The notes under the pieces: generated by a model
What the model saw: only the letters and a program-made list of their open reading frames with translations
Told to the model about the DNA's origin: nothing
The model's database searches: none
Shown here: positions 1-56,633 of the stretch, piece after piece
Layout of the letters: each line of letters begins with the position of its first letter
Numbering within the stretch: position 1 is the stretch's first letter
Assembly (NCBI GenBank): GCA_028819575.1
Contig: JAPPLB010000012.1
Location: 1 to 56,633 of the forward strand
From: Bryobacterales bacterium
Lineage (GTDB): Bacteria > Acidobacteriota > Terriglobia > Bryobacterales > UBA6623
Direction: 5' to 3'
Length of the DNA stretch: 56,633 bases
Translations under genes and position numbers: made by a program

Positions 1-64
1 CGCGCCTCGCCCTGACGGCCCTCTCACGCACTTCGCCTCGCCGCGTGGTGAGAAATGCAGGCTA
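1..64 (+). repeat. Family A element, right part (cut by window edge)
   Basis: The sequence matches the right half of the 183-bp family A element at 8670-8852. It contains the CTCACGCACTTCGCCTCGCC block and ends in the terminal inverted repeat GTGGTGAGAAATGCAGGCTA, with the final TA at 63-64. The left half lies outside the window. It is non-coding. Confidence 0.8.
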
Positions 65-174
65 GCCGCACCATAGCCGCACCAAAGCAAGCAGGAAAGC
101 AGTGACTGGGCGGCGGGCGGTCCGGGCGGGGGATTTCTGGTCGTGCGGCCCCTTCGCATGCACGACGAACCGAA

Positions 175-262
175 CGACCATAAAGGCCGTGTTTCGTGTC
201 TCGTGATTGGTGACCCGCACGGACTGCATCTCGCCACCTGGTGAGAAAGGCAAGGCAGGATT
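175..262 (+). repeat. Family A element, decayed internal and right part
   Basis: This carries the internal family A phrase (AAAGGCCGTGTTTCGTGTCTCG) only in part, followed by a degraded right terminus CCACCTGGTGAGAAAGGCAAGGC. Together with the copy at 1-64 it fills most of the gene-free stretch before the first gene. I see no gene or RNA in 1-320. Confidence 0.55.
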
Positions 263-320
263 CCCGCCGTTTGTCGAGACATCGTCCGCGTAACGGTGTC
301 TGATACACTCCGGTCTCGCG

Positions 321-1505
321 ATGAAGATTCGTAATGTCCGAGTAACCGCACTGCGGTTTGTGTATCCCGAGGACGAGGCATTCCATTTTGCGGGCGGGCG
401 GTGCACGGGACGGCTGACCTGTCTTGTTCGCGTCGAGTGCGATACAGGCGACGTTGGTCTCGGTTCGGTTTACTCTCACCCGGACCTGGTACGGGCCATC
501 GTCGAAGACCAACTCAGCGACTTCCTCATCGGAGAAGATCCGCTAGAGGTCGAAACACTCTGGCGGCGCATGTACGGAGTAACGCGCTGGTATGGCAGAA
601 AAGGGGCGGCGGTATCGGCGCTGGGCGGAATCGACATGGCCCTCTGGGACCTGCGCGGCAAAGCGGAAGGCAAACCCCTGTATCAAATGCTCGGAGCGCA
701 ACGGGATTCGGTTCGCGCTTATGCAAGCGGACTGCTCTGGAAGCACGATCCCCGGGAGCTCGGTGACGAAGCCGAGCGACATCTCGCTAACGGTTTTCGT
801 GCCATGAAGACTCGTCTCGGGCGCAACTTCGAGTACGACTCGGAAGCATTGCACATCTTCCGCAAAGTACTGTCGGGCAAAGCGCGCTTGCACGTCGATG
901 GCAACGGGCGCTATTCACTCGAGCACGCACAGCGCATGCTCCCCGAGTTCAAAAAAACCGATATCTTCTGGCTGGAAGAACCGTTCCTGCCGGAGGATGT
1001 GGACAACTACCTGGCGCTGAAGCCCGCACTGGGCACTATTCCCCTGGCTGCCGGCGAGAACGAATTCGGGTTCCAGGGCTTTCGCGAGCTCATCGATCGC
1101 GGCATGGTGCATATCGTTCAGCCGGATTGCTGCCGCGCCGGAGGAATCAGCGAGTCACGACGAATCGGTGAACTGGCCGTCAAGGCGGGATTGCGAGTCG
1201 CACCGCACACCTGGAGCGACGCGGTGGCGCTGGTTGGCAACATGCATGTCGTGGCCTCGCTGCCGAACGCGATTTGCGTCGAAGTCGACCAGACGGGAAA
1301 TCCGTTCATCGACGAACTGCTCGTCAACCGACTCGTCGTTGTCGACGGCGAGATCGCCATGCCCCAGGGACCCGGGCTCGGGATCGAGCTGGATGAGGAC
1401 GTTGTCGAACGTTACGCCCTGCCGCCGGGCGAGCCGGTTCCCGAAGGCAACTATTCGGACATGGTGTTCGGGAGACGACACCACTTGCCGGCAGGACCTT
1501 ACTAG
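321..1505 (+). CDS. Mandelate racemase/muconate lactonizing enzyme family protein
   Basis: A 394-residue enolase-superfamily enzyme of the MR/MLE branch. These enzymes take a proton alpha to a carboxylate and usually dehydrate or racemise sugar acids. The active-site set is complete: KTR at residues 163-165, metal ligands D193 (VDGNG), E219 or E220 (WLEEP) and E246 (AGENE), and a general-base His at 296 (APHTW). There is no signal peptide, so it should be cytoplasmic, unlike three other MR/MLE proteins in this window. The length fits the family. The substrate cannot be read from sequence alone; acid-sugar dehydratase is the likeliest class. Its TAG stop at 1503-1505 is also the first triplet of a decayed family B repeat. 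It converges on the S41 protease gene. Confidence 0.9.
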   Translation: MKIRNVRVTALRFVYPEDEAFHFAGGRCTGRLTCLVRVECDTGDVGLGSVYSHPDLVRAIVEDQLSDFLIGEDPLEVETLWRRMYGVTRWYGRKGAAVSALGGIDMALWDLRGKAEGKPLYQMLGAQRDSVRAYASGLLWKHDPRELGDEAERHLANGFRAMKTRLGRNFEYDSEALHIFRKVLSGKARLHVDGNGRYSLEHAQRMLPEFKKTDIFWLEEPFLPEDVDNYLALKPALGTIPLAAGENEFGFQGFRELIDRGMVHIVQPDCCRAGGISESRRIGELAVKAGLRVAPHTWSDAVALVGNMHVVASLPNAICVEVDQTGNPFIDELLVNRLVVVDGEIAMPQGPGLGIELDEDVVERYALPPGEPVPEGNYSDMVFGRRHHLPAGPY

Positions 1506-1557
1506 CAGCCCGCCGCGCTTTTTCCTTCGCACCACGTGACTTCCACCACGGGCTGCT
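1503..1557. repeat. Family B element, internally deleted remnant
   Basis: A short imperfect palindrome begins TAGCAGCCCGCCGCG and ends CACGGGCTGCT, which are the two termini of family B with almost all of the interior missing. It sits between two convergent genes and supplies the stop codon of the upstream one. Confidence 0.6.
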
Positions 1558-1583
1558 CGCCGCGACCCGCCGCTACCGGCGGC

Positions 1584-3167
1584 CTATTGCCGCGCGATGA
1601 GCCGCCCGGATGACTCGAGCAGTTCCTTCGCTTCGGGTAACAGATCGAGAGCTTTCTGGACATCCGGATCAAGCGTGTGCTTGACGTACTCGCCTTCGTG
1701 GAGGTCGTAGGCCGATACGTAAACCTCGCGCTTGAGCGTACGTTTGATATAGTCGGCGTTCTCAGAAAAGTCCGCTTCGGAGAACTCGACCTTCTCACGG
1801 TAGAGAAATTGCCGGAACTCTTCGAGAACAGCGTCCGTAGGTTCCCAATTCGGTTCGAGTTTGGGATGCTGGAGGGTGTATTCCTGCGCGAAGGTCTGCA
1901 GTGAGTACGAACGCCAGAGCGTGACCTGAAACTCGTTGAGTTTGGTTTCCGCAATCCGCACGTCGGGGGTAATCCCACCGCCGCCATAGACGCGGCGGCC
2001 CTGATCGGTCAACTTGACCTCGTCCGTCCTGGGCTCATACTTGTCGCTGCACGGATCGGAATAGTACTTCCACAGCGACACGTCATCATAGCTACGTTGA
2101 ATCAAGCGGCCACTGGGAGTGTAGTATCGCGCGGTCGTAAGAGCGAGTCCGGCTGTTTTTCCCATCGGGTATACCGTTTGGACGAGGCCCTTGCCAAATG
2201 TCGGCGTCCCCACGATCAGAGCCCGGTCATGGTCCTGCAGAGCGCCTGCGACGATCTCCGACGCGGAGGCGGAATCACAATCAACCATCACCACCATGGG
2301 GAACACCTCGCCCCCATTGCCACGCTTGGCTTTGTATTTCCGCTCGGGGGAGGATCGCCCGTAGTGGGAAACAATCGTTTTACCCCGCTCCAAGAACTTA
2401 TCGGAAACGTAGACGCCCTCGCTGAGCAAGCCGCCGCGATTTTTTCGAAGGTCGAGAACCAACCCTTTCAAGCCTTCCTTTCGAAAATCAGCGAGGGCCT
2501 TATCGAGTTCCTTGCCAGTGGTTTCATTGAAACGGTCGATCCGGATAAAACCGATTCCCGGCTTGATGAAGAACGATGAGGAGATGCTGGGGTAGGGGAT
2601 CGCTGCGCGCGTTACCTCGAAGTTCAGCATGTCGTCGACACCCCGCCGAACGACGACGATCTTCACTTGCGTTCCCGCCGGACCGCGCAACCGATTCGCC
2701 ACCTCGCCGAGGTTCACACCGTCCATCGCTTCGCCATCGACTTCAGCGATCACGTCTCCCGGCCGCAGACCCGCCTTATAGGCCGGTGTCTTCGGAAACG
2801 GGGCTACAACAATCGTATTCCCGTTGCGAGTCGCGATCTGCATCCCAACACCGGCGTACTGTCCCTTTTGCTCGTCGCGCAACTGCCGGAATGAATCCGG
2901 ATCGAAGAACTGCGAGTGCGGGTCCAGCGTGTGGAGCAGATTGGGAATCGCCCCGCTGAAAATCGCCCTCTCCGAATCGATCTGGTCGGCGTAGTTCCGT
3001 TCGACGACGGCGAGCACGTCCGTAAAACGTTTGATCGAATCAGCGACCTCACCCTCGGAAGCGGCAGAAGCCACTACCACACGCGAGCCGAAGACGCCTC
3101 CCAGCAGCGAACAGCACAGAATGGCGGCCGGCAAAGTCAGCAGCAGCCTACGCTTCTCAGGATTCAT
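1584..3167 (-). CDS. S41 family C-terminal processing peptidase (CtpA/Prc-like)
   Basis: A serine protease of the C-terminal processing family, which trims or degrades periplasmic proteins. A hydrophobic N-terminal segment after MNPEKRRLLLTLP should act as a signal peptide or anchor. A PDZ domain (around residues 95-180, with GVGM and GLRPGD) precedes the S41 catalytic domain. The Ser-Lys dyad lies in DSASASEIVAG (Ser) and GKGLVQ (Lys). A C-terminal extension of about 150 residues follows the core. I chose the ATG at 3167; a TTG six codons upstream is less likely. About 527 residues is within the family range. It may act in envelope protein quality control. The specific substrate is unknown. 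Confidence 0.9.
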   Translation of the reverse strand: MNPEKRRLLLTLPAAILCCSLLGGVFGSRVVVASAASEGEVADSIKRFTDVLAVVERNYADQIDSERAIFSGAIPNLLHTLDPHSQFFDPDSFRQLRDEQKGQYAGVGMQIATRNGNTIVVAPFPKTPAYKAGLRPGDVIAEVDGEAMDGVNLGEVANRLRGPAGTQVKIVVVRRGVDDMLNFEVTRAAIPYPSISSSFFIKPGIGFIRIDRFNETTGKELDKALADFRKEGLKGLVLDLRKNRGGLLSEGVYVSDKFLERGKTIVSHYGRSSPERKYKAKRGNGGEVFPMVVMVDCDSASASEIVAGALQDHDRALIVGTPTFGKGLVQTVYPMGKTAGLALTTARYYTPSGRLIQRSYDDVSLWKYYSDPCSDKYEPRTDEVKLTDQGRRVYGGGGITPDVRIAETKLNEFQVTLWRSYSLQTFAQEYTLQHPKLEPNWEPTDAVLEEFRQFLYREKVEFSEADFSENADYIKRTLKREVYVSAYDLHEGEYVKHTLDPDVQKALDLLPEAKELLESSGRLIARQ

Positions 3168-3270
3168 ACGGATTCTGCTCGACAAGAGGAGGACGAACGG
3201 GCACCCACAAGTATATCAAGCCCTGCTCCGTGTCGAATCGGCGTTGTTCCTTGTGGCGCCTCTCGATTTC

Positions 3271-3414
3271 GAAAAGCCGTGATTCGTGTCTCGTGTCTCG
3301 AGAAAAACCTTAAAGGCCATGTTGCGCACGCCTTTTTCCTCCGCCCGGCTCGCGCTTCGTCCTGACGACCCTCTCACGCACTTCGCCCCGATATGTGGTG
3401 TGAAATGCAGGCTA
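3271..3414 (+). repeat. Family A element, internal and right part
   Basis: It contains the internal GTGATTCGTGTCTCGTG tract, then the CCTCCGCCCGGCTCGCG and CTCTCACGCACTTCGC blocks. It ends in a slightly degraded right terminus GTGGTGTGAAATGCAGGCTA. No clear left terminus is visible. Confidence 0.75.
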
Positions 3415-3481
3415 GAAACTTCGGGGGCTTCTCCCGCCTTGTCGAACTCATCGTCAACCGCTTTGTCCTGACCCTATTGGA

Positions 3482-5617
3482 CTAACCCGACACTGCCTGT
3501 ATGTCGTCACTGCTCTCGAGCTGTTTCTTCAGTTCTTCCAGATCCGTTGTCGGTTGCCGGCAAACGTAGTTGCGGCAGACGTAGGCAGTCGGCCTCGCAT
3601 CGACCTGGGCGCGGGCCGCCAACAGCGGGACGCGTTCGGCTGTCTCGGCATCGGCGGGGTCAAGCCGGGCGACAATCTTGTTCGGCAGGTAAGCGCTATA
3701 GACGGCGCGCAGGAGAGCTCGTGTCCGCGGGTCGCCGGGGGCGCCGACCACAGCGATCTCCTGGAAACCATCGTGCCACGCCGCGATGCCGGTCAAGAGG
3801 CGCTCGTGCTGGAAGGGTTGGCGATCGGGACCAGCGCCGAACACCTCGATCATCTCCGCCGCCCTCTCGCGGTAGTCCTTCCGATCGAGCAGGATGGCGA
3901 GTTTCTGGAGATTCATAAGCATCACTGAATTCCCCGAGGGTATCGCGCCGTCATGGGCTGTCTTGCTGCGGACCAAGAGGTCTTCATGATCCGAGGCAGT
4001 GAAGAAAACCCCCCCGGCCTGCTTGTCCCAATAGAACTCGATCAGGATATCGGTCAACGACTCGGCTTCATCCAGCCAACGAACTTCGCCACTCCACTCG
4101 TACAGGCCCAACAGCCCTTCGACAAGAAATGCATAGTCCGTGCTGTACGCCTTGAGGCGAGCCTTGCCCTTACCGTATGCGGCGCACAGACGCCCGCCGC
4201 CGCGCATTTCATGCAGCACGAACTCGGCCGCCGCCGCCGCCGCTTCTCCGTAGCGCGCCTCTTCGAGCACGGCCGCCCCTTTGGCGAGCGCGGTGATCAT
4301 CAGTCCGTTCCAGCCGGCCAGAATCTTATCGTCGAGGCCCGGCCGGACGCGCTGTTCCCTCACTGCGAGCAGCTTTGACCGGCCTGCGTCAATGACACGA
4401 GCGACCTCCTCGGTGCTCAGATTCTCGACCTTGGCGATGACTTCGATCGAGCGGCTCACGTGCAAGATATTCTTCGGGCCGTACGGAACATGCTGGTCGC
4501 CGGGATGGTTCCAATTGCCGACCGCGGTCGCCCCGTAGTGCGAAGCGATGATGCGGCCGTGCGGCTCGCCGAGAACTTCATTGATCTGCTCCAAGGTCCA
4601 GATGAAGAACTTGCCTTCGAGACCTTCGCTGTCGGCGTCTTCACTCGAGTAGAACGCGCCTTGAGGGCTACGCAGGTCGCGCAGCACGTACTCGAAGATG
4701 CCTCGCGCTTTCCGCTCGAACAGTTTCCGCAACCCAGGATGCCCGGTCGCCTGCAGCCCATCCAGATAGATCGAACTCACCAGCCCCTGGTCATAGAGCA
4801 TCTTCTCGAAGTGCGGGACAAGCCATTTCGGGTCCGTCGAGTAGCGATGGATGCCGCCGCCGAGCTGATCGTAGATGCCGCCGTTCCCCATCTGCCGCAG
4901 TGTCAGCTCCACCTCGCTCAGGCAGGCGTGATGGCCCGTGTGCGCGTATTGGCGAAGCAGCAGGTCCATCGACTGGCTTGGCGGAAACTTGTTCGTTCCG
5001 CTGGCGACGCCCCCGAGTTGGTGGTCATAGGCTTGCAGGATGCGGTCCGCGGCCGTGCTCACTCGCTCACGGTTCGGGATGCCGCTTGCCTCACCGCTCG
5101 CATGCAACTGCCGCACAGCCTGAACAACTCGTTCGCTATTCCTTGCAAGTTCCTCTGACTTGTCTCTCCAGGACTGAGCGATATAGGCCACGATCGTCTT
5201 GAAGCCCGGACGACCATAGGCGTTGTTCCTGGGGAAATAGGTCCCGGCGTAAACCGGCTTGAGGTCGGGCGTCAGGAAGACACTCATCGGCCAGCCACCG
5301 TGCCCGCCGGTGTACAGCATCGTGGCGCTCATGTAGATTTCATCGAGGTCCGGGCGCTCTTCGCGGTCCACCTTGATCGATATATAGTCACGGTTGAGGA
5401 TCGCCGCCACCTCCTCGTCCTCGAAACTCTCATGCTCCATGACGTGGCACCAGTGGCACGCGGCGTACCCGATGCTCAGGAAGATCAGACGGTTCTCTTC
5501 GCGCGATCTGGCGAGCGCTTCTTCTCCCCACGGATACCAGTCCACGGGGTTGTGGGCATGCTGCAGCAGATACGGGCTGGCTTCGTTGACGAGAGCGTTG
5601 GTGTGTTGCGAGGGCAT
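3482..5617 (-). CDS. Thioredoxin domain-containing DUF255 protein (YyaL/spermatogenesis-associated 20-like)
   Basis: A 711-residue protein of the DUF255 family. The N-terminal thioredoxin-like fold is recognisable from [13 protein letters not shown] and the redox-type motif CHWCH at residues 54-58. The rest is an (alpha/alpha)6 barrel related to N-acylglucosamine epimerases and cellobiose epimerases. The length is typical. The molecular function of this family is not settled; a redox-linked role or sugar binding is usually inferred. There is no signal peptide, so it is probably cytoplasmic. It is transcribed alone, upstream of the exported MR/MLE gene end and away from the repeat at 3271-3414. 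The ATG start opens directly at the conserved N-terminus. Confidence 0.9.
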
Positions 5618-5633
5618 GGCCTACAGCGGATCT

Positions 5634-5664
5634 TAGCAGTGCTTGGGGAAAGTCACGCAGGCGG
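5634..5664 (+). repeat. Family B element, left-end fragment
   Basis: TAGCAGTGCTTGGGGAAAGTCACGCAGGCGG matches in part the first 31 bases of family B (compare 41795 and 56326). It lies between the DUF255 start and the stop of the next gene. The rest of the element is missing. Confidence 0.55.
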
Positions 5665-5666
5665 CT

Positions 5667-6884
5667 CTACCAGTCAACGACCGAGCCGTCATCCGGATCG
5701 AACCTCGGCCGGTACTCTCTGGGCTCGCCCACCTGCGCCATCAGCTTGTCTTCGTCGACGGTGATCCCGAGGCCCGGATCAGTCAGCAGAGGCCGGTGGC
5801 CGTTGCGAACCGGCGGCATCGGCTTGGCGAGCAGATCCATGTACTCGTTGTCGCCGCGTTCCTGAATGAGAAAATTCGGAATGGATGCCGCCACCTGAAA
5901 ACTCGCCGCCAGCGAACACGGCCCTTGCGGGTTGTGAGGCGCCAGAGGCGAGTAGTATGCCTCGGCCATGCCCGCTATGATCTTCAGCTCGGTGATGCCG
6001 CCGGCGTAGCAGACATCCGGTTGAAGAATAGTCGCCGCCCGCTTTTCAAGGATCTCCTTGAAACCCCATTTCGTGAAGATCCTCTCACCGGTGGCGATCG
6101 GGATGTGTGTCTTGCGCGCCAACTCCGCCATGATGTCGACGTTGAGCGCCTGGATGATCTCTTCGTAGAACCACGGGTTGTAGGGCTCGAGCGCCTTCAT
6201 CAGAAGAAGCGCCGTCGGCGGCTGGACGGCGCCGTGGAAGTCCAGACCGATATCCACCTCGTCTCCGTACTTGTCACGGAGAGCCTTGAAGCGTTCAACG
6301 ACCTCGTCGACGAACTTCTGGCCCTCGATGTACTTGATGGCCTGCCGTTCTTCGCCTCGCGGACCGGTCTTCATGGCAGTGACGCCGGTTTCTTCGCTGA
6401 TGCGGCCGTACACTCGGACCCGGTCGCGCGTCGGACCGCCGAGAAGCTTGTAGACGGGGACACCGTAGACCTTGCCCTTGATATCCCACAGCGCCTGATC
6501 GATCCCGCTCGTGATCGCTGTCTTGATCGGACCTCCTCGGTAGAACGCTCCACGGTGAATTGCCTGCCAGTGGTGAACGACACGGCAGGGGTCCTGCCCG
6601 ATGAGATAGTCGCCCACTTCCAACGCGCCGGCGGCGCAGGCCTTGGCGTCGTCCTTGAGCATTTCCCCCCATCCGACGATTCCGGCGTCTGTCGAGACCT
6701 TCACGAAGACCCACGAGTTCTTCAACACGAAGGCGTCAATCCCGGTGACCTTGATACTGTCGTTCGGACCCACCGCAGCCGCATCGGTTCGCTCGGCGGT
6801 GAACAGGGCGTCGAGACCGACCAGCGCTCCTGCGCCCGCCAGACCGCGAAGCCAGGAACGACGGTTCATGCGAAAACGTGACAT
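5667..6884 (-). CDS. Exported MR/MLE enzyme, D-galactonate dehydratase-like
   Basis: A 405-residue MR/MLE enzyme. The APHNPQGP block near the catalytic His is a hallmark of the D-galactonate/gluconate dehydratase subgroup, which converts an aldonate to its 2-keto-3-deoxy form. Metal-site segments are visible as GLDFHGAV (Asp), YEEIIQ (Glu) and ATGERIF (Glu). The N-terminus is MNRRSWLRGLAGAGALVG, a clear twin-arginine leader ending near DAAA, so the folded enzyme is probably exported. That is unusual for this enzyme class. The start at 6884 is supported by AGGAGG nine bases upstream. The exact aldonate substrate is uncertain. It is separated from the ceramidase-like gene by a family A palindrome. 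Confidence 0.88.
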   Translation of the reverse strand: MSRFRMNRRSWLRGLAGAGALVGLDALFTAERTDAAAVGPNDSIKVTGIDAFVLKNSWVFVKVSTDAGIVGWGEMLKDDAKACAAGALEVGDYLIGQDPCRVVHHWQAIHRGAFYRGGPIKTAITSGIDQALWDIKGKVYGVPVYKLLGGPTRDRVRVYGRISEETGVTAMKTGPRGEERQAIKYIEGQKFVDEVVERFKALRDKYGDEVDIGLDFHGAVQPPTALLLMKALEPYNPWFYEEIIQALNVDIMAELARKTHIPIATGERIFTKWGFKEILEKRAATILQPDVCYAGGITELKIIAGMAEAYYSPLAPHNPQGPCSLAASFQVAASIPNFLIQERGDNEYMDLLAKPMPPVRNGHRPLLTDPGLGITVDEDKLMAQVGEPREYRPRFDPDDGSVVDW

Positions 6885-7019
6885 CGGACATACCCTCCTG
6901 AATGCGTTACCCCCCGGCCGGGATCATCCCAGCATACGGCACATCGGCCGGCCGCCACCACTTCCCTTCCCCATGCGGCCAAGCCGGCCCGAATGGGGGA
7001 GCCGGCGCCGACCCTTCGC

Positions 7020-7059
7020 TTACCTGCATTTTTCACCACGTGGCGAGAAATGCAGGCTA
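7020..7059. repeat. Family A solo palindrome (left and right termini joined)
   Basis: The left terminus TACCTGCATTTTTCACCAC runs directly into the right terminus GTGGCGAGAAATGCAGGCTA with no interior. This 39-40-base imperfect palindrome can fold as a hairpin. Its outer TA plus the next base gives the TAG stop of the ceramidase-like gene read on the minus strand, so it could also act as a transcription terminator. Confidence 0.75.
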
Positions 7060-8472
7060 TGAAATCAAAAGCCCCCGCACTGCGGTCGTCAGCAACTCGT
7101 CGACCTTCGGATCACACCAGGCGACGCTCACTTCGTAGCCTCCTTGCGGATAGGCTTCTTTCGTGGGGATGTACCAGGGGCCGTCGTCGCCATAAGCCGC
7201 GGTCGCGACAAACCGCTCGGGTCGCATCTCTTGCGCCCGCAACTGGTACTCGACAAAACATTCCCCAGGCAGATGCAGCATGGAAATGTCGTTGACTTGC
7301 AGGCTGCTGACGACGATGGGGTCCCCGCGGGCGAACCGGCGCAGGTAAGCCAAGGTGAACGAGGGACGATTGCGCTGTACGACGCTGCGGGACGGGTCGG
7401 CAATCCGTGCGGCGATCTCGCCGGCATCGAAACGGGGATGCGGTTCCGGCAGGAACGGCGCCGTGCGCCAGTCGATCGACTCGACAGGCTCCGGCCGGAG
7501 GTCCGCTTCCGAGAGGGTGATTGCCTGGTACATGCGTTCGGTCAAGACGCGGCGCATGGGCTTCGAACCGTCGTTATACTTGCCGGCACCTACATTGCCC
7601 CCACAGCCATTGAAATAGAGGTGCAGACAGTCCGGCTCTTCGCGCTGCCGCTGCCGGCGCGCCAAGCCGCAGAAATCGGCGCTGACGCGGCCGTCGCCGT
7701 AGTAACTCATCGGATGGCAGGCATAGTAGTGGCATGCCGCAACCTTCCTGTCGTTGTCGTAGAACGCCACGGTCTTCAGCCAAGGATCGATCACTCCCTC
7801 CGGCAAGCGATGATGCTCAGGATTGCGTGAACTGCTTCCCCGCTGTGTACCGACCTTGCCGTCAGGACCCAAAATCCGACGATTGGACGCGACCTTCTCG
7901 ACACGGACTTGCCCGTGGGCGACGGCGGTGACCTGCCGCGGCTGATTCAAGGCCTTTCTGACCGCGTCCTGGCTCCTCTCCACGCAGCTTTGGAAGAATG
8001 CGAGGTCGAGCGTCGGAGGCAGCTCCGGGTACTGGGCGACGATCTCCTGCGCGTCCAGGCAGGCGAAGGGCGCATTGTGCGGGTGCACGCTGTGGAGAGC
8101 GACCCGCTCGGGCGTCGTACCCGCGGCCTCGGCCAGCGCTTGACGCCAAGTGATGTGAGCGGCGTTCAGAATACCGGTCCAATCGACGACGCAGATCACG
8201 ATGGGCTTATCGAGACCCAACAACACGAACCCGATCCCCTCCAGAGGATCGTCCACTCCGACAACGGGCTGAATCCATCCGCCGCACAGGGAATGGCCCA
8301 GCGGCGGCGTGACGTCGAATCGGAAAGGACACAGGTGCAGCGTATTCATCGTCGTGTTCGAGCAACGAGCGGCCAGCAGGCCCGTTCCGGCCAGTGTTGT
8401 CTGGAGGAACGTTCGGCGATCGACGGCGCTTGATGCGGTTTCTCTTGCGTGGTTGTCTCTGACTGGCTTCAT
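7057..8472 (-). CDS. Neutral/alkaline non-lysosomal ceramidase-like hydrolase
   Basis: A 471-residue protein resembling the N-terminal domain of neutral/alkaline ceramidases. These are zinc amidases that cleave the amide of ceramides, but many bacterial homologues have unknown substrates. Family-like features are FDVTPPLGHSLCGGW near the N-terminus, HSVHPHNAP (probable zinc-ligand histidines), YYACHPMSYYGDGRVSADF and FNGCGGNVGAGKYN. A Tat-like leader (DRRTFLQTTLAGTGLLAARC) suggests export, perhaps as a lipoprotein given the Cys. I took the ATG at 8472; the GTG or ATG codons upstream add only a few residues. The TAG stop is inside a family A terminus. It could also act on another N-acyl compound. 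Confidence 0.8.
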   Translation of the reverse strand: MKPVRDNHARETASSAVDRRTFLQTTLAGTGLLAARCSNTTMNTLHLCPFRFDVTPPLGHSLCGGWIQPVVGVDDPLEGIGFVLLGLDKPIVICVVDWTGILNAAHITWRQALAEAAGTTPERVALHSVHPHNAPFACLDAQEIVAQYPELPPTLDLAFFQSCVERSQDAVRKALNQPRQVTAVAHGQVRVEKVASNRRILGPDGKVGTQRGSSSRNPEHHRLPEGVIDPWLKTVAFYDNDRKVAACHYYACHPMSYYGDGRVSADFCGLARRQRQREEPDCLHLYFNGCGGNVGAGKYNDGSKPMRRVLTERMYQAITLSEADLRPEPVESIDWRTAPFLPEPHPRFDAGEIAARIADPSRSVVQRNRPSFTLAYLRRFARGDPIVVSSLQVNDISMLHLPGECFVEYQLRAQEMRPERFVATAAYGDDGPWYIPTKEAYPQGGYEVSVAWCDPKVDELLTTAVRGLLIS

Positions 8473-8669
8473 GATGACGGATACTCCATCTGATCGCACA
8501 TTGGGGCGCTTTTTCGGAGCTTGCAGGTGCGCGGAGGTCGTTTTAGCTTCGTTTGACGGTTCTCAGCGGTGGTACACATGTCACTTTACACGGCCGGCTT
8601 CCAGATGCTGCATCCAATTGGTTCAGGTAATCATTAGAAACTCTTCACTGACAGTCCCACCAACGAGCC

Positions 8670-8852
8670 TAACCTGCTTTTCTCACCACCCGACGGCCGA
8701 AGCACGCCATACGGCCGCCAGGACTTCGTTGCGTTTGCTTGCCGTGCTCAACGTACTGGTCAAGTACGCCTGCGCGCGCCAAGCGGCGCGCGCCTCGTCC
8801 TGACGGCCCTCTCACGCACTTCGCCTCGCCACGTGGTGAGAAAAGCAGGTTA
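8670..8852 (+). repeat. Family A element, intact type copy (183 bp)
   Basis: The best-preserved copy. The outermost 20 bases, TAACCTGCTTTTCTCACCAC, are exactly the reverse complement of the last 20. The interior carries GACGGCCGAAGCACGC, the CTTCGTTGCG..TTGCTTGCCGTGCTC block, a GTACTGGTCAAGTAC imperfect palindrome and the CTCTCACGCACTTCGCC block. Both ends carry TA, as for an IS630/mariner-type target duplication. There is no ORF of its own. The remaining 8473-8669 and 8853-8994 show no convincing gene. Confidence 0.85.
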
Positions 8853-8994
8853 GAATCGGAGGTCCTTTTCGGGTTTGCTTGCTTTCACGTTCAGGAACCT
8901 CCTGCACCGGGAATCGAACAAGGGGGATCGAAGACGATTGCTGCGAGAGAGAATCAGATGCCGATTTCAGTTGCTTTCGTGGCCGCTCGCTCCC

Positions 8995-9732
8995 ATGGCG
9001 GACTTTCGCAAGCCGATGCAGTCGCTTCCGTTGCGAGAAGGCGCCAAGCGGACAAGATACCCTTTCCGCCTGCTGCGCTACTGGTGGGTGTACCAGGGAA
9101 TCCTCGATGAGACTCACCGCCTGGGCCGGGGGCCGACCATTGTGGACGTCGGCTCCGAAATCGGATTGCTGAGGAGCCTTGCGCCGCAGGTATCCGGCGC
9201 CCACTGGATCGGACTGGACCGCAACGTCGGCAATCAGCACGTCGCGGTTGCCGGGTACGACGAACTTCACGAATGCAATCTCGAGCAGTCCATACCGCTC
9301 GCCGACGATTCGGCTGACATCATCGTCTGCTCCCATATCCTCGAGCACCTCAGGAACCCGGAAAACGCACTCGGCGAAGCCATCCGTGCTCTGAAACCCG
9401 GCGGAGTCCTGCTGGTGGGCTCTCCTGTGCTGTGGAGGCCCGTGGCGGCGTACTATCAGCGGCGGTACAACCGTGAACTGCAAACGGGCAAACGGCAGCT
9501 TGGGCAGCATGTCACCGCCTTCCATCCGAAAATGTGGAAACGGCTGGCCGCCCGGCTCGGTCTCGAAGTAGAGATTTTCGCCGGCTCGCACATCCTTCGC
9601 TGGACCGGGAGCCGTCTGGAAAACCACCAGGCCTGGGTCCGCCTCAATCAGTTTCTGGCGGCCATCTTCCCGGCTTTCGGCAACGAAGTCTGCATTCAGC
9701 TTCGCACGCCATCCGGCGATAAGACACCTTAG
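8995..9732 (+). CDS. Class I SAM-dependent methyltransferase
   Basis: A Rossmann-fold methyltransferase of the Methyltransf_11 type. The SAM-binding stretch is TIVDVGSEIGLL, followed by the acidic end of beta-2 (GLDRNVG). It also has ADDSADIIVCSHILEHL (motif II/III, typical of methyltransferases acting on small molecules or lipids) and ALKPGGVLLVGSP. The start is uncertain. I took the ATG at 8995; a TTG at 8875 would add 40 residues, and an ATG at 9016 is also possible. The chain is about 245 residues from the chosen start. The substrate is unknown. It stands alone just downstream of the intact family A element and converges on the malate synthase gene. Confidence 0.8.
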   Translation: MADFRKPMQSLPLREGAKRTRYPFRLLRYWWVYQGILDETHRLGRGPTIVDVGSEIGLLRSLAPQVSGAHWIGLDRNVGNQHVAVAGYDELHECNLEQSIPLADDSADIIVCSHILEHLRNPENALGEAIRALKPGGVLLVGSPVLWRPVAAYYQRRYNRELQTGKRQLGQHVTAFHPKMWKRLAARLGLEVEIFAGSHILRWTGSRLENHQAWVRLNQFLAAIFPAFGNEVCIQLRTPSGDKTP

Positions 9733-9846
9733 CCTGCAGCGCTCTGCCCGAGCGGGTCGCGGCCGGTCCCGTTTTTATTCTTCGGAGTCTTCTTCGTTAC
9801 GCGAACCGGGTCGTGCCGAGCCGCGGCGCGGCGAGAGAAACGAAAG

Positions 9847-11742
9847 CTACCCGGCGGAGAAATCGAGATTTTCCGTAATGCGAATGCCTTCCGAGGAGAA
9901 TCGTTCCAGAAAGCCGCGTGTCCGTTGCTGTGCTGCCGGTTCCTGCTCGACGCCCAGGTTGACGTTGAGCAAGTCGACCATCCAGGGCGCCTTCTGGGCG
10001 AACTTCACGTACGCATCCACCACCACTCTCGAGACCGGGAGCGTCGTGATTTTCGAGTCGTCGTGGACATCCACGTTCCGGGCCCGCTGAAGCTTCGCGT
10101 ATTCTTCGGAGAGGAGCCGCGAGAACATCTCTTCGGTAAACGGATCGCCTTCGCTTGCGCCGGTTTCCGCATCCGGCGCCGTGAGCACGGCCGTCTTGTG
10201 GAGCCACTCCCAAAGGATGCTGAGCCGGATTTCGCCGGTCGCCATATCTTCCATGAGGTAGAGAACGTCGTCGTTGCCGAAGAAATCCGCAGGCTTGAGG
10301 GCGGCCGCCTGGAATCCCTGTTCGAAGGCGTTGCCGTACTGCACAGCTACGCTGATGAGGTCCCTGGCCCCTCGGATCGTCCGGGGAGCGGGTTCGAGAA
10401 GAACCAAACCGCCGGCATCCGCATCCGTGTAGGACAGAGGCGGGAACGACCGGCCGGCCTGATTCGCCTGGCCGGCCTTTTCCCAAACCGGGCGGATGAT
10501 ATGCACCATCTTCCAGTGGGCCACCCATTTGCCGCTGGCCCCCTCTCTCTGTTCCCGTTCGGCGCCCAGGACCGCCCTCTTCATGCTCTCGGAAACGCCC
10601 GCTTCCGATCCGACCGGGATATTGGGCTCCATGCCGCCTTGCCAGAGCGCGCATCGCCCCTTGCTGTCGGGAGTGTTGGTCGACCGCCGGACCCGGTCTT
10701 CGTAATTCCGCATGTAACCGTAGGTCATGACGACCGCATCGATGTTCGGGTGGATGAAATCCCGATCCCAGGCCATGGCATCCGCGACGCTGTTGATGTA
10801 ATCCCAGCGGCCGGTATTGAATCCGACAAAGCGGTTTCCCAGGGCCGCACGAATCTCCATCAACTGGAACGAGGCCTCGAGCTGCTCGATCAGAACGTAT
10901 GTCTTGACCGCTCCGCTCGACAACCCCAGGCAGGCCTCGACGCCGCTGAGAATGTCATGCCACAGCGCGGCCTCCTCCGCCGTCTGAATCTTCGGCAGGT
11001 AGAGAACGAGGCTGGCGCCCTGTTGCGCCAATGACTCGTGGTTAGCAACGATGTAGAGGACCGCGTCGACCATCGACGCGGAAAACCCGCTGCCGTCGGC
11101 GTTGCGAATGTGACGATCATCCAGATGCAGGCCGCGCGCTCGAAAGATCCTGGTGGTGAAGTCAAGTTGCCGACGCCAGTCCTCGATGATCTTCCGTCCG
11201 AAGAAGCCTTCCGCCCAGGCGTTCATTTCCGCCGCCACAGCCTCGGCCGCCTGTAGAAAGACCGGGTCCTTCGCGAATGCCAAGCGTAGGTTCCGCTGGT
11301 TGTCGAGAGACATCGTCTCGATCTGACCCAGAGCGTCCTCACCATCGAACATCCAGCCGTCAGCCCCGGATAGCAAAGCATACGCAACATTGCGAATGCT
11401 CCTCGCCAACGGCACGCGCGGTTTGGCACCGGGACCGGTCCCTTGCACCCACTGGCGCTTGAGGTCTTCGGGAATCGCGGAACCGGTGAACCGCCCGGCG
11501 CGAGCGTCGGCAACCTTGATCCCGGCCCGGGGGATTGTGGATTCAGGGTCCAGAAAACGGATCCTTTCACCCTGCCGAGCCCGCCGACGGCGGCGTTCCA
11601 ATCGGGCTTGCATCAGAGCCTTGCGATCACTGTCAAGCCCGGCCAACTCGGCCAAGACCGAAAGAGCTTTCGGCGTCACCACGTCGGCGTACCGGTCCTG
11701 TACTCCCGCCCTGATCTCGAACACATCGGATATCGTCTTCAT
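9847..11742 (-). CDS. Malate synthase (AceB-type)
   Basis: This enzyme condenses glyoxylate with acetyl-CoA to give malate in the glyoxylate cycle. Residues 132-137 (FDGEDA), 284-290 (LIEQLEA) and 311-315 (GRWDY) match the AceB catalytic core, including the Mg-binding acidic residues and the glyoxylate-binding Arg region. GASGKWVAHWKMV matches the conserved CoA-side segment. At 631 residues it is about 100 longer than the classical A-form, with an expanded N-terminal half and helical C-terminal extension. I chose ATG 11742 (MKTISDVFEI) because everything further upstream belongs to a neighbouring IS630 remnant. No isocitrate lyase gene is in the window. The promoter may lie inside the IS remnant about 50 bp upstream. 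Confidence 0.88.
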   Translation of the reverse strand: MKTISDVFEIRAGVQDRYADVVTPKALSVLAELAGLDSDRKALMQARLERRRRRARQGERIRFLDPESTIPRAGIKVADARAGRFTGSAIPEDLKRQWVQGTGPGAKPRVPLARSIRNVAYALLSGADGWMFDGEDALGQIETMSLDNQRNLRLAFAKDPVFLQAAEAVAAEMNAWAEGFFGRKIIEDWRRQLDFTTRIFRARGLHLDDRHIRNADGSGFSASMVDAVLYIVANHESLAQQGASLVLYLPKIQTAEEAALWHDILSGVEACLGLSSGAVKTYVLIEQLEASFQLMEIRAALGNRFVGFNTGRWDYINSVADAMAWDRDFIHPNIDAVVMTYGYMRNYEDRVRRSTNTPDSKGRCALWQGGMEPNIPVGSEAGVSESMKRAVLGAEREQREGASGKWVAHWKMVHIIRPVWEKAGQANQAGRSFPPLSYTDADAGGLVLLEPAPRTIRGARDLISVAVQYGNAFEQGFQAAALKPADFFGNDDVLYLMEDMATGEIRLSILWEWLHKTAVLTAPDAETGASEGDPFTEEMFSRLLSEEYAKLQRARNVDVHDDSKITTLPVSRVVVDAYVKFAQKAPWMVDLLNVNLGVEQEPAAQQRTRGFLERFSSEGIRITENLDFSAG

Positions 11743-11790
11743 CACCCTAAGACTACGAAAAACTCCGTCCGGCTGCTCATCTGTTACATC

Positions 11791-12630
11791 TCCGGCCAAC
11801 GTCTCGGCGCCGGGCGCAAGCCGCTGCTGAACGCCGTGCAGAGGGAACGGCTGGTATCGCTGTTGCTGGAAGGCCCTGAGGCGCACGGCTTCCCGACGCC
11901 GCTGTGGAGTTGTCCGCAGGTGGCTCGCCTTATCGGAGACGAGTTCGGGGTCGATTACCACGAAGGTCACGTCTGGAATATCCTGCGGGGGGATGTGGGC
12001 TGGAGCCCTCAACGTCCGGTCGGCAAGGCACGGGAACGCCACGAAGAGGCGATCCGCACTTGGAAGCGCAAGACTTGGCCGGGCCTAAAAAAAACCCGTA
12101 CCGAAGGGCACACCATAGTCTTCATCGACGAAAGCGGATTGAGTCAGAAGCCGCACCGCTGCCGCAGTTGGGCTCCGCGCGGGAAGACGCCCATCCTACA
12201 GTTCAACTTCAACTGGCAGAAACTTTCCGTCTAAGCGGGGCTGACGCTGCGCAACTTCTACTTCCGGCTCTATCCCGGCGCAATCCGCCAAGCCGAGGTA
12301 ATCGACTTTCTCAAAGCGCTCGTGCGTCACATCGAGAAACCGTTGCTGATCGTCTGGGATCAATTGACAGCCCACCTCAGCCGCTTGATGCGGGAGTTCA
12401 TCGAACTCTCCGAGGGGCACATCGTGACGGAGTACTTGTCGGCTTATGCCCCGGAGTTGAATCCGGTGGAATACATCTGGTCGTACTCGAAGCAGCACGA
12501 GCTGCCGAATGTTTGTCCCAAAGACTACGGGCAGTTGAGCCGGCGCGCTCGCCAGACGCTACGCCGCATGCAACGCGAACCGCGCTTAGTCACGGCCTTC
12601 TGGAAACAGTCTTCTGTTTGCTTCGATTGA
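11791..12630 (+). pseudogene. IS630-family transposase, 5'-truncated and with an in-frame stop
   Basis: This encodes a DDE transposase of the IS630 (Tc1/mariner superfamily) type, which inserts at TA. All three catalytic blocks are present: FIDESG (first Asp), IVWDQL (second Asp) and LNPVEYIWS (Glu). The upstream helix-turn-helix part starts only at GAGRKPLLNAVQRERL, so the first 40-50 residues are missing. A TAA at 12232-12234 interrupts the frame just after WQKLSV, while the same frame continues cleanly to the normal end at 12630. The gene is therefore dead twice over. It abuts the 5' end of malate synthase and forms the left border of the AT-rich kinase/TPR segment. Confidence 0.85.
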
Positions 12631-12730
12631 CGGGGTCTTATGCGTGACTTAATAATCCAGTGATGCCAGCAACAGATGAGACAGTACACCTGAACCGACT
12701 CGGGCTTCTCGCGCACCCGGCAACGGTAGC

Positions 12731-12871
12731 GACGAACTCAACCACATCGGCGGCTATGTCGATCCCATCGTGACCAATCGTTTGCGGATTCTTGCGACTC
12801 AGGAAAACACTCCTGTTCAAGACTTGCTCGAGGAAGGGCTGGAACTGAACTTTTGGATGTGGCAGGCTTGA
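12731..12871 (+). pseudogene. Ribbon-helix-helix antitoxin-like gene remnant
   Basis: An open stretch ending TGA at 12869-12871 reads GGYVDPIVTNRLRILATQ, then ENTPVQDLLEEGLELNF. This pattern (RLRILA..E.TTVQ.LL.EAL) is that of plasmid-type ribbon-helix-helix antitoxins. No ATG start is in frame and the C-terminus ends abruptly, so it is probably a fragment. It lies between the IS630 remnant and the kinase gene. The rest of 12631-12950 shows only the IS630 3' tail. Recognition rests on sequence feel alone. Confidence 0.45.
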
Positions 12872-12950
12872 CTTTGACACTTTTCATCACATCCTCCATT
12901 CCAGTCGTCAATTCTGAAAACGTTATAGTATCAATTCTAGGGGGTGTTTG

Positions 12951-14003
12951 ATGACTGCTGCCTCGAAGCTCATCGGTCTCACTCTGAATGATAACTGGCG
13001 GGTCGTCGAACACATCAAACGCCCTCCAGCCGGCACGGGTGGAACGTTTTCTCACAGTTATTTAGCGAAGAAGGGTGATAGAATGGCGTTCGTAAAGGCC
13101 TTCGACTTTTCAAGCGCCTTCCAGCCAGGTGCGAATACCCTTGAAATTCTCAGTCTACTCACAGCTTCCTATGAACATGAACGCGATGTGCTTGAGCACT
13201 GCCGTGGGCGGCGTCTTTCTAATGTTGCAATCGCCATCGGTCATGGTTATATATCCGTTCCCGATATGGGAATCATGGAAGGTCGGGTTTATTACCTTCT
13301 ATTCGAAAAAGCAGACGGAGATATCCGCTGCCAAATGGACGCTGCCTTTGCTTCGGATGATGTTTGGTGCATGTATGCACTTCGACACGTAAGTCTGGGG
13401 CTGTTGCAGATTCACCGGGAATTTATTGCGCATCAAGATCTCAAACCATCCAACGTGTTGTGTTATGGCGCGAAAGAGTTTCGAGTTTCTGATTTCGGTC
13501 GATCTTCTAGACGTAACCAGACGATTTGGCATGACGAACAAAACTTTCCAGGTGATAAAACGTATGCTCCCCCGGAATTGCTTTACGGGTATGTGGTTGC
13601 CGATTTTGTCCCGCGCTGAATTGGTACCGACCTGTATATGCTCGGTAATTTGGCTGCATTCCTTTTTACAGGCGTAAATGTCACCGAGTCCTTAATGGCA
13701 CGTCTTGCCCCACAACATCACTGGACCCGATGGAACGCGACCTATCAAGGTGTATTGCCTTACCTTCAGGAAGTGTTCGGCAGATTTCTGGAAGAACTCG
13801 GACCACGTCTGCAGAACCCCTTTGTTCGGGCAAAAATATTGCCGCTAGTCCAAGAACTGTGTAATCCAGATCTCTCTCTAAGAGGACATCCCAGGGGTCT
13901 CGGACGCCCTAATCAATACTCATTGGAACGCTACGTTTCTCAATTAACAAACACAGTTCAGATGCTCGAAATCAAGACAAAAGCTGAGAGAAGAACGGTA
14001 TGA
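12951..14003 (+). pseudogene. Eukaryotic-like Ser/Thr protein kinase, interrupted by one in-frame TGA
   Basis: A protein kinase domain. The Gly-rich loop is near residues 27-33, the ATP-anchoring Lys at 49 (FVKAFD), the catalytic loop HQDLKPSN at 161-168, DFG at 181-183 and the APE-like APPE at 206-209. After residue 222 the frame meets TGA at 13617-13619 and then continues in the same frame (IGTDLYMLGNLAAFLFTG, a normal kinase C-lobe) to 14003, giving about 350 codons in all. This fits a CGA-to-TGA change. The ATG at 12951 follows a GGGGG Shine-Dalgarno tract. The end overlaps the TPR gene by ATGA, so the two were translationally coupled. Base composition is clearly AT-richer than the flanks. 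Either the gene is dead or a truncated kinase is made. Confidence 0.8.
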
Positions 14004-15505
14004 TCACTTCTCCTTGGACAAGCCGTCGACTATTGATTCCACGGTGGCGTAGTCTCATCATTACCATCGGTGCTAATGAACTAGCGGCGCCGTATCCAAC
14101 CATAGTTTTGAGTGAGACCCCTGTGGTTTCATTTGACTTATTAGAAAAACTGGACTCATGGAGAGACAGTCCAAATGTAATGACAGCAGGTGAATTGGTT
14201 GGTTCTTCTTTGGTCGTAGCCCAAGAGAACAAAGCTGTAGAAGCTGCTCAATTCCTACTGTCCACTGAATCTTCAGCAACAGTTCCCCTGCGCAGGCTAG
14301 CTGCACTTGCATTACTAAGAGCTGGATTGGAGGAACATGTCCCAGTGGGACTGGAACTCAATCCTCAAGTCACTAAGCGCGGCTGGCGTAAGAGGACGCG
14401 GATGTACTCAACGAATGCGTTGGCATGGGTTGAGCTATCACTTCATGATCTGGTAATCGGCAAAAAAGAATCTGCGAAGCGATCCATGCTAGTCGCACTA
14501 CAGCTTGCGCCCACTAATCGCCACGTGCTGCGATCAGCCTCTAGACTGTTTCTTCACCTCGGTGACGCTGAACGAGCTTATGACACAATTGCCGACTGCG
14601 AGTCTATTTCATCAGATCCATGGTTGATTGCAGCCGAACTTTCCATTGCCAATCTTGCTGAGCGCAAGCCCCAAAATTTTGCACGTGGACGTAGTATTGT
14701 TGTGAAAGGAGGACTTGCGCCACGTCAAATTACTGAGCTTGCAGGGGCTATCGGAACGCTGGAACTGGTGGCAGGTCACCGCAGGAAGGCTCGTAAGTAT
14801 TTTCGCCAAAGTCTCATTGACCCGACTGGGAATGCTCTAGCTCAAGCAGAATGGGCATCACCTTTGTTTGGTTTTGAACTTGTTACCGCGCAACACCTAA
14901 ATTCAACTACAGAGGTTGACGAAGCAAAGGTTCTCCATCTCCTTCACAAAGAAAAATTCTCAGAAGTTCCAGATATGTGCCGACAGTGGTCTAACGCAGA
15001 GGGCTATGCCATTCGACCTTATGAAATTGCCTCATCTGCTACTGCTCTTGTTGGAAATCACAGTCGAACAATTGAAATTGTGAGAAAGGGATTGACCATT
15101 AAACCTAACTCAGCAGCTTTGCTCAACAATTATGCATTTGCTCTTTCTCATACAGGGAAACTAAATGAAGCAGAGCATGCCCTAAGAGGTATCCAACGCG
15201 AAAATGAGCTAAATTGGCTGGTAAGCGAAGCGAATCGAGGTCTTTTGGCTATGCGACAAAAAAACCACGTTTTAGGCTTGACCCACTACAAGAGGGCAAT
15301 AAATGGCTTCAGTAAGAAAAAAGATGAACGCTCCGCTAATATTGCACGCATCTATCTTGCGCGGGAGGCCGCCCTGGCGAACATTCCGGAGGCTGAAGCA
15401 CTGATCAAGAATGCCCGTGCAGCAATAAGTCGTCTGAATACTAGCACACATAATCATGTTATTCAGGAGGCGGAACAAGCTTTAATATCTCCTCTCGTGC
15501 TGTAA
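14000..15505 (+). CDS. TPR-repeat protein paired with the kinase
   Basis: A 501-residue, mostly helical protein. TPR-like pairs are visible in the middle (GKKESAKRSMLVALQLAPTN, then a LHLGDAERAYDTIAD helix) and near residues 370-440 (NSAALLNNYAFALSHTGKL, then AEHALRGI). It has no enzymatic motif, signal peptide or membrane segment. Its ATG overlaps the kinase stop (ATGA), so it is the second gene of a two-gene operon. It is likely a scaffold or partner of the kinase, or its sensor. Codon usage (many AAA, AAT, TTA) differs from neighbouring GC-rich genes and suggests transfer. I cannot match it to a named defence or signalling family. Confidence 0.75.
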   Translation: MITSPWTSRRLLIPRWRSLIITIGANELAAPYPTIVLSETPVVSFDLLEKLDSWRDSPNVMTAGELVGSSLVVAQENKAVEAAQFLLSTESSATVPLRRLAALALLRAGLEEHVPVGLELNPQVTKRGWRKRTRMYSTNALAWVELSLHDLVIGKKESAKRSMLVALQLAPTNRHVLRSASRLFLHLGDAERAYDTIADCESISSDPWLIAAELSIANLAERKPQNFARGRSIVVKGGLAPRQITELAGAIGTLELVAGHRRKARKYFRQSLIDPTGNALAQAEWASPLFGFELVTAQHLNSTTEVDEAKVLHLLHKEKFSEVPDMCRQWSNAEGYAIRPYEIASSATALVGNHSRTIEIVRKGLTIKPNSAALLNNYAFALSHTGKLNEAEHALRGIQRENELNWLVSEANRGLLAMRQKNHVLGLTHYKRAINGFSKKKDERSANIARIYLAREAALANIPEAEALIKNARAAISRLNTSTHNHVIQEAEQALISPLVL

Positions 15506-15573
15506 TTAGGCCCGGTAGCCTGCGGTTGCCTCTCGGAGCTTCTGCTCTGCCCCTATTGGAAGAATTGTATCTT

Positions 15574-15684
15574 TTGAGCCGGCGCGCTCGCCATGTGCTG
15601 CGCCGCATGCAACGCAAACCACGCTTGATTACCGCCTTCTGGAAACAGTCTTCTCTTTGCTTCGATTGACGGGGAATTATGCGA
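15574..15684 (+). mobile_element. IS630 3'-end fragment (second copy)
   Basis: About 110 bases match the 3' end of the IS630 gene at 12535-12645 in the same orientation, from TTGAGCCGGCGCGCTCGCC through GAAACAGTCTTCT to the TGA and the tail CGGGG..TTATGCG. The two copies differ by scattered substitutions, so this is an old duplicate. It bounds the kinase/TPR segment on the right. The rest of 15506-15921 has no recognisable gene. Confidence 0.8.
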
Positions 15685-15921
15685 GGATCAATAATTATCG
15701 AACTGATCTCCGTGTCAAGCCATGACTACATCGAAACCTACGCACACTTCGGCTTGAGCAAGCGCCGACATGCCAATCAATGAGAGCAGATGGTTTGCAC
15801 TTGCGGCCGATATCGGACCGCTACTCCTCGTCTGCGGTCAAGTACCGTTAGGGAGCGGCATGCATTGACCTTGCCCTCAAAAGCTGATCCATGGGAAGTA
15901 AGGGTTGCCCGGCGGGCACAT

Positions 15922-18900
15922 CTAGATAAACAGTCTGTAGTCATAGGACGCTGCACCGAAGCGTTGAAGCAGGGAGCCGATTTTTGCGATTTCACCGGAA
16001 GATCCCAACGTGGACGGTAGTTTCGTATAGAGATCGAAGGTGTTCCAGTTCATCTTGGATAGACCAAGGATCTCAGCAGAAAGCTTCTGAAGAGGCGTCG
16101 ACCCAGCATGGCGTCTAATCATAAGGGGCGCCGGGATACGCCTCTTTCCCTGAAAATACTTGCGGTGGGGATTGAGCGCCGTCGTCGCACCGTGGACCCA
16201 GAGCAGCGCGCTGTAAGCATCGAGCTTCATCACCGTGCCGCGCCGGACCGGGAAGTTATCCTCATCGGACGTACCATCAGGTTTCTGAACCGAGGCGACG
16301 TAACGTAGTGCGTGGTCGATCTGGATTTCAAGCATGTCGATGCACCCGATACCGTTCAGGCCGTCGCGGAATCCCTCACGTTCTTCTTTGGTGAAGTGCG
16401 TGCGTTTGTGAATTACGACCCGATCGGGAAGTGTCGTACGGGCATCGAAAAAGAGCTGACGGATAGTTTCACCAACGCGACGCGCATCATCCGCGGACAT
16501 GAAGGGATTGCCACGGCGGATGATCGGGTCCTCGATCTTACTGAGTCGATACTGCAAGCCTTCGCCCCGAGCACTGTAGATATGACTGCATCCCAGAACA
16601 ACGTGGTCGCCTCGCTGAGCATTGTGATCTATGCTGAATCCGAGACCGACAAAAGCTGCGTCATCGGCAAGGTTGTCGAGAACCCACGGTGTGCGCATAC
16701 CCTTGACGTACAGAGCCAGAGATAGCCACCACCAGATACGGCACTGATAGCTGTCCGAAAGCGTATTCTGATTCAGGAACTGCGTGGCAATGCCGCGCTG
16801 GACGCAGTAGGCTTTTACGAAATTATGGAGGTCGAAGCTTTCGGATTCAGTGCTGTAGCTGCGGAAGGACTGCCAACGATCGGGAATGTAGATCAGCACG
16901 ACATCGGGCGCATGCGAAGCCTGCAGCGACTCAATGCTCCGGTTAATGAGGCGTGCCGCGTCGATTGCTCCCTGAACCGGATTGTGCCTGGAAGGTTCGG
17001 GACAAGTAATCCATCCGACTGAACCCGGCGCAGGCAATTCGGCCGGCAGCCCATAGGCCATCTGGAATCCAGGGTAATCGAGCAGGTAATCCCGCTCCGT
17101 CGAGCTGGGGGTGAATACTCGATGAATGGATTGAAGATAGGAATGAAGCGTTTGAGCTTCAGTTTCTGGACAGACAACGCCGATCCGTAGAGATGATGAA
17201 AGGCCGCGGGAGGTCAGCGGATAATCATAAGGCCGGTGATTCAGGATTCCGCGGATGGGGTGCGTATCCTTGACTGGAGCAGTCCCGGCCTTGTTCGAAA
17301 ACAACAGTGACGGTTCGGCAAGCTGCACGCCACGGTGCTTGATGAGCGACTGCATCCGTTGCGGCACATGCACGCCACGGTTGCCCGACGGTAACTCGAT
17401 TGCAGCGAAAATCGGTGCTCGGCGCACCCGGAACTTAAACGTGGAGCCGGAATTGTGGGGAAACGAAAACACGGCCGTTTGTCCATTGGGAAACAGTATC
17501 TTGCGCCATTTATTGACAGCTTTGTTGAAGGGTTTGTTGTGCTGGTAGCCGAGAATCTTAAGCTTGATCGGGTTGACGACTTCAGGCGGCGGTTCGACCC
17601 CGGTCTGGTCGAACACTCTCAGGGATGGCTTAAGGACAAGATGCTGGACCCCGCCTATGTTCCGCAAGGAAATCCCGGCCGCCTCGTGCACAGAATAGTT
17701 GGTGCTGCCGTGGCGGACCCTGCGAAAGTCTCGGGATCGCCAGAGTAACTTGGTGCCGTCGGTTTCCACACCGGCACTGTCGGCCATTGACCGGACGAGG
17801 GCTTGGCGCATAAGGGAGACAACAGCACCGTCTTCATGGCGTAGGTCTTCTGGGGTGACGGGTGAGCGCTCAATCGAGCCCTTTAAGTTGTCAGTGAAGG
17901 CATCGCGAATATCTTCGATGGTCCCGAGCGCCAGTATTTTTCTCAAAGGCACTGCAACAAGCGGTCGCTCGCCTGCCGTCTCGCGCAGAGAGGCCCAGAC
18001 TCGCTCTGTCGGCCAGAACTTCAGGTCGAACTGTAACACCTCCGTTGGACATTCAATTTCAAAGGCGTTGCTTTTGATGAGCGTGGCATCGGTGAACTGA
18101 GGGATCTGAAAAGACTTGCGGTGGAGCAGGTCTTCCGACGCCAGTGCCGCAATACATTGCCTGGCGGCCTCACGCTTTTCACCATGAATACAATGCAGTG
18201 CAAGGCGCGTCATCAGATCGTCGAACCCGAGTGTCGGCACATAGTAGGCTTGGCGCCCATGATCCCGCGCGTGGCGGATCAGAGAAATCACATGGTCGGG
18301 GTGGTCGCCGTCACTGAACCCGCACCAGAAAAGGCTGCCAGCCCCAGGTGTGGCATAGGCCGCATGTAGGGCATCCATGACGGACCGGTCGCGCCCACTG
18401 TAGCCGACAACGATTAGCGGCGTTGTCCGTGTCTCTTCGATCAGAGCCTTACGGAGCCCTGTCTCCTGAGTCTGAAGCTCTTCAGGCGTGTTCTTCAGCG
18501 CGTCGTAACGATAATCTCCATGCAAGGAGACGCAGAGAAGCTCACCCTGAGATAGCTGACGCGTGAGGCGACGCTGGCTATCGATACCGACCTCAACCGG
18601 AGTCAGGCTAAAGGTCGCGGCGGCACGGGCGACAAGACTGTCGAAATTGGTCGACCAGACAGAGCGAATAAGATTGGCCTCCGCGAGGTGGCAGAGAAGC
18701 TGATAGCCGACATGCGGGCGTGCTTTGCGAACCTTGTTCTGAAAATAGCCGCGCCGGTCTTCTGCGATAGGGAAACACTGCTCAATGAAAAAGCCGTACT
18801 CGTCATGTGCGCCATCTGGCGGAAAGCGGCCCTGCCCGTCGAGCCACTGTTGAATCCTGCGGCGAATGCCGGGCAGGGAAAGCTCAGCAAACTGATCCTC

Positions 18901-19116
18901 GAGGCCGGGGTTGTTGGTGAGAAAAATGCTGCGCTTCCACTCCCAAATGCACGTTTGTGCCGACGGGATACCCGAACTGATCGAGGCACCGGCCCCAACA
19001 AAGACAGATAGCGGTCCGGTCCGCCTGATACCGATTGATCTGACGAAGGCATCGAGCGACAGGTCAAAGACGTCCTCGCTACCTTGTTGCGGAGGCTGAC
19101 TGGCTGCCTGGGTCAT
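15922..19116 (-). CDS. Single-chain SIR2-APAZ-Argonaute (SPARSA-type short pAgo fusion)
   Basis: A 1064-residue fusion. Residues 1-310 form a SIR2 domain with GAGAS at 41-45, GIP at 49-51, TNFD at 156-159, LHG (catalytic His 199) and GYSGRD at 238-243. An APAZ-like region (about 330-620) and MID-PIWI (about 630-1064) follow. In PIWI the usual first catalytic Asp is apparently replaced (VGLGFS) and the RDG-type position reads HKRTHF, so slicing is probably lost, as in short pAgos. In characterised SPARSA systems, guide-directed target recognition switches on SIR2 NADase activity, depleting NAD+ and aborting infection. ATG 19116 has AGGTGG upstream; a TTG nine codons earlier is less likely. Most SPARSA are two genes, so the fused form is the less common one. 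Confidence 0.9.
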   Translation of the reverse strand: MTQAASQPPQQGSEDVFDLSLDAFVRSIGIRRTGPLSVFVGAGASISSGIPSAQTCIWEWKRSIFLTNNPGLEDQFAELSLPGIRRRIQQWLDGQGRFPPDGAHDEYGFFIEQCFPIAEDRRGYFQNKVRKARPHVGYQLLCHLAEANLIRSVWSTNFDSLVARAAATFSLTPVEVGIDSQRRLTRQLSQGELLCVSLHGDYRYDALKNTPEELQTQETGLRKALIEETRTTPLIVVGYSGRDRSVMDALHAAYATPGAGSLFWCGFSDGDHPDHVISLIRHARDHGRQAYYVPTLGFDDLMTRLALHCIHGEKREAARQCIAALASEDLLHRKSFQIPQFTDATLIKSNAFEIECPTEVLQFDLKFWPTERVWASLRETAGERPLVAVPLRKILALGTIEDIRDAFTDNLKGSIERSPVTPEDLRHEDGAVVSLMRQALVRSMADSAGVETDGTKLLWRSRDFRRVRHGSTNYSVHEAAGISLRNIGGVQHLVLKPSLRVFDQTGVEPPPEVVNPIKLKILGYQHNKPFNKAVNKWRKILFPNGQTAVFSFPHNSGSTFKFRVRRAPIFAAIELPSGNRGVHVPQRMQSLIKHRGVQLAEPSLLFSNKAGTAPVKDTHPIRGILNHRPYDYPLTSRGLSSSLRIGVVCPETEAQTLHSYLQSIHRVFTPSSTERDYLLDYPGFQMAYGLPAELPAPGSVGWITCPEPSRHNPVQGAIDAARLINRSIESLQASHAPDVVLIYIPDRWQSFRSYSTESESFDLHNFVKAYCVQRGIATQFLNQNTLSDSYQCRIWWWLSLALYVKGMRTPWVLDNLADDAAFVGLGFSIDHNAQRGDHVVLGCSHIYSARGEGLQYRLSKIEDPIIRRGNPFMSADDARRVGETIRQLFFDARTTLPDRVVIHKRTHFTKEEREGFRDGLNGIGCIDMLEIQIDHALRYVASVQKPDGTSDEDNFPVRRGTVMKLDAYSALLWVHGATTALNPHRKYFQGKRRIPAPLMIRRHAGSTPLQKLSAEILGLSKMNWNTFDLYTKLPSTLGSSGEIAKIGSLLQRFGAASYDYRLFI

Positions 19117-19760
19117 GGCGGGCCCACCTTTGAAACGAAGCAAACGCTGGAGGCCACACGCAATTCTGTCTCGGCGGCCCCCTTTTCATGAAACCACACG
19201 ATCTTCCTGACGGCACGGCGCACCGCTCAAAGCGGCTGAGAACCGATACTCGGGGCCCACTATTAACCAAAATCAGGTGACTGAAGGTCTTACTGAAATT
19301 TCCTGCACAATCCTTAGTGGATCGAACCAGCTCTAGTGCTGCCGAGTACTTGCAGCAGCAGGCCAGGCTATTGAGTTAAGTGGGGAATGATCGCGCACAG
19401 CGAGAAGATCCGGCAGCAGATCAGGGAGTAGGCACGACGCAAACCGAAATGTGAATATGGCCCGAGCCGGTACAGAGTTTATACCTAAAGTCACCTCGAT
19501 GTGCCCCCCGCATTGGCACCTTCAAGTGTCCACACATGTGGCAGGCCTGCTCGCTGTAGGTCCTTTGGCGGGCAAGTCACGAGGCACCTCGCCGGCTACC
19601 ATGTATAACGACTAGCCTGAGGATTCTGCATCTGCGAATTGTCACAGTGCTGCCATCACCATCGACGACAATATGCCACAGTCTCTTTCGCTGCGGCCGA
19701 CGGCTGCACTCGATTTAAGGACATCGATCTGGTGCTCAAACGCAAGCAGGGAGAAGAGCG
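19117..19760. other. Gene-free spacer between SPARSA and HTH gene
   Basis: This divergent region of about 640 bp should hold promoters for both neighbours, but I see no convincing -35/-10 pair. Just before 19761 a short frame ending in TGA at 19762-19764 reads FKDIDLVLKRKQGEER and overlaps the HTH start as ATGA. This may be the tail of a lost toxin gene. The frame has a stop at 19606-19608. Confidence 0.5.
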
Positions 19761-20042
19761 ATGAACAAGAAGAACATCGGCAGTTCGTTCGACAGTTGGC
19801 TGCGTGAAGAGGGCATCCAGGAAGAAGTGACCGCCGGCGCGATCAAGCGCGTGCTGGCCCGGCAGGTGCAGGCCGCGATGGCAGAAGGCGACTTGTCAAA
19901 GGCCGAGATGGCGCGGCGGATGCAAACCAGCCGCTCTCAACTGGACCGTTTGCTGGACCCCGAAAACGAATCCGTCACTTTGTCAACGCTCCAGAAGGCG
20001 GCTGCCGCCATCGGCCGCGAGGTGCGTCTCGAACTGGTCTGA
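19761..20042 (+). CDS. XRE-type helix-turn-helix protein (HigA-like antitoxin or regulator)
   Basis: A 93-residue protein. The helix-turn-helix is around residues 45-75 (LSKAEMARRMQTSRSQLDRL), with the antitoxin-like tail VTLSTLQKAAAAIGREVRLEL. Proteins of this shape are usually the antitoxin of a RelE/HigB-type toxin, with the toxin gene directly upstream. Here only a short overlapping reading frame precedes it, so the toxin appears to be lost. GGGAGAAG six bases before the ATG is a good ribosome site. Its TGA stop coincides with the degraded left end of a family A element. It might now act as an orphan regulator of the adjacent restriction-modification gene; that is inference. Confidence 0.8.
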   Translation: MNKKNIGSSFDSWLREEGIQEEVTAGAIKRVLARQVQAAMAEGDLSKAEMARRMQTSRSQLDRLLDPENESVTLSTLQKAAAAIGREVRLELV

Positions 20043-20095
20043 CCTGCATATCTCAGTAGCTGACGGCCGAAGCACGCGATAAGACCACCTTGACA
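20040..20095 (+). repeat. Family A element, left-end fragment
   Basis: TGACCTGCATATCTCAG then CTGACGGCCGAAGCACGCGATA matches the left terminus and the first interior block of family A, with TA changed to TG at the tip. The tip forms the TGA stop of the HTH gene. The remainder of the element is missing. Confidence 0.6.
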
Positions 20096-20120
20096 GACCC
20101 GTTCGGGGCATCACAACGTC

Positions 20121-20150
20121 TTGCCTTCGAACCGGTTGCCTTCGAACCGG
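20121..20150 (+). repeat. Exact 15-bp tandem duplication
   Basis: TTGCCTTCGAACCGG occurs twice in direct succession, each unit carrying a TTCGAA palindrome. It lies about 70 bp upstream of the restriction-modification gene and could be an operator or simply slippage. Confidence 0.85.
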
Positions 20151-20222
20151 CGGCTTGATTATGTTGTGTTGTCTTTGCCCAAGAAATTAGCGATGGCACC
20201 GCGCTCCATCCAGTGATTGCGC

Positions 20223-23200
20223 ATGACACTTCAAGAAGCCATTTCAAAATTCGGTCTTGAAGCGAAATCAAAGCTTTCAAACCCTGCCGCGAGCGGCGCG
20301 CCCGAGGATCAACTGCGTGCGCCGCTGGATGGTCTTGTCGCGAATCTCGTCGAACTCACTGGGCAGTGGCCCGGTACGGTCGTCGCGGTGGGCGAATCGT
20401 CTCTCGCTGATCTCAAAACGCGACCGGACTACGCCGTTACGCGCAGAAACGCCCTGATCGGTTTCATCGAGGTCAAGGCACCGGGTAAGGGGGCTGACCC
20501 ACGCCGCTTCAGCGACCGGCACGACAAGGAACAGTGGGCTAAGCTTCAGACCCTCCCGAACCTGATCTACACGGATGGCAACGGGTTCAGCCTGTGGCGC
20601 AATGGGGAACTCCAGGGGGAAATCGTTCAGTTGCTGGGCAACGTTGAGACCGCTGGAAAAAAGCTGGCGGCCCCGGATAGCCTTGTTTCTCTGTTCGCCG
20701 ACTTCCTTCTATGGGAACCGCAGCCGCCCCGTTCAGCAGCACAACTCGCAGAGTCCACAGCCCGCCTCTGCCGCCTGCTCCGTGAAGAGGTTACCGAGCA
20801 ATTGAAGCGGGGCTCAGCTTCGCTAACGAACCTCGCGACGGACTGGCGGAAACTGTTGTTTCCGAGCGCAACGGACGAAGCCTTCGCGGATGGCTACGCG
20901 CAGGCGGTCACCTTCGGTCTTCTGATGGCGCGAGCGCGCGACATCACTCTTGCCGATGGTCTTGACCGGGTTGCCCGCGAACTGCGCCAGACCAACACCT
21001 TGGTCGGCGCCGCGCTTCGCCTCCTCACAGACGACGCCGACAACGAGGCGACACTGAAAACGTCGCTCGCAACGCTCACGCGCGTGCTTGACGCCGTTCA
21101 TTGGCCCACGGTCAGCAAAGGCGAGCCGGAAGCTTGGCTGTACTTCTACGAGGAATTCCTGAGCGTCTACGACAACAACCTGCGCAAGAAAACGGGCTCC
21201 TACTACACCCCGCCTGAGGTGGTTCACGCCATGGTTCGGCTGGTCGATGAAGCTCTGCGATCCGACCAGAGGTTCGGTCTATCGGAAGGGTTGGCCTCCT
21301 CGGACGTGACAATCGCCGATCCGGCAACCGGAACCGGTACTTTCCTGCTCGGCGTCTTCCACCGGATCGCAGAGACGACGGAAGCCGATCAGGGACCTGG
21401 GGCCGTTCCCGGAGTGGTTGAAGCGGCCATATCCCGCCTGATCGGATTCGAGATTCAGTTCGGCCCCTTCGCTGTGGCGCAGTTGCGCATCCTCGCAGAG
21501 TTGCAATCGCTCCTCGACAAACCGAACACGACGCCCGCGACGCGGCTTTTTGTGACGGATACGCTCGGCAATCCCTATGTCGAGGAGGAATACCTTCCAC
21601 AGATCCTCTTGCCCCTTGGCGAGTCCCGCAGACGCGCTAACGAAATCAAGCGTCAGGAGAAGATCACCGTCGTCATCGGCAACCCACCCTACAAGGAGAA
21701 GGCGAAGGGCCTGGGCGGTTGGATCGAGAACGGCTCAATGGGTAATGGTGTTCATGCACCGCTCAACCAATGGATGCCACCCGCGGGCTGGAACGTCAGC
21801 GCCCATGCAAAGCATCTGCGCAACCTCTATGTCTATTTCTGGAGATGGGCAACGTGGAAGGTCTTCGGGGACGGCGAACCGTCTCGGATTGAAGGCCGCA
21901 CAACGGACCGGAAGGGAATCGTTGCCTTCATCACCGTTGCGGGCTTCCTGAACGGACCCGGTTTCCAGAAGATGCGCGCCGAACTGCGCCAAGAAGCAGA
22001 CGAGATTTGGGTTATCGACTGTTCACCGGAAGGGCATCAGCCGGACGTGCCGACGCGAATTTTCCAAGACGTACAACAACCTGTTTGCATCGTCATGGCG
22101 CTTCGAAGCACGGATGCGGGTTCTTCCACGCCGGCGCGGGTCCGATACCGTGTTCTGCCGCAGGGACATCGAAACGACAAGTTTGCATCGCTTGGCGAGA
22201 TTGCGCTCGACGACAATGGTTGGACCGAGTGCCCCTCGGACCTCCGCGCCTCTTTCTTCCCCAAGTCCACTGGGGCATGGGCTGAATTTGCCGCCCTGGA
22301 GGACCTGTTTATCTACGATGGCTCCGGCGTCATGCCCGGACGAACCTGGGTCATTGCTCCCGATCGCGCCTCGCTTGAGCGGCGGTGGAAGGCGCTGCAA
22401 TCCGAAGTCGATACCGAGAAAAAGGAGGGACTGTTCCATCCACATCTTCAGGGTGACAAGCACGTCCACAAATCGCTTCGGCGGGGACTCTATGGCCATG
22501 AATTTCGACCCGGTCCTGTTGCTTCGGACACGGGAGCCGTAATTCGACCTGTCCAATACGGCCACCGGTCCTTCGATCGGCAGTGGATCATCCCTGACGG
22601 ACGGATCATCAATCGACCTAATCCGACCCTATGGGAGAACTACTCGAACCATCAGGTCCACATGACGGCGCTGCAAGCACATGCGCTGACGAAGGGACCG
22701 GCGATCACCTTCTCTGCTGCAATACCAGATTTACACCACTACAACGGACGTGGAGGCCGAATATTTCCTCTCTGGGCTGACCGCCAACAACGGACGCCAA
22801 ATCTCAAGGCAGGATTGCTCCGCGAGGTGGCCCAAGCTCTGGGAGTCACCGTCAGCGCACCCGACCTGATGGCGTATTTCGCGGCGGTCGCCGCGCATCC
22901 TGCATACACGGCTCGTTTCCGATCCGACTTAGTCCAACCGGGACTGCGTTTCCCCTTGACCACCGACGCCTCCCTGTTCGCCGAAGCCATTGAGATCGGG
23001 CGAGAGATCATCTGGCTTCACTGCTTCGGCGAGCGTTTTGCCGACCCTGGCGCGGGACGGCCCCATGGCGCGCCACGAATGCGGGAGTATGAGCGCCCCA
23101 TCATCCCCACGGCCGGCGCCATTCCGACGAATCCGGATCGTTTTCCCGACCGGATCGAATACGATGCCGCCGCCCGCCGGCTCAAGATCGGCAGCGGCTT

Positions 23201-23576
23201 CATCGACAACGTACAACCTGCCGTATGGGAGTACGAAGTCTCGGGCAAGCAGGTGCTGGTCCAGTGGTTCAGTTACCGCCGTCTCGACCGTTCCCGGCCG
23301 ATCATCGGCGACCGGCGCCGGCCGTCTGCGCTCGAAAAGATCCAGCCCGCCGGCTGGCTCGCCGAATACACCACGGAACTGATGAACGTTCTCCACGTCC
23401 TTGGCCGCATGGTCGCACTCGAACCGCGCCAAGCCGATCTGCTGAAACGTATCTGCGACGGCCCCCTGCTGAGCGATGACGACCTGCGCACGGTCGGAGC
23501 GTTCGATCAGACCAGTTCCGGACGCCGCAGAGGCACCGACGAACGACAGGGTTTGCTCGAAGAGGTGGAAGGGTAA
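20223..23576 (+). CDS. Type IIG-like restriction enzyme/N6-adenine methyltransferase (single polypeptide)
   Basis: A 1117-residue fusion of nuclease and DNA methylase. Near the N-terminus, RPDYAV and GFIEVKAPG (D69, E83, K85) form a PD-(D/E)XK nuclease core. The gamma-class adenine methylase follows, with KTGSYYTPPEVV near 323-334, SAM motif I DPATGTG at 366-372 and catalytic motif IV NPPY at 487-490. The C-terminal 500 residues are probably target recognition. No helicase motifs are present, which separates it from type ISP enzymes. It would methylate one or both strands of its own site and cut unmodified DNA. I chose the ATG at 20223 over a TTG two codons earlier; the ribosome site is weak. 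It is the last gene of the defence-like island. Confidence 0.88.
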   Translation: MTLQEAISKFGLEAKSKLSNPAASGAPEDQLRAPLDGLVANLVELTGQWPGTVVAVGESSLADLKTRPDYAVTRRNALIGFIEVKAPGKGADPRRFSDRHDKEQWAKLQTLPNLIYTDGNGFSLWRNGELQGEIVQLLGNVETAGKKLAAPDSLVSLFADFLLWEPQPPRSAAQLAESTARLCRLLREEVTEQLKRGSASLTNLATDWRKLLFPSATDEAFADGYAQAVTFGLLMARARDITLADGLDRVARELRQTNTLVGAALRLLTDDADNEATLKTSLATLTRVLDAVHWPTVSKGEPEAWLYFYEEFLSVYDNNLRKKTGSYYTPPEVVHAMVRLVDEALRSDQRFGLSEGLASSDVTIADPATGTGTFLLGVFHRIAETTEADQGPGAVPGVVEAAISRLIGFEIQFGPFAVAQLRILAELQSLLDKPNTTPATRLFVTDTLGNPYVEEEYLPQILLPLGESRRRANEIKRQEKITVVIGNPPYKEKAKGLGGWIENGSMGNGVHAPLNQWMPPAGWNVSAHAKHLRNLYVYFWRWATWKVFGDGEPSRIEGRTTDRKGIVAFITVAGFLNGPGFQKMRAELRQEADEIWVIDCSPEGHQPDVPTRIFQDVQQPVCIVMALRSTDAGSSTPARVRYRVLPQGHRNDKFASLGEIALDDNGWTECPSDLRASFFPKSTGAWAEFAALEDLFIYDGSGVMPGRTWVIAPDRASLERRWKALQSEVDTEKKEGLFHPHLQGDKHVHKSLRRGLYGHEFRPGPVASDTGAVIRPVQYGHRSFDRQWIIPDGRIINRPNPTLWENYSNHQVHMTALQAHALTKGPAITFSAAIPDLHHYNGRGGRIFPLWADRQQRTPNLKAGLLREVAQALGVTVSAPDLMAYFAAVAAHPAYTARFRSDLVQPGLRFPLTTDASLFAEAIEIGREIIWLHCFGERFADPGAGRPHGAPRMREYERPIIPTAGAIPTNPDRFPDRIEYDAAARRLKIGSGFIDNVQPAVWEYEVSGKQVLVQWFSYRRLDRSRPIIGDRRRPSALEKIQPAGWLAEYTTELMNVLHVLGRMVALEPRQADLLKRICDGPLLSDDDLRTVGAFDQTSSGRRRGTDERQGLLEEVEG

Positions 23577-23711
23577 ACGCGGCGCACGGATCGTTGGCAC
23601 GCAACGCCATCGCCACGGCCCACTCCATCACCGTGCTAACGAATCGCTTGTTGCAGAGCCCTGGCGCTACGGCCCGGGCAGGTGTATTCGAAAACTCGCG
23701 GGGGCTCGGAA

Positions 23712-25079
23712 TCAAAGTGTTCCGACAGGCCGCACGTTTGCGCCATTGCGGCCTGTGGCGGCGTCGCCGAGGTCTTCGCGGGCGCGCTCGGCGAGAGCCT
23801 GCAGGCGCTCGACAACACCGGGGTAGCCGGCGGCGACGTCGTTCCGTTCGCCGATGTCGTTGCCGAGATGGAAGAGCAACGGCTCGCGGTTCCCGGCGGA
23901 GTCTTTCCACTCCGGGCGGTAGACATGCAGTTTCCATGGGCCACTGCGGACGGCTTGCAGGCGCTCGTCCCGGTAGTAGTAGAAGGCTTCGTGGGGCGTC
24001 TTGGCGCCGTCCTGGCCTGACATCAGCGGCCAGATGTCCTTGCCGTCGAGGATCCGGTCCCGCGGCGGCCGGGCGCCGGCGAGCCTGGCGACGGTGGGCA
24101 GGATGTCCATCGCGGTAGCCAGCTCATCCTGCACCAAGCCCTCCGGGATCTTGCCGGGCCAGCGCATGATGCCGGGGACGCGCATGCCGCCTTCCCAGGT
24201 CGTGTTCTTTCCCGCGCGCAGCGGGCCGTTCGAGCCCGGCCGATAGCCTCTGCGCTGCCAGGGACGCAACGACGCGCCATTGTCCGAGCTGAAGATGACG
24301 AGAGTGCGGCGGTCGATGCCAAGCTCCTCGAGCGCTTTGAAAATTTCGCCCGCTGACCAGTCGATTTCTTCGATCGCGTCGCCGTAGATGCCGAGCTCCG
24401 ACCGGCCGGCGAAACGAGCCGAGGCCGCCAGAGGCCAGTGCGGCATGCTGTGAGCCAGATAGAGGAAGAAGGGGCGGTCTTTGTTGCCGCGAATGAACCG
24501 CAGAGCTTCTTCGGTGTAGCGACGCGTGAGCAGGTTTTGATCCGGCTGCTGCTCAATGAGCCGCTCATCCCGCAAAATGGGCGTCGGCGGCGACATGAAA
24601 TTTTCGCGGGAATACCAATGGTTGCCCATGTCGTTGCTGTAGGGAATGCCGAAGTAGGAATCGAAGCCCTGCCGCGTCGGCAGGAACTTCCTGTGGTGTC
24701 CGAGATGCCACTTGCCTACGATGGCGGTAGCGTAGCCCTGCTCCTTGAGCAGTTCGGCGAGGGTAATTTCGTCCGGATGCAAACCCGTGTTCGAGTACGG
24801 AAACAGGACACGGCGCCCGAGACCCACCCGCACGGGATGGCTTCCCGTGAGCAGCGCCGCCCGCGACGGAGTGCAGACCGGCGCGGCGACATAGAAACTC
24901 GTAAATCGCGCTCCTTGACGGGCCATGCGGTCGAGGTGAGGCGTGCGGAACTTCGCCGCCCCGTAGACACCGACATCGCCATAGCCTTGATCGTCGGTAA
25001 AGATGATGATGACGTTGGGCGGCTCCGCAGCGCTCGCCGTCAGTACGAACCCAAGAAGGACTGCCATTCGTATGAGCAT
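23712..25079 (-). CDS. Arylsulfatase-type sulfatase
   Basis: A 455-residue sulfatase that hydrolyses sulfate esters, here probably periplasmic. The N-terminal MLIRMAVLLGFVLTASA is a signal peptide. NVIIIFTDDQGYGD supplies the metal-binding Asp pair. CTPSR at residues 69-73 is the Cys-type signature whose Cys becomes formylglycine, so an FGE or anaerobic maturase elsewhere in the genome is required. VGKWHLGHH (Lys and His) and FSSDNGA are further active-site blocks. Length and order fit family S1. It could act on sulfated polysaccharides or glycolipids; the substrate is unknown. It converges on the restriction-modification gene and is followed upstream by the long repeat at 25131-25655. Confidence 0.92.
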   Translation of the reverse strand: MLIRMAVLLGFVLTASAAEPPNVIIIFTDDQGYGDVGVYGAAKFRTPHLDRMARQGARFTSFYVAAPVCTPSRAALLTGSHPVRVGLGRRVLFPYSNTGLHPDEITLAELLKEQGYATAIVGKWHLGHHRKFLPTRQGFDSYFGIPYSNDMGNHWYSRENFMSPPTPILRDERLIEQQPDQNLLTRRYTEEALRFIRGNKDRPFFLYLAHSMPHWPLAASARFAGRSELGIYGDAIEEIDWSAGEIFKALEELGIDRRTLVIFSSDNGASLRPWQRRGYRPGSNGPLRAGKNTTWEGGMRVPGIMRWPGKIPEGLVQDELATAMDILPTVARLAGARPPRDRILDGKDIWPLMSGQDGAKTPHEAFYYYRDERLQAVRSGPWKLHVYRPEWKDSAGNREPLLFHLGNDIGERNDVAAGYPGVVERLQALAERAREDLGDAATGRNGANVRPVGTL

Positions 25080-25130
25080 GATTCTTTCTCAAGACGATAC
25101 CATTGAAAACCAACGCTGATTCGGGGACAT

Positions 25131-25302
25131 TAGCCTGCATTTCTCACCACCCGACGGCCGCAGCACGCGAAAAAAAGGCCGTGATTCGTGTTTCGTGTCT
25201 CGTGATTCGTGAAAACCATGGGAGGGAGCTTGGTTTGCTCCAGAAGACATGTCTGACAGCCAGTGAACCCTGACCTGAAACATCCCCCTGATCAAGCGGT
25301 CC
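25131..25302 (+). repeat. Family A element, left part with long interior
   Basis: It starts TAGCCTGCATTTCTCACCACC, continues with the GTGATTCGTGTTTCGTGTC tract and the CTGGTTTGCTCCAGAAGA..ATGTCTGACAG block, and runs into repeat C. The same block order recurs at 28249-28437, and a similar interior occurs at 30869-31168. Confidence 0.75.
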
Positions 25303-25473
25303 CCCTGGGAGCGCGCGGGTGCCCTCTGGGCGCCTGCCCGCCTCTCCGCATGACACGCAGGCAGACGGATGAAAAGCGAACCCGAAACATCGTCCGAATC
25401 AAGCAGCCATGACACCGAACCGGATGTTTCTTGCTCGAATGATCCGCACCGCGCAGCGGGGCGGGGGCAGGAC
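25303..25473 (+). repeat. Repeat C, copy 1
   Basis: About 171 bp running from CCCTGGGAGCGCGCGGGTGC to the TA of the next family A element. It is almost identical to 28438-28609. It includes GAAACATCGTCCGAATCAAG and CCGGATGTTTC, which recall the inverted repeat at 31269-31317. It is non-coding. Confidence 0.85.
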
Positions 25474-25655
25474 TAGCCTGCATTTCTCACTACCCGACGG
25501 CCGCAGCACGCGATACGAGCACCAGGACTTCGTTGCGCTTGCTTGCCGTGCTCGACGTACGGTAAAGTACGCCTGCGCGCGCCAAGCGGCTCGCGCCTCG
25601 TCCTGACGGCCCTCTCACGCACTTCGCCTCGCCATATGGTGAAAAATGCAGGCTA
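25474..25655 (+). repeat. Family A element, full copy (182 bp)
   Basis: The left terminus is TAGCCTGCATTTCTCACTAC and the right terminus is ATATGGTGAAAAATGCAGGCTA. The interior is colinear with the copy at 8670-8852. The right terminus lies eight bases from the GTG start of the SDR gene, and an ATG inside it (25636) is in frame with that gene. Confidence 0.85.
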
Positions 25656-25662
25656 TCACCAC

Positions 25663-26436
25663 GTGAAACTCTCAGGTAAAACAGCAGTCATCACCGGAGG
25701 CGCGCGGGGCATCGGAAAAGCGTCCGCGTTGGCGCTGGCGAAAGAAGGCGCGGACATCGCCTTTGCGGACCTGTTGGAGCGCGAGGCCACCGAGACCGTT
25801 TCGGAGATCGAAGCGCTCGGCCGCCGCGCCGTCTTCACCCGCGCGGACGTCGGCAAGCGGGCTGATTGCGAACGCCTGTTCGCCGATGCCATCGGCACGC
25901 TCGGCCGAGTCGACATCCTGTTGAACAACGCCGCGTCCTCGGTCCGCAAGCTGCTGATCGACCTGGAAGTCGAGGACGTCGAGAAGACCTGGGGGCCGAC
26001 GCTCTGGTCGGTCTTTCACTGTTCGCAGTTGGCGGCCCGGCAGATGATTGCTCAGGGCGACGGCGGCAGCATCATTTCGATCAGCTCCGTGCAGGGCGTC
26101 AGGCCGTACGCGTTGTCGACGGCCTACAACGGCGCCAAAGCGGCAGTGATTCACATGTCGCGAACATGGGCCGTGGAGCTGGCGCAGCACGGCATCCGCG
26201 TCAACACCATCGAGCCCGGATGGATCGATACGCCAGGCGAGCGGAAGCACGCCGACGAAGACGAGATCCGAACCCTGGGCGCGAAACTCCCATTCAAGAG
26301 ACTGGGGAAGCCGGAGGAGATTGCCGGCCTGGTCGTCTTTCTCGCGTCGGACGAAGACGCCGGCTACGTCACGGGAAGCTCACTGCGCATGGATGGAGGC
26401 TTCATCCTGCCACGCATGACTAAGCTCGAATACTGA
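25663..26436 (+). CDS. Short-chain dehydrogenase/reductase (SDR)
   Basis: A 257-residue classical SDR, an NAD(P)-dependent alcohol/sugar dehydrogenase. GGARGIGK is the cofactor-binding TGxxxGIG motif, NNAAS the structural NNAG-type motif, and Ser (ISSVQG) with YNGAK the catalytic Ser-Tyr-Lys. The C-terminal GSSLRMDGGF ending is typical of FabG-like enzymes. The GTG at 25663 places the Rossmann strand normally. In-frame starts further upstream (for example ATG 25636) would borrow residues from the family A terminus. It converges on an IlvD/Edd sugar-acid dehydratase, so oxidation of a sugar or sugar acid is a reasonable guess. No strong ribosome site is visible. Confidence 0.88.
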   Translation: MKLSGKTAVITGGARGIGKASALALAKEGADIAFADLLEREATETVSEIEALGRRAVFTRADVGKRADCERLFADAIGTLGRVDILLNNAASSVRKLLIDLEVEDVEKTWGPTLWSVFHCSQLAARQMIAQGDGGSIISISSVQGVRPYALSTAYNGAKAAVIHMSRTWAVELAQHGIRVNTIEPGWIDTPGERKHADEDEIRTLGAKLPFKRLGKPEEIAGLVVFLASDEDAGYVTGSSLRMDGGFILPRMTKLEY

Positions 26437-26444
26437 ACTGCCGC

Positions 26445-26502
26445 AGGCTCGTAAGGCGGTCTTATCGGGTGCTTCGGCTGTCAGGCGGAGAGAAGCAGGC
26501 TA
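26445..26502 (-). repeat. Family A element, left end in reverse orientation
   Basis: Read on the minus strand, it runs TAGCCTGCTTCTCTCCGCCTGACAG in part, then CCGAAGCACCCGATAAGACCGCC, matching the family A left end. The outer TA with the next G forms the TAG stop of the dehydratase gene. Only this half is present. Confidence 0.7.
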
Positions 26503-28236
26503 TGGCAGCCTTTCTGCATCGAAAGCGCCGGCGGCTTCGCCCTCGGTAAGCCGTTCCAGGAAGCGGAAGTCGCACCCTTCGTGCGCCTGGGTGACTTCGC
26601 GAAGAAAGAGCCGGCCGTAACCGCGGCGATAAGGAGCCGGGGGCGGTTCGTAGGCGGCGAGGCGTCCGAGAATCTCGTTGTCCTCGACCAGGAGCTGAAT
26701 GCGCCGAGCCGGGACGTCGAGCTCGATCACGTCGCCCGTCCGGACGGCGGCGAGCGGGCCGCCCACCGCGGCTTCCGGCGAAACATGCAGAACGTCCGTC
26801 CCGAAGCTCGTACCGCTCATGCGGGCATCGCTGATGCGAACGATGTCGTCAATCCCCTGCCTGAGCAGCTTGGCGGGAATCGGCAGATGCCCCCACTCGG
26901 GGAAGCCCGGCCCGCCGGTGGGGCCGGCATGCTTCAGCACGAGGACGGAGTTTTCGTCGATCTCCAGGCCGTCGTCGTCGATGCGCGCTCGCAACTCTTC
27001 GTAGCGATCGAAGACGACAGCTTTACCGCGGTGTTGGAGCAGGTGCGGCGAGGCAGCCGTCTGCTTGATGACCGCGCCGTCGGGAGCAAGATTGCCGTAA
27101 AGAATCGCGGTGCCCCCCTCATCGTTGAGAGGCCGGTCGAGGGGACGGATCACGTCGGTGTTCGAACACGCCGCATCCGCTACGTTTTCGGCGATGGTCC
27201 GGCCGTTTGCCGTCAATGACGAGCCGTCCAGCAAAGGCAGGATCTCTTTCATGACGACGGGCAGGCCGCCGGCGTAGTAGAAGTCCTCCATGAGATAGCG
27301 GCCGGACGGCTTGATGTTGGCCAGGAAGGGCGTCTCGCGGGAAAGGCGGTCGAAGTCACTCAGGCGCAGGTCCACCCCGGCGCGGCCGGCGATGGCGAGC
27401 AGGTGGACGACGGCATTGGTCGAGCCGCCGATCGCCATGTCGGTCCGAACCGCGTTCTCGAATGCGGCGCGGGTGAGAATCTTCGAGGGCCGCAGGTCTT
27501 CCCAAACCATGTCCACAATGCGCCGGCCAGCGTCTTCGGCGAGTTGGAAGCGGCGCGCATCGGCAGCGGGAATCGCGGCGGCCCCGGGCAGCGTGATCCC
27601 CAGGGATTCGGCCATCGACGCCATGGTCGAAGCCGTGCCCATGACCATGCAGTGACCATTGCTTCGCGCGATGCAGCCTTCGACTTCGGCGAGCTGTTCG
27701 TCGGTCAGCCGCCCGGCCCGGTACTCCTGAAAGAGAAGCCGGCCGTCAGTGCCCGAACCGATCTCCTTCCGCCCCCAATGACCGCTGAGCTGCGGTCCCC
27801 CGGTAACCATGACGGTGGGCAGGTCGGCGCTGGCGGCGCCCATCAGTTGGGCGGGCGTGGTCTTGTCGCAACCGCTGAGCAACACGACGCCGTCGATGGG
27901 GTTGGCGGTGATGCATTCCTCGACATCCATCGCCATGAGATTGCGGAAGAGCATCGTCGTGGGCTTCATGAAGAGTTCGCCAAGCGAGATGGTCGGGAAC
28001 TCGAGAGGCACCCCGCCGGCCGCCCAGACACCGCGCTTGACCGCTTCGGCGACACGCCTGAGATGCACGTTGCAGTGCGTGAGCTCGCTCCAGGAGTTGC
28101 AGATGCCAATGACCGGCTTGCCCTCGAACCCGGCCGGCCCCAAGCCCTCGGAACGAAGGGCGGCGCGGCGAACGAGGGCTTCATATTCCGGCCCGCCGAA
28201 CCAGCGGGCGCTGCGAAGTTTTTGGGGATCGCGCAT
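26500..28236 (-). CDS. IlvD/Edd-family dehydratase (sugar-acid dehydratase-like)
   Basis: A 578-residue Fe-S dehydratase of the IlvD/Edd family, which also contains dihydroxy-acid, phosphogluconate, arabinonate and xylonate dehydratases. GICNSW and LSGCDKTTPAQLMG carry cluster Cys residues and the CDK motif. GGSTNAVVHLLAIAGRAG and MSGTSFGTDVLHVSPEAA are the conserved C-terminal blocks. The ATG at 28236 starts at MRDPQKLRSARWF, a good fit to the arabinonate-dehydratase subgroup; everything upstream is repeat sequence. The neighbouring SDR and many MR/MLE enzymes favour an aldonate dehydratase over branched-chain amino-acid synthesis. The TAG stop is in a family A terminus. Confidence 0.87.
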   Translation of the reverse strand: MRDPQKLRSARWFGGPEYEALVRRAALRSEGLGPAGFEGKPVIGICNSWSELTHCNVHLRRVAEAVKRGVWAAGGVPLEFPTISLGELFMKPTTMLFRNLMAMDVEECITANPIDGVVLLSGCDKTTPAQLMGAASADLPTVMVTGGPQLSGHWGRKEIGSGTDGRLLFQEYRAGRLTDEQLAEVEGCIARSNGHCMVMGTASTMASMAESLGITLPGAAAIPAADARRFQLAEDAGRRIVDMVWEDLRPSKILTRAAFENAVRTDMAIGGSTNAVVHLLAIAGRAGVDLRLSDFDRLSRETPFLANIKPSGRYLMEDFYYAGGLPVVMKEILPLLDGSSLTANGRTIAENVADAACSNTDVIRPLDRPLNDEGGTAILYGNLAPDGAVIKQTAASPHLLQHRGKAVVFDRYEELRARIDDDGLEIDENSVLVLKHAGPTGGPGFPEWGHLPIPAKLLRQGIDDIVRISDARMSGTSFGTDVLHVSPEAAVGGPLAAVRTGDVIELDVPARRIQLLVEDNEILGRLAAYEPPPAPYRRGYGRLFLREVTQAHEGCDFRFLERLTEGEAAGAFDAERLP

Positions 28237-28248
28237 GCCGCATACGAT

Positions 28249-28437
28249 AACAAGCCGTGATTCGTGTTTCGTGTCTCGTGATTCGTGAAAACCATGGGCG
28301 GAGGACTGGTTCGCTCCAGAAGAAATGTCTGACGGCCTGTGAACACTGACCTGAAACATCCCCTATGCAAGCAGCGTTGACACTAACCCGAAGGGTTCCT
28401 CTTGCACTCTTGTAGGTCCACCCCCGGGCGGAGCAAG
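28249..28437 (+). repeat. Family A interior block, partial
   Basis: It repeats the GTGATTCGTGTTTCGTGTC tract and the GGACTGGTTCGCTCCAGAAG..ATGTCTGACGGCC block of 25131-25302 but lacks the left terminus. It has about 75 extra bases (28363-28437) before repeat C. Confidence 0.7.
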
Positions 28438-28609
28438 CCCCTGGGAGCGCGCGGGTGCCCTCTGGGCGCCTGCTCGCCTCTCCGCATGACCCGCAGGCAG
28501 ACGGATGAAAAGCGAATCCGAAATATCGTCCGAATCAAGCAGCCATGACACCGAACCGGATGTTTCTTGCTCGAATGATCCGCGCCGCGCAGCGGGGCGG
28601 GGGTGGGAC
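28438..28609 (+). repeat. Repeat C, copy 2
   Basis: Near-identical to 25303-25473 over its whole length and in the same orientation. It is again followed directly by a family A element, so the two copies belong to one larger duplicated unit. Confidence 0.85.
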
Positions 28610-28776
28610 TAGCCTGCATTTCTCACCACCCGACGGTCGAAGCACACGAAAAAAGGCCGTGATTCGTGTCTCGTGAAAAGCATTTAAAGGCCATGTTGCG
28701 CTCGCCAAGCGTCTCACGCCTCGTCCTGGCGGCCCTCTCACACACTTCGCCTCGCCACGTGGTGAGAAATACAGGA
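28610..28776 (+). repeat. Family A element, shortened copy
   Basis: The left terminus is TAGCCTGCATTTCTCACCACC and the right terminus is CCACGTGGTGAGAAATACAGGA, slightly decayed with the final TA lost. The interior carries the GTGATTCGTG tract and CTCTCACACACTTCGCC. The remainder of 28237-28893 has no gene. Confidence 0.75.
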
Positions 28777-28893
28777 TGGCGGCGGAGAGGTGATGGTTGG
28801 CTGGGGAGGCGACGCGACACCGATCAATAAGCCGAGTGCTGGTCAGGGCCTCTTCTGAAGTCCGCCAGCATTCGAGATTCGGGGCTCTCGGTT

Positions 28894-29376
28894 TCAGGTG
28901 GACTTGCCGCGGGGGCGCCGGGGCAGCCAACGACCGACCTGCGAGACGTACGTTGCATAGTCGCCGCCGAACTCCCGCGCAAGACGCGGCTCCTCGTAGA
29001 GTCGTATGAACAGGGAGAAAATCACGAACAGCAGCGCCGCGTAGGCCACAAGGATGACAGCTCCGAAGAAGACCGCCCACCCGACGACCACCGTCAGCAC
29101 GGCTACGTACATCGGGTTTCGCGTGTAGCGATAGAAACCCCGGGTCACGAGCCGCTTCGGGGCGTCGATCGGCGCGGGCGTTCCGCTCCCAAAGACGGCA
29201 AAGTCCCACGCCGAGCGCAGATAGACGACGGTGCCGAACGCGAAGAGGAACAGGGCCAACCCCAGCGCCGCTCCACCGACGGCCGTTCGACCTGCCGCAA
29301 TCAAGATCGGAAGCAATACCGCAAACGTGCCGGGCATCACCACCGTGAACAGCGCGGTCTTCAGGAAGAGCTTCAC
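28894..29376 (-). CDS. Isoprenylcysteine carboxyl methyltransferase-like membrane protein (PEMT/ICMT fold)
   Basis: A 160-residue integral membrane protein with four or five hydrophobic segments. The C-terminal half has the family signature RNPMYVAVL followed by EEPRLAREFGGDYATY, as in phospholipid methyltransferase/ICMT relatives that transfer a methyl from SAM to lipids or lipid-like acceptors. Bacterial members mostly have unknown substrates. It starts with GTG at 29376. It stands alone between a repeat-rich stretch and a gene-free gap of 265 bp that holds nothing I recognise. Confidence 0.8.
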   Translation of the reverse strand: MKLFLKTALFTVVMPGTFAVLLPILIAAGRTAVGGAALGLALFLFAFGTVVYLRSAWDFAVFGSGTPAPIDAPKRLVTRGFYRYTRNPMYVAVLTVVVGWAVFFGAVILVAYAALLFVIFSLFIRLYEEPRLAREFGGDYATYVSQVGRWLPRRPRGKST

Positions 29377-29641
29377 GTTTCGTTATCTTACACGTTCAAG
29401 AATCGGGTATCTCCGAATCATCTGTGGAGCTAGCCTGCCGCGATGACCACGGCCGAACAGCCCGGCATCAGGCACGATCTGCAGGCGCCGATGAGCAACA
29501 GGTTTCCGCCGGGCTGGCGGCACCTGGGCGCGTGCGGAACCTGTGCAATGAGCCGGCTGAACAGGAGCGGCAGGACACGAGCGTCCGCCGAGCACTGTGC
29601 ATAACAGACCCGGGCACAACCGTATTTCCGAAACAAACCGC

Positions 29642-30829
29642 TCAGCGGTTATATGGCGATTCGCTGATCCAGTGGAAGCCGCGGTTGATCAGCCGGAACT
29701 CGCTTTCGTCGACACGGCGCATCGTGACGCTGAGAGCACGGCCGTAATGGCTCCCATCCAGACGCAGTGTTTCCGGCTCGGGCGTACTGTAGGCAAATTC
29801 ACTATCCAAGAACAGCTTCCCGGCAGCAGGGTCCAAGATCAGATCGTAGCCATTGCGCTTGCCGTTCACGCGTTCCAGGAATGCAAACTGTTCGGAACGG
29901 CCGATGATCAATCTCCGCCAGCGAACGTTGTCCGGAACCTCAGACGGGCGGGCCTCGCCTTCCAGGGCATATTCCTCTACCTGCCAGATTCCATACAGCG
30001 GAGACTTCGGCGCCATCGCTTGCAGTCTCGAATGGGATTGGTAGAGAGTCGAAACCGTAACCCCGGCCAGCAGCAGCAGCTTCAACACGAAGGCAGCGCG
30101 TAGAAAAGCAGGCCGCCGCAACACGGTCTCCGCCGAAGCGGGGTCCGCAGTGCGGTTCAAAACGAACAGGTTGAGCAGCCTCCTCGCGTCCGGGGCAGCC
30201 AGAAAGATCGCCAGCGCAAGGAGGTGCAAGGACAACAATTTCACCGGCACGTCGTAGCAAAAATTGAGGGCCACGACCTGGCTCATGACCCCGATCGAGA
30301 CAAGCGCTCCGAGCGTGGTCGTGCGGGGAAAAAAGAGCAGCATCCCCGCGAGCATTTCCGCGGCACCGCTGAATATGGTGTATGGGGCGGACGCACCCAT
30401 GAAGGACCATAACAGTCCCATGGGAGAGGCGTCGCCGAACGGCTGCACCAGCCGGTGAAGCGCCAACGGAGGAAACTGCGATGGGATCACCTTTGCCGCT
30501 CCATAGCCGATCAGCGCTATACCGAGCGACAGGCGAACCAGCACACGGAGTCCCAGGTACATGCGGTGATCGTGGGAGCGTTTGTAGTCGGCGAGCGACC
30601 AAACGAGCGCGGCGGCCAGCGCCGTCAGGACGAAGCAGAGAACCTGGACGTAGTGGAAGGTCGTGTCACCGCTGCCGTTGAGTCGATACGTGGCATTGAC
30701 ACCGAGAAGTTCGCCCGTCCAGGGGACGAGCCGGTTCCAGAGCCAATCAGGCGGTAGCTGAATGCAATACAGCACCAGATAGGCGAACAACCACCGAAAG
30801 GCGATCTTCTTGAGGTGAGGCCATTGCAT
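29642..30829 (-). CDS. DoxX-like polytopic membrane protein with C-terminal soluble domain
   Basis: A 395-residue membrane protein. About seven or eight hydrophobic segments cover the first 270 residues, including a DoxX-like stretch with GAAKVIPSQFPP and FSGAAEMLAGMLLFF. A polar domain of about 115 residues follows (GIWQVEEYALEGE through MRRVDESEFRLINRGFHW), probably outside the membrane. Similar proteins are annotated as DoxX family or hypothetical, with no firm function. It has no operon partner. The ATG at 30829 is the natural start at MQWPHLKKIAFRW. Confidence 0.7.
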   Translation of the reverse strand: MQWPHLKKIAFRWLFAYLVLYCIQLPPDWLWNRLVPWTGELLGVNATYRLNGSGDTTFHYVQVLCFVLTALAAALVWSLADYKRSHDHRMYLGLRVLVRLSLGIALIGYGAAKVIPSQFPPLALHRLVQPFGDASPMGLLWSFMGASAPYTIFSGAAEMLAGMLLFFPRTTTLGALVSIGVMSQVVALNFCYDVPVKLLSLHLLALAIFLAAPDARRLLNLFVLNRTADPASAETVLRRPAFLRAAFVLKLLLLAGVTVSTLYQSHSRLQAMAPKSPLYGIWQVEEYALEGEARPSEVPDNVRWRRLIIGRSEQFAFLERVNGKRNGYDLILDPAAGKLFLDSEFAYSTPEPETLRLDGSHYGRALSVTMRRVDESEFRLINRGFHWISESPYNR

Positions 30830-30868
30830 GGGGCTTCACTGTATCGCAGAGGCCGAATCCGGCAGGAT

Positions 30869-31168
30869 TAGACTGCATTTCTCACCACTCGACGGTCGAA
30901 GCACACGATAAAAGCCGTGATTCGTGTTTCGTGTCTCGTGATTCGTGAAAACCACGGGGGGGAGGACTGGTTCGCTCCAGAAGAAATGTCTGACGGCCTG
31001 TGTACCCTGAAGGCCGTGTTTCGTGACCCGAGGGGTGAAGGAGGCGATTTGGCAAGTACGCCTGCGCGCGCCAAGCGGCTCGCGCCTTTTTCCTCCGCCC
31101 GGCTTGCGCCTAGTCCTGACGGCCCTCTCACGCACTTCGCCTCGCCGCGTGGTGAGAAACCCAGGCTT
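30869..31168 (+). repeat. Family A element, long copy (300 bp)
   Basis: The left terminus is TTAGACTGCATTTCTCACCAC. The interior has the GTGATTCGTGTTTCGTGTC tract, the CTCCAGAAGAAATGTCTGACG block, GGCAAGTACGCCTGCGCGCG and CTCTCACGCACTTCGCC. The right terminus is CGTGGTGAGAAACCCAGGCTT. This copy combines all the interior blocks seen elsewhere. Confidence 0.8.
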
Positions 31169-31212
31169 GCTGGACGAGTTTTTCCTGCGTCCGCGTGTGG
31201 ATCATTACGGCA

Positions 31213-31238
31213 GTTTTTAGTTTTTGGTTTTTAGTTTT
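31213..31238 (+). repeat. T-rich TTTTTAG-type tract
   Basis: Short near-repeats of GTTTTTAG/GTTTTTGG in a GC-rich context, just after the long family A copy. Possibly a decayed repeat or a terminator T-tract on the plus strand. Confidence 0.5.
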
Positions 31239-31268
31239 CCTCCGCCCGTGTGCGGATCATACAAGTAG

Positions 31269-31317
31269 GAAACATCCGGATTAGATGTCAATGCCTCTTG
31301 ATCCGGGCGGATGTTTC
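31269..31317. promoter_or_regulatory. 10-bp perfect inverted repeat upstream of the M20 gene
   Basis: GAAACATCCG at 31269-31278 and CGGATGTTTC at 31308-31317 are exact reverse complements with a 29-base loop, ending 46 bases before the M20 start. The arms resemble segments of repeat C. It could be an operator, a hairpin or a repeat remnant. Confidence 0.5.
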
Positions 31318-31363
31318 ATGCCGGTAGACCCGGCAGCACCGAAATGCTAGTCTCATCACCGCT

Positions 31364-32950
31364 ATGAGAACTATCAAGGGCTGCATCGGGAACCCAGTCA
31401 TGCGAGCCGGCTTCGCGCTGCTCTGCGCGTCGCTGCTTGCGCCCCTTGCCTCTCCTCAGGCACAGAGTAGGGAGCAACTCAAGAACCAAGCGATGGAAGG
31501 CGTCGAGGCCCGCAGAAAGCTGGTTCAGGAGATCACCGACTCATTGTTCAGTTTCTCGGAGCTGGGCTACCACGAATTCGAATCGGCGAAATACGTCACG
31601 GACCTGCTCGAGAAAGACGGCTTCCGCGTCAAGCTCGGCGTGGCGGGCATGCCGACGGCGTTCGTCGCGGAATGGGGTTCCGGCAAACCGGTTATCGGGT
31701 TCATGGCGGATATCGACGGGCTGCCGGAAACGTCGCAAACTCCGGGCGTGGCCTATCACAAGCCCTTGATCGAGGGCGGTCCCGGCCATGGCGAAGGACA
31801 CAACGCCGGACAGGCCGTGAACGTGACGGCGGCTCTCGCGGTCAAGGAACTCCTCGAAAAACACAACATGCAGGGAACGATCCGCGTCTATCCCGGCATT
31901 GCCGAAGAACTGCTCGGGAGCCGCACCTACATGGCGCGCGAGGGGTTGTTCAACGATCTCGATGTGATGTTATGCGCCCATGTGTCGACGGGTTTCTCTA
32001 CGAACTATGGGATTCGCGGCCTGGCGCTCGTTTCGACCCAATACACCTTTCGAGGCCGCAGCGCCCATGGCGCCGGATCACCCTGGATGGGCCGCAGCGC
32101 GCTTGACGCCGTCGAGTTGATGAACACGGGCTGGAACTACCGCCGCGAGCACCTGCGGCTCCAGCAGCGGTCGCATTACGTCATCACGCACGGAGGAGAC
32201 CAGCCGAACGTCGTCCCGCCGGTGGCGACCGTGTGGTACTTCTTTCGCGAACTCGACTATCCGAACGTGAAGCAGTTGCATGCTCTGGGCACCCGAGTCG
32301 CCAAAGGCGCCGCGATGATGACCGACACGACGGTCAGCGAACGAGTTCTAGGGGCAACGTGGCAAGGGCACTTCAACAAGCCGGTGGCCGAGTTGCTCCA
32401 CGCCAACATCAAGAAAGTGGGCATGCCGCACTGGAGTGAAGCGGACCTGACACTCGCCCGGGCCGTGCAGAAAGAACTCGACGCCGAAGTGACGGGACTG
32501 CAGACGGAAGTATCGGAACTGCAAGGTTCACTCGCCGCCTCTTCGGGCTCCGACGACATCGCCGAAGTCAGTTGGAACGTGCCCACGGTCGTCTTGCGTT
32601 ACCCGTCGAACATACCCAACCTGATCGGGCACCACTGGTCCCGAGCGATTTCGATGGCCACGCCGCTCGCGCACAAGGGAGCCACCGCCGGAGCGAAGGC
32701 GCAGGCGATGACGGCGATCGAGATGTTCGCCGATCCCGGACTCGTCGCCCAGGCCTGGGAATATTTCCGGGAACAGACCAAGGACACCAAGTGGGAATCG
32801 TTGATTCCGGCCGACGTGCAACCGCCGATCCATCTCAATGCCGACAAGATGAAGCGCTTTCGGCCTGAACTCGAAAAACTTCGCTACGACCCCAGCCGTT
32901 ACGAAAGCTACCTCGAACAGTTGGGAATCGAGTACCCCACCCTTCGATAG
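31364..32950 (+). CDS. M20 family amidohydrolase (AbgB-like), exported
   Basis: A 528-residue metallo-amidohydrolase related to p-aminobenzoyl-glutamate hydrolase subunit B and other M20D enzymes. GFMADIDGLPE holds the catalytic Asp. GHGEGHNAGQAV and AEELLGSRTY supply metal-ligand His and Glu residues. A dimerisation lid with FRGRSAHGAGSP follows. A signal peptide (MRAGFALLCASLLAPLASPQAQ, starting at residue 13) suggests the periplasm; the true start may be that second Met. The family usually cleaves N-acyl amino acids or small peptides. The exact substrate is unknown. No operon partner is evident. Confidence 0.87.
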   Translation: MRTIKGCIGNPVMRAGFALLCASLLAPLASPQAQSREQLKNQAMEGVEARRKLVQEITDSLFSFSELGYHEFESAKYVTDLLEKDGFRVKLGVAGMPTAFVAEWGSGKPVIGFMADIDGLPETSQTPGVAYHKPLIEGGPGHGEGHNAGQAVNVTAALAVKELLEKHNMQGTIRVYPGIAEELLGSRTYMAREGLFNDLDVMLCAHVSTGFSTNYGIRGLALVSTQYTFRGRSAHGAGSPWMGRSALDAVELMNTGWNYRREHLRLQQRSHYVITHGGDQPNVVPPVATVWYFFRELDYPNVKQLHALGTRVAKGAAMMTDTTVSERVLGATWQGHFNKPVAELLHANIKKVGMPHWSEADLTLARAVQKELDAEVTGLQTEVSELQGSLAASSGSDDIAEVSWNVPTVVLRYPSNIPNLIGHHWSRAISMATPLAHKGATAGAKAQAMTAIEMFADPGLVAQAWEYFREQTKDTKWESLIPADVQPPIHLNADKMKRFRPELEKLRYDPSRYESYLEQLGIEYPTLR

Positions 32951-33019
32951 GACGCCGCCCGGCGCAAGCCGCCCCGGTCAGGCCGATCCGGCGGGGACCC
33001 TGTGCTATGATCGGCGGCG

Positions 33020-34219
33020 ATGAGGGCTGCCAGCCGAAGAGAGTGCTTCCGGCTCGCCGGAGCGATGGCGATGAGCGCCGCCTCCTACTCGCGAGTGGCG
33101 GGAGCGGCGAACCGGGTGCGGCTCGGCCTGATCGGCTGTGGAGGCCGCGGCCTCAGCGTCATGCGCTCCCTCCAGAAAAACACTGCGGTTGACGTGACCG
33201 CGGTCTGCGACGTCTACAGTTCCCGCATCGACCGGGCTCAGGAGCAAGCCCCGGGCTCGAAGGGGTTTTCCGATCACCGCGAATTGCTCGACCAACAGAA
33301 CGTCGACGCCGTAATTGTCGCGACGCCCGATCACTGGCACGCCGACATCGTGATCGATGCCGCCCGCGCCGGCAAGGACATCTATGTCGAGAAGCCCCTG
33401 ACCCTCCATATCGAGGAGGGTCCGAAGATCGTCAAGGAAGTTCGCCTGCACGAGCGGGTCTGCCAGGTGGGCATGCAGCAGCGTTCCGCACGCCATTACC
33501 AGCGGGCCAAAGAGGAGTATTTCGACAGCGGCCGGATCGGCAAGGTCACGCTGGCGCGCACCTGGTGGCACGGCAATTCCGCACATCTCCGCCTGGCGCC
33601 CGACACGCTCAAAACGCAGCCCTCAAATCTCGACTGGGCGCGCTATCTGGGGCCCGTCAAGTGGCGGGAATACGATCCTCAACAGTACTTCAATTTCCGC
33701 GCCTACCTCGATTTCGGCGGAGGCCAGATCACCGACCTGTTCACTCACTGGATCGACGCCGTCCACATGCTGCTCGATGAGGACGATCCGATTTCCGCAG
33801 TGGCGGCCGGAGGCGTTTACCACTACAAGGACGGTCGGACCGCCCCCGACACCATCAGCACCCTGCTGGAATACAGGAGCGAGTGGACGGCGACGTTCGA
33901 CGCGACTCTAGCTCCCGGCAAGAGCGGAGCCGGGATCGAGATCATCGGCACGGACGGGCGATTGTTCATCGACCGCAGGAAGTACGAGTTTCATCCGCCG
34001 GGCCGCGATGCGAAGCCGACCGTTGTCGAGGCCGAAGGCAACATGAACGTCGACCACGTCAACAACTTCCTGGACTGCGTCCGGACACGCAAGCGCCCCA
34101 ACGGCGACGTGTGGGTCGGGCACCGCTCGGCCCAGGCTTCGCACCTGGGCAATATCGCCTACCTTCAGAAGCGCCGGCTGAAGTTCGACCCGGACCGTGA
34201 AGAGATTTTGCCGCTCTAA
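33020..34219 (+). CDS. Gfo/Idh/MocA family oxidoreductase with Tat leader
   Basis: A 399-residue NAD(P)-dependent sugar oxidoreductase-like protein. A twin-arginine-like leader (SRRECFRLAGAMAMSAASY) precedes the Rossmann domain, which begins VRLGLIGCGGRGLSVM. VATPDHWHADIVIDA and the EKPLTLHIEEG block (catalytic Lys) are typical of the family. The C-terminal Gfo-type domain follows. Exported homologues are common in Acidobacteria and Planctomycetes and probably act on sugars or glycosides with a tightly held cofactor. The ATG at 33020 follows GGCGGCG rather than a clear ribosome site. It is followed by the HicBA pair on the other strand. Confidence 0.88.
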   Translation: MRAASRRECFRLAGAMAMSAASYSRVAGAANRVRLGLIGCGGRGLSVMRSLQKNTAVDVTAVCDVYSSRIDRAQEQAPGSKGFSDHRELLDQQNVDAVIVATPDHWHADIVIDAARAGKDIYVEKPLTLHIEEGPKIVKEVRLHERVCQVGMQQRSARHYQRAKEEYFDSGRIGKVTLARTWWHGNSAHLRLAPDTLKTQPSNLDWARYLGPVKWREYDPQQYFNFRAYLDFGGGQITDLFTHWIDAVHMLLDEDDPISAVAAGGVYHYKDGRTAPDTISTLLEYRSEWTATFDATLAPGKSGAGIEIIGTDGRLFIDRRKYEFHPPGRDAKPTVVEAEGNMNVDHVNNFLDCVRTRKRPNGDVWVGHRSAQASHLGNIAYLQKRRLKFDPDREEILPL

Positions 34220-34400
34220 GCAACCGTCAGCTCTTCTTTTTTCTCGTTCGGTTGCGTTCAAGTCTTCGCTTCATCAGCAACTTGGGAAACCTGCCCGCCG
34301 GTCTCGCCTCCGAGATGGGCTTCGATGATCGTCTCGAAGGCGATTTCATTGGCCCGTTTTATTGTTTTCACTCGAATTCGGAACGCTGCAGGCCGGATTG

Positions 34401-34586
34401 TCAGATGATCGACCTCAGCGTGCCCGAGCGCAACGCCCCATGATCCGGCACTGGAACGGTTACCGTTCCGCCGGCTTCAGCCTTCTGCATCACGATATGG
34501 CTGCCGCGCCTTCTCACCTCGGCGAAACCGTGAGATGCGAGAATCCGGCAGACCTCCCGGCCGGAAAGAACGCGCAGCCTAGCCAA
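34401..34586 (-). CDS. hicA: HicA-like mRNA interferase toxin, truncated by in-frame TGA
   Basis: A 61-residue HicA/YcfA-type protein (GREVCRILASHGF, then RGSHIVMQ with the catalytic His, and TVPVPDHGALRSGTLRSII). HicA toxins bind and cleave mRNA. The frame stops at a TGA (34401-34403) just before the expected C-terminal helix, yet continues as QSGLQRSEFE to a second stop at 34368-34370, so a CGA-to-TGA change is likely. The start is a TTG overlapping the HicB stop by a few bases. The lesion removes about 11 residues and may have disarmed the toxin. The order antitoxin-then-toxin is the reverse of the classical hicAB. Confidence 0.75.
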   Translation of the reverse strand: MARLRVLSGREVCRILASHGFAEVRRRGSHIVMQKAEAGGTVTVPVPDHGALRSGTLRSII

Positions 34587-34809
34587 TCGCGACCTCGACG
34601 CGGGTCACATAGACTTCGCTGCGCAAGCGCCTGTCCATTTCCTCCGCTTCCTCCGCGGAGGCGGTTTCGAAGAACAGACTCAGCGCCTCGGTGAGATTGT
34701 CGCGCGCTTCGGTCACGGTGTCTCCCTGGCTGGCGACATCCACCTCCGGGCACAAAGCGACGTATCCATCGCCCTCGCGTTCGACGATCGCGGTCAACTG
34801 CCTGTTCAT
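34579..34809 (-). CDS. hicB: HicB-like antitoxin
   Basis: A 76-residue HicB-family protein with a partial RNase H-like fold: LTAIVEREGDGYVALCPEVDVASQGDT then EARDNLTEALSLFFE. HicB neutralises HicA by direct binding. The usual DNA-binding C-terminal domain is absent, so this is the short form. The ATG at 34809 has a perfect GGGAGGTG ribosome site six bases upstream, which decides the start over an ATG 12 codons earlier. It overlaps the toxin gene, the normal arrangement for translational coupling. Confidence 0.85.
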   Translation of the reverse strand: MNRQLTAIVEREGDGYVALCPEVDVASQGDTVTEARDNLTEALSLFFETASAEEAEEMDRRLRSEVYVTRVEVAIG

Positions 34810-34893
34810 TCCGCACCTCCCTTCCGAATATAGCTTGTTTTCCACTTGTTGAGGACGATGACGGCGTGTTTCGAGAACGCTCTCGAAAGCCGC

Positions 34894-36063
34894 TCATGCG
34901 TTTTGAAGCAAGGCTGCGAGATCGGCAGCACCGATCGCTTCGACGCCTTCCGCGATTGGATAGCGATCCTCTCCTGGATACACGATATAGGCGCGGGTTG
35001 GATGCAGATCCTGCAGGGTATTGCGGAAACCTCGATCCAGTCTGGGCGCACGGCCGCGCTTGATTTCGATCGCCCAGAGGTCTCCAGCCGGTAGCTGAAG
35101 CAACAGATCGATCTCGGCTCCGGCGGACGTGCGATAAAAGCCGGCCACGGTCCGTTCCGGAGCACATGCCAGCATGTTCTCGATGACAAAGCCCTCCCAA
35201 CTGGCCCCGACCACCGGATGGCCGGCGAGCGTGTTGAAATCATCGACGCCGAGCAATGCATGGACGAAACCACTGTCTCTCACATATATCTTTGGCGACT
35301 TCACCAGACGCTTCCCGGTGTTCGCGTGAAGGGGGGGAAGCCGCCGCACCAGCAGCAGATCTACTAGGAGATCGATATAGCGGTTCACGGTCTGCACGCT
35401 GACACCCAGCGACGCCGCGAGCCGGGATGCATTCAGGATGCCTCCCTGGCTGTGGGCCAGCATGATCCAGAGACGTTCCAGCGTCTCGGCCGGCAGGCGA
35501 GGGCCAAACATGGCCACGTCGCGTTCGAGATAGGTCCGGATAAAATCCTTGCGCAGCATGAAGCTCCGCCGACCGTCCGCAGCGAGGTAGCTGTCGGGGA
35601 AGCCACCTCGCACCCAAAGCCGGATCAAGGCGTCGCCTGCGCGCGGCACCTCAAGAACGCTGAACGTCTGCATGTCGACATAGGCGATCCGTCCTGCGAG
35701 GCTTTCACCGGACTGGCGCAGCAAATCGATCGATGCCGAGCCAAGGATCAGGAACCGGCCCGTCCGATTGCCGCGTCGCCGGCCTCGGTCGATGATTCCG
35801 CGAAGGTCCTGGAACAAGTCGGGGACCCTGTGGATTTCATCGAGAATGACGAGACGGTCCTCGTAGCGCTCGAGAAAGAACGCCGGGTCGCGCAGTTTCC
35901 CGCGGTCAGCGCGGTCTTCAAGGTCAAGATAAAGTGCGCTGCGCTGTTCAGCGATATCGAGAGCAAGCGTTGTCTTACCGACCTGGCGAGGTCCGATAAG
36001 AGCGACAGCAGCCTGATAGTCGAGCGCCTGGAGGACGCGCTGTTTGACAAGGCGCTCTATCAT
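34894..36063 (-). CDS. AAA family ATPase with DUF4143 domain
   Basis: A 389-residue protein of the AAA_14/DUF4143 type. Walker A is GPRQVGKT at residues 24-31 and Walker B LVILDE at 71-76, followed by a sensor-like LGSAS. The DUF4143 part follows (RYIDLLVDLLLVRRL, YVRDSGFVHALLG, then SWEGFVIENML, then YRTSAGAEIDLLL and IEIKRG), which resembles a PD-(D/E)XK nuclease-like fold. The cellular role of these abundant proteins is unknown; they often occur in accessory regions. The gene abuts the HicBA pair. A 9-bp inverted repeat overlaps its start codon. Confidence 0.87.
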   Translation of the reverse strand: MIERLVKQRVLQALDYQAAVALIGPRQVGKTTLALDIAEQRSALYLDLEDRADRGKLRDPAFFLERYEDRLVILDEIHRVPDLFQDLRGIIDRGRRRGNRTGRFLILGSASIDLLRQSGESLAGRIAYVDMQTFSVLEVPRAGDALIRLWVRGGFPDSYLAADGRRSFMLRKDFIRTYLERDVAMFGPRLPAETLERLWIMLAHSQGGILNASRLAASLGVSVQTVNRYIDLLVDLLLVRRLPPLHANTGKRLVKSPKIYVRDSGFVHALLGVDDFNTLAGHPVVGASWEGFVIENMLACAPERTVAGFYRTSAGAEIDLLLQLPAGDLWAIEIKRGRAPRLDRGFRNTLQDLHPTRAYIVYPGEDRYPIAEGVEAIGAADLAALLQNA

Positions 36064-36103
36064 CCTTGTATATTATCCATAATAACAACTGATTTACAAG
36101 GAT
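36062..36103. promoter_or_regulatory. AT-rich inverted repeat over the ATPase start
   Basis: ATCCTTGTA (36062-36070) and TACAAGGAT (36095-36103) are exact reverse complements around an AT-rich loop, in an otherwise GC-rich region. One arm contains the AAGG ribosome-site bases and touches the start codon, so it could be an autoregulatory operator or an mRNA hairpin. Confidence 0.55.
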
Positions 36104-36104
36104 A

Positions 36105-36136
36105 TAAGCCTGCATTTCTCACCAGTTGACGGCCAC
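36105..36136 (+). repeat. Family A element, left terminus only
   Basis: TAAGCCTGCATTTCTCACCAG followed by TTGACGGCC matches the left terminus and the first interior bases of family A. The remainder is missing. Confidence 0.65.
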
Positions 36137-36244
36137 TGAATCCGCGCGAGTTTTCGGTGGAGGCACAAAACAACGATCCAGCAACACTGCCCGCCTGCGG
36201 CGGATCTCAGAGGGGGGTGCGCCTGCCGGGTCTTCTGCCGGGGA

Positions 36245-37180
36245 TCAGAATTCCTCGCCGGTGTACATCCCGGCCACGAACTCCTCGTAGCCGTTGTAGG
36301 GCAGCGTCGGGACGAGCGTCATGTGGGGAATCAGCTTTTCCCGAGCCTGCGACCAGCGCGGATGGGGTTTTGCCGGATTCACATTGGAGTACCATCCGTA
36401 CTCCATTCCTGCGACTTCATTCCACAAAGTCGGCGGGCGTTTGGCGGTGAACTCGATCTTGACGATCGACTTGATCGACTTCAACCCGTACTTCCACGGC
36501 GTGATCAGGCGGATGGGGGCGCCGTTCTGCTTCGGCAGCGGCTTGCCGTAGATGCCGGTTACGAACAAGGACAGCTCGTTCATCGCTTCATCCAGGCGCA
36601 AGGCCTCGAAGTAGGGCCAGGGATAGTGCGGCTGGCTCCGGATGCCCGGCATCTCGCGAGGCCGGTAGGCCGTCACCATTCGAATGAACTTGGCCTTCGG
36701 CTTGGGATCGACCTCTTTGATCAAGGCCGAGATCGGGAAACCCGTCCACGGCACCGCCATCGCCCAGGCCTCGACGCAACGGAATCGATAGAGCCTCTCC
36801 TCGAGGGGAAACCGCCGCACCAGGTCATCGAAATCGTATTTCCTCGGGTTGTTGACCAGGCCCTTGACCTCGACGGTCCAGGGATCGACCCTGAAGCCGC
36901 CAACCCTGTCTTTGACCCGTTGTTTATCAAGGGTGAACTCGTAGAAGTTGTTGATGCCGATGGCCGCTGCTTCCGGCGTCAGCTCGCGGTCGAGGATGTA
37001 CTTCGTGTTCCGCTTGGCGGGATACAGGCCCGTATTCGCGGATAATGGTTTACGGGCAAGCAGTCCTGTCAGACCCGTAAAGCCAAGCCCTTGCAGCACT
37101 TCCCGTCGACGCAAGTAGACCGACTCCGGGGTCGCTTCCCGCTCCGGAATCTCCCATCCACGCGGAACCTTGATCAACAT
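36245..37180 (-). CDS. msrP: Protein-methionine-sulfoxide reductase catalytic subunit MsrP (YedY)
   Basis: A 311-residue periplasmic molybdoenzyme that repairs oxidised methionine in exported proteins. The Tat leader is RRREVLQGLGFTGL. RFRCVEAWAMAVPW places the molybdenum-ligand Cys at residue 135. Further MsrP blocks are PGIRSQPHYPWPYFEALR, NGAPIRLITPWKYGLKSIKSI and WNEVAGMEYGWYSNVNP. I chose the ATG at 37180 (MLIKVPRGWEIPE); a start 13 codons upstream is possible. The usual membrane partner MsrQ is not next to it, so either it lies elsewhere or another electron donor serves. Confidence 0.92.
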   Translation of the reverse strand: MLIKVPRGWEIPEREATPESVYLRRREVLQGLGFTGLTGLLARKPLSANTGLYPAKRNTKYILDRELTPEAAAIGINNFYEFTLDKQRVKDRVGGFRVDPWTVEVKGLVNNPRKYDFDDLVRRFPLEERLYRFRCVEAWAMAVPWTGFPISALIKEVDPKPKAKFIRMVTAYRPREMPGIRSQPHYPWPYFEALRLDEAMNELSLFVTGIYGKPLPKQNGAPIRLITPWKYGLKSIKSIVKIEFTAKRPPTLWNEVAGMEYGWYSNVNPAKPHPRWSQAREKLIPHMTLVPTLPYNGYEEFVAGMYTGEEF

Positions 37181-37523
37181 GATCCCAACCTCCGACCCTG
37201 CCGATTTCACAGCCAGCATATCATAGGCATGCCCCCCTTTCGGGCCGCAGACGGATCCGGTCAGCCCATGAAGATCGAGCTTGCTTTCAAGCGGAGTCGG
37301 TTGGCCAGAGACGACCCCTCGACTGAGCCGAGTGTTCAGCGCTCCTCGTCCGGAGCAGCATCCGTTGGCCGGCTATCGACAAATTGAAATCCTACGGAAA
37401 CATCTGATAAGGTTTGTTGGCGGGAATGAAGCCGCCAACAGCTCGAGCCGGGTTGTCGATGCTGGTTCGCGCTGTCAGGTTCAACCGCTGAGCAATTCGA
37501 TCCCACGACATAGGAGCCATGCC
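37181..37523. other. Gene-free spacer between msrP and the DUF465 gene
   Basis: About 340 bp with no recognisable gene, repeat or RNA. An open frame continues upstream of the DUF465 start, but its residues look random and it has no ribosome site. Confidence 0.6.
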
Positions 37524-37757
37524 ATGGAAACAGTTCCGCCAGAGGACATATCTGCTCGTCTGATGGAGAGCAACGAAGAGTATCGGATACTCGCGCGGAA
37601 GCACTCGCACTACGATCGTCGACTTGAAGAGTTGAGCGCCCGACGGTTCCCCTCCACGGACGAGCAGGTTGAGACACAGCGTTTGAAGAAACTGAAACTA
37701 CAACTCAAAGACCGCATGCACGCCATCTTGCGGGAACATCAAGCCCGCGCGAGCTAA
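37524..37757 (+). CDS. YdcH-like DUF465 small coiled-coil protein
   Basis: A 77-residue protein of the DUF465/YdcH type: LMESNEEYRILARKHSHYDRRLEEL, in part, then TQRLKKLKLQLKDRMHAIL. Two helices should form a coiled-coil hairpin. The function of the family is unknown. TAGGAG precedes the ATG. The TAA stop is the first triplet of a family A element. It sits just upstream of the psd-pssA operon but is separated from it by that element. Confidence 0.85.
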   Translation: METVPPEDISARLMESNEEYRILARKHSHYDRRLEELSARRFPSTDEQVETQRLKKLKLQLKDRMHAILREHQARAS

Positions 37758-38021
37758 CCTGCATTACTCACCTCATGAGGGCCGGAGCACGCGATCAAAG
37801 GCCGTGATTTGTGTTTCGTGACCCAAAAACCCAAGCAGGCGGCACGGCCGTTGCTCCAAGGCAGCTTGCGTCAAGGCCATGTTTCGGGAAAGCCTTTCTG
37901 CGTGTTTCGTGTTTCTTGACCCGAGGAGTGAAGGTGGCGATTTGGCAAGTACGGCTGCGCGCCTTGTCCTGACAGCCCTCTCACGCACTTCGCCTCGCCA
38001 CCTGGTGAGACATGCAGGCTA
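37755..38021 (+). repeat. Family A element, full copy (267 bp)
   Basis: The left terminus is TAACCTGCATTACTCACC and the right terminus is CCACCTGGTGAGACATGCAGGCTA. The interior has GGCCGTGATTTGTGTTTCGTG, a second TTTCGTGTTTC tract, GGCAAGTACGGCTGCGCG and CTCTCACGCACTTCGCC. It lies 55 bp before psd and supplies the DUF465 stop. Confidence 0.8.
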
Positions 38022-38076
38022 ACGGACTCCGCGCTCCGACTGCACGCCAAACGACTGATATGATGGAGCGTCGGTT

Positions 38077-38703
38077 ATGGGCTCTCTCGTAGTCAAGGAC
38101 GGTCTTTACTACGCACTCGCCTTTTCCGCGGCCGGGGTGCTGGTCGGTTTGTCGTTTTCCCTTGTCTGGTCCCTTCCGCTGCTTCTGGCCACAGCGTTCT
38201 GCCTGTACTTCTTTCGGGACCCCGAGAGGGCCATACCCGAAGGACCCGTTGCCGTATCGCCCGCCGACGGCCGGGTGGTGCAAGTTCGAACCTATGACGA
38301 CGAGAGCCGCCGAGTAAGCATCTTCCTCAACATTTTCGATGTCCACGTGAACCGTAGCCCCATTGAGGGCACGGTCACGGAGAGGGAGTACAGGGCCGGG
38401 CGCTTCATGATGGCGCATCGAGACGAAGCTTCGTTGGAAAACGAGCAGAACACGCTGGCGATCGAGGGCCAAGGCAGCCGAGTGATTGTGAGACAGATCG
38501 CGGGCCTCGTCGCGCGCCGCATCGTGTGCAACAAGCAAATCGGCGATCCCGTCGAAAAAGGCGAGCGCTTCGGCCTGATCAAGTTCGGTTCACGAACGGA
38601 TATCTTTCTGGGGCCGGAGTGGGAACTCAGCGTGCGGGAAGGTGATCGTGTGCACGGCGGCAGCTCGATCCTTGCGCGGAGGCGACTGGAGCAAGCTGCA
38701 TGA
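38077..38703 (+). CDS. psd: Phosphatidylserine decarboxylase proenzyme
   Basis: A 208-residue enzyme making phosphatidylethanolamine from phosphatidylserine. It is the short form, like the archaeal-type enzymes. Two hydrophobic stretches near the N-terminus (ALAFSAAGVLVGLSF and LPLLLATAFCLYFF) anchor it. VSPADGRV and IFLNIFDVHVNRSP are core blocks. HGGSS at residues 193-197 contains the Gly-Ser site where the proenzyme cleaves itself to create the pyruvoyl group. Its stop overlaps the pssA start (ATGA at 38700-38703), so the two steps of the pathway are coupled in one operon. Confidence 0.93.
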   Translation: MGSLVVKDGLYYALAFSAAGVLVGLSFSLVWSLPLLLATAFCLYFFRDPERAIPEGPVAVSPADGRVVQVRTYDDESRRVSIFLNIFDVHVNRSPIEGTVTEREYRAGRFMMAHRDEASLENEQNTLAIEGQGSRVIVRQIAGLVARRIVCNKQIGDPVEKGERFGLIKFGSRTDIFLGPEWELSVREGDRVHGGSSILARRRLEQAA

Positions 38704-39578
38704 AGGCAAAAAAGGGGCTTCCGGGGCGACGCACCTATGCTCTGCCCACGATCTTCACCGTGGGCACCTTGTTCTGCGGCTACTACTGCCTCATGAAGAC
38801 CTTGCAGGCTCTGTCGTTGCCGACGGACCGCCTGGGTGAAGCAGCGCGTCTCTACAACCACGCAGCTATTGCGATCGGCGTGGGCATGTTCACGGACGGC
38901 ATGGACGGCCGCATCGCGCGACTGACCAACGCCGTCAGCGAGTTCGGACGCGAGATCGACTCTCTCGCCGATGTGATCACCTTTGGAGTGGCTCCCGCCA
39001 TGTTGGCCGTGGCCTGGGGCATCCGGACGCCGGAGTTGGCCGGCCACCCGTTTTTCGCCAACATCCTGCCGGCGGTGGGCTATCTCGTCACGTTCCTCTA
39101 CGTGACCTGCGGAGCGGCCCGGCTGGCGCGTTTCAACGTTCAGAAGAATCCCAGCCCGAAGAATCCCGGACTTCCCGGACGCAAGTATTTTGTCGGCCTG
39201 CCGATCCCTCCGGCCGCCGGTATGCTCGCCGCCGTTGTGCACTTCAACGGCGGCTACCCCCTCGTGAATTGGTGGCCGGAGGGCATTCTCTGGCTTCTGC
39301 TCATCGGCTTCCTGGCGTTTCTGATGGTGTCGACCTGGCGCTATTCGAGCCTGAAGGACGTCAGCGTCTTTCGGCTCCCTTCGCTGGTGATGGTGATCTT
39401 CTTCGCGACCTTGATCTTCCTGATCTGGAACTTCTCCGAGCCGGTTCTGCTGGCGATGGCGACCACGTTCGTCGCAAGCGGCGTTGTTACGCGCATCGCA
39501 AGCCTTTGGCGCCGCCGTACCTTGCTGCCGGAAGAAAATACGCCCCAGCCGGAAGAGTCACCGTCGAGCGGACTCTAA
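38700..39578 (+). CDS. pssA: CDP-diacylglycerol-serine O-phosphatidyltransferase
   Basis: A 292-residue membrane enzyme that makes phosphatidylserine from CDP-diacylglycerol and serine, feeding psd. The CDP-alcohol phosphatidyltransferase motif D-G-x2-A-R-x8-G-x3-D-x3-D is complete: D69 G70, A73 R74, G83, D87 and D91. About seven hydrophobic segments follow the motif, as expected for the type II enzyme. The C-terminal tail is short and polar. Coupled to psd by a 4-base overlap; lptE follows after 12 bp. Confidence 0.94.
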   Translation: MKAKKGLPGRRTYALPTIFTVGTLFCGYYCLMKTLQALSLPTDRLGEAARLYNHAAIAIGVGMFTDGMDGRIARLTNAVSEFGREIDSLADVITFGVAPAMLAVAWGIRTPELAGHPFFANILPAVGYLVTFLYVTCGAARLARFNVQKNPSPKNPGLPGRKYFVGLPIPPAAGMLAAVVHFNGGYPLVNWWPEGILWLLLIGFLAFLMVSTWRYSSLKDVSVFRLPSLVMVIFFATLIFLIWNFSEPVLLAMATTFVASGVVTRIASLWRRRTLLPEENTPQPEESPSSGL

Positions 39579-39590
39579 CCAATCCTCGCC

Positions 39591-40130
39591 ATGGGCCCTT
39601 GCCGCCGCAGCCGTGTTTCGGCTGTAGTCACTCTGCTCGTCCTTCTGTCAACGTTCACCTCGTGCGGCTACCGGCTTGCGGGAAAGGCTGACACCTTGCC
39701 GGACACCATCGGGGTCATCGCAATCCCCCCGTTTCAAAACCAGACCGTAGAGTTCAAGATCGAGCAACACCTCACCCGTGCGGTCACTCGCGAGTTCATC
39801 AGCCGTACACGATATGACGTTGTCACCAACGAAGCCCTCGCCGATGCCGTCCTCACAGGCACGGTGGTGAACGTACTGGTATTCCCACTGGTCATCGATC
39901 CCAGACTGGGGCGCGCCACGAGCGTCGGGACCATGACGCAGATCCGTATCTCGCTGCGAGACCGAAAGACGGGCAAAGTGCTCTATGACAACCCGAATCT
40001 CGAACATCGCGAGCGCTACGAAGTCAGCACGGATCCGGACGCGTACTTGGAAGAGCGGGAGCTCGCCTTGATGCGTACCAGCGAGGCAACGGCTCGCAGC
40101 ATCGTTTCGGCGGTGCTCGAAAGGTTCTAA
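39591..40130 (+). CDS. lptE: LPS-assembly lipoprotein LptE
   Basis: A 179-residue outer-membrane lipoprotein that plugs LptD and helps insert lipopolysaccharide. The signal peptide VVTLLVLLSTFTSC ends in the lipobox Cys, followed by GYRLAGK. The body has VIAIPPFQNQTVEFKIEQHLTRAVTREF and LTGTVVNVLVFPL in part, typical of bacterial LptE. It sits between pssA and holA; lptE-holA-rpsT is a common neighbourhood. The TAA stop coincides with the degraded left terminus of a family A element. This is the clearest sign that the organism has an LPS outer membrane. Confidence 0.88.
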   Translation: MGPCRRSRVSAVVTLLVLLSTFTSCGYRLAGKADTLPDTIGVIAIPPFQNQTVEFKIEQHLTRAVTREFISRTRYDVVTNEALADAVLTGTVVNVLVFPLVIDPRLGRATSVGTMTQIRISLRDRKTGKVLYDNPNLEHRERYEVSTDPDAYLEERELALMRTSEATARSIVSAVLERF

Positions 40131-40319
40131 AGCATGGCTCACCGCCCGATGGCCGAAACACGCGATACGACCGCCATGACTTTACTTTTCCTTCGCAACG
40201 CTTGCTTGCGGTGCTCGATGTACTGTCAAGTGCACCTGCGCTCACCAGGCAACTCGCGCTTTGTCCCGGAGAGTTTTTTCACGCACTTCTTCTTTCCAAG
40301 TGACGAGACATGCAGGCTA
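40128..40319 (+). repeat. Family A element, diverged full copy (192 bp)
   Basis: The left end is TAAAGCATGGCTCACCGCCCGATGG and the right end AAGTGACGAGACATGCAGGCTA. The interior keeps CTTCGCAACGCTTGCTTGCGG and a GTACTGTCAAGTGC palindrome. Its left end gives the lptE stop; the ATG in its right end (40310) is in frame with holA. Confidence 0.75.
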
Positions 40320-40324
40320 TACCG

Positions 40325-41380
40325 ATGAAGCCGCGACAAGCACTACAAGCCTTGAGGAAGTCAACGCCGGCCGCGGGCTACCTGTTCCTGGGCAACGAAC
40401 AGTACTACCGCGACCGATGCCGCCAAGCACTCCACGAAGCGGTTCTCGGAAGTACGAGCGAAGCGGGCGCAGAAAGTGACGGTGCTACGGAGTTCGACCT
40501 GAATGAGCGGACCATCGAAGAGTTAATCGACGACGCCCGCACCTTGACTCTGTTCGGTGGTAATCGCCTGATCATCGGCTGGAATGCCGAGGGGGCCTTG
40601 CCTCGCCGCACGGGAGCCAAGGCTGCGGCGCCGACAGTACTCGAAAGCTACTTCGAGAACCCGACCCACGGGGTGACGATACTGCTCGAAGCAGGCCGCT
40701 ACGACTGGTCGATCCGCGACGACAAACCAAAAATCGAGCGCGTGGCGCAGTTCTTTGCAGCCGTGCCTGTTCGAATCGATTTCGAGCAGCCGTCGGCCGG
40801 AGAAGCGCTGTCGGAGGCGCAAAGCATAGCCAGGAGCCTCGGTCTTGCGATTGCGCCAGACACGCTGGCGGAACTCGTCGAGATCCTGGGAAACGATCTT
40901 GCCCGCATCGCCAATGACCTCGAGAAGCTCTCGCTCTACGCCGGTCAGGAACAGCAAGTCGGGCACGAGGATATCGAGCTGCTCGTTCCCGAAGCGCGCC
41001 GCCGCGGGATCTACGAGTTCTCCGACGCACTGGCCCGCAGGGATCGGGGCCGGGCGCTCGAAGTGCTCGACACGCTTGTCCAGAGCGGCGAGTACTGGCC
41101 GATGCAGATCAACATGCTCGCCGGATTGTTTCGGCAAGCTCTGGTCGTGAAAGAGGGCGGGCTCAGGAATCCGAATCAGGTCAGCGGCTTTTTTCAACAA
41201 CGGGGTTTACGCATCTGGCCTGCACGCGCCCGCCAAGTCCTCGGAGTGGCGAGACAGTTCAGCCTCGCCGAGTTGGAGAGGGCTCTTGTTGCGCTCTTTC
41301 AGGCAGACCGCGACCTGCGCCGCGAGCGGCCGGACGATCGCATCATCGTGGAACAACTCGTACTCCGGCTCACGAACTGA
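40325..41380 (+). CDS. holA: DNA polymerase III subunit delta
   Basis: A 351-residue clamp-loader delta subunit, which opens the sliding clamp for the replicase. GYLFLGNEQYYRDRCRQAL is the start of the AAA-like domain I. TLFGGNRLIIGWN and LVEILGNDLARIANDLEKLSLY mark domains I and II. GIYEFSDALARRDRGRALEVLD and YWPMQINMLAGLFRQAL lie in the C-terminal collar domain. The ATG at 40325 gives a normal N-terminus; an in-frame ATG at 40310 lies inside the family A terminus and adds MQAIP. It lies downstream of lptE and convergent to rpsT. Confidence 0.92.
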   Translation: MKPRQALQALRKSTPAAGYLFLGNEQYYRDRCRQALHEAVLGSTSEAGAESDGATEFDLNERTIEELIDDARTLTLFGGNRLIIGWNAEGALPRRTGAKAAAPTVLESYFENPTHGVTILLEAGRYDWSIRDDKPKIERVAQFFAAVPVRIDFEQPSAGEALSEAQSIARSLGLAIAPDTLAELVEILGNDLARIANDLEKLSLYAGQEQQVGHEDIELLVPEARRRGIYEFSDALARRDRGRALEVLDTLVQSGEYWPMQINMLAGLFRQALVVKEGGLRNPNQVSGFFQQRGLRIWPARARQVLGVARQFSLAELERALVALFQADRDLRRERPDDRIIVEQLVLRLTN

Positions 41381-41403
41381 AACCGGGTTACAGCGCCGCG
41401 GAC

Positions 41404-41418
41404 AGGAGAAGCAGGCTA
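41404..41418 (-). repeat. Family A terminus fragment
   Basis: GGAGAAGCAGGCTA is the tip of a family A terminus in the 36-bp gap between the convergent holA and rpsT genes. Its TA and the next base form the TAG stop of rpsT. Confidence 0.55.
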
Positions 41419-41694
41419 GTCGGAGGCGGCCTTCGAGAGAACGTTCACCTTGCGCGTCAGCCGAGACTTCATTCGAGATGCCTTGTTCTTCTTGATAACG
41501 CCCTTCTGTACAGCGCGGTCGATGCTGCTGACCGTGTCAGGCAGTTCTTTCTGCGCGTTCTCGCCGTTGCCGCCAGCGATGGCTCCAGTGAGTTTCTTGA
41601 CTTGCGTACGAAGGCGTGCCCGGTTGCGGCGGTTGACGTTGGTCTGCCGCCTGGTCTGGCGAATACGCTTGATTGCGGATTTGGTGTTGGCCAT
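41416..41694 (-). CDS. rpsT: 30S ribosomal protein bS20
   Basis: A 92-residue ribosomal protein that binds 16S rRNA early in 30S assembly. MANTKSAIKRIRQTRRQT opens the protein, followed by the long basic helices (NRRNRARLRTQVKKL, then KGVIKKNKASRMKSRLTRKV). The ATG at 41694 is set by the conserved MANTKSA start. A good sigma-70-type promoter lies about 50 bp upstream. The TAG stop is at the tip of a family A terminus, and the C-terminus looks normal, so the insertion left the protein unchanged. Confidence 0.96.
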   Translation of the reverse strand: MANTKSAIKRIRQTRRQTNVNRRNRARLRTQVKKLTGAIAGGNGENAQKELPDTVSSIDRAVQKGVIKKNKASRMKSRLTRKVNVLSKAASD

Positions 41695-41744
41695 GGAAGA
41701 AAGACGAAAGAGCACACGCTCCCCAAGGCGCGTACTCTCTATCC

Positions 41745-41773
41745 AGCATAATGACCTCACCAATGGCTGTCAA
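41745..41773 (-). promoter_or_regulatory. Sigma-70-type promoter for rpsT
   Basis: On the minus strand, TTGACA (41768-41773) is followed after exactly 17 bases by TATGCT (41745-41750). This is close to the consensus -35/-10 pair, placing the transcript start about 45 bases before the rpsT ATG. Confidence 0.75.
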
Positions 41774-41794
41774 CGAACACGGCCGGCAGCGGGG

Positions 41795-42061
41795 TAGCAG
41801 CCCGTGGCAAAAGTCACGCGGGCGGCGTTACGCGCCCCGGCGCCATTGGCGTAACGCCTAGCCGTCCCGGGAACGTGGCGCAGCGTTCTCCGCGCAGCCG
41901 AGCGGAAGCGGCGCGTAACCCTTCGGGCGACGGACATTTGCAGTCGTCGGCTTTGTCGTTCGTCGGAGGAGATCACCCGGGTCGGAAGTCCCCCTCACTC
42001 CGCGCCGTGGATGAGCAGGAGCCCGCCGCGCCTTCCACGGGACCTTTACCACGGACTGCTA
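41795..42061 (+). repeat. Family B element, full copy (267 bp)
   Basis: The left terminus is TAGCAGCCCGTGGCAAAAGTC and the right terminus (read on the minus strand) TAGCAGTCCGTGGTAAAGGTC, an inverted pair with a few mismatches. The interior has GGCGGCGTTACGCGCC, GTAACCCTTCGGGCGACGGAC in part, and GTCGTTCGTCGGAGGAGATC in part. TA at both tips. The right tip is the TAG stop of the ThuA gene. Confidence 0.85.
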
Positions 42062-42928
42062 GCGGAGACTCGTTGTATCCGCGCCGGGAAAGTCTTCCGG
42101 GACGGCTTGCGTGACCTTTCCCGTGGCCGCCCATTCGGCGCCGCGCTGCAGCGTCGTGATGAAACCGACGCACTGCATCGCCAGAGTGTGATGGCCCAGC
42201 GTGGTATGGAAGACGCGTCCCTTGCCGTACTGAACGGTCATCAAAATCGGCTCGTGCTTTCCCGTGCCGCGAGTCGATGGATCAGAATACGCCGTAGCGA
42301 GAACCGTCAAGTTCTCGGCCGGGCCCCGGAGACGGTCGTAGAGTTCATCTTCCGCATGCATCCATTTCAGAGGGAGTCCCCGCGTGATGGGATGCCCGGT
42401 GTCGCGGACGATGATCTGGAACGCGTGCCTCGTTCCGTGGCTGCCGCCGCGTCCCGGCGTGGCGTCCTGTACGATCTCCCCGTCGCGATAGCGCACATAG
42501 GGTCCCCAGGCTTCGTTGCGCCCGCCCCAGCCGCCCAGACCGATCATGCGGTTGTATTCCTTCCATTCGGGGAAAGCGTTGTTGGCGGCATGCACGGAAA
42601 CGAATCCACCGCCGCCGCGGACATAGGCTTCCAAGGCGGCCTTGGTCTCGCGCGGCCAGGGTTCGCCGTTGTAATTCGAGACAACCACCTGGTAGGCGTC
42701 GAAGTCAGGCTCGAAGGCGCTCAGGTCCTCGCCCTGCGGTGGTGAAGTGACGATATCAACGGCAAAGAGCCCGCTTTTTTCCAGAGCCTGCTTGATGCGG
42801 GGCGAGGTTTCCCGCCATTGGTGATTGTTCTGGCCATCGATCAACAGAGCCTTGCGCTGGGCGAGACCGTCCGGCAAGGAAACGAGCAACGCGAGAACGA
42901 TCCAGAAGCCTGATGAAACGTTGCGCAC
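42059..42928 (-). CDS. ThuA-domain protein (trehalose-utilisation-like), exported
   Basis: A 289-residue protein with a class I glutamine-amidotransferase-like ThuA domain. [35 protein letters not shown] and [18 protein letters not shown] are typical blocks. A signal peptide ([24 protein letters not shown]) predicts export. ThuA proteins were named from trehalose use in rhizobia; exported relatives are widespread in Planctomycetes and Acidobacteria and probably act on sugars, but the reaction is unknown. The stop codon lies in a family B terminus. It is divergent from the MR/MLE pair at 43061-45418. Confidence 0.87.
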
Positions 42929-43060
42929 GGCCGTATTCTATCGCGGGGTGTCCTCTGGTTTGGGAACCATGGCTGCGCTCGAACGCTTCAGACAGGGAGA
43001 CAGTTGACTTGACTCAGCATCGACTGCCGGCATGCTAGCATTGCGGGGCATATCACAGCC

Positions 43061-44137
43061 ATGAAGATCGAGACCTACAGCAGCCAAGTTGTGAGCCTTC
43101 CGCGCGAAGTCGGCGCTCTGGACGAGGCGCCCGTGCAGGTCTCGGTCGATTTCGTAACGCTACGGCTCAAGACGGACGAGGGGGCCGAGGGCATCGGCTA
43201 CGCAGGCTTTGCTGCCCCCGTGATGACGAAAGCGCTCAAGGAAGCGGTGGACGCGCTGGCGGCGCAAGTCATCGGCGATGACCCGATGCGCACGGAGGCA
43301 ATCGGCGAGAAGCTGCTCGAGGTCGGTGGACGCGGCGCCGCCGCCGGCCTGGTGACGCGAGCCGTGTCGGCGATCGACGTCGCTCTGTGGGATCTCAAAG
43401 GCAAGATTCTGGGGCAGCCGGTCTGGAAGCTGCTCGGCGGCTTCCGTAACCGAGTTCCCGCTTATGCCAGCGGCCATCTCTGGCGGACTTACGATGCCGA
43501 CTCGCTGGCCCGCAAAGGAGCGGAACTCGTCGAGCAGGGCTTCCGTGCGATGAAATTCCGCATGGGCGCCGAGGCTTCGAACATTGCCGAGATGGAACGC
43601 ATGCATGCTCTGTGCGACTCGGTCGGCGACGAGATCGACATCATGGTCGACATCAACCAGGGATGGGATGTCAACCGCTCGATCACCATGGGGCGCGAGA
43701 TGGAGATCTGCGGCCTTTATTGGTTGGAGGATCCGATCAACTACCAGGATTTCGACGGCCTGGCCCGAATCGCCGATGCCCTCGACACGCCAATCGCCGC
43801 GGGCGAGTATTTGTGGGGCGTCGAGCCGTTCCGGTTGTTCCTCGAGCGTCACTCGGTCGACATCGTGATGGTCGACATCATGCGCGTCGGCGGGCTGACG
43901 CAATGGATGAAGGTGGCCCACATGGCGCAGGCCTGGAATCTGCCAGTCGTGAGCCACCTGGCGCCGGACATCCTCGCTCCGGCGGTGGCCGCCGTCCCTA
44001 ACGGTCTGTTCGTCGAGCATATGCCCTGGTCACTGCCCCTGTTCCGCGAAGAGTTACGGTTGGAAAACGGCGAGATCGTACTCGACGACGCGCCGGGGTT
44101 GGGTCTGGAGTTCGATGAGCGCTGGCTGACTTCTTGA
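43061..44137 (+). CDS. MR/MLE family enzyme (acid-sugar dehydratase-like), cytoplasmic
   Basis: A 358-residue MR/MLE enzyme without a leader peptide. The active site is complete: K165-x-R167 (MKFRMG), D197 (VDINQGW), E223 (WLEDP), E249 (AGEYL) and H299 (VSHLAPD). The compact length and the KxR plus His pattern resemble the mandelate-racemase subgroup and related sugar-acid dehydratases. The substrate is unresolved. It is followed 33 bp downstream by a second, leader-bearing MR/MLE gene, so the two are probably co-transcribed and may act on related acids in different compartments. Confidence 0.88.
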   Translation: MKIETYSSQVVSLPREVGALDEAPVQVSVDFVTLRLKTDEGAEGIGYAGFAAPVMTKALKEAVDALAAQVIGDDPMRTEAIGEKLLEVGGRGAAAGLVTRAVSAIDVALWDLKGKILGQPVWKLLGGFRNRVPAYASGHLWRTYDADSLARKGAELVEQGFRAMKFRMGAEASNIAEMERMHALCDSVGDEIDIMVDINQGWDVNRSITMGREMEICGLYWLEDPINYQDFDGLARIADALDTPIAAGEYLWGVEPFRLFLERHSVDIVMVDIMRVGGLTQWMKVAHMAQAWNLPVVSHLAPDILAPAVAAVPNGLFVEHMPWSLPLFREELRLENGEIVLDDAPGLGLEFDERWLTS

Positions 44138-44170
44138 CCTGATCCCCTGTGCTGCGTTACAACGCTCGCC

Positions 44171-45418
44171 ATGGAACGCAGACAGCTTTTCAAGACCCTT
44201 GGTTTGGGCGCCGCGGCAGCGCTGTTGCCGGACGAACTGAGGTCTTCCCCGCCTGAGACCGATCTCAAAATTACCTCGGTTCGCGTCGTGAAGGTGAGAC
44301 CGAAGCGGCCCGTACCGCGATATGAACCCGCGCCGGGCTCGTGGTCGACAGGCAGGGTGGAAGTGGCGAACCCGGTCTCGATCTATCCCGAGTACAAGCC
44401 GATGCGGAGCCTGTTCATGCCTGACCCAGGCGGCGTGTCGAGCTTCTGGGTCGAAATCGGAACGAACAAGGGCCTCACCGGCCTTGGCCAGGGAGGCCCC
44501 GGCGGCGGACCGATCATTGCGGGCCACCTGACCAAACTTCTGCTCGGCAAGAACGCACTCAATATCGAGCGCATCTGGGACCTGCTCTGGCGGGCCACGA
44601 TGTACTACGGCCGCAAGGGTGTCGTGCCGAACGCGCTGAGCGGCATTGACCTGGCGCTCTGGGATATCGCCGGAAAGGCCTGGGGGCTTCCCGTCTACCG
44701 CCTGCTCGGCGGCGAAACGAAGCCGCGTATCCCTTCCTACTGCACCGGCAACGACATCGAGCAGCACGTCGAGTTCGGCTACACGAAACTGAAGCTCGCG
44801 CTGCCACACGGTCCGGCGGACGGACGCGAAGGCATTCGCAAGAACGTAGCGCTCGTCAAACGCGCCCGAGAAGCCGTGGGGAAAGACGGTATCGTGGCCA
44901 TGGATTGCTGGATGGCTCTGACGGAGCGGTATACGATCGAGCTGTGCGAGGCCTTCGAACCCTACCGGGTGTACTGGATGGAAGAATGCCTCCCACCCGA
45001 CGACTATGAGGGCTTCGGGCGGCTGCGGGAACAAATCAAGTCAACCCGCATCGTGACCGGAGAACACGTCTACACCCGCTACGGGTTCCGGCAGTTGCTT
45101 CGAACGAACGGCGCGGAGATCTGGCAGCCGGACATCCACTGGTGCGGAGGCTTGACGGAGATCCGGCGCATCGGCGCGTTGGCGGCGGCCTATGACATTC
45201 CGGTGATACCGCACGGCGGCGGTCAGCGCGACGCGATCCACTATGTGATGGCGACGCCGAACAGCCCGTGGGCGGAAATGTTCATGCCGGCGCCCGGCGG
45301 CCCCGATGAGGTCTACGAACGCTACGAACAGGACAACAACCTGACCCGCGGGCCTGAGGGCATCTACACGCGTCCGTCGGACGAGCCGGGCTTCGGCTGG
45401 GATGTCGAAGTGGTTTGA
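44171..45418 (+). CDS. L-rhamnonate dehydratase-like MR/MLE enzyme with Tat-like leader
   Basis: A 415-residue enzyme close in motif pattern to L-rhamnonate dehydratases: YTKLKLALPHGPADGREG in part, then VAMDCWMALTERY, YWMEECLPPDDYEGF, VTGEHVYTRYG and VIPHGGGQ. These place the general bases and metal ligands of the RhmD subgroup, which dehydrates L-rhamnonate, L-mannonate or L-lyxonate. An N-terminal MERRQLFKTLGLGAAAALLP looks like a Tat leader, so the enzyme may work outside the cytoplasm. It is the second gene of a pair with 43061-44137. The exact substrate remains inference. Confidence 0.85.
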   Translation: MERRQLFKTLGLGAAAALLPDELRSSPPETDLKITSVRVVKVRPKRPVPRYEPAPGSWSTGRVEVANPVSIYPEYKPMRSLFMPDPGGVSSFWVEIGTNKGLTGLGQGGPGGGPIIAGHLTKLLLGKNALNIERIWDLLWRATMYYGRKGVVPNALSGIDLALWDIAGKAWGLPVYRLLGGETKPRIPSYCTGNDIEQHVEFGYTKLKLALPHGPADGREGIRKNVALVKRAREAVGKDGIVAMDCWMALTERYTIELCEAFEPYRVYWMEECLPPDDYEGFGRLREQIKSTRIVTGEHVYTRYGFRQLLRTNGAEIWQPDIHWCGGLTEIRRIGALAAAYDIPVIPHGGGQRDAIHYVMATPNSPWAEMFMPAPGGPDEVYERYEQDNNLTRGPEGIYTRPSDEPGFGWDVEVV

Positions 45419-45628
45419 TTGCGGCTGGTGCGAGAGAGGCGTAGACGGAGTCGAGAGTCGCGCCGGGTCTACCGAACCGACAGGACGGAGAACCGTCGAG
45501 ATCTTCACAACAGGCAAAGGCGTTAGTTCATTCTCTAAGGATCATCCTGTTGTTGTCGCCTTGCGACACTGTCAACAAGGACACAGGCAGAACGTCACAT
45601 GGGCTTTGGGCTCGGGATTGACTCCGAC

Positions 45629-46201
45629 TTACCGACCCACGGTCGCCAGGAAGCCCGCATAAGCCGCCAGCACGACACTCGCCGAAAGCGCGAAGCCAAG
45701 TATCATCACGGCTCCCGCAGCAAGCTGCTCGCGCGTCGAATCGTTGGCGAACCTTGGCATTCTGAAGTCATGCTCGCCTTCGGTATTGTCCGATTGACCA
45801 CCCGGCGACGCCGTCCGGATGCTCATCAAGCGCCTCAGCGCCCTGCGTACTCTGCCGCTGAGGCTGGAACCCACGATCAAGCCGACAAAATACGCGACAT
45901 CTCCATCGATTCCATTCGCTATGGCGAACGCCGGAGACATGGCAGCCCCAAATACAACACCACTCACGAACGCCATCTTGCGCCTGGTCCGCCCGCTCAA
46001 TTTCCTATCATCGGCGGCTCCGTAGTGCCCCAACGCCTCCATGACGACAGTGACTCCGATAGCGCCCGTTGCCAGGCCAAAGAAAAAGAGGGCCAGCCAG
46101 CCGGGTTCTCTGATCGACAGGAACATGTTGAAGGCTGTGAGGACACCGAAGACAAAGATCGCTGAATAATACAGTTGCCCTGGTTTCGAACTCTCCTTCA
46201 T
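45629..46201 (-). CDS. Hypothetical polytopic membrane protein
   Basis: A 190-residue protein with four predicted hydrophobic segments: LYYSAIFVFGVLTAFNMFL, WLALFFFGLATGAIGVTVV, a middle segment around GVVFGAAMSPAFAIANG and a C-terminal AAGAVMILGFALSASVVLA. A basic loop (SGRVRRALRRLMSIR) follows the third. I do not recognise a family. Upstream AGGAGGGTCAGATG-like sequence gives a good ribosome site for the ATG at 46201, which supports it as a real gene. It is isolated between gene-free stretches. Confidence 0.65.
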   Translation of the reverse strand: MKESSKPGQLYYSAIFVFGVLTAFNMFLSIREPGWLALFFFGLATGAIGVTVVMEALGHYGAADDRKLSGRTRRKMAFVSGVVFGAAMSPAFAIANGIDGDVAYFVGLIVGSSLSGRVRRALRRLMSIRTASPGGQSDNTEGEHDFRMPRFANDSTREQLAAGAVMILGFALSASVVLAAYAGFLATVGR

Positions 46202-46930
46202 CTGACCCTCCTTGAAACAGTAGTGCTGAGCTGGTGTATGGTCAGTACGTGATGATCAGGGTATGAGATGTACAGGCTCGCATATACGAGACGAGATGAT
46301 ATGTGGTACCGACAGACTCATGCAGATACAGCACCGCATCCCAGGTCAATCTTGACAGTTCGGCCGACGATGCCGCAAGCATCCACATTTACCCGTTGCG
46401 ACGTCTCTGTCAACATGTCAAAGAAGTAATGGCAAGCCATGGACGAACGACTGAGGCGTCAGCCTTGCTTCTCCCAGTACAGAGAATGGCAACAGTCCCC
46501 ATCGGGTGACATCTGTCAGGTGATTCCTGTTCCATCACAAGCTGAGGTGGCTACTGACTGGCTGGGCGGCGCGACACCGGGCCGGTTGGCAACCGGTGGT
46601 ATGGATCGGAGCAGAGCCGACACAGGGCTCAGCCTCTCGGTCTCGGGCAAGAGGGCGCGTCGTGATCTGGGCCTACGTATCCGAGGGCGCCCAAAACGCG
46701 CCAAGGAATCCGTTTTGTCAGGGTGGAAAAAAGGGGGGCTCCTGTCACCCATTTATTCATAAAGCGTTTGCAATATGTGGGTAACGTTACGCAGGGAAAC
46801 AGCAATAAAGTTCTTCTCGCGCGAGGTTAGAACTCGGCGAGACCTGACTGATACCCTGCCCGCATGCAAGATCTCTACCACCACGTTGATACTCAGATTG
46901 CTTGAAAGGACGCACTTGTACGAGGAGTAT
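46202..46930. other. Gene-free stretch
   Basis: About 730 bp between the membrane protein and a family B element. No frame looks like a protein, and I see no tRNA, rRNA or family A repeat. It may hold a decayed gene or an untranslated RNA that cannot be recognised by eye. Confidence 0.5.
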
Positions 46931-47195
46931 TAACAGCCCACGGTAATAGTCACGCGGGCGGCGTTACGCGCCGTGGGTCGATGGAGTAACGCTGGGTCGT
47001 TCGAGAAACATGGCGCTGCACCCTCTTTGCCGTTGGCCGGAAGTGGCGCGTAACCCTTTGGGCGACGGACATTTGCGCTCGTCGGCTTTGTCGTTCGTCG
47101 GAGGAGATCACCCGGATCGCCATCCTCCTCACTCCGCGCCGAGCGACCGCAGGAGCCCACCGCGCCGCCCACGGGACTTTTCCCACGGACTGCTA
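46931..47195 (+). repeat. Family B element, full copy (265 bp)
   Basis: It starts TAACAGCCCACGGTAATAGTC, carries the shared GGCGGCGTTACGCGCC and CGGAGGAGATCACCCGGATC blocks and ends CCCACGGACTGCTA. The right tip supplies the TAG stop of the RidA gene on the minus strand. Confidence 0.85.
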
Positions 47196-47654
47196 ATCCC
47201 GTACTTCGGCGAAGACGCTTAACTGCACGGCGGCGTTCAGCGGCATGTCGCGGATGCCGAGCGCGGTGCGCGTATGCTTGCCTCGTTCCTCAAAGACCTC
47301 GACGAACAGGTCGGATGCGCCGTTGAGGACCTGGGGATGCTCGGAGAAACCCTCGTCGCAGAACACGTTGCCCTCGAGCCGAACCAGGTTTGCGATCTTC
47401 TCGAGATCTCCGGCGGCGTCTTTGAGTTGGGCGATGGCGTTGATGGCGGCGAGGCGCGCCGCCGCATAGCCCTGTTCGGTCGAGAGATCGCGGCCCAATC
47501 GGCCCGCGTACTTCATCACCGAACCTTCCCACGGCAACTGGCCGGATGTCATCACCAGCGAGCCGGTGCGAATCCACGGCACGTACTTACCGACCGCCTG
47601 CGGCGGTGAAGGCAAGACGATGCCAAGTCGTTTCAAGTTCTCTTCAGCGGTCAT
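47193..47654 (-). CDS. RidA/YjgF family protein
   Basis: A 153-residue protein of the YjgF-like endoribonuclease fold (the larger YjgH-type group). RTGSLVMTSGQLPWEGS, then AAINAIAQLKDAAGDL, VRLEGNVFCDEGF and MPLNAAVQLSVFAEVRD match the family. Canonical RidA deaminates reactive enamine/imine intermediates from pyridoxal-phosphate enzymes; this subgroup often lacks a proven activity. The ATG at 47654 has GGGAG upstream. The TAG stop is formed by the tip of a family B element. Confidence 0.88.
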   Translation of the reverse strand: MTAEENLKRLGIVLPSPPQAVGKYVPWIRTGSLVMTSGQLPWEGSVMKYAGRLGRDLSTEQGYAAARLAAINAIAQLKDAAGDLEKIANLVRLEGNVFCDEGFSEHPQVLNGASDLFVEVFEERGKHTRTALGIRDMPLNAAVQLSVFAEVRD

Positions 47655-47825
47655 TGCAGGGTCGCTCCCAGGAGTTATTTCACTGAGATCGTACCCTAGT
47701 TCTGCCGGGAACGCAGCCGTATCGGAGAGCGCAGTAGATGGTAGAGATGTTGTTCTTGATCCGGCGGACTCGCGTCAGTGGGCTGAGCTGATCGGAGGCG
47801 TGTCAGGCCCGTTGCCGATCGCTCT

Positions 47826-49142
47826 TCAGAACGACACGTCCCACTGGAGGCGCACTTGAGTGTCCAGCAAGTCATCCGCTCCGTGCCGGGCGAGCGAATA
47901 GCGGGACGTGTCAAAAGTCAGCTTGTTGGCATGGCCGTAGAAGAACCAATTGGCGACGAACGCCAACTCCTTCTGCAGGTCGTTCGGTCTCACACGATTC
48001 GGGTCCACCAGAGCGTAGCGAGCGCCAAGCTCGAGCTGCTTGGGGATGCGCGGGAACAAATAGTGAAAAAAGTATCCCGCTTGGACGTAGCTGCCCCGCA
48101 TATAGGTCGTTTGGACATTGACATTGTCCTGGATGCGTTTCCAGTGCAGCTCGTGTTGCAGAGAGAAACCACGGTACTTCAGCGCCGTTTCCTCCATGAA
48201 CTGGCGAAGCGAATACTGTCCCCGCAGGCCGGGTTCGAAACCGTCAAGCCTGCCACCGCCCGAGGACGAAAATCGTGTGAAGCGGCTTCGATTGCGAGCC
48301 GCCCCGAACGACAGGGCGGCTGCCGGTTTCTCGTGATATTTCAGGTCGCTTTGGGAATATCCGACATCACGACCCAGAAAGTTCCACTGGTAGCGCGCCA
48401 CTACCATCGGCGAGCCGTCGCCGTGATCGAGTTCGGGCTTGCCCGGCGCCGTGCGAAACCCTCGCCCATTGCCGGTGAATACGCCGACATAATATCGCGA
48501 ATCACCCAGCGTCCCGTTCATGAAGCGGCCTAAAATCGCCGCACCCTTCTGCCGATCCACCGTGAAAGCCCTGTTCACGATCGACCGGTCGGCGAACTGC
48601 TGCTTGCCCGACGAGTCCGATCGTTCCCGGCTGTAATCAACCTTCCACTGTCCGAAGCGAAACTGCAGCCACTCCCATTTCCCGACGGTCACAAACGCGT
48701 TCAGATTGCGCGTGTCAACCAAATCGTACTCGTAGTTGTACTTGATCCACGGAGTGAAGGCGTGACCACTGATCTTGAAGCGCGCCCTTCTGAAACGGAG
48801 GTCGTTCTCATCGGCGCCTGTGAAATGACTCTCCTTCCGCGGTGCACTCTGAAACGGCGAAGAGAAGCGCTTCTGCGAACGGATGTTGAGCTTCCCGCTA
48901 AACCGCCCCTCGCCTTTGTCGCCGATCTGCAGTCCCTTCCGGCTGTACTGGAAGAATCTCTTCTTCTTCTCTGACTCTTTGAACTCTCGTTCCTGCAAGC
49001 TGTCGCGGATGGGGTTAACCGCCGGCGGCGGAGGCAGTGACGCCGAGCTGCCGGAGGCGAGAATTTCGCTGCTCTCGTCCGCAGCGAACGCTGTACCCAG
49101 AGCGATCAAATAGACAAGGACTGCAACAAACCGCCGAAACAT
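47826..49142 (-). CDS. Phosphate-selective porin O/P-like outer-membrane protein
   Basis: A 438-residue beta-barrel of the OprP/OprO type. The signal peptide is MFRRFVAVLVYLIALGTAFA. A short coiled region rich in E, K and R (RDSLQEREFKESEKKKRFF) precedes the barrel. Alternating hydrophobic strands such as RRARFKISGHAFTPW and YYVGVFTGNGRGF follow, and the chain ends in Phe (WDVSF), the usual outer-membrane barrel signal. These porins pass phosphate or other anions. The ATG at 49142 gives a clean signal peptide but has no ribosome site; a TTG 14 codons upstream is possible. The start codon lies next to a perfect 11-bp stem. Confidence 0.85.
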   Translation of the reverse strand: MFRRFVAVLVYLIALGTAFAADESSEILASGSSASLPPPPAVNPIRDSLQEREFKESEKKKRFFQYSRKGLQIGDKGEGRFSGKLNIRSQKRFSSPFQSAPRKESHFTGADENDLRFRRARFKISGHAFTPWIKYNYEYDLVDTRNLNAFVTVGKWEWLQFRFGQWKVDYSRERSDSSGKQQFADRSIVNRAFTVDRQKGAAILGRFMNGTLGDSRYYVGVFTGNGRGFRTAPGKPELDHGDGSPMVVARYQWNFLGRDVGYSQSDLKYHEKPAAALSFGAARNRSRFTRFSSSGGGRLDGFEPGLRGQYSLRQFMEETALKYRGFSLQHELHWKRIQDNVNVQTTYMRGSYVQAGYFFHYLFPRIPKQLELGARYALVDPNRVRPNDLQKELAFVANWFFYGHANKLTFDTSRYSLARHGADDLLDTQVRLQWDVSF

Positions 49143-49188
49143 GATTGACTTGAAATGGTTCAGAAAACCGATGTAGAAAGTCAATCAT
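49141..49188 (-). promoter_or_regulatory. 11-bp perfect inverted repeat over the porin start codon
   Basis: ATGATTGACTT (49141-49151) and AAGTCAATCAT (49178-49188) are exact reverse complements with a 26-base loop. In the porin mRNA the start codon overlaps the 3' arm, so folding would hide it. Confidence 0.6.
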
Positions 49189-49228
49189 AGCGACGCTGTC
49201 CCAGTTCGGAATCATATATGAGTTACAG

Positions 49229-49302
49229 TTCAGTGAATGTCCAGTTAATATATTGTTAATATTACATTTCAATGAATTTCTGGTTAATAACCTATTAATA
49301 TT
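49229..49302. repeat. Imperfect 35-bp direct repeats, AT-rich
   Basis: Two copies (49229-49263 and 49268-49302) share TTCA-TGAAT, GTTAATA and TTAATATT with several mismatches, inside an AT-rich patch of a GC-rich region. The position between the divergent porin and nitrilase genes suggests an operator or promoter region. The rest of 49303-49772 shows no gene. Confidence 0.6.
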
Positions 49303-49772
49303 GTCCGGGGTTTCCTCACGGACGTCCCGGGGGCTCGCACGATTCGCAACAAATGCATCGCAATCCTCAGACCAGGGGCCCCTATGCCGTCAAGATCAAG
49401 AATTTCAGTGCAAGATCGGCAAGAGCGGGCTGATCGAACCGCACACTCTCCGCAGAAGCCGATCCGCCGCCCTATCTGGTAGCCGGCCTTCTGACCGACG
49501 TGAAAGAATCACCCGACCTCTGTCGAAAGACCACGCAACTCGCCAGCAGCTCTCAAGGATGAGATTCGTGCCTCAAAGCGAGGCCCGCCGCTCCCATGTT
49601 GCCGGCCAAGACCGTAACGAGAGTTTCATTGAGTCAAACAGCACGTCGACCCGGCTAACCGCGAACTCTGAACCATGAAACCTTATATCGAATTGGTTCC
49701 CTGCGTCTTTCACGGTTAGACTATGCGGTTGCGGATGCCATAGATCGTACGGTTCCGCGGGGAGGAATCTTC

Positions 49773-50618
49773 ATGAAACTTGCCTTGGTCCAGATGGAAA
49801 GCCGCATGGGCGAGATCGAGTCCAACGTGTCCACCGCCTGCGCCTACATCGATGAGGCGGCCGAGGGCGGCGCGGACTGCATCGTCCTGCCGGAGTTTTT
49901 CAGCACCGGCTACTTTCCGGTTTATCGCGACTACGACTACTACGAGCTCGCATCGAACGAGTCCGGCCACGCGATCATCTCCGTCAAGGCCAAAGCGCGC
50001 GAGCACCGCGTTCACATCATCGCCACGTACTACGAGCAGGACGGCAGCGATCTCTACTACAACACCAGCATGCTCATCGACCCCACCGGAGAGGTAGCCG
50101 GGAAATACCGAAAAGTGCAGATTCCCGCCTTTCGAGGGATCGAGAAACTCTTCTTCCGGCCCGGGTCGAAATTTCCCGTCTTCCCGATGAACGGTTGGCG
50201 CGCCGGCATCATGCTGTGCTACGACACCTTCTTCCCCGAGTCGGCCCGCTGTCTGGCGCTGGGCGGCGCCGAACTGATTCTGGTTCCGTTTGGAGCCTCC
50301 GACACCGAGAAGTCCGTCTGGCGCGAGATGATGGTCACCCGAGCCTTCGAGAACTGCGCGTACGTGGTGGCCTGCAACAGCGTCGGCGCCGTGCCGATGG
50401 CTGACGGGGACACCTTCGTCATGGGCGGCCGGAGCGTGATCGTCGACCCGCTCGGCCAAGTGGTGAGCGAGGCCGGACGCACCGAGAGCGAAATCATTTA
50501 CGGCGAGATCGACCGCCGCCAAGTCGAAGCTGCCCGAAAACGCTACTTCATGTTCCGCGACCGACGCCCCGAAGCGTATGGCATCATCAGCACCCAGACC
50601 GAAGACATCTCACGGTGA
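49773..50618 (+). CDS. Carbon-nitrogen hydrolase (nitrilase superfamily)
   Basis: A 281-residue amidase with the nitrilase-superfamily Glu-Lys-Cys triad: E41 (VLPEFF), K114 (KYRKVQIP) and C149 (IMLCYDTFFPE). It hydrolyses a C-N bond in an amide, carbamoyl compound or nitrile; N-carbamoylputrescine amidase or a beta-ureidopropionase type is plausible but not provable here. No leader peptide, so cytoplasmic. GGGGAGGAATCTTC before the ATG is a strong ribosome site. It is divergent from the porin gene and convergent with the MR/MLE-Gfo/Idh/MocA operon. Confidence 0.9.
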   Translation: MKLALVQMESRMGEIESNVSTACAYIDEAAEGGADCIVLPEFFSTGYFPVYRDYDYYELASNESGHAIISVKAKAREHRVHIIATYYEQDGSDLYYNTSMLIDPTGEVAGKYRKVQIPAFRGIEKLFFRPGSKFPVFPMNGWRAGIMLCYDTFFPESARCLALGGAELILVPFGASDTEKSVWREMMVTRAFENCAYVVACNSVGAVPMADGDTFVMGGRSVIVDPLGQVVSEAGRTESEIIYGEIDRRQVEAARKRYFMFRDRRPEAYGIISTQTEDISR

Positions 50619-50752
50619 AACCGTATCGGCCGAGTGCCGGTTCCGTTGGGCTAGCCGGGAACGACCTCGAAGACAACACCAGCCACGCTGAGAAGCGCAG
50701 GCTCCCTACGCCACAGGTTGCCTGCCAAGCCGGAACTGCCCGTTAGGCTCCG

Positions 50753-51991
50753 CTAAATGAAAGCGATCGAGCCGTCGGCCCGGTAACCGGTGCCGCGTTT
50801 CCATGGCCGGGGTGGCATGCTTGGGAAGGCTTCTTCGTTCAATTCGACGCCCCAGCCGGGTTTGGTGGGGATGTCGACATAGCCATCCTTGACCATGATC
50901 GGCTCTTTGAGAACGTCCTTGGACGCTCCGGAAACAGGCGCGCGGTATTCCAGAATCAGGAAGTTCGGAGTGGACGCGGCGAAGTGGACGTTCACGGCGG
51001 TGGCGAGCGGGCTCATGGGGTTGTGCGGCGCAACCATGATGTATTGTGCTTCGGCCATGGCAGCGATCTTTTTCATCTCCATGATGCCGCCGCAGACACA
51101 GATGTCAGGCTGCACAATGTCGAGCGCCTGAATGTTGATCAAATCGCGGAACTCGTACTTGGTGTAGTTGCACTCGCCGCTCGCCAACGGGATGTTGACA
51201 TGGTCGGCGAGCTTCTTCATCGCGTCGAAGTTCTCGGGGCGGATGGGTTCTTCGAGCCAGAACGGGTAGTAGGGCTCGATTTCCTTCGCGACGCGAATCG
51301 CTCTCTGGACCTCGAAATAGCGGGCGTGGATATCGACGCCAATATCCACATCCGGGCCCACGGCCTCACGCACCGCGCCTACCCTTTGACCGGCGATGCG
51401 CGTGACCATGTTGTAGGGCATCTGGTTATCGCCGCGATTGTGGGGTGACATCTTCACAGCGGTGTAGCCGTGCTGCTCGATCAAACGCTGGGCGTTTTCG
51501 CCGGCCTCCTGCGGGCTACCGCCGCCGATGCTCTGATAAACACGGACTTTCTGGCGGACACGCCCGCCGAGCAAAGCCCAGCAGGGCAGCCCCGCCGCCT
51601 TGGCCGTGATGTCCCAGAGCGCGTGCTCGATGCCGCTGAGGGCCGAGTTGACAACAGAGCCGCCAGGGAAGCGCGTGGTGTTATACATCAGGTCCCACAG
51701 GTATTGGATGTTCCTAGGGTCCTGGCCAACCAACCAGAGCTTGTAATCTTCGATGACTTTGACCGTTGCTTCATCAGGACCGCAGGAATAAGCCTCGCCG
51801 ATGCCTTCGATTCCCTGGTCGGTGAGCACCTTGACGTAGATCCAGTTTCGGCCGCCGTTCCAGACCATGAACGTCTTGATGTCGGTGATCTTGATCGCAG
51901 GCTTGTCGCCCATCGGGGCGGGCGCCTGGAAAGGCGCCGCCGCCAGTGGAGCCGCTACGGCGGCATTGCCGATAAACTGTCTTCGCCTCAT
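50753..51991 (-). CDS. Exported D-galactonate dehydratase-like MR/MLE enzyme
   Basis: A 412-residue MR/MLE enzyme with the galactonate-dehydratase marker APHNPMSP near its catalytic His, plus IGVDIHARY (Asp), FWLEEPIRPE (Glu) and ASGECNY (Glu). The N-terminus MRRRQFIGNAAVAAPLAAAP is Tat-like, as in the protein at 5667-6884, so a second exported aldonate dehydratase is likely. A ribosome site AAGGAAG precedes the ATG at 51991. It lies 36 bp downstream of a Gfo/Idh/MocA gene on the same strand and is probably in the same transcript, which suggests sequential oxidation and dehydration of a sugar. Confidence 0.9.
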   Translation of the reverse strand: MRRRQFIGNAAVAAPLAAAPFQAPAPMGDKPAIKITDIKTFMVWNGGRNWIYVKVLTDQGIEGIGEAYSCGPDEATVKVIEDYKLWLVGQDPRNIQYLWDLMYNTTRFPGGSVVNSALSGIEHALWDITAKAAGLPCWALLGGRVRQKVRVYQSIGGGSPQEAGENAQRLIEQHGYTAVKMSPHNRGDNQMPYNMVTRIAGQRVGAVREAVGPDVDIGVDIHARYFEVQRAIRVAKEIEPYYPFWLEEPIRPENFDAMKKLADHVNIPLASGECNYTKYEFRDLINIQALDIVQPDICVCGGIMEMKKIAAMAEAQYIMVAPHNPMSPLATAVNVHFAASTPNFLILEYRAPVSGASKDVLKEPIMVKDGYVDIPTKPGWGVELNEEAFPSMPPRPWKRGTGYRADGSIAFI

Positions 51992-52026
51992 GACTCTTAA
52001 CTTCCTTCGAGTGGGACGCTGCGGAT

Positions 52027-53190
52027 CTACAGCATGTGCAGCATGTGCTTGCGTTGGGCCAGGGGCAGGTCAACCCGTGCAGCGGCCTTTTGCGAAGCAT
52101 ACACGGAGGTGATCATCTCGACCGTCCAGCGCCCGTCGTGCTCACTGCAAACGGGTTTGCGGTCTTTTTCGACGGCCTGGAACAAATCGTCCACGAGCAG
52201 CGCGTTAGCCATCATGCGCCCCTCAGCTTGAAAGTTACCGCCGACAGGGCTGGTCAGCTTGATCGCCTCCCAATCACTACCCGTACCCGGCGCCCAGCCG
52301 GGTGACCGCAGAATATACGGCTGGCCATTGGGATAAATCTGGTTCGGCAAATAGATCACACCCTTGTTTCCATAGATCGTCGTTCCAAAGCGCCTGGGGT
52401 GTGTCTGGTCACTGGCTTTCGATCCGAAATAGCTATGGACACCGTTGTCGAACGCGAACATCGCCGCAATCTGATTGCCGGCTATGGGTCCGATCGGCTC
52501 ACTCGGGGTCCGCACATCGGGAGCTCCGATCTCACGGCCGTCGTGCGTGACATGCGCAAACACCCACTTGGGATCGCCCAGGTAGTAGCGCATCATGTCG
52601 CAGATGTGCGATCCGAGAACGACAAGGTCTTCGCCTCCGGCACGGCGGTCTTCCTTGCCGCGCCCGCGGACTTCCTGGATCGTCCCAATCTCGCCCGCCT
52701 CAATCATGTCGCGCACCCGCTCGACAAACGGAGACTTACGCATCTGGTGCGCCATTTGTACTTTGACGCCGCTATGCTCGATCGCTGCGACCATCTTGTC
52801 GGCGTCGGCAAGGTCTTGGGCAAAGGGTTTTTCCAAGAAGATGTGACACCCGGCGTTGGCGGCGGCCGTGACCATCTCGACTCGCTGGTCAAGCCAACGC
52901 GGTCCGATAGCCACGAAGTCCGGTTTCTCTTTTTCGAGCATCTCGTGGTAGTCGGCATAGGCCTTGCGGGCTCCTGTGCGTTCGACGGCCTTGGCGCGGC
53001 CTGCAGCATCCGCATCGGAGACCGCCGCGACTTCCGCGAAATCAAATGCTTGCCAGACGGTATCGAGCCCGTGTCCATAGTTGCCATGACCGGTGTGACC
53101 GATGATGCCGACGCGATACTTTTTCGGCTTGGCAGCCGCGGTAGCCGCTAATCCCGCGAGACTACCTTGAAGGAAGGATCGTCTATTCAC
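52027..53190 (-). CDS. Gfo/Idh/MocA family oxidoreductase with Tat-like leader
   Basis: A 387-residue sugar oxidoreductase-like protein. The leader VNRRSFLQGSLAGLAATAAA is a twin-arginine signal. The Rossmann domain begins KYRVGIIGHTGHGNYG, a modified dinucleotide-binding loop. EKPFAQDLADADK holds the catalytic Lys region. The C-terminal domain follows with GSHICDMMRYYLGD and a His-rich end (AQRKHMLHML). The GTG at 53190 has AGGAG seven bases upstream and gives a proper leader, so I prefer it over starts further out. It is the first gene of an apparent operon with the MR/MLE gene downstream. Confidence 0.87.
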   Translation of the reverse strand: MNRRSFLQGSLAGLAATAAAKPKKYRVGIIGHTGHGNYGHGLDTVWQAFDFAEVAAVSDADAAGRAKAVERTGARKAYADYHEMLEKEKPDFVAIGPRWLDQRVEMVTAAANAGCHIFLEKPFAQDLADADKMVAAIEHSGVKVQMAHQMRKSPFVERVRDMIEAGEIGTIQEVRGRGKEDRRAGGEDLVVLGSHICDMMRYYLGDPKWVFAHVTHDGREIGAPDVRTPSEPIGPIAGNQIAAMFAFDNGVHSYFGSKASDQTHPRRFGTTIYGNKGVIYLPNQIYPNGQPYILRSPGWAPGTGSDWEAIKLTSPVGGNFQAEGRMMANALLVDDLFQAVEKDRKPVCSEHDGRWTVEMITSVYASQKAAARVDLPLAQRKHMLHML

Positions 53191-53308
53191 AGCGCAACTC
53201 CTGGAACCGCTGGTCACCGGGCAGAGTCTCAACTCTGACCCGAAGCTGCCAGTAGATTCTAGCAGCATGCGGAGTGGGTCATATCGCGGGTATCGAGGAA
53301 GCGCCCGG

Positions 53309-54220
53309 TCAGCGCCCTCGCACTGCGCGCAATCGATTCTCGAGAATCATTCCCGAATCGAAACATCGAATCAGCAGATCCTTCGTGTCGGCGGGACCGA
53401 AAGCCCTTTGGGGCACAAGACCGACAATCTCGCTCTCGACGACGTCAACACCCAGCGACGCCGCTTCCCGACGCACGGCTTCGAAGGCCGCTCGCGGCGA
53501 GGTGCGCTCGAAGTCAACAAGGTTCATCGAAACTTGCGTCAATCCTCGTCCCGCGAGTGAAAGGCCCAACGCTTTCACCGCCGGCAAACCACCCGACGAC
53601 TCTCGCACACGCCGTGCGACTTCCCGGGCGATCGTCCGGTCCGTCGTATCCAGATTCACGTTGAAAGCAATCAAAAACGTTCGAACACCAAGCGCCGTTG
53701 CGCCGGCTGTCTCATGCAAGAAGGGTCCGCCTACGTCGGGCCGACGTTTCTCATCGCCGGAAAGCGCAACTCGCAAGCCTTCGAACTGTCCCCGGCGCAC
53801 GTTTTCGAGGCGCTTTCGCTGCTCATGTCGAGCCGCGGCCCCGTAAAAGTAGATCGGGATTCGCAACTCAGTCCACAGACGCTCGCCCAAGCAGTGCGCT
53901 GCAGCGACGCATTCGTTCACTCCGACACCTTCGAGCGGAATGATCGGGACCACGTCCAGGGCGCCCATGCGGGGGTGCATGCCCTGATGGCGGCGCAGGT
54001 CGACCGAATTGACCACTACCGCAGCCAGTCTGAGAACCGCCTCCGTCACTGCAGCCAGACGGCCGGCAAATGTGAAGACGGACCGGTGGTGATCGGCATC
54101 AGCAGAATCATCAAGGAGATAGACTCCCGGCGTGCGCTCGATCACCGAGCGTATTCGGGACAGCACATTCGTATCCCGGCCCTCGGATACATTAGGAACG
54201 CACTCGACCCATTTGTCCAT
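53309..54220 (-). CDS. ftcD: Glutamate formimidoyltransferase
   Basis: A 303-residue formiminotransferase domain protein, which moves the formimino group from formiminoglutamate (histidine breakdown) to tetrahydrofolate. WVECVPNVSEGRD at the N-terminus, DADHHRSVFTFAG, HPRMGALDVVPIIPL, PIYFYGAAARHEQRKRLENVRRG in part, then GLTQVSMNLVDFERT are the family blocks. The bifunctional cyclodeaminase domain seen in the animal enzyme is absent. No other histidine-degradation gene is in the window. ATG at 54220. Confidence 0.9.
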   Translation of the reverse strand: MDKWVECVPNVSEGRDTNVLSRIRSVIERTPGVYLLDDSADADHHRSVFTFAGRLAAVTEAVLRLAAVVVNSVDLRRHQGMHPRMGALDVVPIIPLEGVGVNECVAAAHCLGERLWTELRIPIYFYGAAARHEQRKRLENVRRGQFEGLRVALSGDEKRRPDVGGPFLHETAGATALGVRTFLIAFNVNLDTTDRTIAREVARRVRESSGGLPAVKALGLSLAGRGLTQVSMNLVDFERTSPRAAFEAVRREAASLGVDVVESEIVGLVPQRAFGPADTKDLLIRCFDSGMILENRLRAVRGR

Positions 54221-54411
54221 GAGGGGTTATTCACCCGAGTCCGCCGCTTTGCTTGCTCGCAGACCGCGAGGGTCCAAGGCGCTCGGGGTCCAGCAAATCG
54301 CTGTCGGTCAGGGCGCCTGTAACTCCGGTCAACTGTATCGGCGCTGCGAGGATCCCGAACGAACATCCGGCCTGGAAGACTCTCTCCTTCTTGACTGCGC
54401 GCGCGCAAGGT

Positions 54412-54599
54412 TAGCCTGCATTTCTATTTCTCACCGCCAGAGCGCCAAAGCACTCGATACGTCCGCCCTGATTTCGTTGCGCTTGCTCGCCGAGATCGAT
54501 GTAAGGTCAAGTACACCTCCGCGCACCAAGGGGCTCGCGCCTCGTCCTGACGGCTTGCTCATGCATTTCGCCTCGTCGAGTGGTGCGAAATCCAGGCTA
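54412..54599 (+). repeat. Family A element, full copy (188 bp)
   Basis: The left terminus is TAGCCTGCATTTCTATTTCTCACC (with a small insertion) and the right terminus TCGAGTGGTGCGAAATCCAGGCTA. The interior keeps TTTCGTTGCGCTTGCTCGCCG and GTCAAGTACACC. The remaining parts of 54221-54791 carry no gene except the RRM promoter region. Confidence 0.8.
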
Positions 54600-54691
54600 G
54601 GGATTATATCCCAAAGCAACCAAACCCCATGACATCCTTTGGCAGGCTCCCCTTTGGTCAAGTCGGCAGCATCGCCTGTAAACGAGCGTGC

Positions 54692-54697
54692 TATAAT
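54692..54697 (+). promoter_or_regulatory. Consensus -10 box upstream of the RRM gene
   Basis: TATAAT about 95 bases before the RRM protein start. I see no convincing -35 hexamer at 17 bases, so the call is tentative. Confidence 0.35.
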
Positions 54698-54791
54698 CCC
54701 TTGGTTTCAGTCTGTCCCTTCCCCATGCGTGGCTCAGTTGCCGTAGGCGAGCTCGCAAACAAACCAAAAGGCAGGAAAGATTCTCAGTAGA

Positions 54792-55217
54792 ATGGCTCAT
54801 AACATTTATCTCGGCAATCTCCCCGACTGGGTAACCGCCGCCGACATCAAGTCTTGGCTGGACAGCAGCGATCTGGTGTGCGATTCGGTACGCGTGATTC
54901 GAGATTTCGAAACACAGGAATCGAAGGGCTATGCCTTCGTAGAAGCTCCGAATCAGGAGGAGATGGAGGCCATCATTCAACGCTTCAATCGTGCGCCGAT
55001 TGACGGCAAGCTGTTGCGCGCAAAGACCGCCCATCCCAAGAGCGACCGCCCGGCCCAGAACCGCTCCCTCCGTAAGAGGCGGCGCAGGCGGGATGCAACC
55101 GACGACCAAGCGCTGCCGAGCGAGTCGAAATCGATGCAAACCGGTTCCGAAGACAAGAAGACCCTCCAGGACGAATCGGTGGGCACACTCGGCGAAGTGT
55201 TGCAGAAAGCTCTCTAA
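54792..55217 (+). CDS. RNA-recognition-motif (RRM) RNA-binding protein
   Basis: A 141-residue protein with one RRM. RNP2 is IYLGNL near residues 5-10 and RNP1 is KGYAFVEA near 45-52. The fold is followed by a strongly basic linker (SLRKRRRRRDATDD) and an acidic, low-complexity tail. Bacterial RRM proteins are often cold-induced and bind single-stranded RNA. Its long 5' leader with AGGAAAG and a TATAAT box may allow post-transcriptional control. Stand-alone gene. Confidence 0.9.
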   Translation: MAHNIYLGNLPDWVTAADIKSWLDSSDLVCDSVRVIRDFETQESKGYAFVEAPNQEEMEAIIQRFNRAPIDGKLLRAKTAHPKSDRPAQNRSLRKRRRRRDATDDQALPSESKSMQTGSEDKKTLQDESVGTLGEVLQKAL

Positions 55218-55248
55218 ACAGCAAGCGCCCTCTTCAGCTCAGCCTTGG

Positions 55249-56280
55249 TCAGTTACGTCGCTCGGGAACGTTCGTGACCCAGTCCAGGATGCGGTCCATC
55301 GGTTGAGCTTGTTCGGAAATCCCGGTGGCTATTTTCACCGATGCGGCCCGGCTGTCGTCGGTTCGGATTCTGCCTTCTTCGGAGCCGGTCGTCATTACAC
55401 GAAGTGACTTCTTCTCGAACCGCAGGCCCTCGGGATGCCATAGGGCCAGCACCGCTGCCCCGTCCCAGAGGTAATAGCGGCCGGTTTGGATCAGATGCTC
55501 GACCGCCCCGAGGATTCCTGTGGCCAGACGAGCACCGTAAGAACTGTTACGCTTCAAGCGGTCCAACCACGCTTGATTCAAGGGCAGTTCATTCGTCACG
55601 TCCATTGGAACGATCGTGATGTCGAGCCCTTGAGCGGCCATCGCGATCACCCGGTCCGCTCCGACCGGGTCCACAAAGAAGTTGTACTCGGCTGTCGCCA
55701 GCGCTTCGGGTTCCTCTGGGTCCCGCACGTTTCCTGGTACTCGCAACGCCCCGCCCATCACGACAAGCCGCTGGACCTTGCCGAGCAGATCCGGGCGCCG
55801 GTCAAAAACAGCCGAGATGTTCGTCAACGGTCCCGTCGCCAGGACCGTTACCGGTTGCTCGGCGTTCTCGAGCACATCCACCAGCAACGCAACGGCGTCG
55901 TGGGGATCCGATCGCACATCCAGACCCTGGAGCATCGGAAGAGTCCTCAAGTGGAAGCTAGAATCCCGCCATGTCTCGGGGAAGCTGTTCCGTCCGCGCA
56001 AGGCAGGATCGTGCCCCGCCACTGGGACATCGAGCCCCATGGCATCCAACAACAGGGCGGACGTTTCGACAGCGCTGTCGCGGTATCCCAGCCCGTAGCT
56101 GACTGTCACGCCACGCAAGTCACAACAGCGCGAACCGGCCAGCATCAGCAGCGCGATGTAATCGTCCGGCGCCCCGTCGTGATCCAGGATCAGCGGAATC
56201 AAACCACGCTCGTCGACGCAGCTATTGAGCACCAGGACGACTGTCACGAGCGCACTTACAAGCCACGTTCGAGGTCTCAT
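55249..56280 (-). CDS. Inosine/uridine-preferring nucleoside hydrolase, lipoprotein
   Basis: A 343-residue nucleoside hydrolase that cleaves the N-glycosidic bond of nucleosides. DHDGAPDDYIALLML is the calcium-binding Asp cluster (DxDxxxDD, with one position Gly-Ala-Pro in between). LATGPLTNISAVF, VVMGGALRVPGN and YNFFVDPVGADRV are further family blocks. The N-terminus MRPRTWLVSALVTVVLVLNSC ends in a lipobox Cys, so the enzyme is probably membrane-anchored in the periplasm. I chose ATG 56280, with AAGGGA upstream; an ATG at 56325 would start inside a family B terminus. Confidence 0.88.
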   Translation of the reverse strand: MRPRTWLVSALVTVVLVLNSCVDERGLIPLILDHDGAPDDYIALLMLAGSRCCDLRGVTVSYGLGYRDSAVETSALLLDAMGLDVPVAGHDPALRGRNSFPETWRDSSFHLRTLPMLQGLDVRSDPHDAVALLVDVLENAEQPVTVLATGPLTNISAVFDRRPDLLGKVQRLVVMGGALRVPGNVRDPEEPEALATAEYNFFVDPVGADRVIAMAAQGLDITIVPMDVTNELPLNQAWLDRLKRNSSYGARLATGILGAVEHLIQTGRYYLWDGAAVLALWHPEGLRFEKKSLRVMTTGSEEGRIRTDDSRAASVKIATGISEQAQPMDRILDWVTNVPERRN

Positions 56281-56325
56281 TCCCTTAGCAACAACCTTGG
56301 CGAACCGTAGACGGTGGCGAACCAT

Positions 56326-56593
56326 TAGCAGCCCATGGCAAAAGTCACGCAGGCGGCGTTACGCGCCTTGGGGCTAATAACGCAATGAGTAGCCTCTTCA
56401 GGAACGCAGTAACGCAATCTCCGCACAGTCAGTAGGAAGCGGCGCATAACCCTTCGGGCGACGGACGTTTGCGGCCGTCGGATTTGTCGTTCGTCGGAGG
56501 AGATCACCCGGATCGCCATCCTCCTCACTTCGCGCCGAGCGACCGCAGTAGCCCGCCGCGCCTCCCACGGGACTTTTGCCACGGGCTTGTCTA
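56326..56593 (+). repeat. Family B element, full copy (268 bp)
   Basis: It starts TAGCAGCCCATGGCAAAAGTC and ends CCCACGGGACTTTTGCCACGGGC in part, then TTGTCTA. The inner arms AGCCCATGGCAAAAGTC and GACTTTTGCCACGGGCT pair with one mismatch. The interior carries the same blocks as 41795-42061. Nothing else is recognisable in 56594-56633. Confidence 0.85.
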
Positions 56594-56633
56594 TTAATCT
56601 GGGTATCCGGGCATTAGGGAGAACCCGGCCCAT

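Follow-up and report, generated by a model that had tools for sequence, protein, structure and literature searches.

Insertion sequences of the IS1380 family have inverted repeats beginning CC(T/C)G and duplicate 4-5 bp of their target. The ends of piggyBac start with CC, and its target, as in the elements described below, is 4 bp long, although piggyBac is eukaryotic and strict for TTAA. IS1380 is described as distantly related to piggyBac in the retrieved part of PMC10140906. Among short bacterial repeats, pneumococcal RUP and enterobacterial RU-1/ERIC have inverted ends, are mostly intergenic and are thought to be mobilised in trans. One RU-1 copy at a gene end eliminated the stop codon, giving a longer protein (PMC2229807 and PMC2759123, retrieved passages). 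A copy of Coxiella QMITE2 lies at the 3' end of enhC, and one strain has a stop just before the element (PMC5896051); this is a single case with an extension in the other strain, and the retrieved passages of that paper describe no stop targeting. None of the passages returned by our search of open-access full texts describes an IS family that targets stop codons.

We analysed a window of 56,633 nt, the whole stretch of Bryobacterales DNA, in which the initial annotation had placed repeat tips at nine stop codons. Its relevant features, from two repeat families, A and B, and their neighbouring genes, are as follows (repeat elements are listed without strand; G002 is a same-genus genome).

321..1505, plus strand, MR/MLE enolase-like gene (PF13378/PF02746); stop TAG at 1503-1505, family-B relic directly after
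1506..1555, short family-B relic with a CAGCCCG tip; the inverted tip ends at 1555
7023..7056, 34-bp family-A palindrome adjoining the stop (7057-7059, minus strand) of gene 7057-8499
8673..8849, typical 177-bp family-A MITE, away from called stops
19761..20042, plus strand, Cro/C1-type HTH gene; ends TGA, then a single family-A end
20043..20096, single family-A L-end relic (repeat families D4/D10)
25134..25652, composite family-A insertion away from stops, flanked by TTAG and CTAT; the empty allele in G002 reads CTAG
26437..26499 (approximate limits), single diverged family-A L-end behind ilvD
26500-28236, minus strand, ilvD; stop TAG, in G002 TGA at the same codon and no tip
37758..38018, 261-bp family-A element flanked by a CTAA duplication (37754-37757 and 38019-38022); TAA, the stop of the DUF465 gene (37281-37757), lies in the left-hand copy
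40131..40316, decayed family-A element after lptE (39591-40130), its tip shifted away from the stop
41416..41763, minus strand, rpsT (ribosomal protein S20, PF01649); no element after the stop
41798..42058, family-B element with flanks GTAG (41794-41797) and CTAG (42059-42062); the latter includes TAG, the stop of the minus-strand ThuA-like gene 42059-42928
46934..47192, family-B element with flanks TTAA (46930-46933) and CTAA (47193-47196); the latter includes the TAG with which the minus-strand RidA/YjgF-like gene 47193-47654 ends

The coincidence of repeat tips with stop codons is real and above chance, and two of the nine window cases fail. A family-B tip does begin right after each of the stops at 1505, 42059 and 47193, and a family-A tip after those at 7057, 20042, 26500 and 37757. 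The case at 40130 (lptE) is weak, with a decayed and displaced tip; in G002 the tip starts 2 nt past the stop, and in a further genome, G001, that codon is TAA and no tip is present. At 41416, rpsT had been cited as an example of neutral insertion; it carries no element, and because G002 is colinear there without an insertion (TTCGCTTCTCC versus CCTGCTTCTCC), the likeness to a tip is due to chance. At the other loci, the G001 copy of the enolase-like gene stops at the corresponding codon (PAGPY*, here TGA) and has no element, whereas the G002 copy is two codons longer and its TAG stop precedes a B element. Gene 7057-8499 has the same TAG without this A tip in G002, where a B element is close by. 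The element at 37758..38018 is common to our genome and G002; G001 is tip-free there and reads CTAG at the corresponding codon. The ThuA-like gene keeps the same stop in G002 (empty allele CTAG) and in tip-free G001, and the RidA/YjgF-like stop carries a family-A element in G002 instead of our family-B one. No orthologue of the HTH gene was found in the G001 and G002 stretches examined, and an Rfam scan of the window gave no match at the gathering score.

Family A is a MITE population of an IS1380-family element that is intact in the same genome and has a 4-bp YTAR target. Two intact IS1380 copies with 492-codon frames are bounded by family-A ends, and their transposase matches NF033539 (384.8 bits, cut-off 180) and PF13701 (E 2.9e-148). 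The inverted ends of these copies (CCCGCATTTCTCACC / CCCGGATATCTCACC and CCTGCATTTCTCACC / CCCGGATATCTCACC) begin CC(T/C)G, family-A ends reading CC(T/C)GCATTTCTCACC, and their target duplications are CTAA/CTAA and CTAG/CTAG. Related transposases occur at 14 further loci, three of them with clear ends and flanks (ATAA/ATAA, TTAG/TTAG and CTAA/TTAA). Family A resembles IS1380 in the transposase family of its intact element, in its ends and in its 4-bp duplication. It differs from IS1380 generally in that most copies are short (34 to a few hundred bp) and transposase-free, number hundreds per genome and in many cases lie against stops. Shortness, repetition, inverted ends and a mostly intergenic location are shared with RUP and RU-1/ERIC, which insert at TA, whereas family A inserts at 4-bp YTAR. 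We infer from the sequences that the IS1380 transposase may mobilise family A in trans. In other organisms, the search for an autonomous element between widely spaced tips gave six loci; in the four of them that were inspected by eye (L002, L009, L062 and L065), the open frames did not look transposase-like.

We sampled 1.54 Mb of the 5.37-Mb genome (80 stretches plus the window) and called genes and stops with a custom codon-usage caller. With the core CCTGCATTTCTCACC and at most 3 mismatches, the sample contains 340 family-A tips, versus 18 hits for the reversed core; the whole genome has 608+636 tips (1244), versus 0+2 for the reversed control. The outer 4-mers of the 340 tips include CTAG (79), TTAG (39), CTGA (26), CTAA (23) and TTAA (16). 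The 4-bp duplication is exact in 28/100 own pairs (5000 permutations average 10.9 and reach at most 23), in 30/102 pairs 160-215 bp long and in only 8/49 G002 pairs; it is also seen against empty G002 alleles (ATAA and ATAG, sites 5 and 30). In this sample, 55 of the 340 tips start at the base right after a called stop, while the second-commonest offset between –60 and +60 has only 5. The pile-up is replicated in G002, with 28/164 tips at offset 0 and 2 at the runner-up offset. It also appears independently of the tip model: CCTGC stands immediately 3' of the stop in 63/1115 genes, and each of the next 14 offsets has 0-7. Tips hit stops more often (16%) than random non-coding TA strand-sites do (243/6375, or 3.8%, in a 754-kb sample). 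The proposal of the initial annotation thereby survives the refutation it had set itself, a frequency no greater than at intergenic TA sites, but most of the excess is due to the 4-bp motif and empty gene tails. A third tip type, CCTGAAACATCC, is likewise found at stops.

We consider it highly probable that the YTAR target and the tolerance of gene tails together account for the pile-up of IS1380-mobilised MITEs at stops. The IS1380-family transposase would mobilise family-A MITEs, each insertion duplicating a 4-bp target of consensus YTAR. Tips would then often lie directly behind stops because a TAG or TAA codon plus the preceding base can make up this preferred target. Insertion there would place the stop immediately ahead of the element, and the protein would therefore be unchanged. 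Selection would act as a filter, purging insertions within genes, and gene tails, convergent ones above all, would tolerate them. In fact, called genes make up 81.6% of bases yet contain 29/340 tips, while convergent regions make up 3.0% of bases and contain 82/340 (40 of the 340 tips in this count are at sequence edges). Random placement on non-coding copies of the same 4-mers gives 24.7 tips (sd 4.6) at offset 0, versus the 55 observed. When only tips no more than 200, 100, 60 and 30 bp past a stop are counted, the expectation becomes 37.9 (4.8), 41.4 (4.6), 42.9 (4.1) and 48.0 (3.5), leaving an excess of about 3.6, 3.0, 3.0 and 2.0 sd, respectively. Hence, motif and tolerance explain most, not all, of the excess, and with them the pile-up requires no dedicated recognition of stop codons. 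Two observations lie outside the YTAR explanation: TGA stops are used, and stop-codon change is raised at tip sites.

We compared stop-abutting sites outside the window with G002 (61 sites, 7 of them unmatched). The tip is absent at 36/54 matched stops, absence meaning none at the stop itself (site 45 has an A tip 9 bases further). In all 36 tip-free alleles the same codon is a stop, as it is in 53/54 of a larger set, the exception being one truncation (GCAG in G002, CTAG at our tip). One of the 7 unmatched sites, C19:179074, could be placed once the query was lengthened, and G002 lacks a stop there. The alleles with a conserved stop support the earlier proposal that stops may serve as safe harbours at which insertion is nearly always protein-neutral. 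The retrieved accounts of RU-1 describe a removed stop, whereas family-A insertions keep it. Because stop codons satisfy its target motif, a transposon population could grow to hundreds of copies in a gene-dense genome without causing much harm.

The initial annotation had explained neutrality differently, with TA-targeting, IS630/Tc1-like elements that re-create the stop by joining TA to their first base, G or A. In favour of this view, T at –3 and A at –2 are each present at 75% of tips. However, the empty alleles show a duplication of four bases (for example ATAA, ATAG), not the TA of IS630/Tc1-mariner MITEs, and the intact element with family-A ends is an IS1380. TA insertion would also turn Tyr codons into stops, yet the stop is conserved as noted above. 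We therefore regard this mechanism as extremely improbable. Given the 4-bp duplication and the IS1380 relationship, the entire stop codon lies within the target.

Selection of the elements as 3'-end punctuation, that is, as terminators or RNA stabilisers, had been offered as well. Tips do form inverted repeats, a small excess at offset 0 is left over, and tip genes are more often convergent (28 convergent and 22 tandem, versus 320 and 502 for other genes, gap at least 40; P-value 0.025). But tolerance accounts equally for the convergent excess, an A tip is present at only 55/1115 called stops, and two-thirds of the matched stops are tip-free in the sister genome. Moreover, neither end is favoured at stops (L 24/122, R 25/142, unclassified 6/76). 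We consider such a role unlikely, and retain the YTAR target with gene-tail tolerance as the explanation.

TGA, which lies outside YTAR, is the stop at 13/55 tip-bearing stops. The stop codon differs between our genome and G002 in 28/71 tip-bearing genes versus 27/354 controls (P-value 1.6e-10; 1/72 tip and 18/372 control genes without a stop at the projected codon were excluded). TAG-TGA swaps, which otherwise require two mutations, account for 17/71 versus 6/354 (P-value 5e-10) at like identity. Stops at tips may be swapped because the element brings its old 4-base flank along: the 4-nt donor 5' flank would overwrite one copy of the target, and selection would remove flanks that no longer supply a stop. 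This would add to the YTAR and gene-tail explanation, not replace it, and we put it forward tentatively. Among 25 insertions whose empty site is 4 bp long (a set that retains C161:59121, where G002 has an element end instead of a truly empty site), the duplicated bases differ from the empty allele at 61/200 positions versus 44/400 adjacent ones (P-value 1e-8). Exactly one copy equals the empty allele in 7/25, for instance CTGA/CTAG against an empty CTAG (two cases) and TTAG/CTAC against an empty CTAC; for those seven, a draw from the tip-flank pool beats mutation by 3.4-6.8 log10 units. CTGA, ATAG and GTAG occur at 81 tips versus 11 for their reverse complements. The partner flank is a duplicate for 32/72 CTAA/TTAG tips versus 3/59 non-YTAR tips, and is YTAR in 29/59 of the latter. 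The single truncation also fits carry-over.

Other observations are less favourable. The closest element copies share flanks no more than expected by chance in 7 of 8 tests (P-value 0.046 in the eighth). Both copies agree with each other but differ from G002 in 7/25 insertions, all three differ in 8/25, and swaps also occur at shared insertions (5/18). Part of the pattern could reflect the decay of old insertions or cycles of insertion and loss at a single site. The predicted transposase fold (mean pLDDT 74, 11 sequences) is closer to Tn5 (3ecp; Z 19.4, 318 aligned, rmsd 4.8) than to piggyBac (6x67; Z 11.9, 329 aligned, rmsd 6.3). Tn5 was among the 50 Foldseek matches listed and piggyBac was not, appearing on a second look; a sequence search for a solved structure of the transposase returned none up to E 1. 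The piggyBac transposon is left with a 4-nt overhang (PMC7351741, retrieved part); a travelling overhang is shown there and surmised for IS1380 elements. Overall, it is conceivable, though short of probable, that IS1380-type elements carry four donor bases, which often end in TAG, TAA or TGA, and that the imported flank replaces the stop, drives stop turnover and sometimes creates a new stop within a gene. If so, a bacterial IS family shares the joining mode of piggyBac, and stop-codon swaps are a by-product readable in genome comparisons. Transposition is tied here to a countable change in stop-codon identity.

The elements were also considered as a cause of high TAG usage and rejected: G001 has only 8+10 tips yet TAG makes up 14/30 of its called stops (few stretches), with 362/1008 in our genome and 196/520 in G002. 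For family B, no B-ended element of 700-3500 bp, and hence no transposase, was found in 1.54 Mb of our genome and 0.81 Mb of G002. At most 3 mismatches give 38 family-B tips in the 1.54-Mb sample versus 0 for the reversed control, 6 of them at stops; looser thresholds are uninformative (4 mismatches, 16 versus 16; 5 mismatches, 105 versus 128). Several family-B sites have YTAR-like flanks.

The initial annotation had placed repeat termini at the stop codons of nine genes. We read all nine stops in the window and then compared them with two congeneric genomes, the closer G002 (89–97% identity in blocks aligned along the window) and G001 (72–80% in its long matches). An element end (tip) of one of two unrelated short repeat families, A and B, lies directly behind the stop at seven positions:

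Stops with an element end directly behind them (window sequence and G002/G001 comparison)
1505, 42059, 47193: family-B end
7057, 20042, 26500, 37757: family-A end

The coincidence as first observed was largely right. The element behind 40130 has decayed, and the G002 copy has its tip 2 nt past the stop. The supposed tip at 41416 (rpsT, PF01649) is ruled out, since G002 is colinear there; rpsT, once cited in support, is void as an example, but the phenomenon itself stands. The S20 C-terminus is variable (KAASD* in the window, KAASESSE* in G002, PAASA* in G001). Tip-free alleles with the stop at the same codon were found in G002 for 42059, 7057 and 26500, and in G001 for 1505, 37757, 40130 and 42059. 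Stop 47193 carries a B element in the window and an A element in G002. About 12 kb of the window (11797–23665), including an HTH gene (19761–20042), has no alignment >400 bp at the syntenic place of the fetched G002 contig. A third repeat tip, CCTGAAACATCC, occurs at 25274 and 28350 within composite repeats.

The family-A tip is present in 608+636 copies in the 5.37-Mb genome (≤3 mismatches; reversed control 0+2). In 80 fetched stretches plus the window (1.54 Mb; 1117 genes called by a custom codon-usage caller), the first base after a called stop is the start of the tip for 55 of 340 family-A tips, while the next-best offset has 5. These stops are TAG (35), TGA (13) and TAA (7). Without any tip model, CCTGC follows the stop immediately in 63 of 1115 genes, against 0–7 for every one of the 14 offsets that follow; among the same genes CAGCCCG does so in 6 and CAGTCCG in 3. 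The third tip, read as CCTGAAAC, directly follows the stop in 6/1115 own and 5/520 G002 genes. G002 shows the same pile-up (28/164 tips adjoin a called stop). In named assemblies the count is 24/165, conditioned on TAG because the 92 loci were fetched by the exact pattern TAGCCTGCATTTCTCACC, which requires it; 36 loci were called with a single pooled codon model, and 6 (1/23 tips) belong to what is probably the G002 assembly itself. Among the matches listed (L001–L092), MAGs labelled Deltaproteobacteria, Eisenbacteria, Verrucomicrobia, Gammaproteobacteria, Acidobacteria, Planctomycetota and further groups carry the exact 18-base tip; one such MAG has a CTAG flank at 45/46 tips, TAG being partly forced by the search pattern. 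TAG stops are frequent (362/1008 called stops in the 1.54-Mb sample, 196/520 in G002, 14/30 in G001), which looks like a lineage trait. Among the first places listed, some own contigs have a family-A tip no more than about 100 bases from their start or end, so these repeats probably break the assembly.

Intact IS1380-family elements (NF033539) on two own contigs have family-A ends at both boundaries, with duplications CTAA/CTAA and CTAG/CTAG. Related transposases at 14 further loci (own genus and phylum) have clear ends with matching flanks in three (ATAA/ATAA, TTAG/TTAG, CTAA/TTAA). Judged from these boundaries and flanks, family A is a MITE population of IS1380, a kind of element already known. 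In the intact elements L133 (1257–2979) and L136 (1256–2979) one end is diverged, CCCGGATATCTCACC, unlike the common MITE end. The family-A target is the four bases outside CC, with consensus YTAR. Exact duplication occurs in 28/100 own pairs (mean 10.9, maximum 23 over 5000 permutations) and 8/49 G002 pairs (mean 3.4, maximum 9). Against element-free G002 alleles the duplication is four bases long (ATAA at site 5, ATAG at site 30, CTAA at site 15), which, with the IS1380 ends, contradicts the TA-targeting mechanism proposed at the outset.

Taken together with the preceding base, a stop TAG or TAA makes up an NTAR four-mer. If the tips were distributed at random, each among the non-coding copies of its own four-mer, 24.7 (sd 4.6) of the 340 would be expected at stops, against 55 observed. 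Called genes hold 81.6% of bases yet only 29/340 tips. Convergent regions (3.0% of bases) hold 82 tips, tandem (9.0%) 121, divergent (5.6%) 68 and edges 40, the density between convergent genes being about twice that of other intergenic regions. For tips lying ≤200, 100, 60 and 30 bp past a stop, the expected number rises to 37.9, 41.4, 42.9 and 48.0 (sd 4.8, 4.6, 4.1, 3.5), which the observed count still exceeds by 2 to 3.6 sd. Motif and, presumably, selection explain most of the pile-up.

Outside the window we collected 61 stop-abutting insertions (53 A, 8 B), 54 of which were located in G002, with a same-family tip at 18 and none at 36. All 36 tip-free alleles stop at the same codon. In a larger G002 set, 54 genes have a tip in just one of the two genomes, and 53 of these stop at the same codon in both, which bears out the reading of stops as neutral safe harbours. 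The exception is C19:179074, where the own gene terminates at the tip with ACC TAG and G002 reads through (ACG CAG GCT). Selection as 3'-end punctuation is unsupported: neither end is favoured at stops (24/122, 25/142, unclassified 6/76), and 36/54 stops are tip-free in G002. Stops are reused by elements; some common to both genomes hold copies differing in type or orientation (sites 13, 34, 41, 46).

Stop codons themselves turn over faster at tips. The codon differs from G002 in 28/71 tip-bearing and 27/354 tip-free genes (P-value 1.6e–10), and TAG–TGA swaps, which need two changes, in 17/71 and 6/354 (P-value 5e–10). Mean gene-end identity is 95.1% with a tip in one genome, 94.5% in both and 95.2% in neither. 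Full-text searches of open-access literature found no description of such turnover or of element docking on stop codons. Across the 25 insertions whose empty site is 4 bp long, 61/200 duplicated bases differ from the empty allele, against 44/400 adjacent bases (P-value 1e–8). A piggyBac-like joining, with the transposon carrying along a 4-nt overhang from its former site (PMC7351741 describes an overhang that stays with piggyBac), would give both patterns; we consider it plausible but a little short of probable. It would also fit the imbalance of CTGA, ATAG and GTAG tips over their reverse complements (81 to 11) and the rare duplication at non-YTAR tips (n = 59), whose partner flank equals the duplicate in 3 and a YTAR four-mer in 29; for CTAA/TTAG tips it equals the duplicate in 32/72. 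Both copies match the empty allele in 3 of the 25 insertions and one does in 7; for these seven a draw from the tip-flank pool beats mutation, the margin being 3.4 to 6.8 log10 units according to the rate assumed. However, in the other 15 the copies equal only each other (7) or all differ (8), flank sharing between closest copies is not above chance in 7/8 tests, and swaps also occur at insertions common to both genomes (5/18). Moreover, the predicted IS1380 transposase fold is closer to Tn5 (Z 19.4) than to piggyBac (Z 11.9).

What the first reader, a model, noticed from the sequence alone, without database searches (positions are those of the whole stretch)
11791..15684. Kinase/TPR pair bracketed by direct IS630 3' fragments and AT-richer than its flanks
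A 110-bp IS630 tail occurs at 12535-12645 and again, same strand, at 15574-15684. Between them lie an RHH antitoxin remnant, a protein kinase gene and a TPR gene that overlap by ATGA. Codons such as AAA, AAT and TTA are frequent there and rare outside. The pair sits next to a SPARSA-type gene and a restriction-modification gene. I cannot match kinase plus this TPR protein to a named defence system, so it is the best candidate here for an undescribed two-gene system.
Basis: partly seen in the sequence, partly recalled or inferred. Interest (0 to 1): 0.7.

Follow-up and report, generated by a model that had tools for sequence, protein, structure and literature searches.

The report
Broken copy of candidate kinase–TPR defence
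The pair is real and is one copy of a widespread but rare two-gene cassette already catalogued as an unproven phage-defence candidate (PDC-M71); in this genome the kinase gene has a stop codon in its middle, so this copy is probably dead.

Summary
A 122-bp IS630 tail recurs in direct orientation (86% identity), the DNA between is AT-rich, and it holds a ribbon-helix-helix antitoxin remnant, a Hanks-type kinase and a TPR protein joined by ATGA. First, the kinase frame is cut by an in-frame TGA at 13617-13619, inside the catalytic domain, at a position that is Arg in 90% of relatives. Second, the pair is already named: both kinase halves match PADLOC PDC-M71A and the TPR protein matches PDC-M71B. 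It is a mobile two-gene module: about 80 further same-strand pairs from some 17 phyla, strongly co-inherited, patchy and rare (13 of 5,426 E. coli; 4 of 396 Acidobacteriota), sometimes beside CBASS, TIR/Pycsar or restriction genes and in a prophage. Here it lies in an 11.9-kb block (SIR2-pAgo, Type IIG restriction) that a 95%-identical congener lacks at the same site. Most likely the TPR protein senses or gates the kinase and phosphorylation stops infected cells; that is inference. New lead: in nine loci, at least six lineages, the pair sits directly downstream, same strand, of a class II ribonucleotide reductase gene. Ordinary locally; a modest lead for the family.

The parts
11797..23665 (.). 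Inserted block (about 11.9 kb) holding IS630, RHH remnant, kinase/TPR, IS630 tail, SIR2-pAgo, HTH gene and Type IIG RM; absent at the orthologous site of same-genus genome G002
   Evidence: blastn: G002 1998-4935 = window 8844-11796 (93%) and G002 4922-6377 = window 23666-25122 (95%), adjacent in G002
11807..12656 (+). Degenerate IS630 copy (left), with frame breaks
   Evidence: other IS630 copies in G000/G002 begin at window 11807-11809; Pfam HTH_33, DDE_3
12707..12868 (+). Remnant of a ribbon-helix-helix antitoxin-like gene
   Evidence: PF20605 Antitox_RHH 1.9e-9; in-frame stop upstream
12951..13616 (+). Kinase (PDC-M71A), N-terminal part up to residue 222: N-lobe, HxD loop, DFG, APE region
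   Evidence: PDC-M71A 2.6e-70, Pkinase 1.7e-12
13617..13619 (+). In-frame TGA stop codon interrupting the kinase, at a position that is Arg in 90% of relatives
13620..14003 (+). Kinase C-lobe remainder in the same frame, up to the natural stop codon
   Evidence: PDC-M71A 1.7e-26, model positions 231-348
14000..15505 (+). TPR protein (PDC-M71B), 501 aa, intact
   Evidence: PDC-M71B 9.3e-103; AlphaFold2 pLDDT 93.5
15574..15695 (+). IS630 3' tail fragment, direct repeat of 12535-12656
   Evidence: 86% over 122 nt
15922..19143 (-). Fused SIR2 / prokaryotic Argonaute gene, 1073 aa (same island, separate system)
   Evidence: PADLOC pAgo 1360 bits; Aga_SIR2-PNTD1-PNTD2 3.6e-204
19761..20042 (+). HTH regulator (same island)
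   Evidence: HTH_26, HTH_37
20217..23576 (+). Type IIG restriction enzyme-methyltransferase (same island)
   Evidence: PADLOC REase_MTase_IIG 1334 bits

Best explanation
A copy of the candidate defence system PDC-M71, carried on an inserted defence block of an Acidobacteriota (order Bryobacterales) genome, with its kinase gene recently broken by a nonsense codon. In intact members the TPR protein is most likely the sensing and gating partner: its conserved polar groove and N-terminal RxxxPRW motif would bind the kinase and an infection signal. The released Hanks-type kinase would then phosphorylate host or phage proteins so that the infected cell stops supporting the phage. Shown here: identity, two-gene conservation, co-inheritance, preserved catalytic residues, mobility, premature stop. 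Inferred: sensing by the TPR protein, kinase activity, targets, abortive outcome, loss of function of this copy.
For: PADLOC hits over nearly the whole of both proteins. 81 locus pairs all on the same strand, 37 with exactly 4 nt overlap. Mirror-distance correlation 0.815 against a maximum of 0.152 in 999 permutations. Catalytic K49, E77, H161, D163, K165, N168, D181, G183, D227 invariant in 64 kinases. Predicted kinase (L028, pLDDT 95.5) and TPR folds. Neighbours: SIR2-pAgo and Type IIG RM here; TIR CAP12/Pycsar effector beside the closest relative L028; CBASS cyclase in three neighbour proteins, Type I-III methyltransferases, AbiLi; Pycsar effector on the Deinococcus plasmid; prophage cargo beside spanin and UmuC-like genes in L109. 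Empty site in G002. dN/dS against L028 is about 0.11 (kinase) and 0.21 (TPR) with no other stop or frameshift, so the break looks recent.
Against: No experiment on any PDC-M71 member was found. Defence-neighbour enrichment is modest: about 10 of 134 neighbour proteins at E 1e-70 (my estimate from the family tally) against none of 93 from control regions not matched by taxon. The recurrent ribonucleotide reductase neighbour is not a defence gene. The stop codon could be a sequencing error.
Confidence: 0.6

Rival explanations
1. The pair controls or guards nucleotide supply: the kinase, steered by the TPR protein, acts on ribonucleotide reductase or dNTP pools, either as a regulator or as a defence that starves phage replication of dNTPs.
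For: Class II RNR lies directly upstream on the same strand in L030, L046, L049, L088, L051, L054, L103, L143 and L070, with gaps of about 20-460 bp. These are scattered on the kinase tree. In several genomes the adjacent RNR is the only one.
Against: About 80 of 89 loci, including the window, have no RNR nearby; the RNR of the window's genome is on another contig. Downstream of nrdJ could simply be an insertion hotspot: in Ensifer the homologous RNR is present without the pair beside it.
Confidence: 0.15
2. A toxin-antitoxin module: the kinase is a growth-stopping toxin and the TPR protein its neutraliser.
For: Tightly overlapping two-gene operon; in the window, L075 (IS3 insertion) and L102 the kinase is broken while the TPR gene is intact, as expected if only the toxin is costly.
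Against: The TPR protein is large (about 500 aa) with a conserved groove rather than a small labile antitoxin; kinase comes first; no toxicity data. L103 shows a broken kinase without a recognised TPR gene.
Confidence: 0.13
3. The TGA at 13617 is a sequencing or assembly error, or the cell reads through it, and the local system is intact.
For: No other disruption in either gene; strong purifying selection in the divergence from L028. The assembly is a fragmented draft in 200 contigs.
Against: The stop lies in otherwise clean sequence and no recoding signal is known; kinase decay is seen in other loci (L075, L088, L094, L102, L103).
Confidence: 0.12

Closest known systems
PDC-M71 (PADLOC defence candidate, M71A kinase + M71B TPR)
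   Same: Both genes match over nearly their whole length; two adjacent genes, kinase first, overlapping
   Different: Window kinase is interrupted by a stop codon; PDC-M71 itself is an untested candidate
PD-T4-6 and Stk2 single-gene kinase defences
   Same: Hanks-type kinase domain (weak PADLOC matches, 8.6e-10 and 1.2e-4)
   Different: Those are single kinases without the M71B TPR partner; far weaker match than to PDC-M71A
Mokosh MkoA
   Same: Kinase domain similarity (3.5e-10)
   Different: MkoA model is 1112 positions long; only its kinase part aligns; no MkoB partner here
HipA-type kinase toxin systems, including DS-6 (PMC13092281)
   Same: Two-gene module with a Ser/Thr kinase and a possible abortive mode
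   Different: HipA-type kinase and DUF3037/DUF1829 partner, not a Hanks kinase with a TPR protein

Membership tests
PDC-M71 | M71A-type kinase | tested here: met
   PDLC04780 2.6e-70 (model 7-225/352) and 1.7e-26 (231-348) on the two pieces
PDC-M71 | M71B-type TPR protein directly downstream | tested here: met
   PDLC04781 9.3e-103, 7-503/515, ATGA overlap
PDC-M71 | Uninterrupted kinase reading frame (needed for function, not for descent) | tested here: not met
   In-frame TGA at 13617-13619; the frame is open in the great majority of relatives. The window copy is therefore filed as a broken copy, not a working system
PDC-M71 | Located with other defence genes | tested here: met
   Same 11.9-kb block as SIR2-pAgo and Type IIG RM
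PDC-M71 | Antiphage activity | not testable with these tools
   No published test found; PMC12988326 says most PDCs are unvalidated
Composite transposon bounded by IS630 | Two complete IS copies flanking the cargo | tested here: not met
   Right copy is a 122-bp tail only
Composite transposon bounded by IS630 | Mobile block ends at the IS copies | tested here: not met
   Left end nearly coincides with IS630 but the block runs to about 23665
Toxin-antitoxin system | Kinase toxic alone and neutralised by the TPR protein | not testable with these tools
   Needs expression assay

The most novel reading that the evidence does not exclude
PDC-M71 is a kinase-based defence that acts through ribonucleotide reductase: the TPR protein senses infection, or disturbance of RNR, and the kinase switches RNR or dNTP supply off, which would explain the repeated placement of the pair directly behind class II RNR genes in unrelated phyla.
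Probability: 0.12. Interest if true: 0.8.

Novelty: new member of a known kind. Interest (0 to 1): 0.35.

Why it matters
It gives a catalogued but apparently untested candidate concrete content: about 80 intact or near-intact copies across phyla, invariant residues to mutate, natural hosts including E. coli and Citrobacter, prophage carriage, and an unexplained link to class II ribonucleotide reductase. The local copy shows kinase loss with an intact TPR gene, as expected for a costly, dispensable defence gene.

Tried and rejected
Composite IS630 transposon: rejected (right end is a fragment; block extends beyond it). Recent IS duplication: rejected (86% identity, many diverged copies). Housekeeping TPR family: weak matches to PilW, PrsT and generic TPR models are below their cut-offs, whereas PDC-M71B matches over its full length. 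A flanking repeat at the island ends: the 14-bp BLAST overlap (11783-11796 / 23666-23679) is too degenerate to call a target-site duplication. Search with the PDC-M71B model in 100 relatives mostly returned ordinary TPR proteins at E about 1e-3 to 1e-8; only G066 was a true member. Phage collection: no TPR match. More RNR cases in 385 and 298 extra genomes: none new, the pair is too rare. Complex prediction could not be run (single chains only). Promoter and terminator scans were at chance level.

Full report
What is there. The repeat and the composition claims hold. The 122-nt repeat at 12535-12656 and 15574-15695 is 86% identical in direct orientation, and the enclosed DNA drops to 0.47-0.49 GC against 0.60-0.62 around it. 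Codon use differs as described. Between the repeats lie a ribbon-helix-helix antitoxin remnant (PF20605, 1.9e-9), a kinase frame and a 501-aa TPR gene overlapping by ATGA. The kinase frame, however, contains an in-frame TGA at 13617-13619. It falls after residue 222, between the APE segment and the alpha-F helix, at a position that is Arg in 90% of 74 relatives. Everything after it, including the invariant D227 and R311, is lost from the product unless the stop is an error or is read through.

What it is. PADLOC-DB 2.0.0 recognises both kinase pieces as PDC-M71A (2.6e-70 and 1.7e-26, contiguous on the model) and the TPR protein as PDC-M71B (9.3e-103). PDC entries are putative defence candidates from a guilt-by-embedding approach, most of them unvalidated (PMC12988326). 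No paper in the held library names PDC-M71, and none was found that tests a kinase-TPR pair of this kind. The library holds no bioRxiv collection and few subscription papers, so a test could exist elsewhere.

The pair elsewhere. A genome scan with a kinase alignment gave 80 loci, and viral contigs gave 2, from roughly 17 bacterial phyla. Own-profile searches found the TPR gene beside the kinase in 81 locus entries (two of them the same Bryobacteraceae locus), always on the same strand, 37 with a 4-nt overlap; the loci without a recognised TPR gene are mostly contig ends. Kinase and TPR distances are strongly correlated (r 0.815; permutation maximum 0.152). The system is rare and patchy: 13 of 5,426 E. 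coli genomes have a kinase match (the one inspected has an intact pair), 4 of 396 Acidobacteriota including this one, 1 of 385 and 2 of 298 in two other groups. The closest relatives are an Acidobacteria MAG (73% kinase identity) and Mesorhizobium (68%), which points to transfer between phyla.

Mobility and context. In the same-genus genome G002 the sequences left of 11796 and right of 23666 are adjacent, so IS630, the pair, SIR2-pAgo, the HTH gene and the Type IIG enzyme are all absent there. Elsewhere the pair neighbours a TIR CAP12/Pycsar effector (L028), CBASS cyclases, restriction-modification genes, TIR and TPR genes in an E. coli chromosome, and a prophage accessory site beside a spanin gene (L109). 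At E 1e-70 about 10 of 134 neighbouring proteins are defence proteins against 0 of 93 control proteins. This is suggestive only: the control is not matched by taxon, some loci are related, and the tool tallies families rather than proteins, so the protein count is my estimate.

Anatomy and mechanism. The kinase family keeps every catalytic residue, and the L028 kinase model has the full bilobal fold (pLDDT 95.5). The TPR protein is predicted as a continuous helical repeat protein (pLDDT 93.5) with generic TPR matches in the PDB. Its most conserved residues are an N-terminal R10/P14/R15/W16 motif, an Arg ladder on one helix (R174, R178, R182), D206-P207-W208, N278, Q282, E308, W330, N377 and Y430. 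By analogy with TPR clamp grooves (own knowledge) this suggests one conserved partner or ligand; that step is inference. The preferred reading is a sensor-gated kinase causing an abortive response.

A new lead. In L030, L046, L049, L088, L051, L054, L103, L143 and L070 the gene directly upstream on the same strand is a class II-type ribonucleotide reductase (for L070 the gene spans a contig break joined by a 77-bp overlap). The first five identified need at least three to four separate origins on the kinase tree, and L070, L103 and L143 add further unrelated lineages. In G493, G494, G496 and G499 the adjacent RNR is the only one found in the genome. With one or two RNR genes among thousands, chance adjacency in so many lineages is very unlikely, and all nine are co-oriented. 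Whether this is an insertion hotspot behind nrdJ or a functional tie is open. The window copy has no RNR nearby.

Verdict. A real, already catalogued candidate defence module; this copy is probably inactivated. The genuinely interesting residue is the RNR association of the family.

Noticed in passing
L030, L046, L049, L088, L051, L054, L103, L143, L070: Class II ribonucleotide reductase gene directly upstream, same strand, of the kinase-TPR pair in nine loci from at least six lineages.
   Followed up: partly
window 25473-25655 and 28344-28636: Dispersed repeats of about 180 bp and 290 bp; the first has dozens of copies at about 92% identity across this genome and its congener G002.
   Followed up: no
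   Followed up: no
L075 10807-11834: An IS3-type element inserted within the kinase gene of another PDC-M71 copy while the TPR gene is intact.
   Followed up: yes
L025, L029, L031, L032, L033: Winged-helix regulator (MarR/IclR-type where named) upstream of the pair in several rhizobial relatives, a possible dedicated regulator.
   Followed up: no
L028 8411-9256 (-): TIR CAP12/Pycsar effector-like gene beside the closest relative of the window pair.
   Followed up: no
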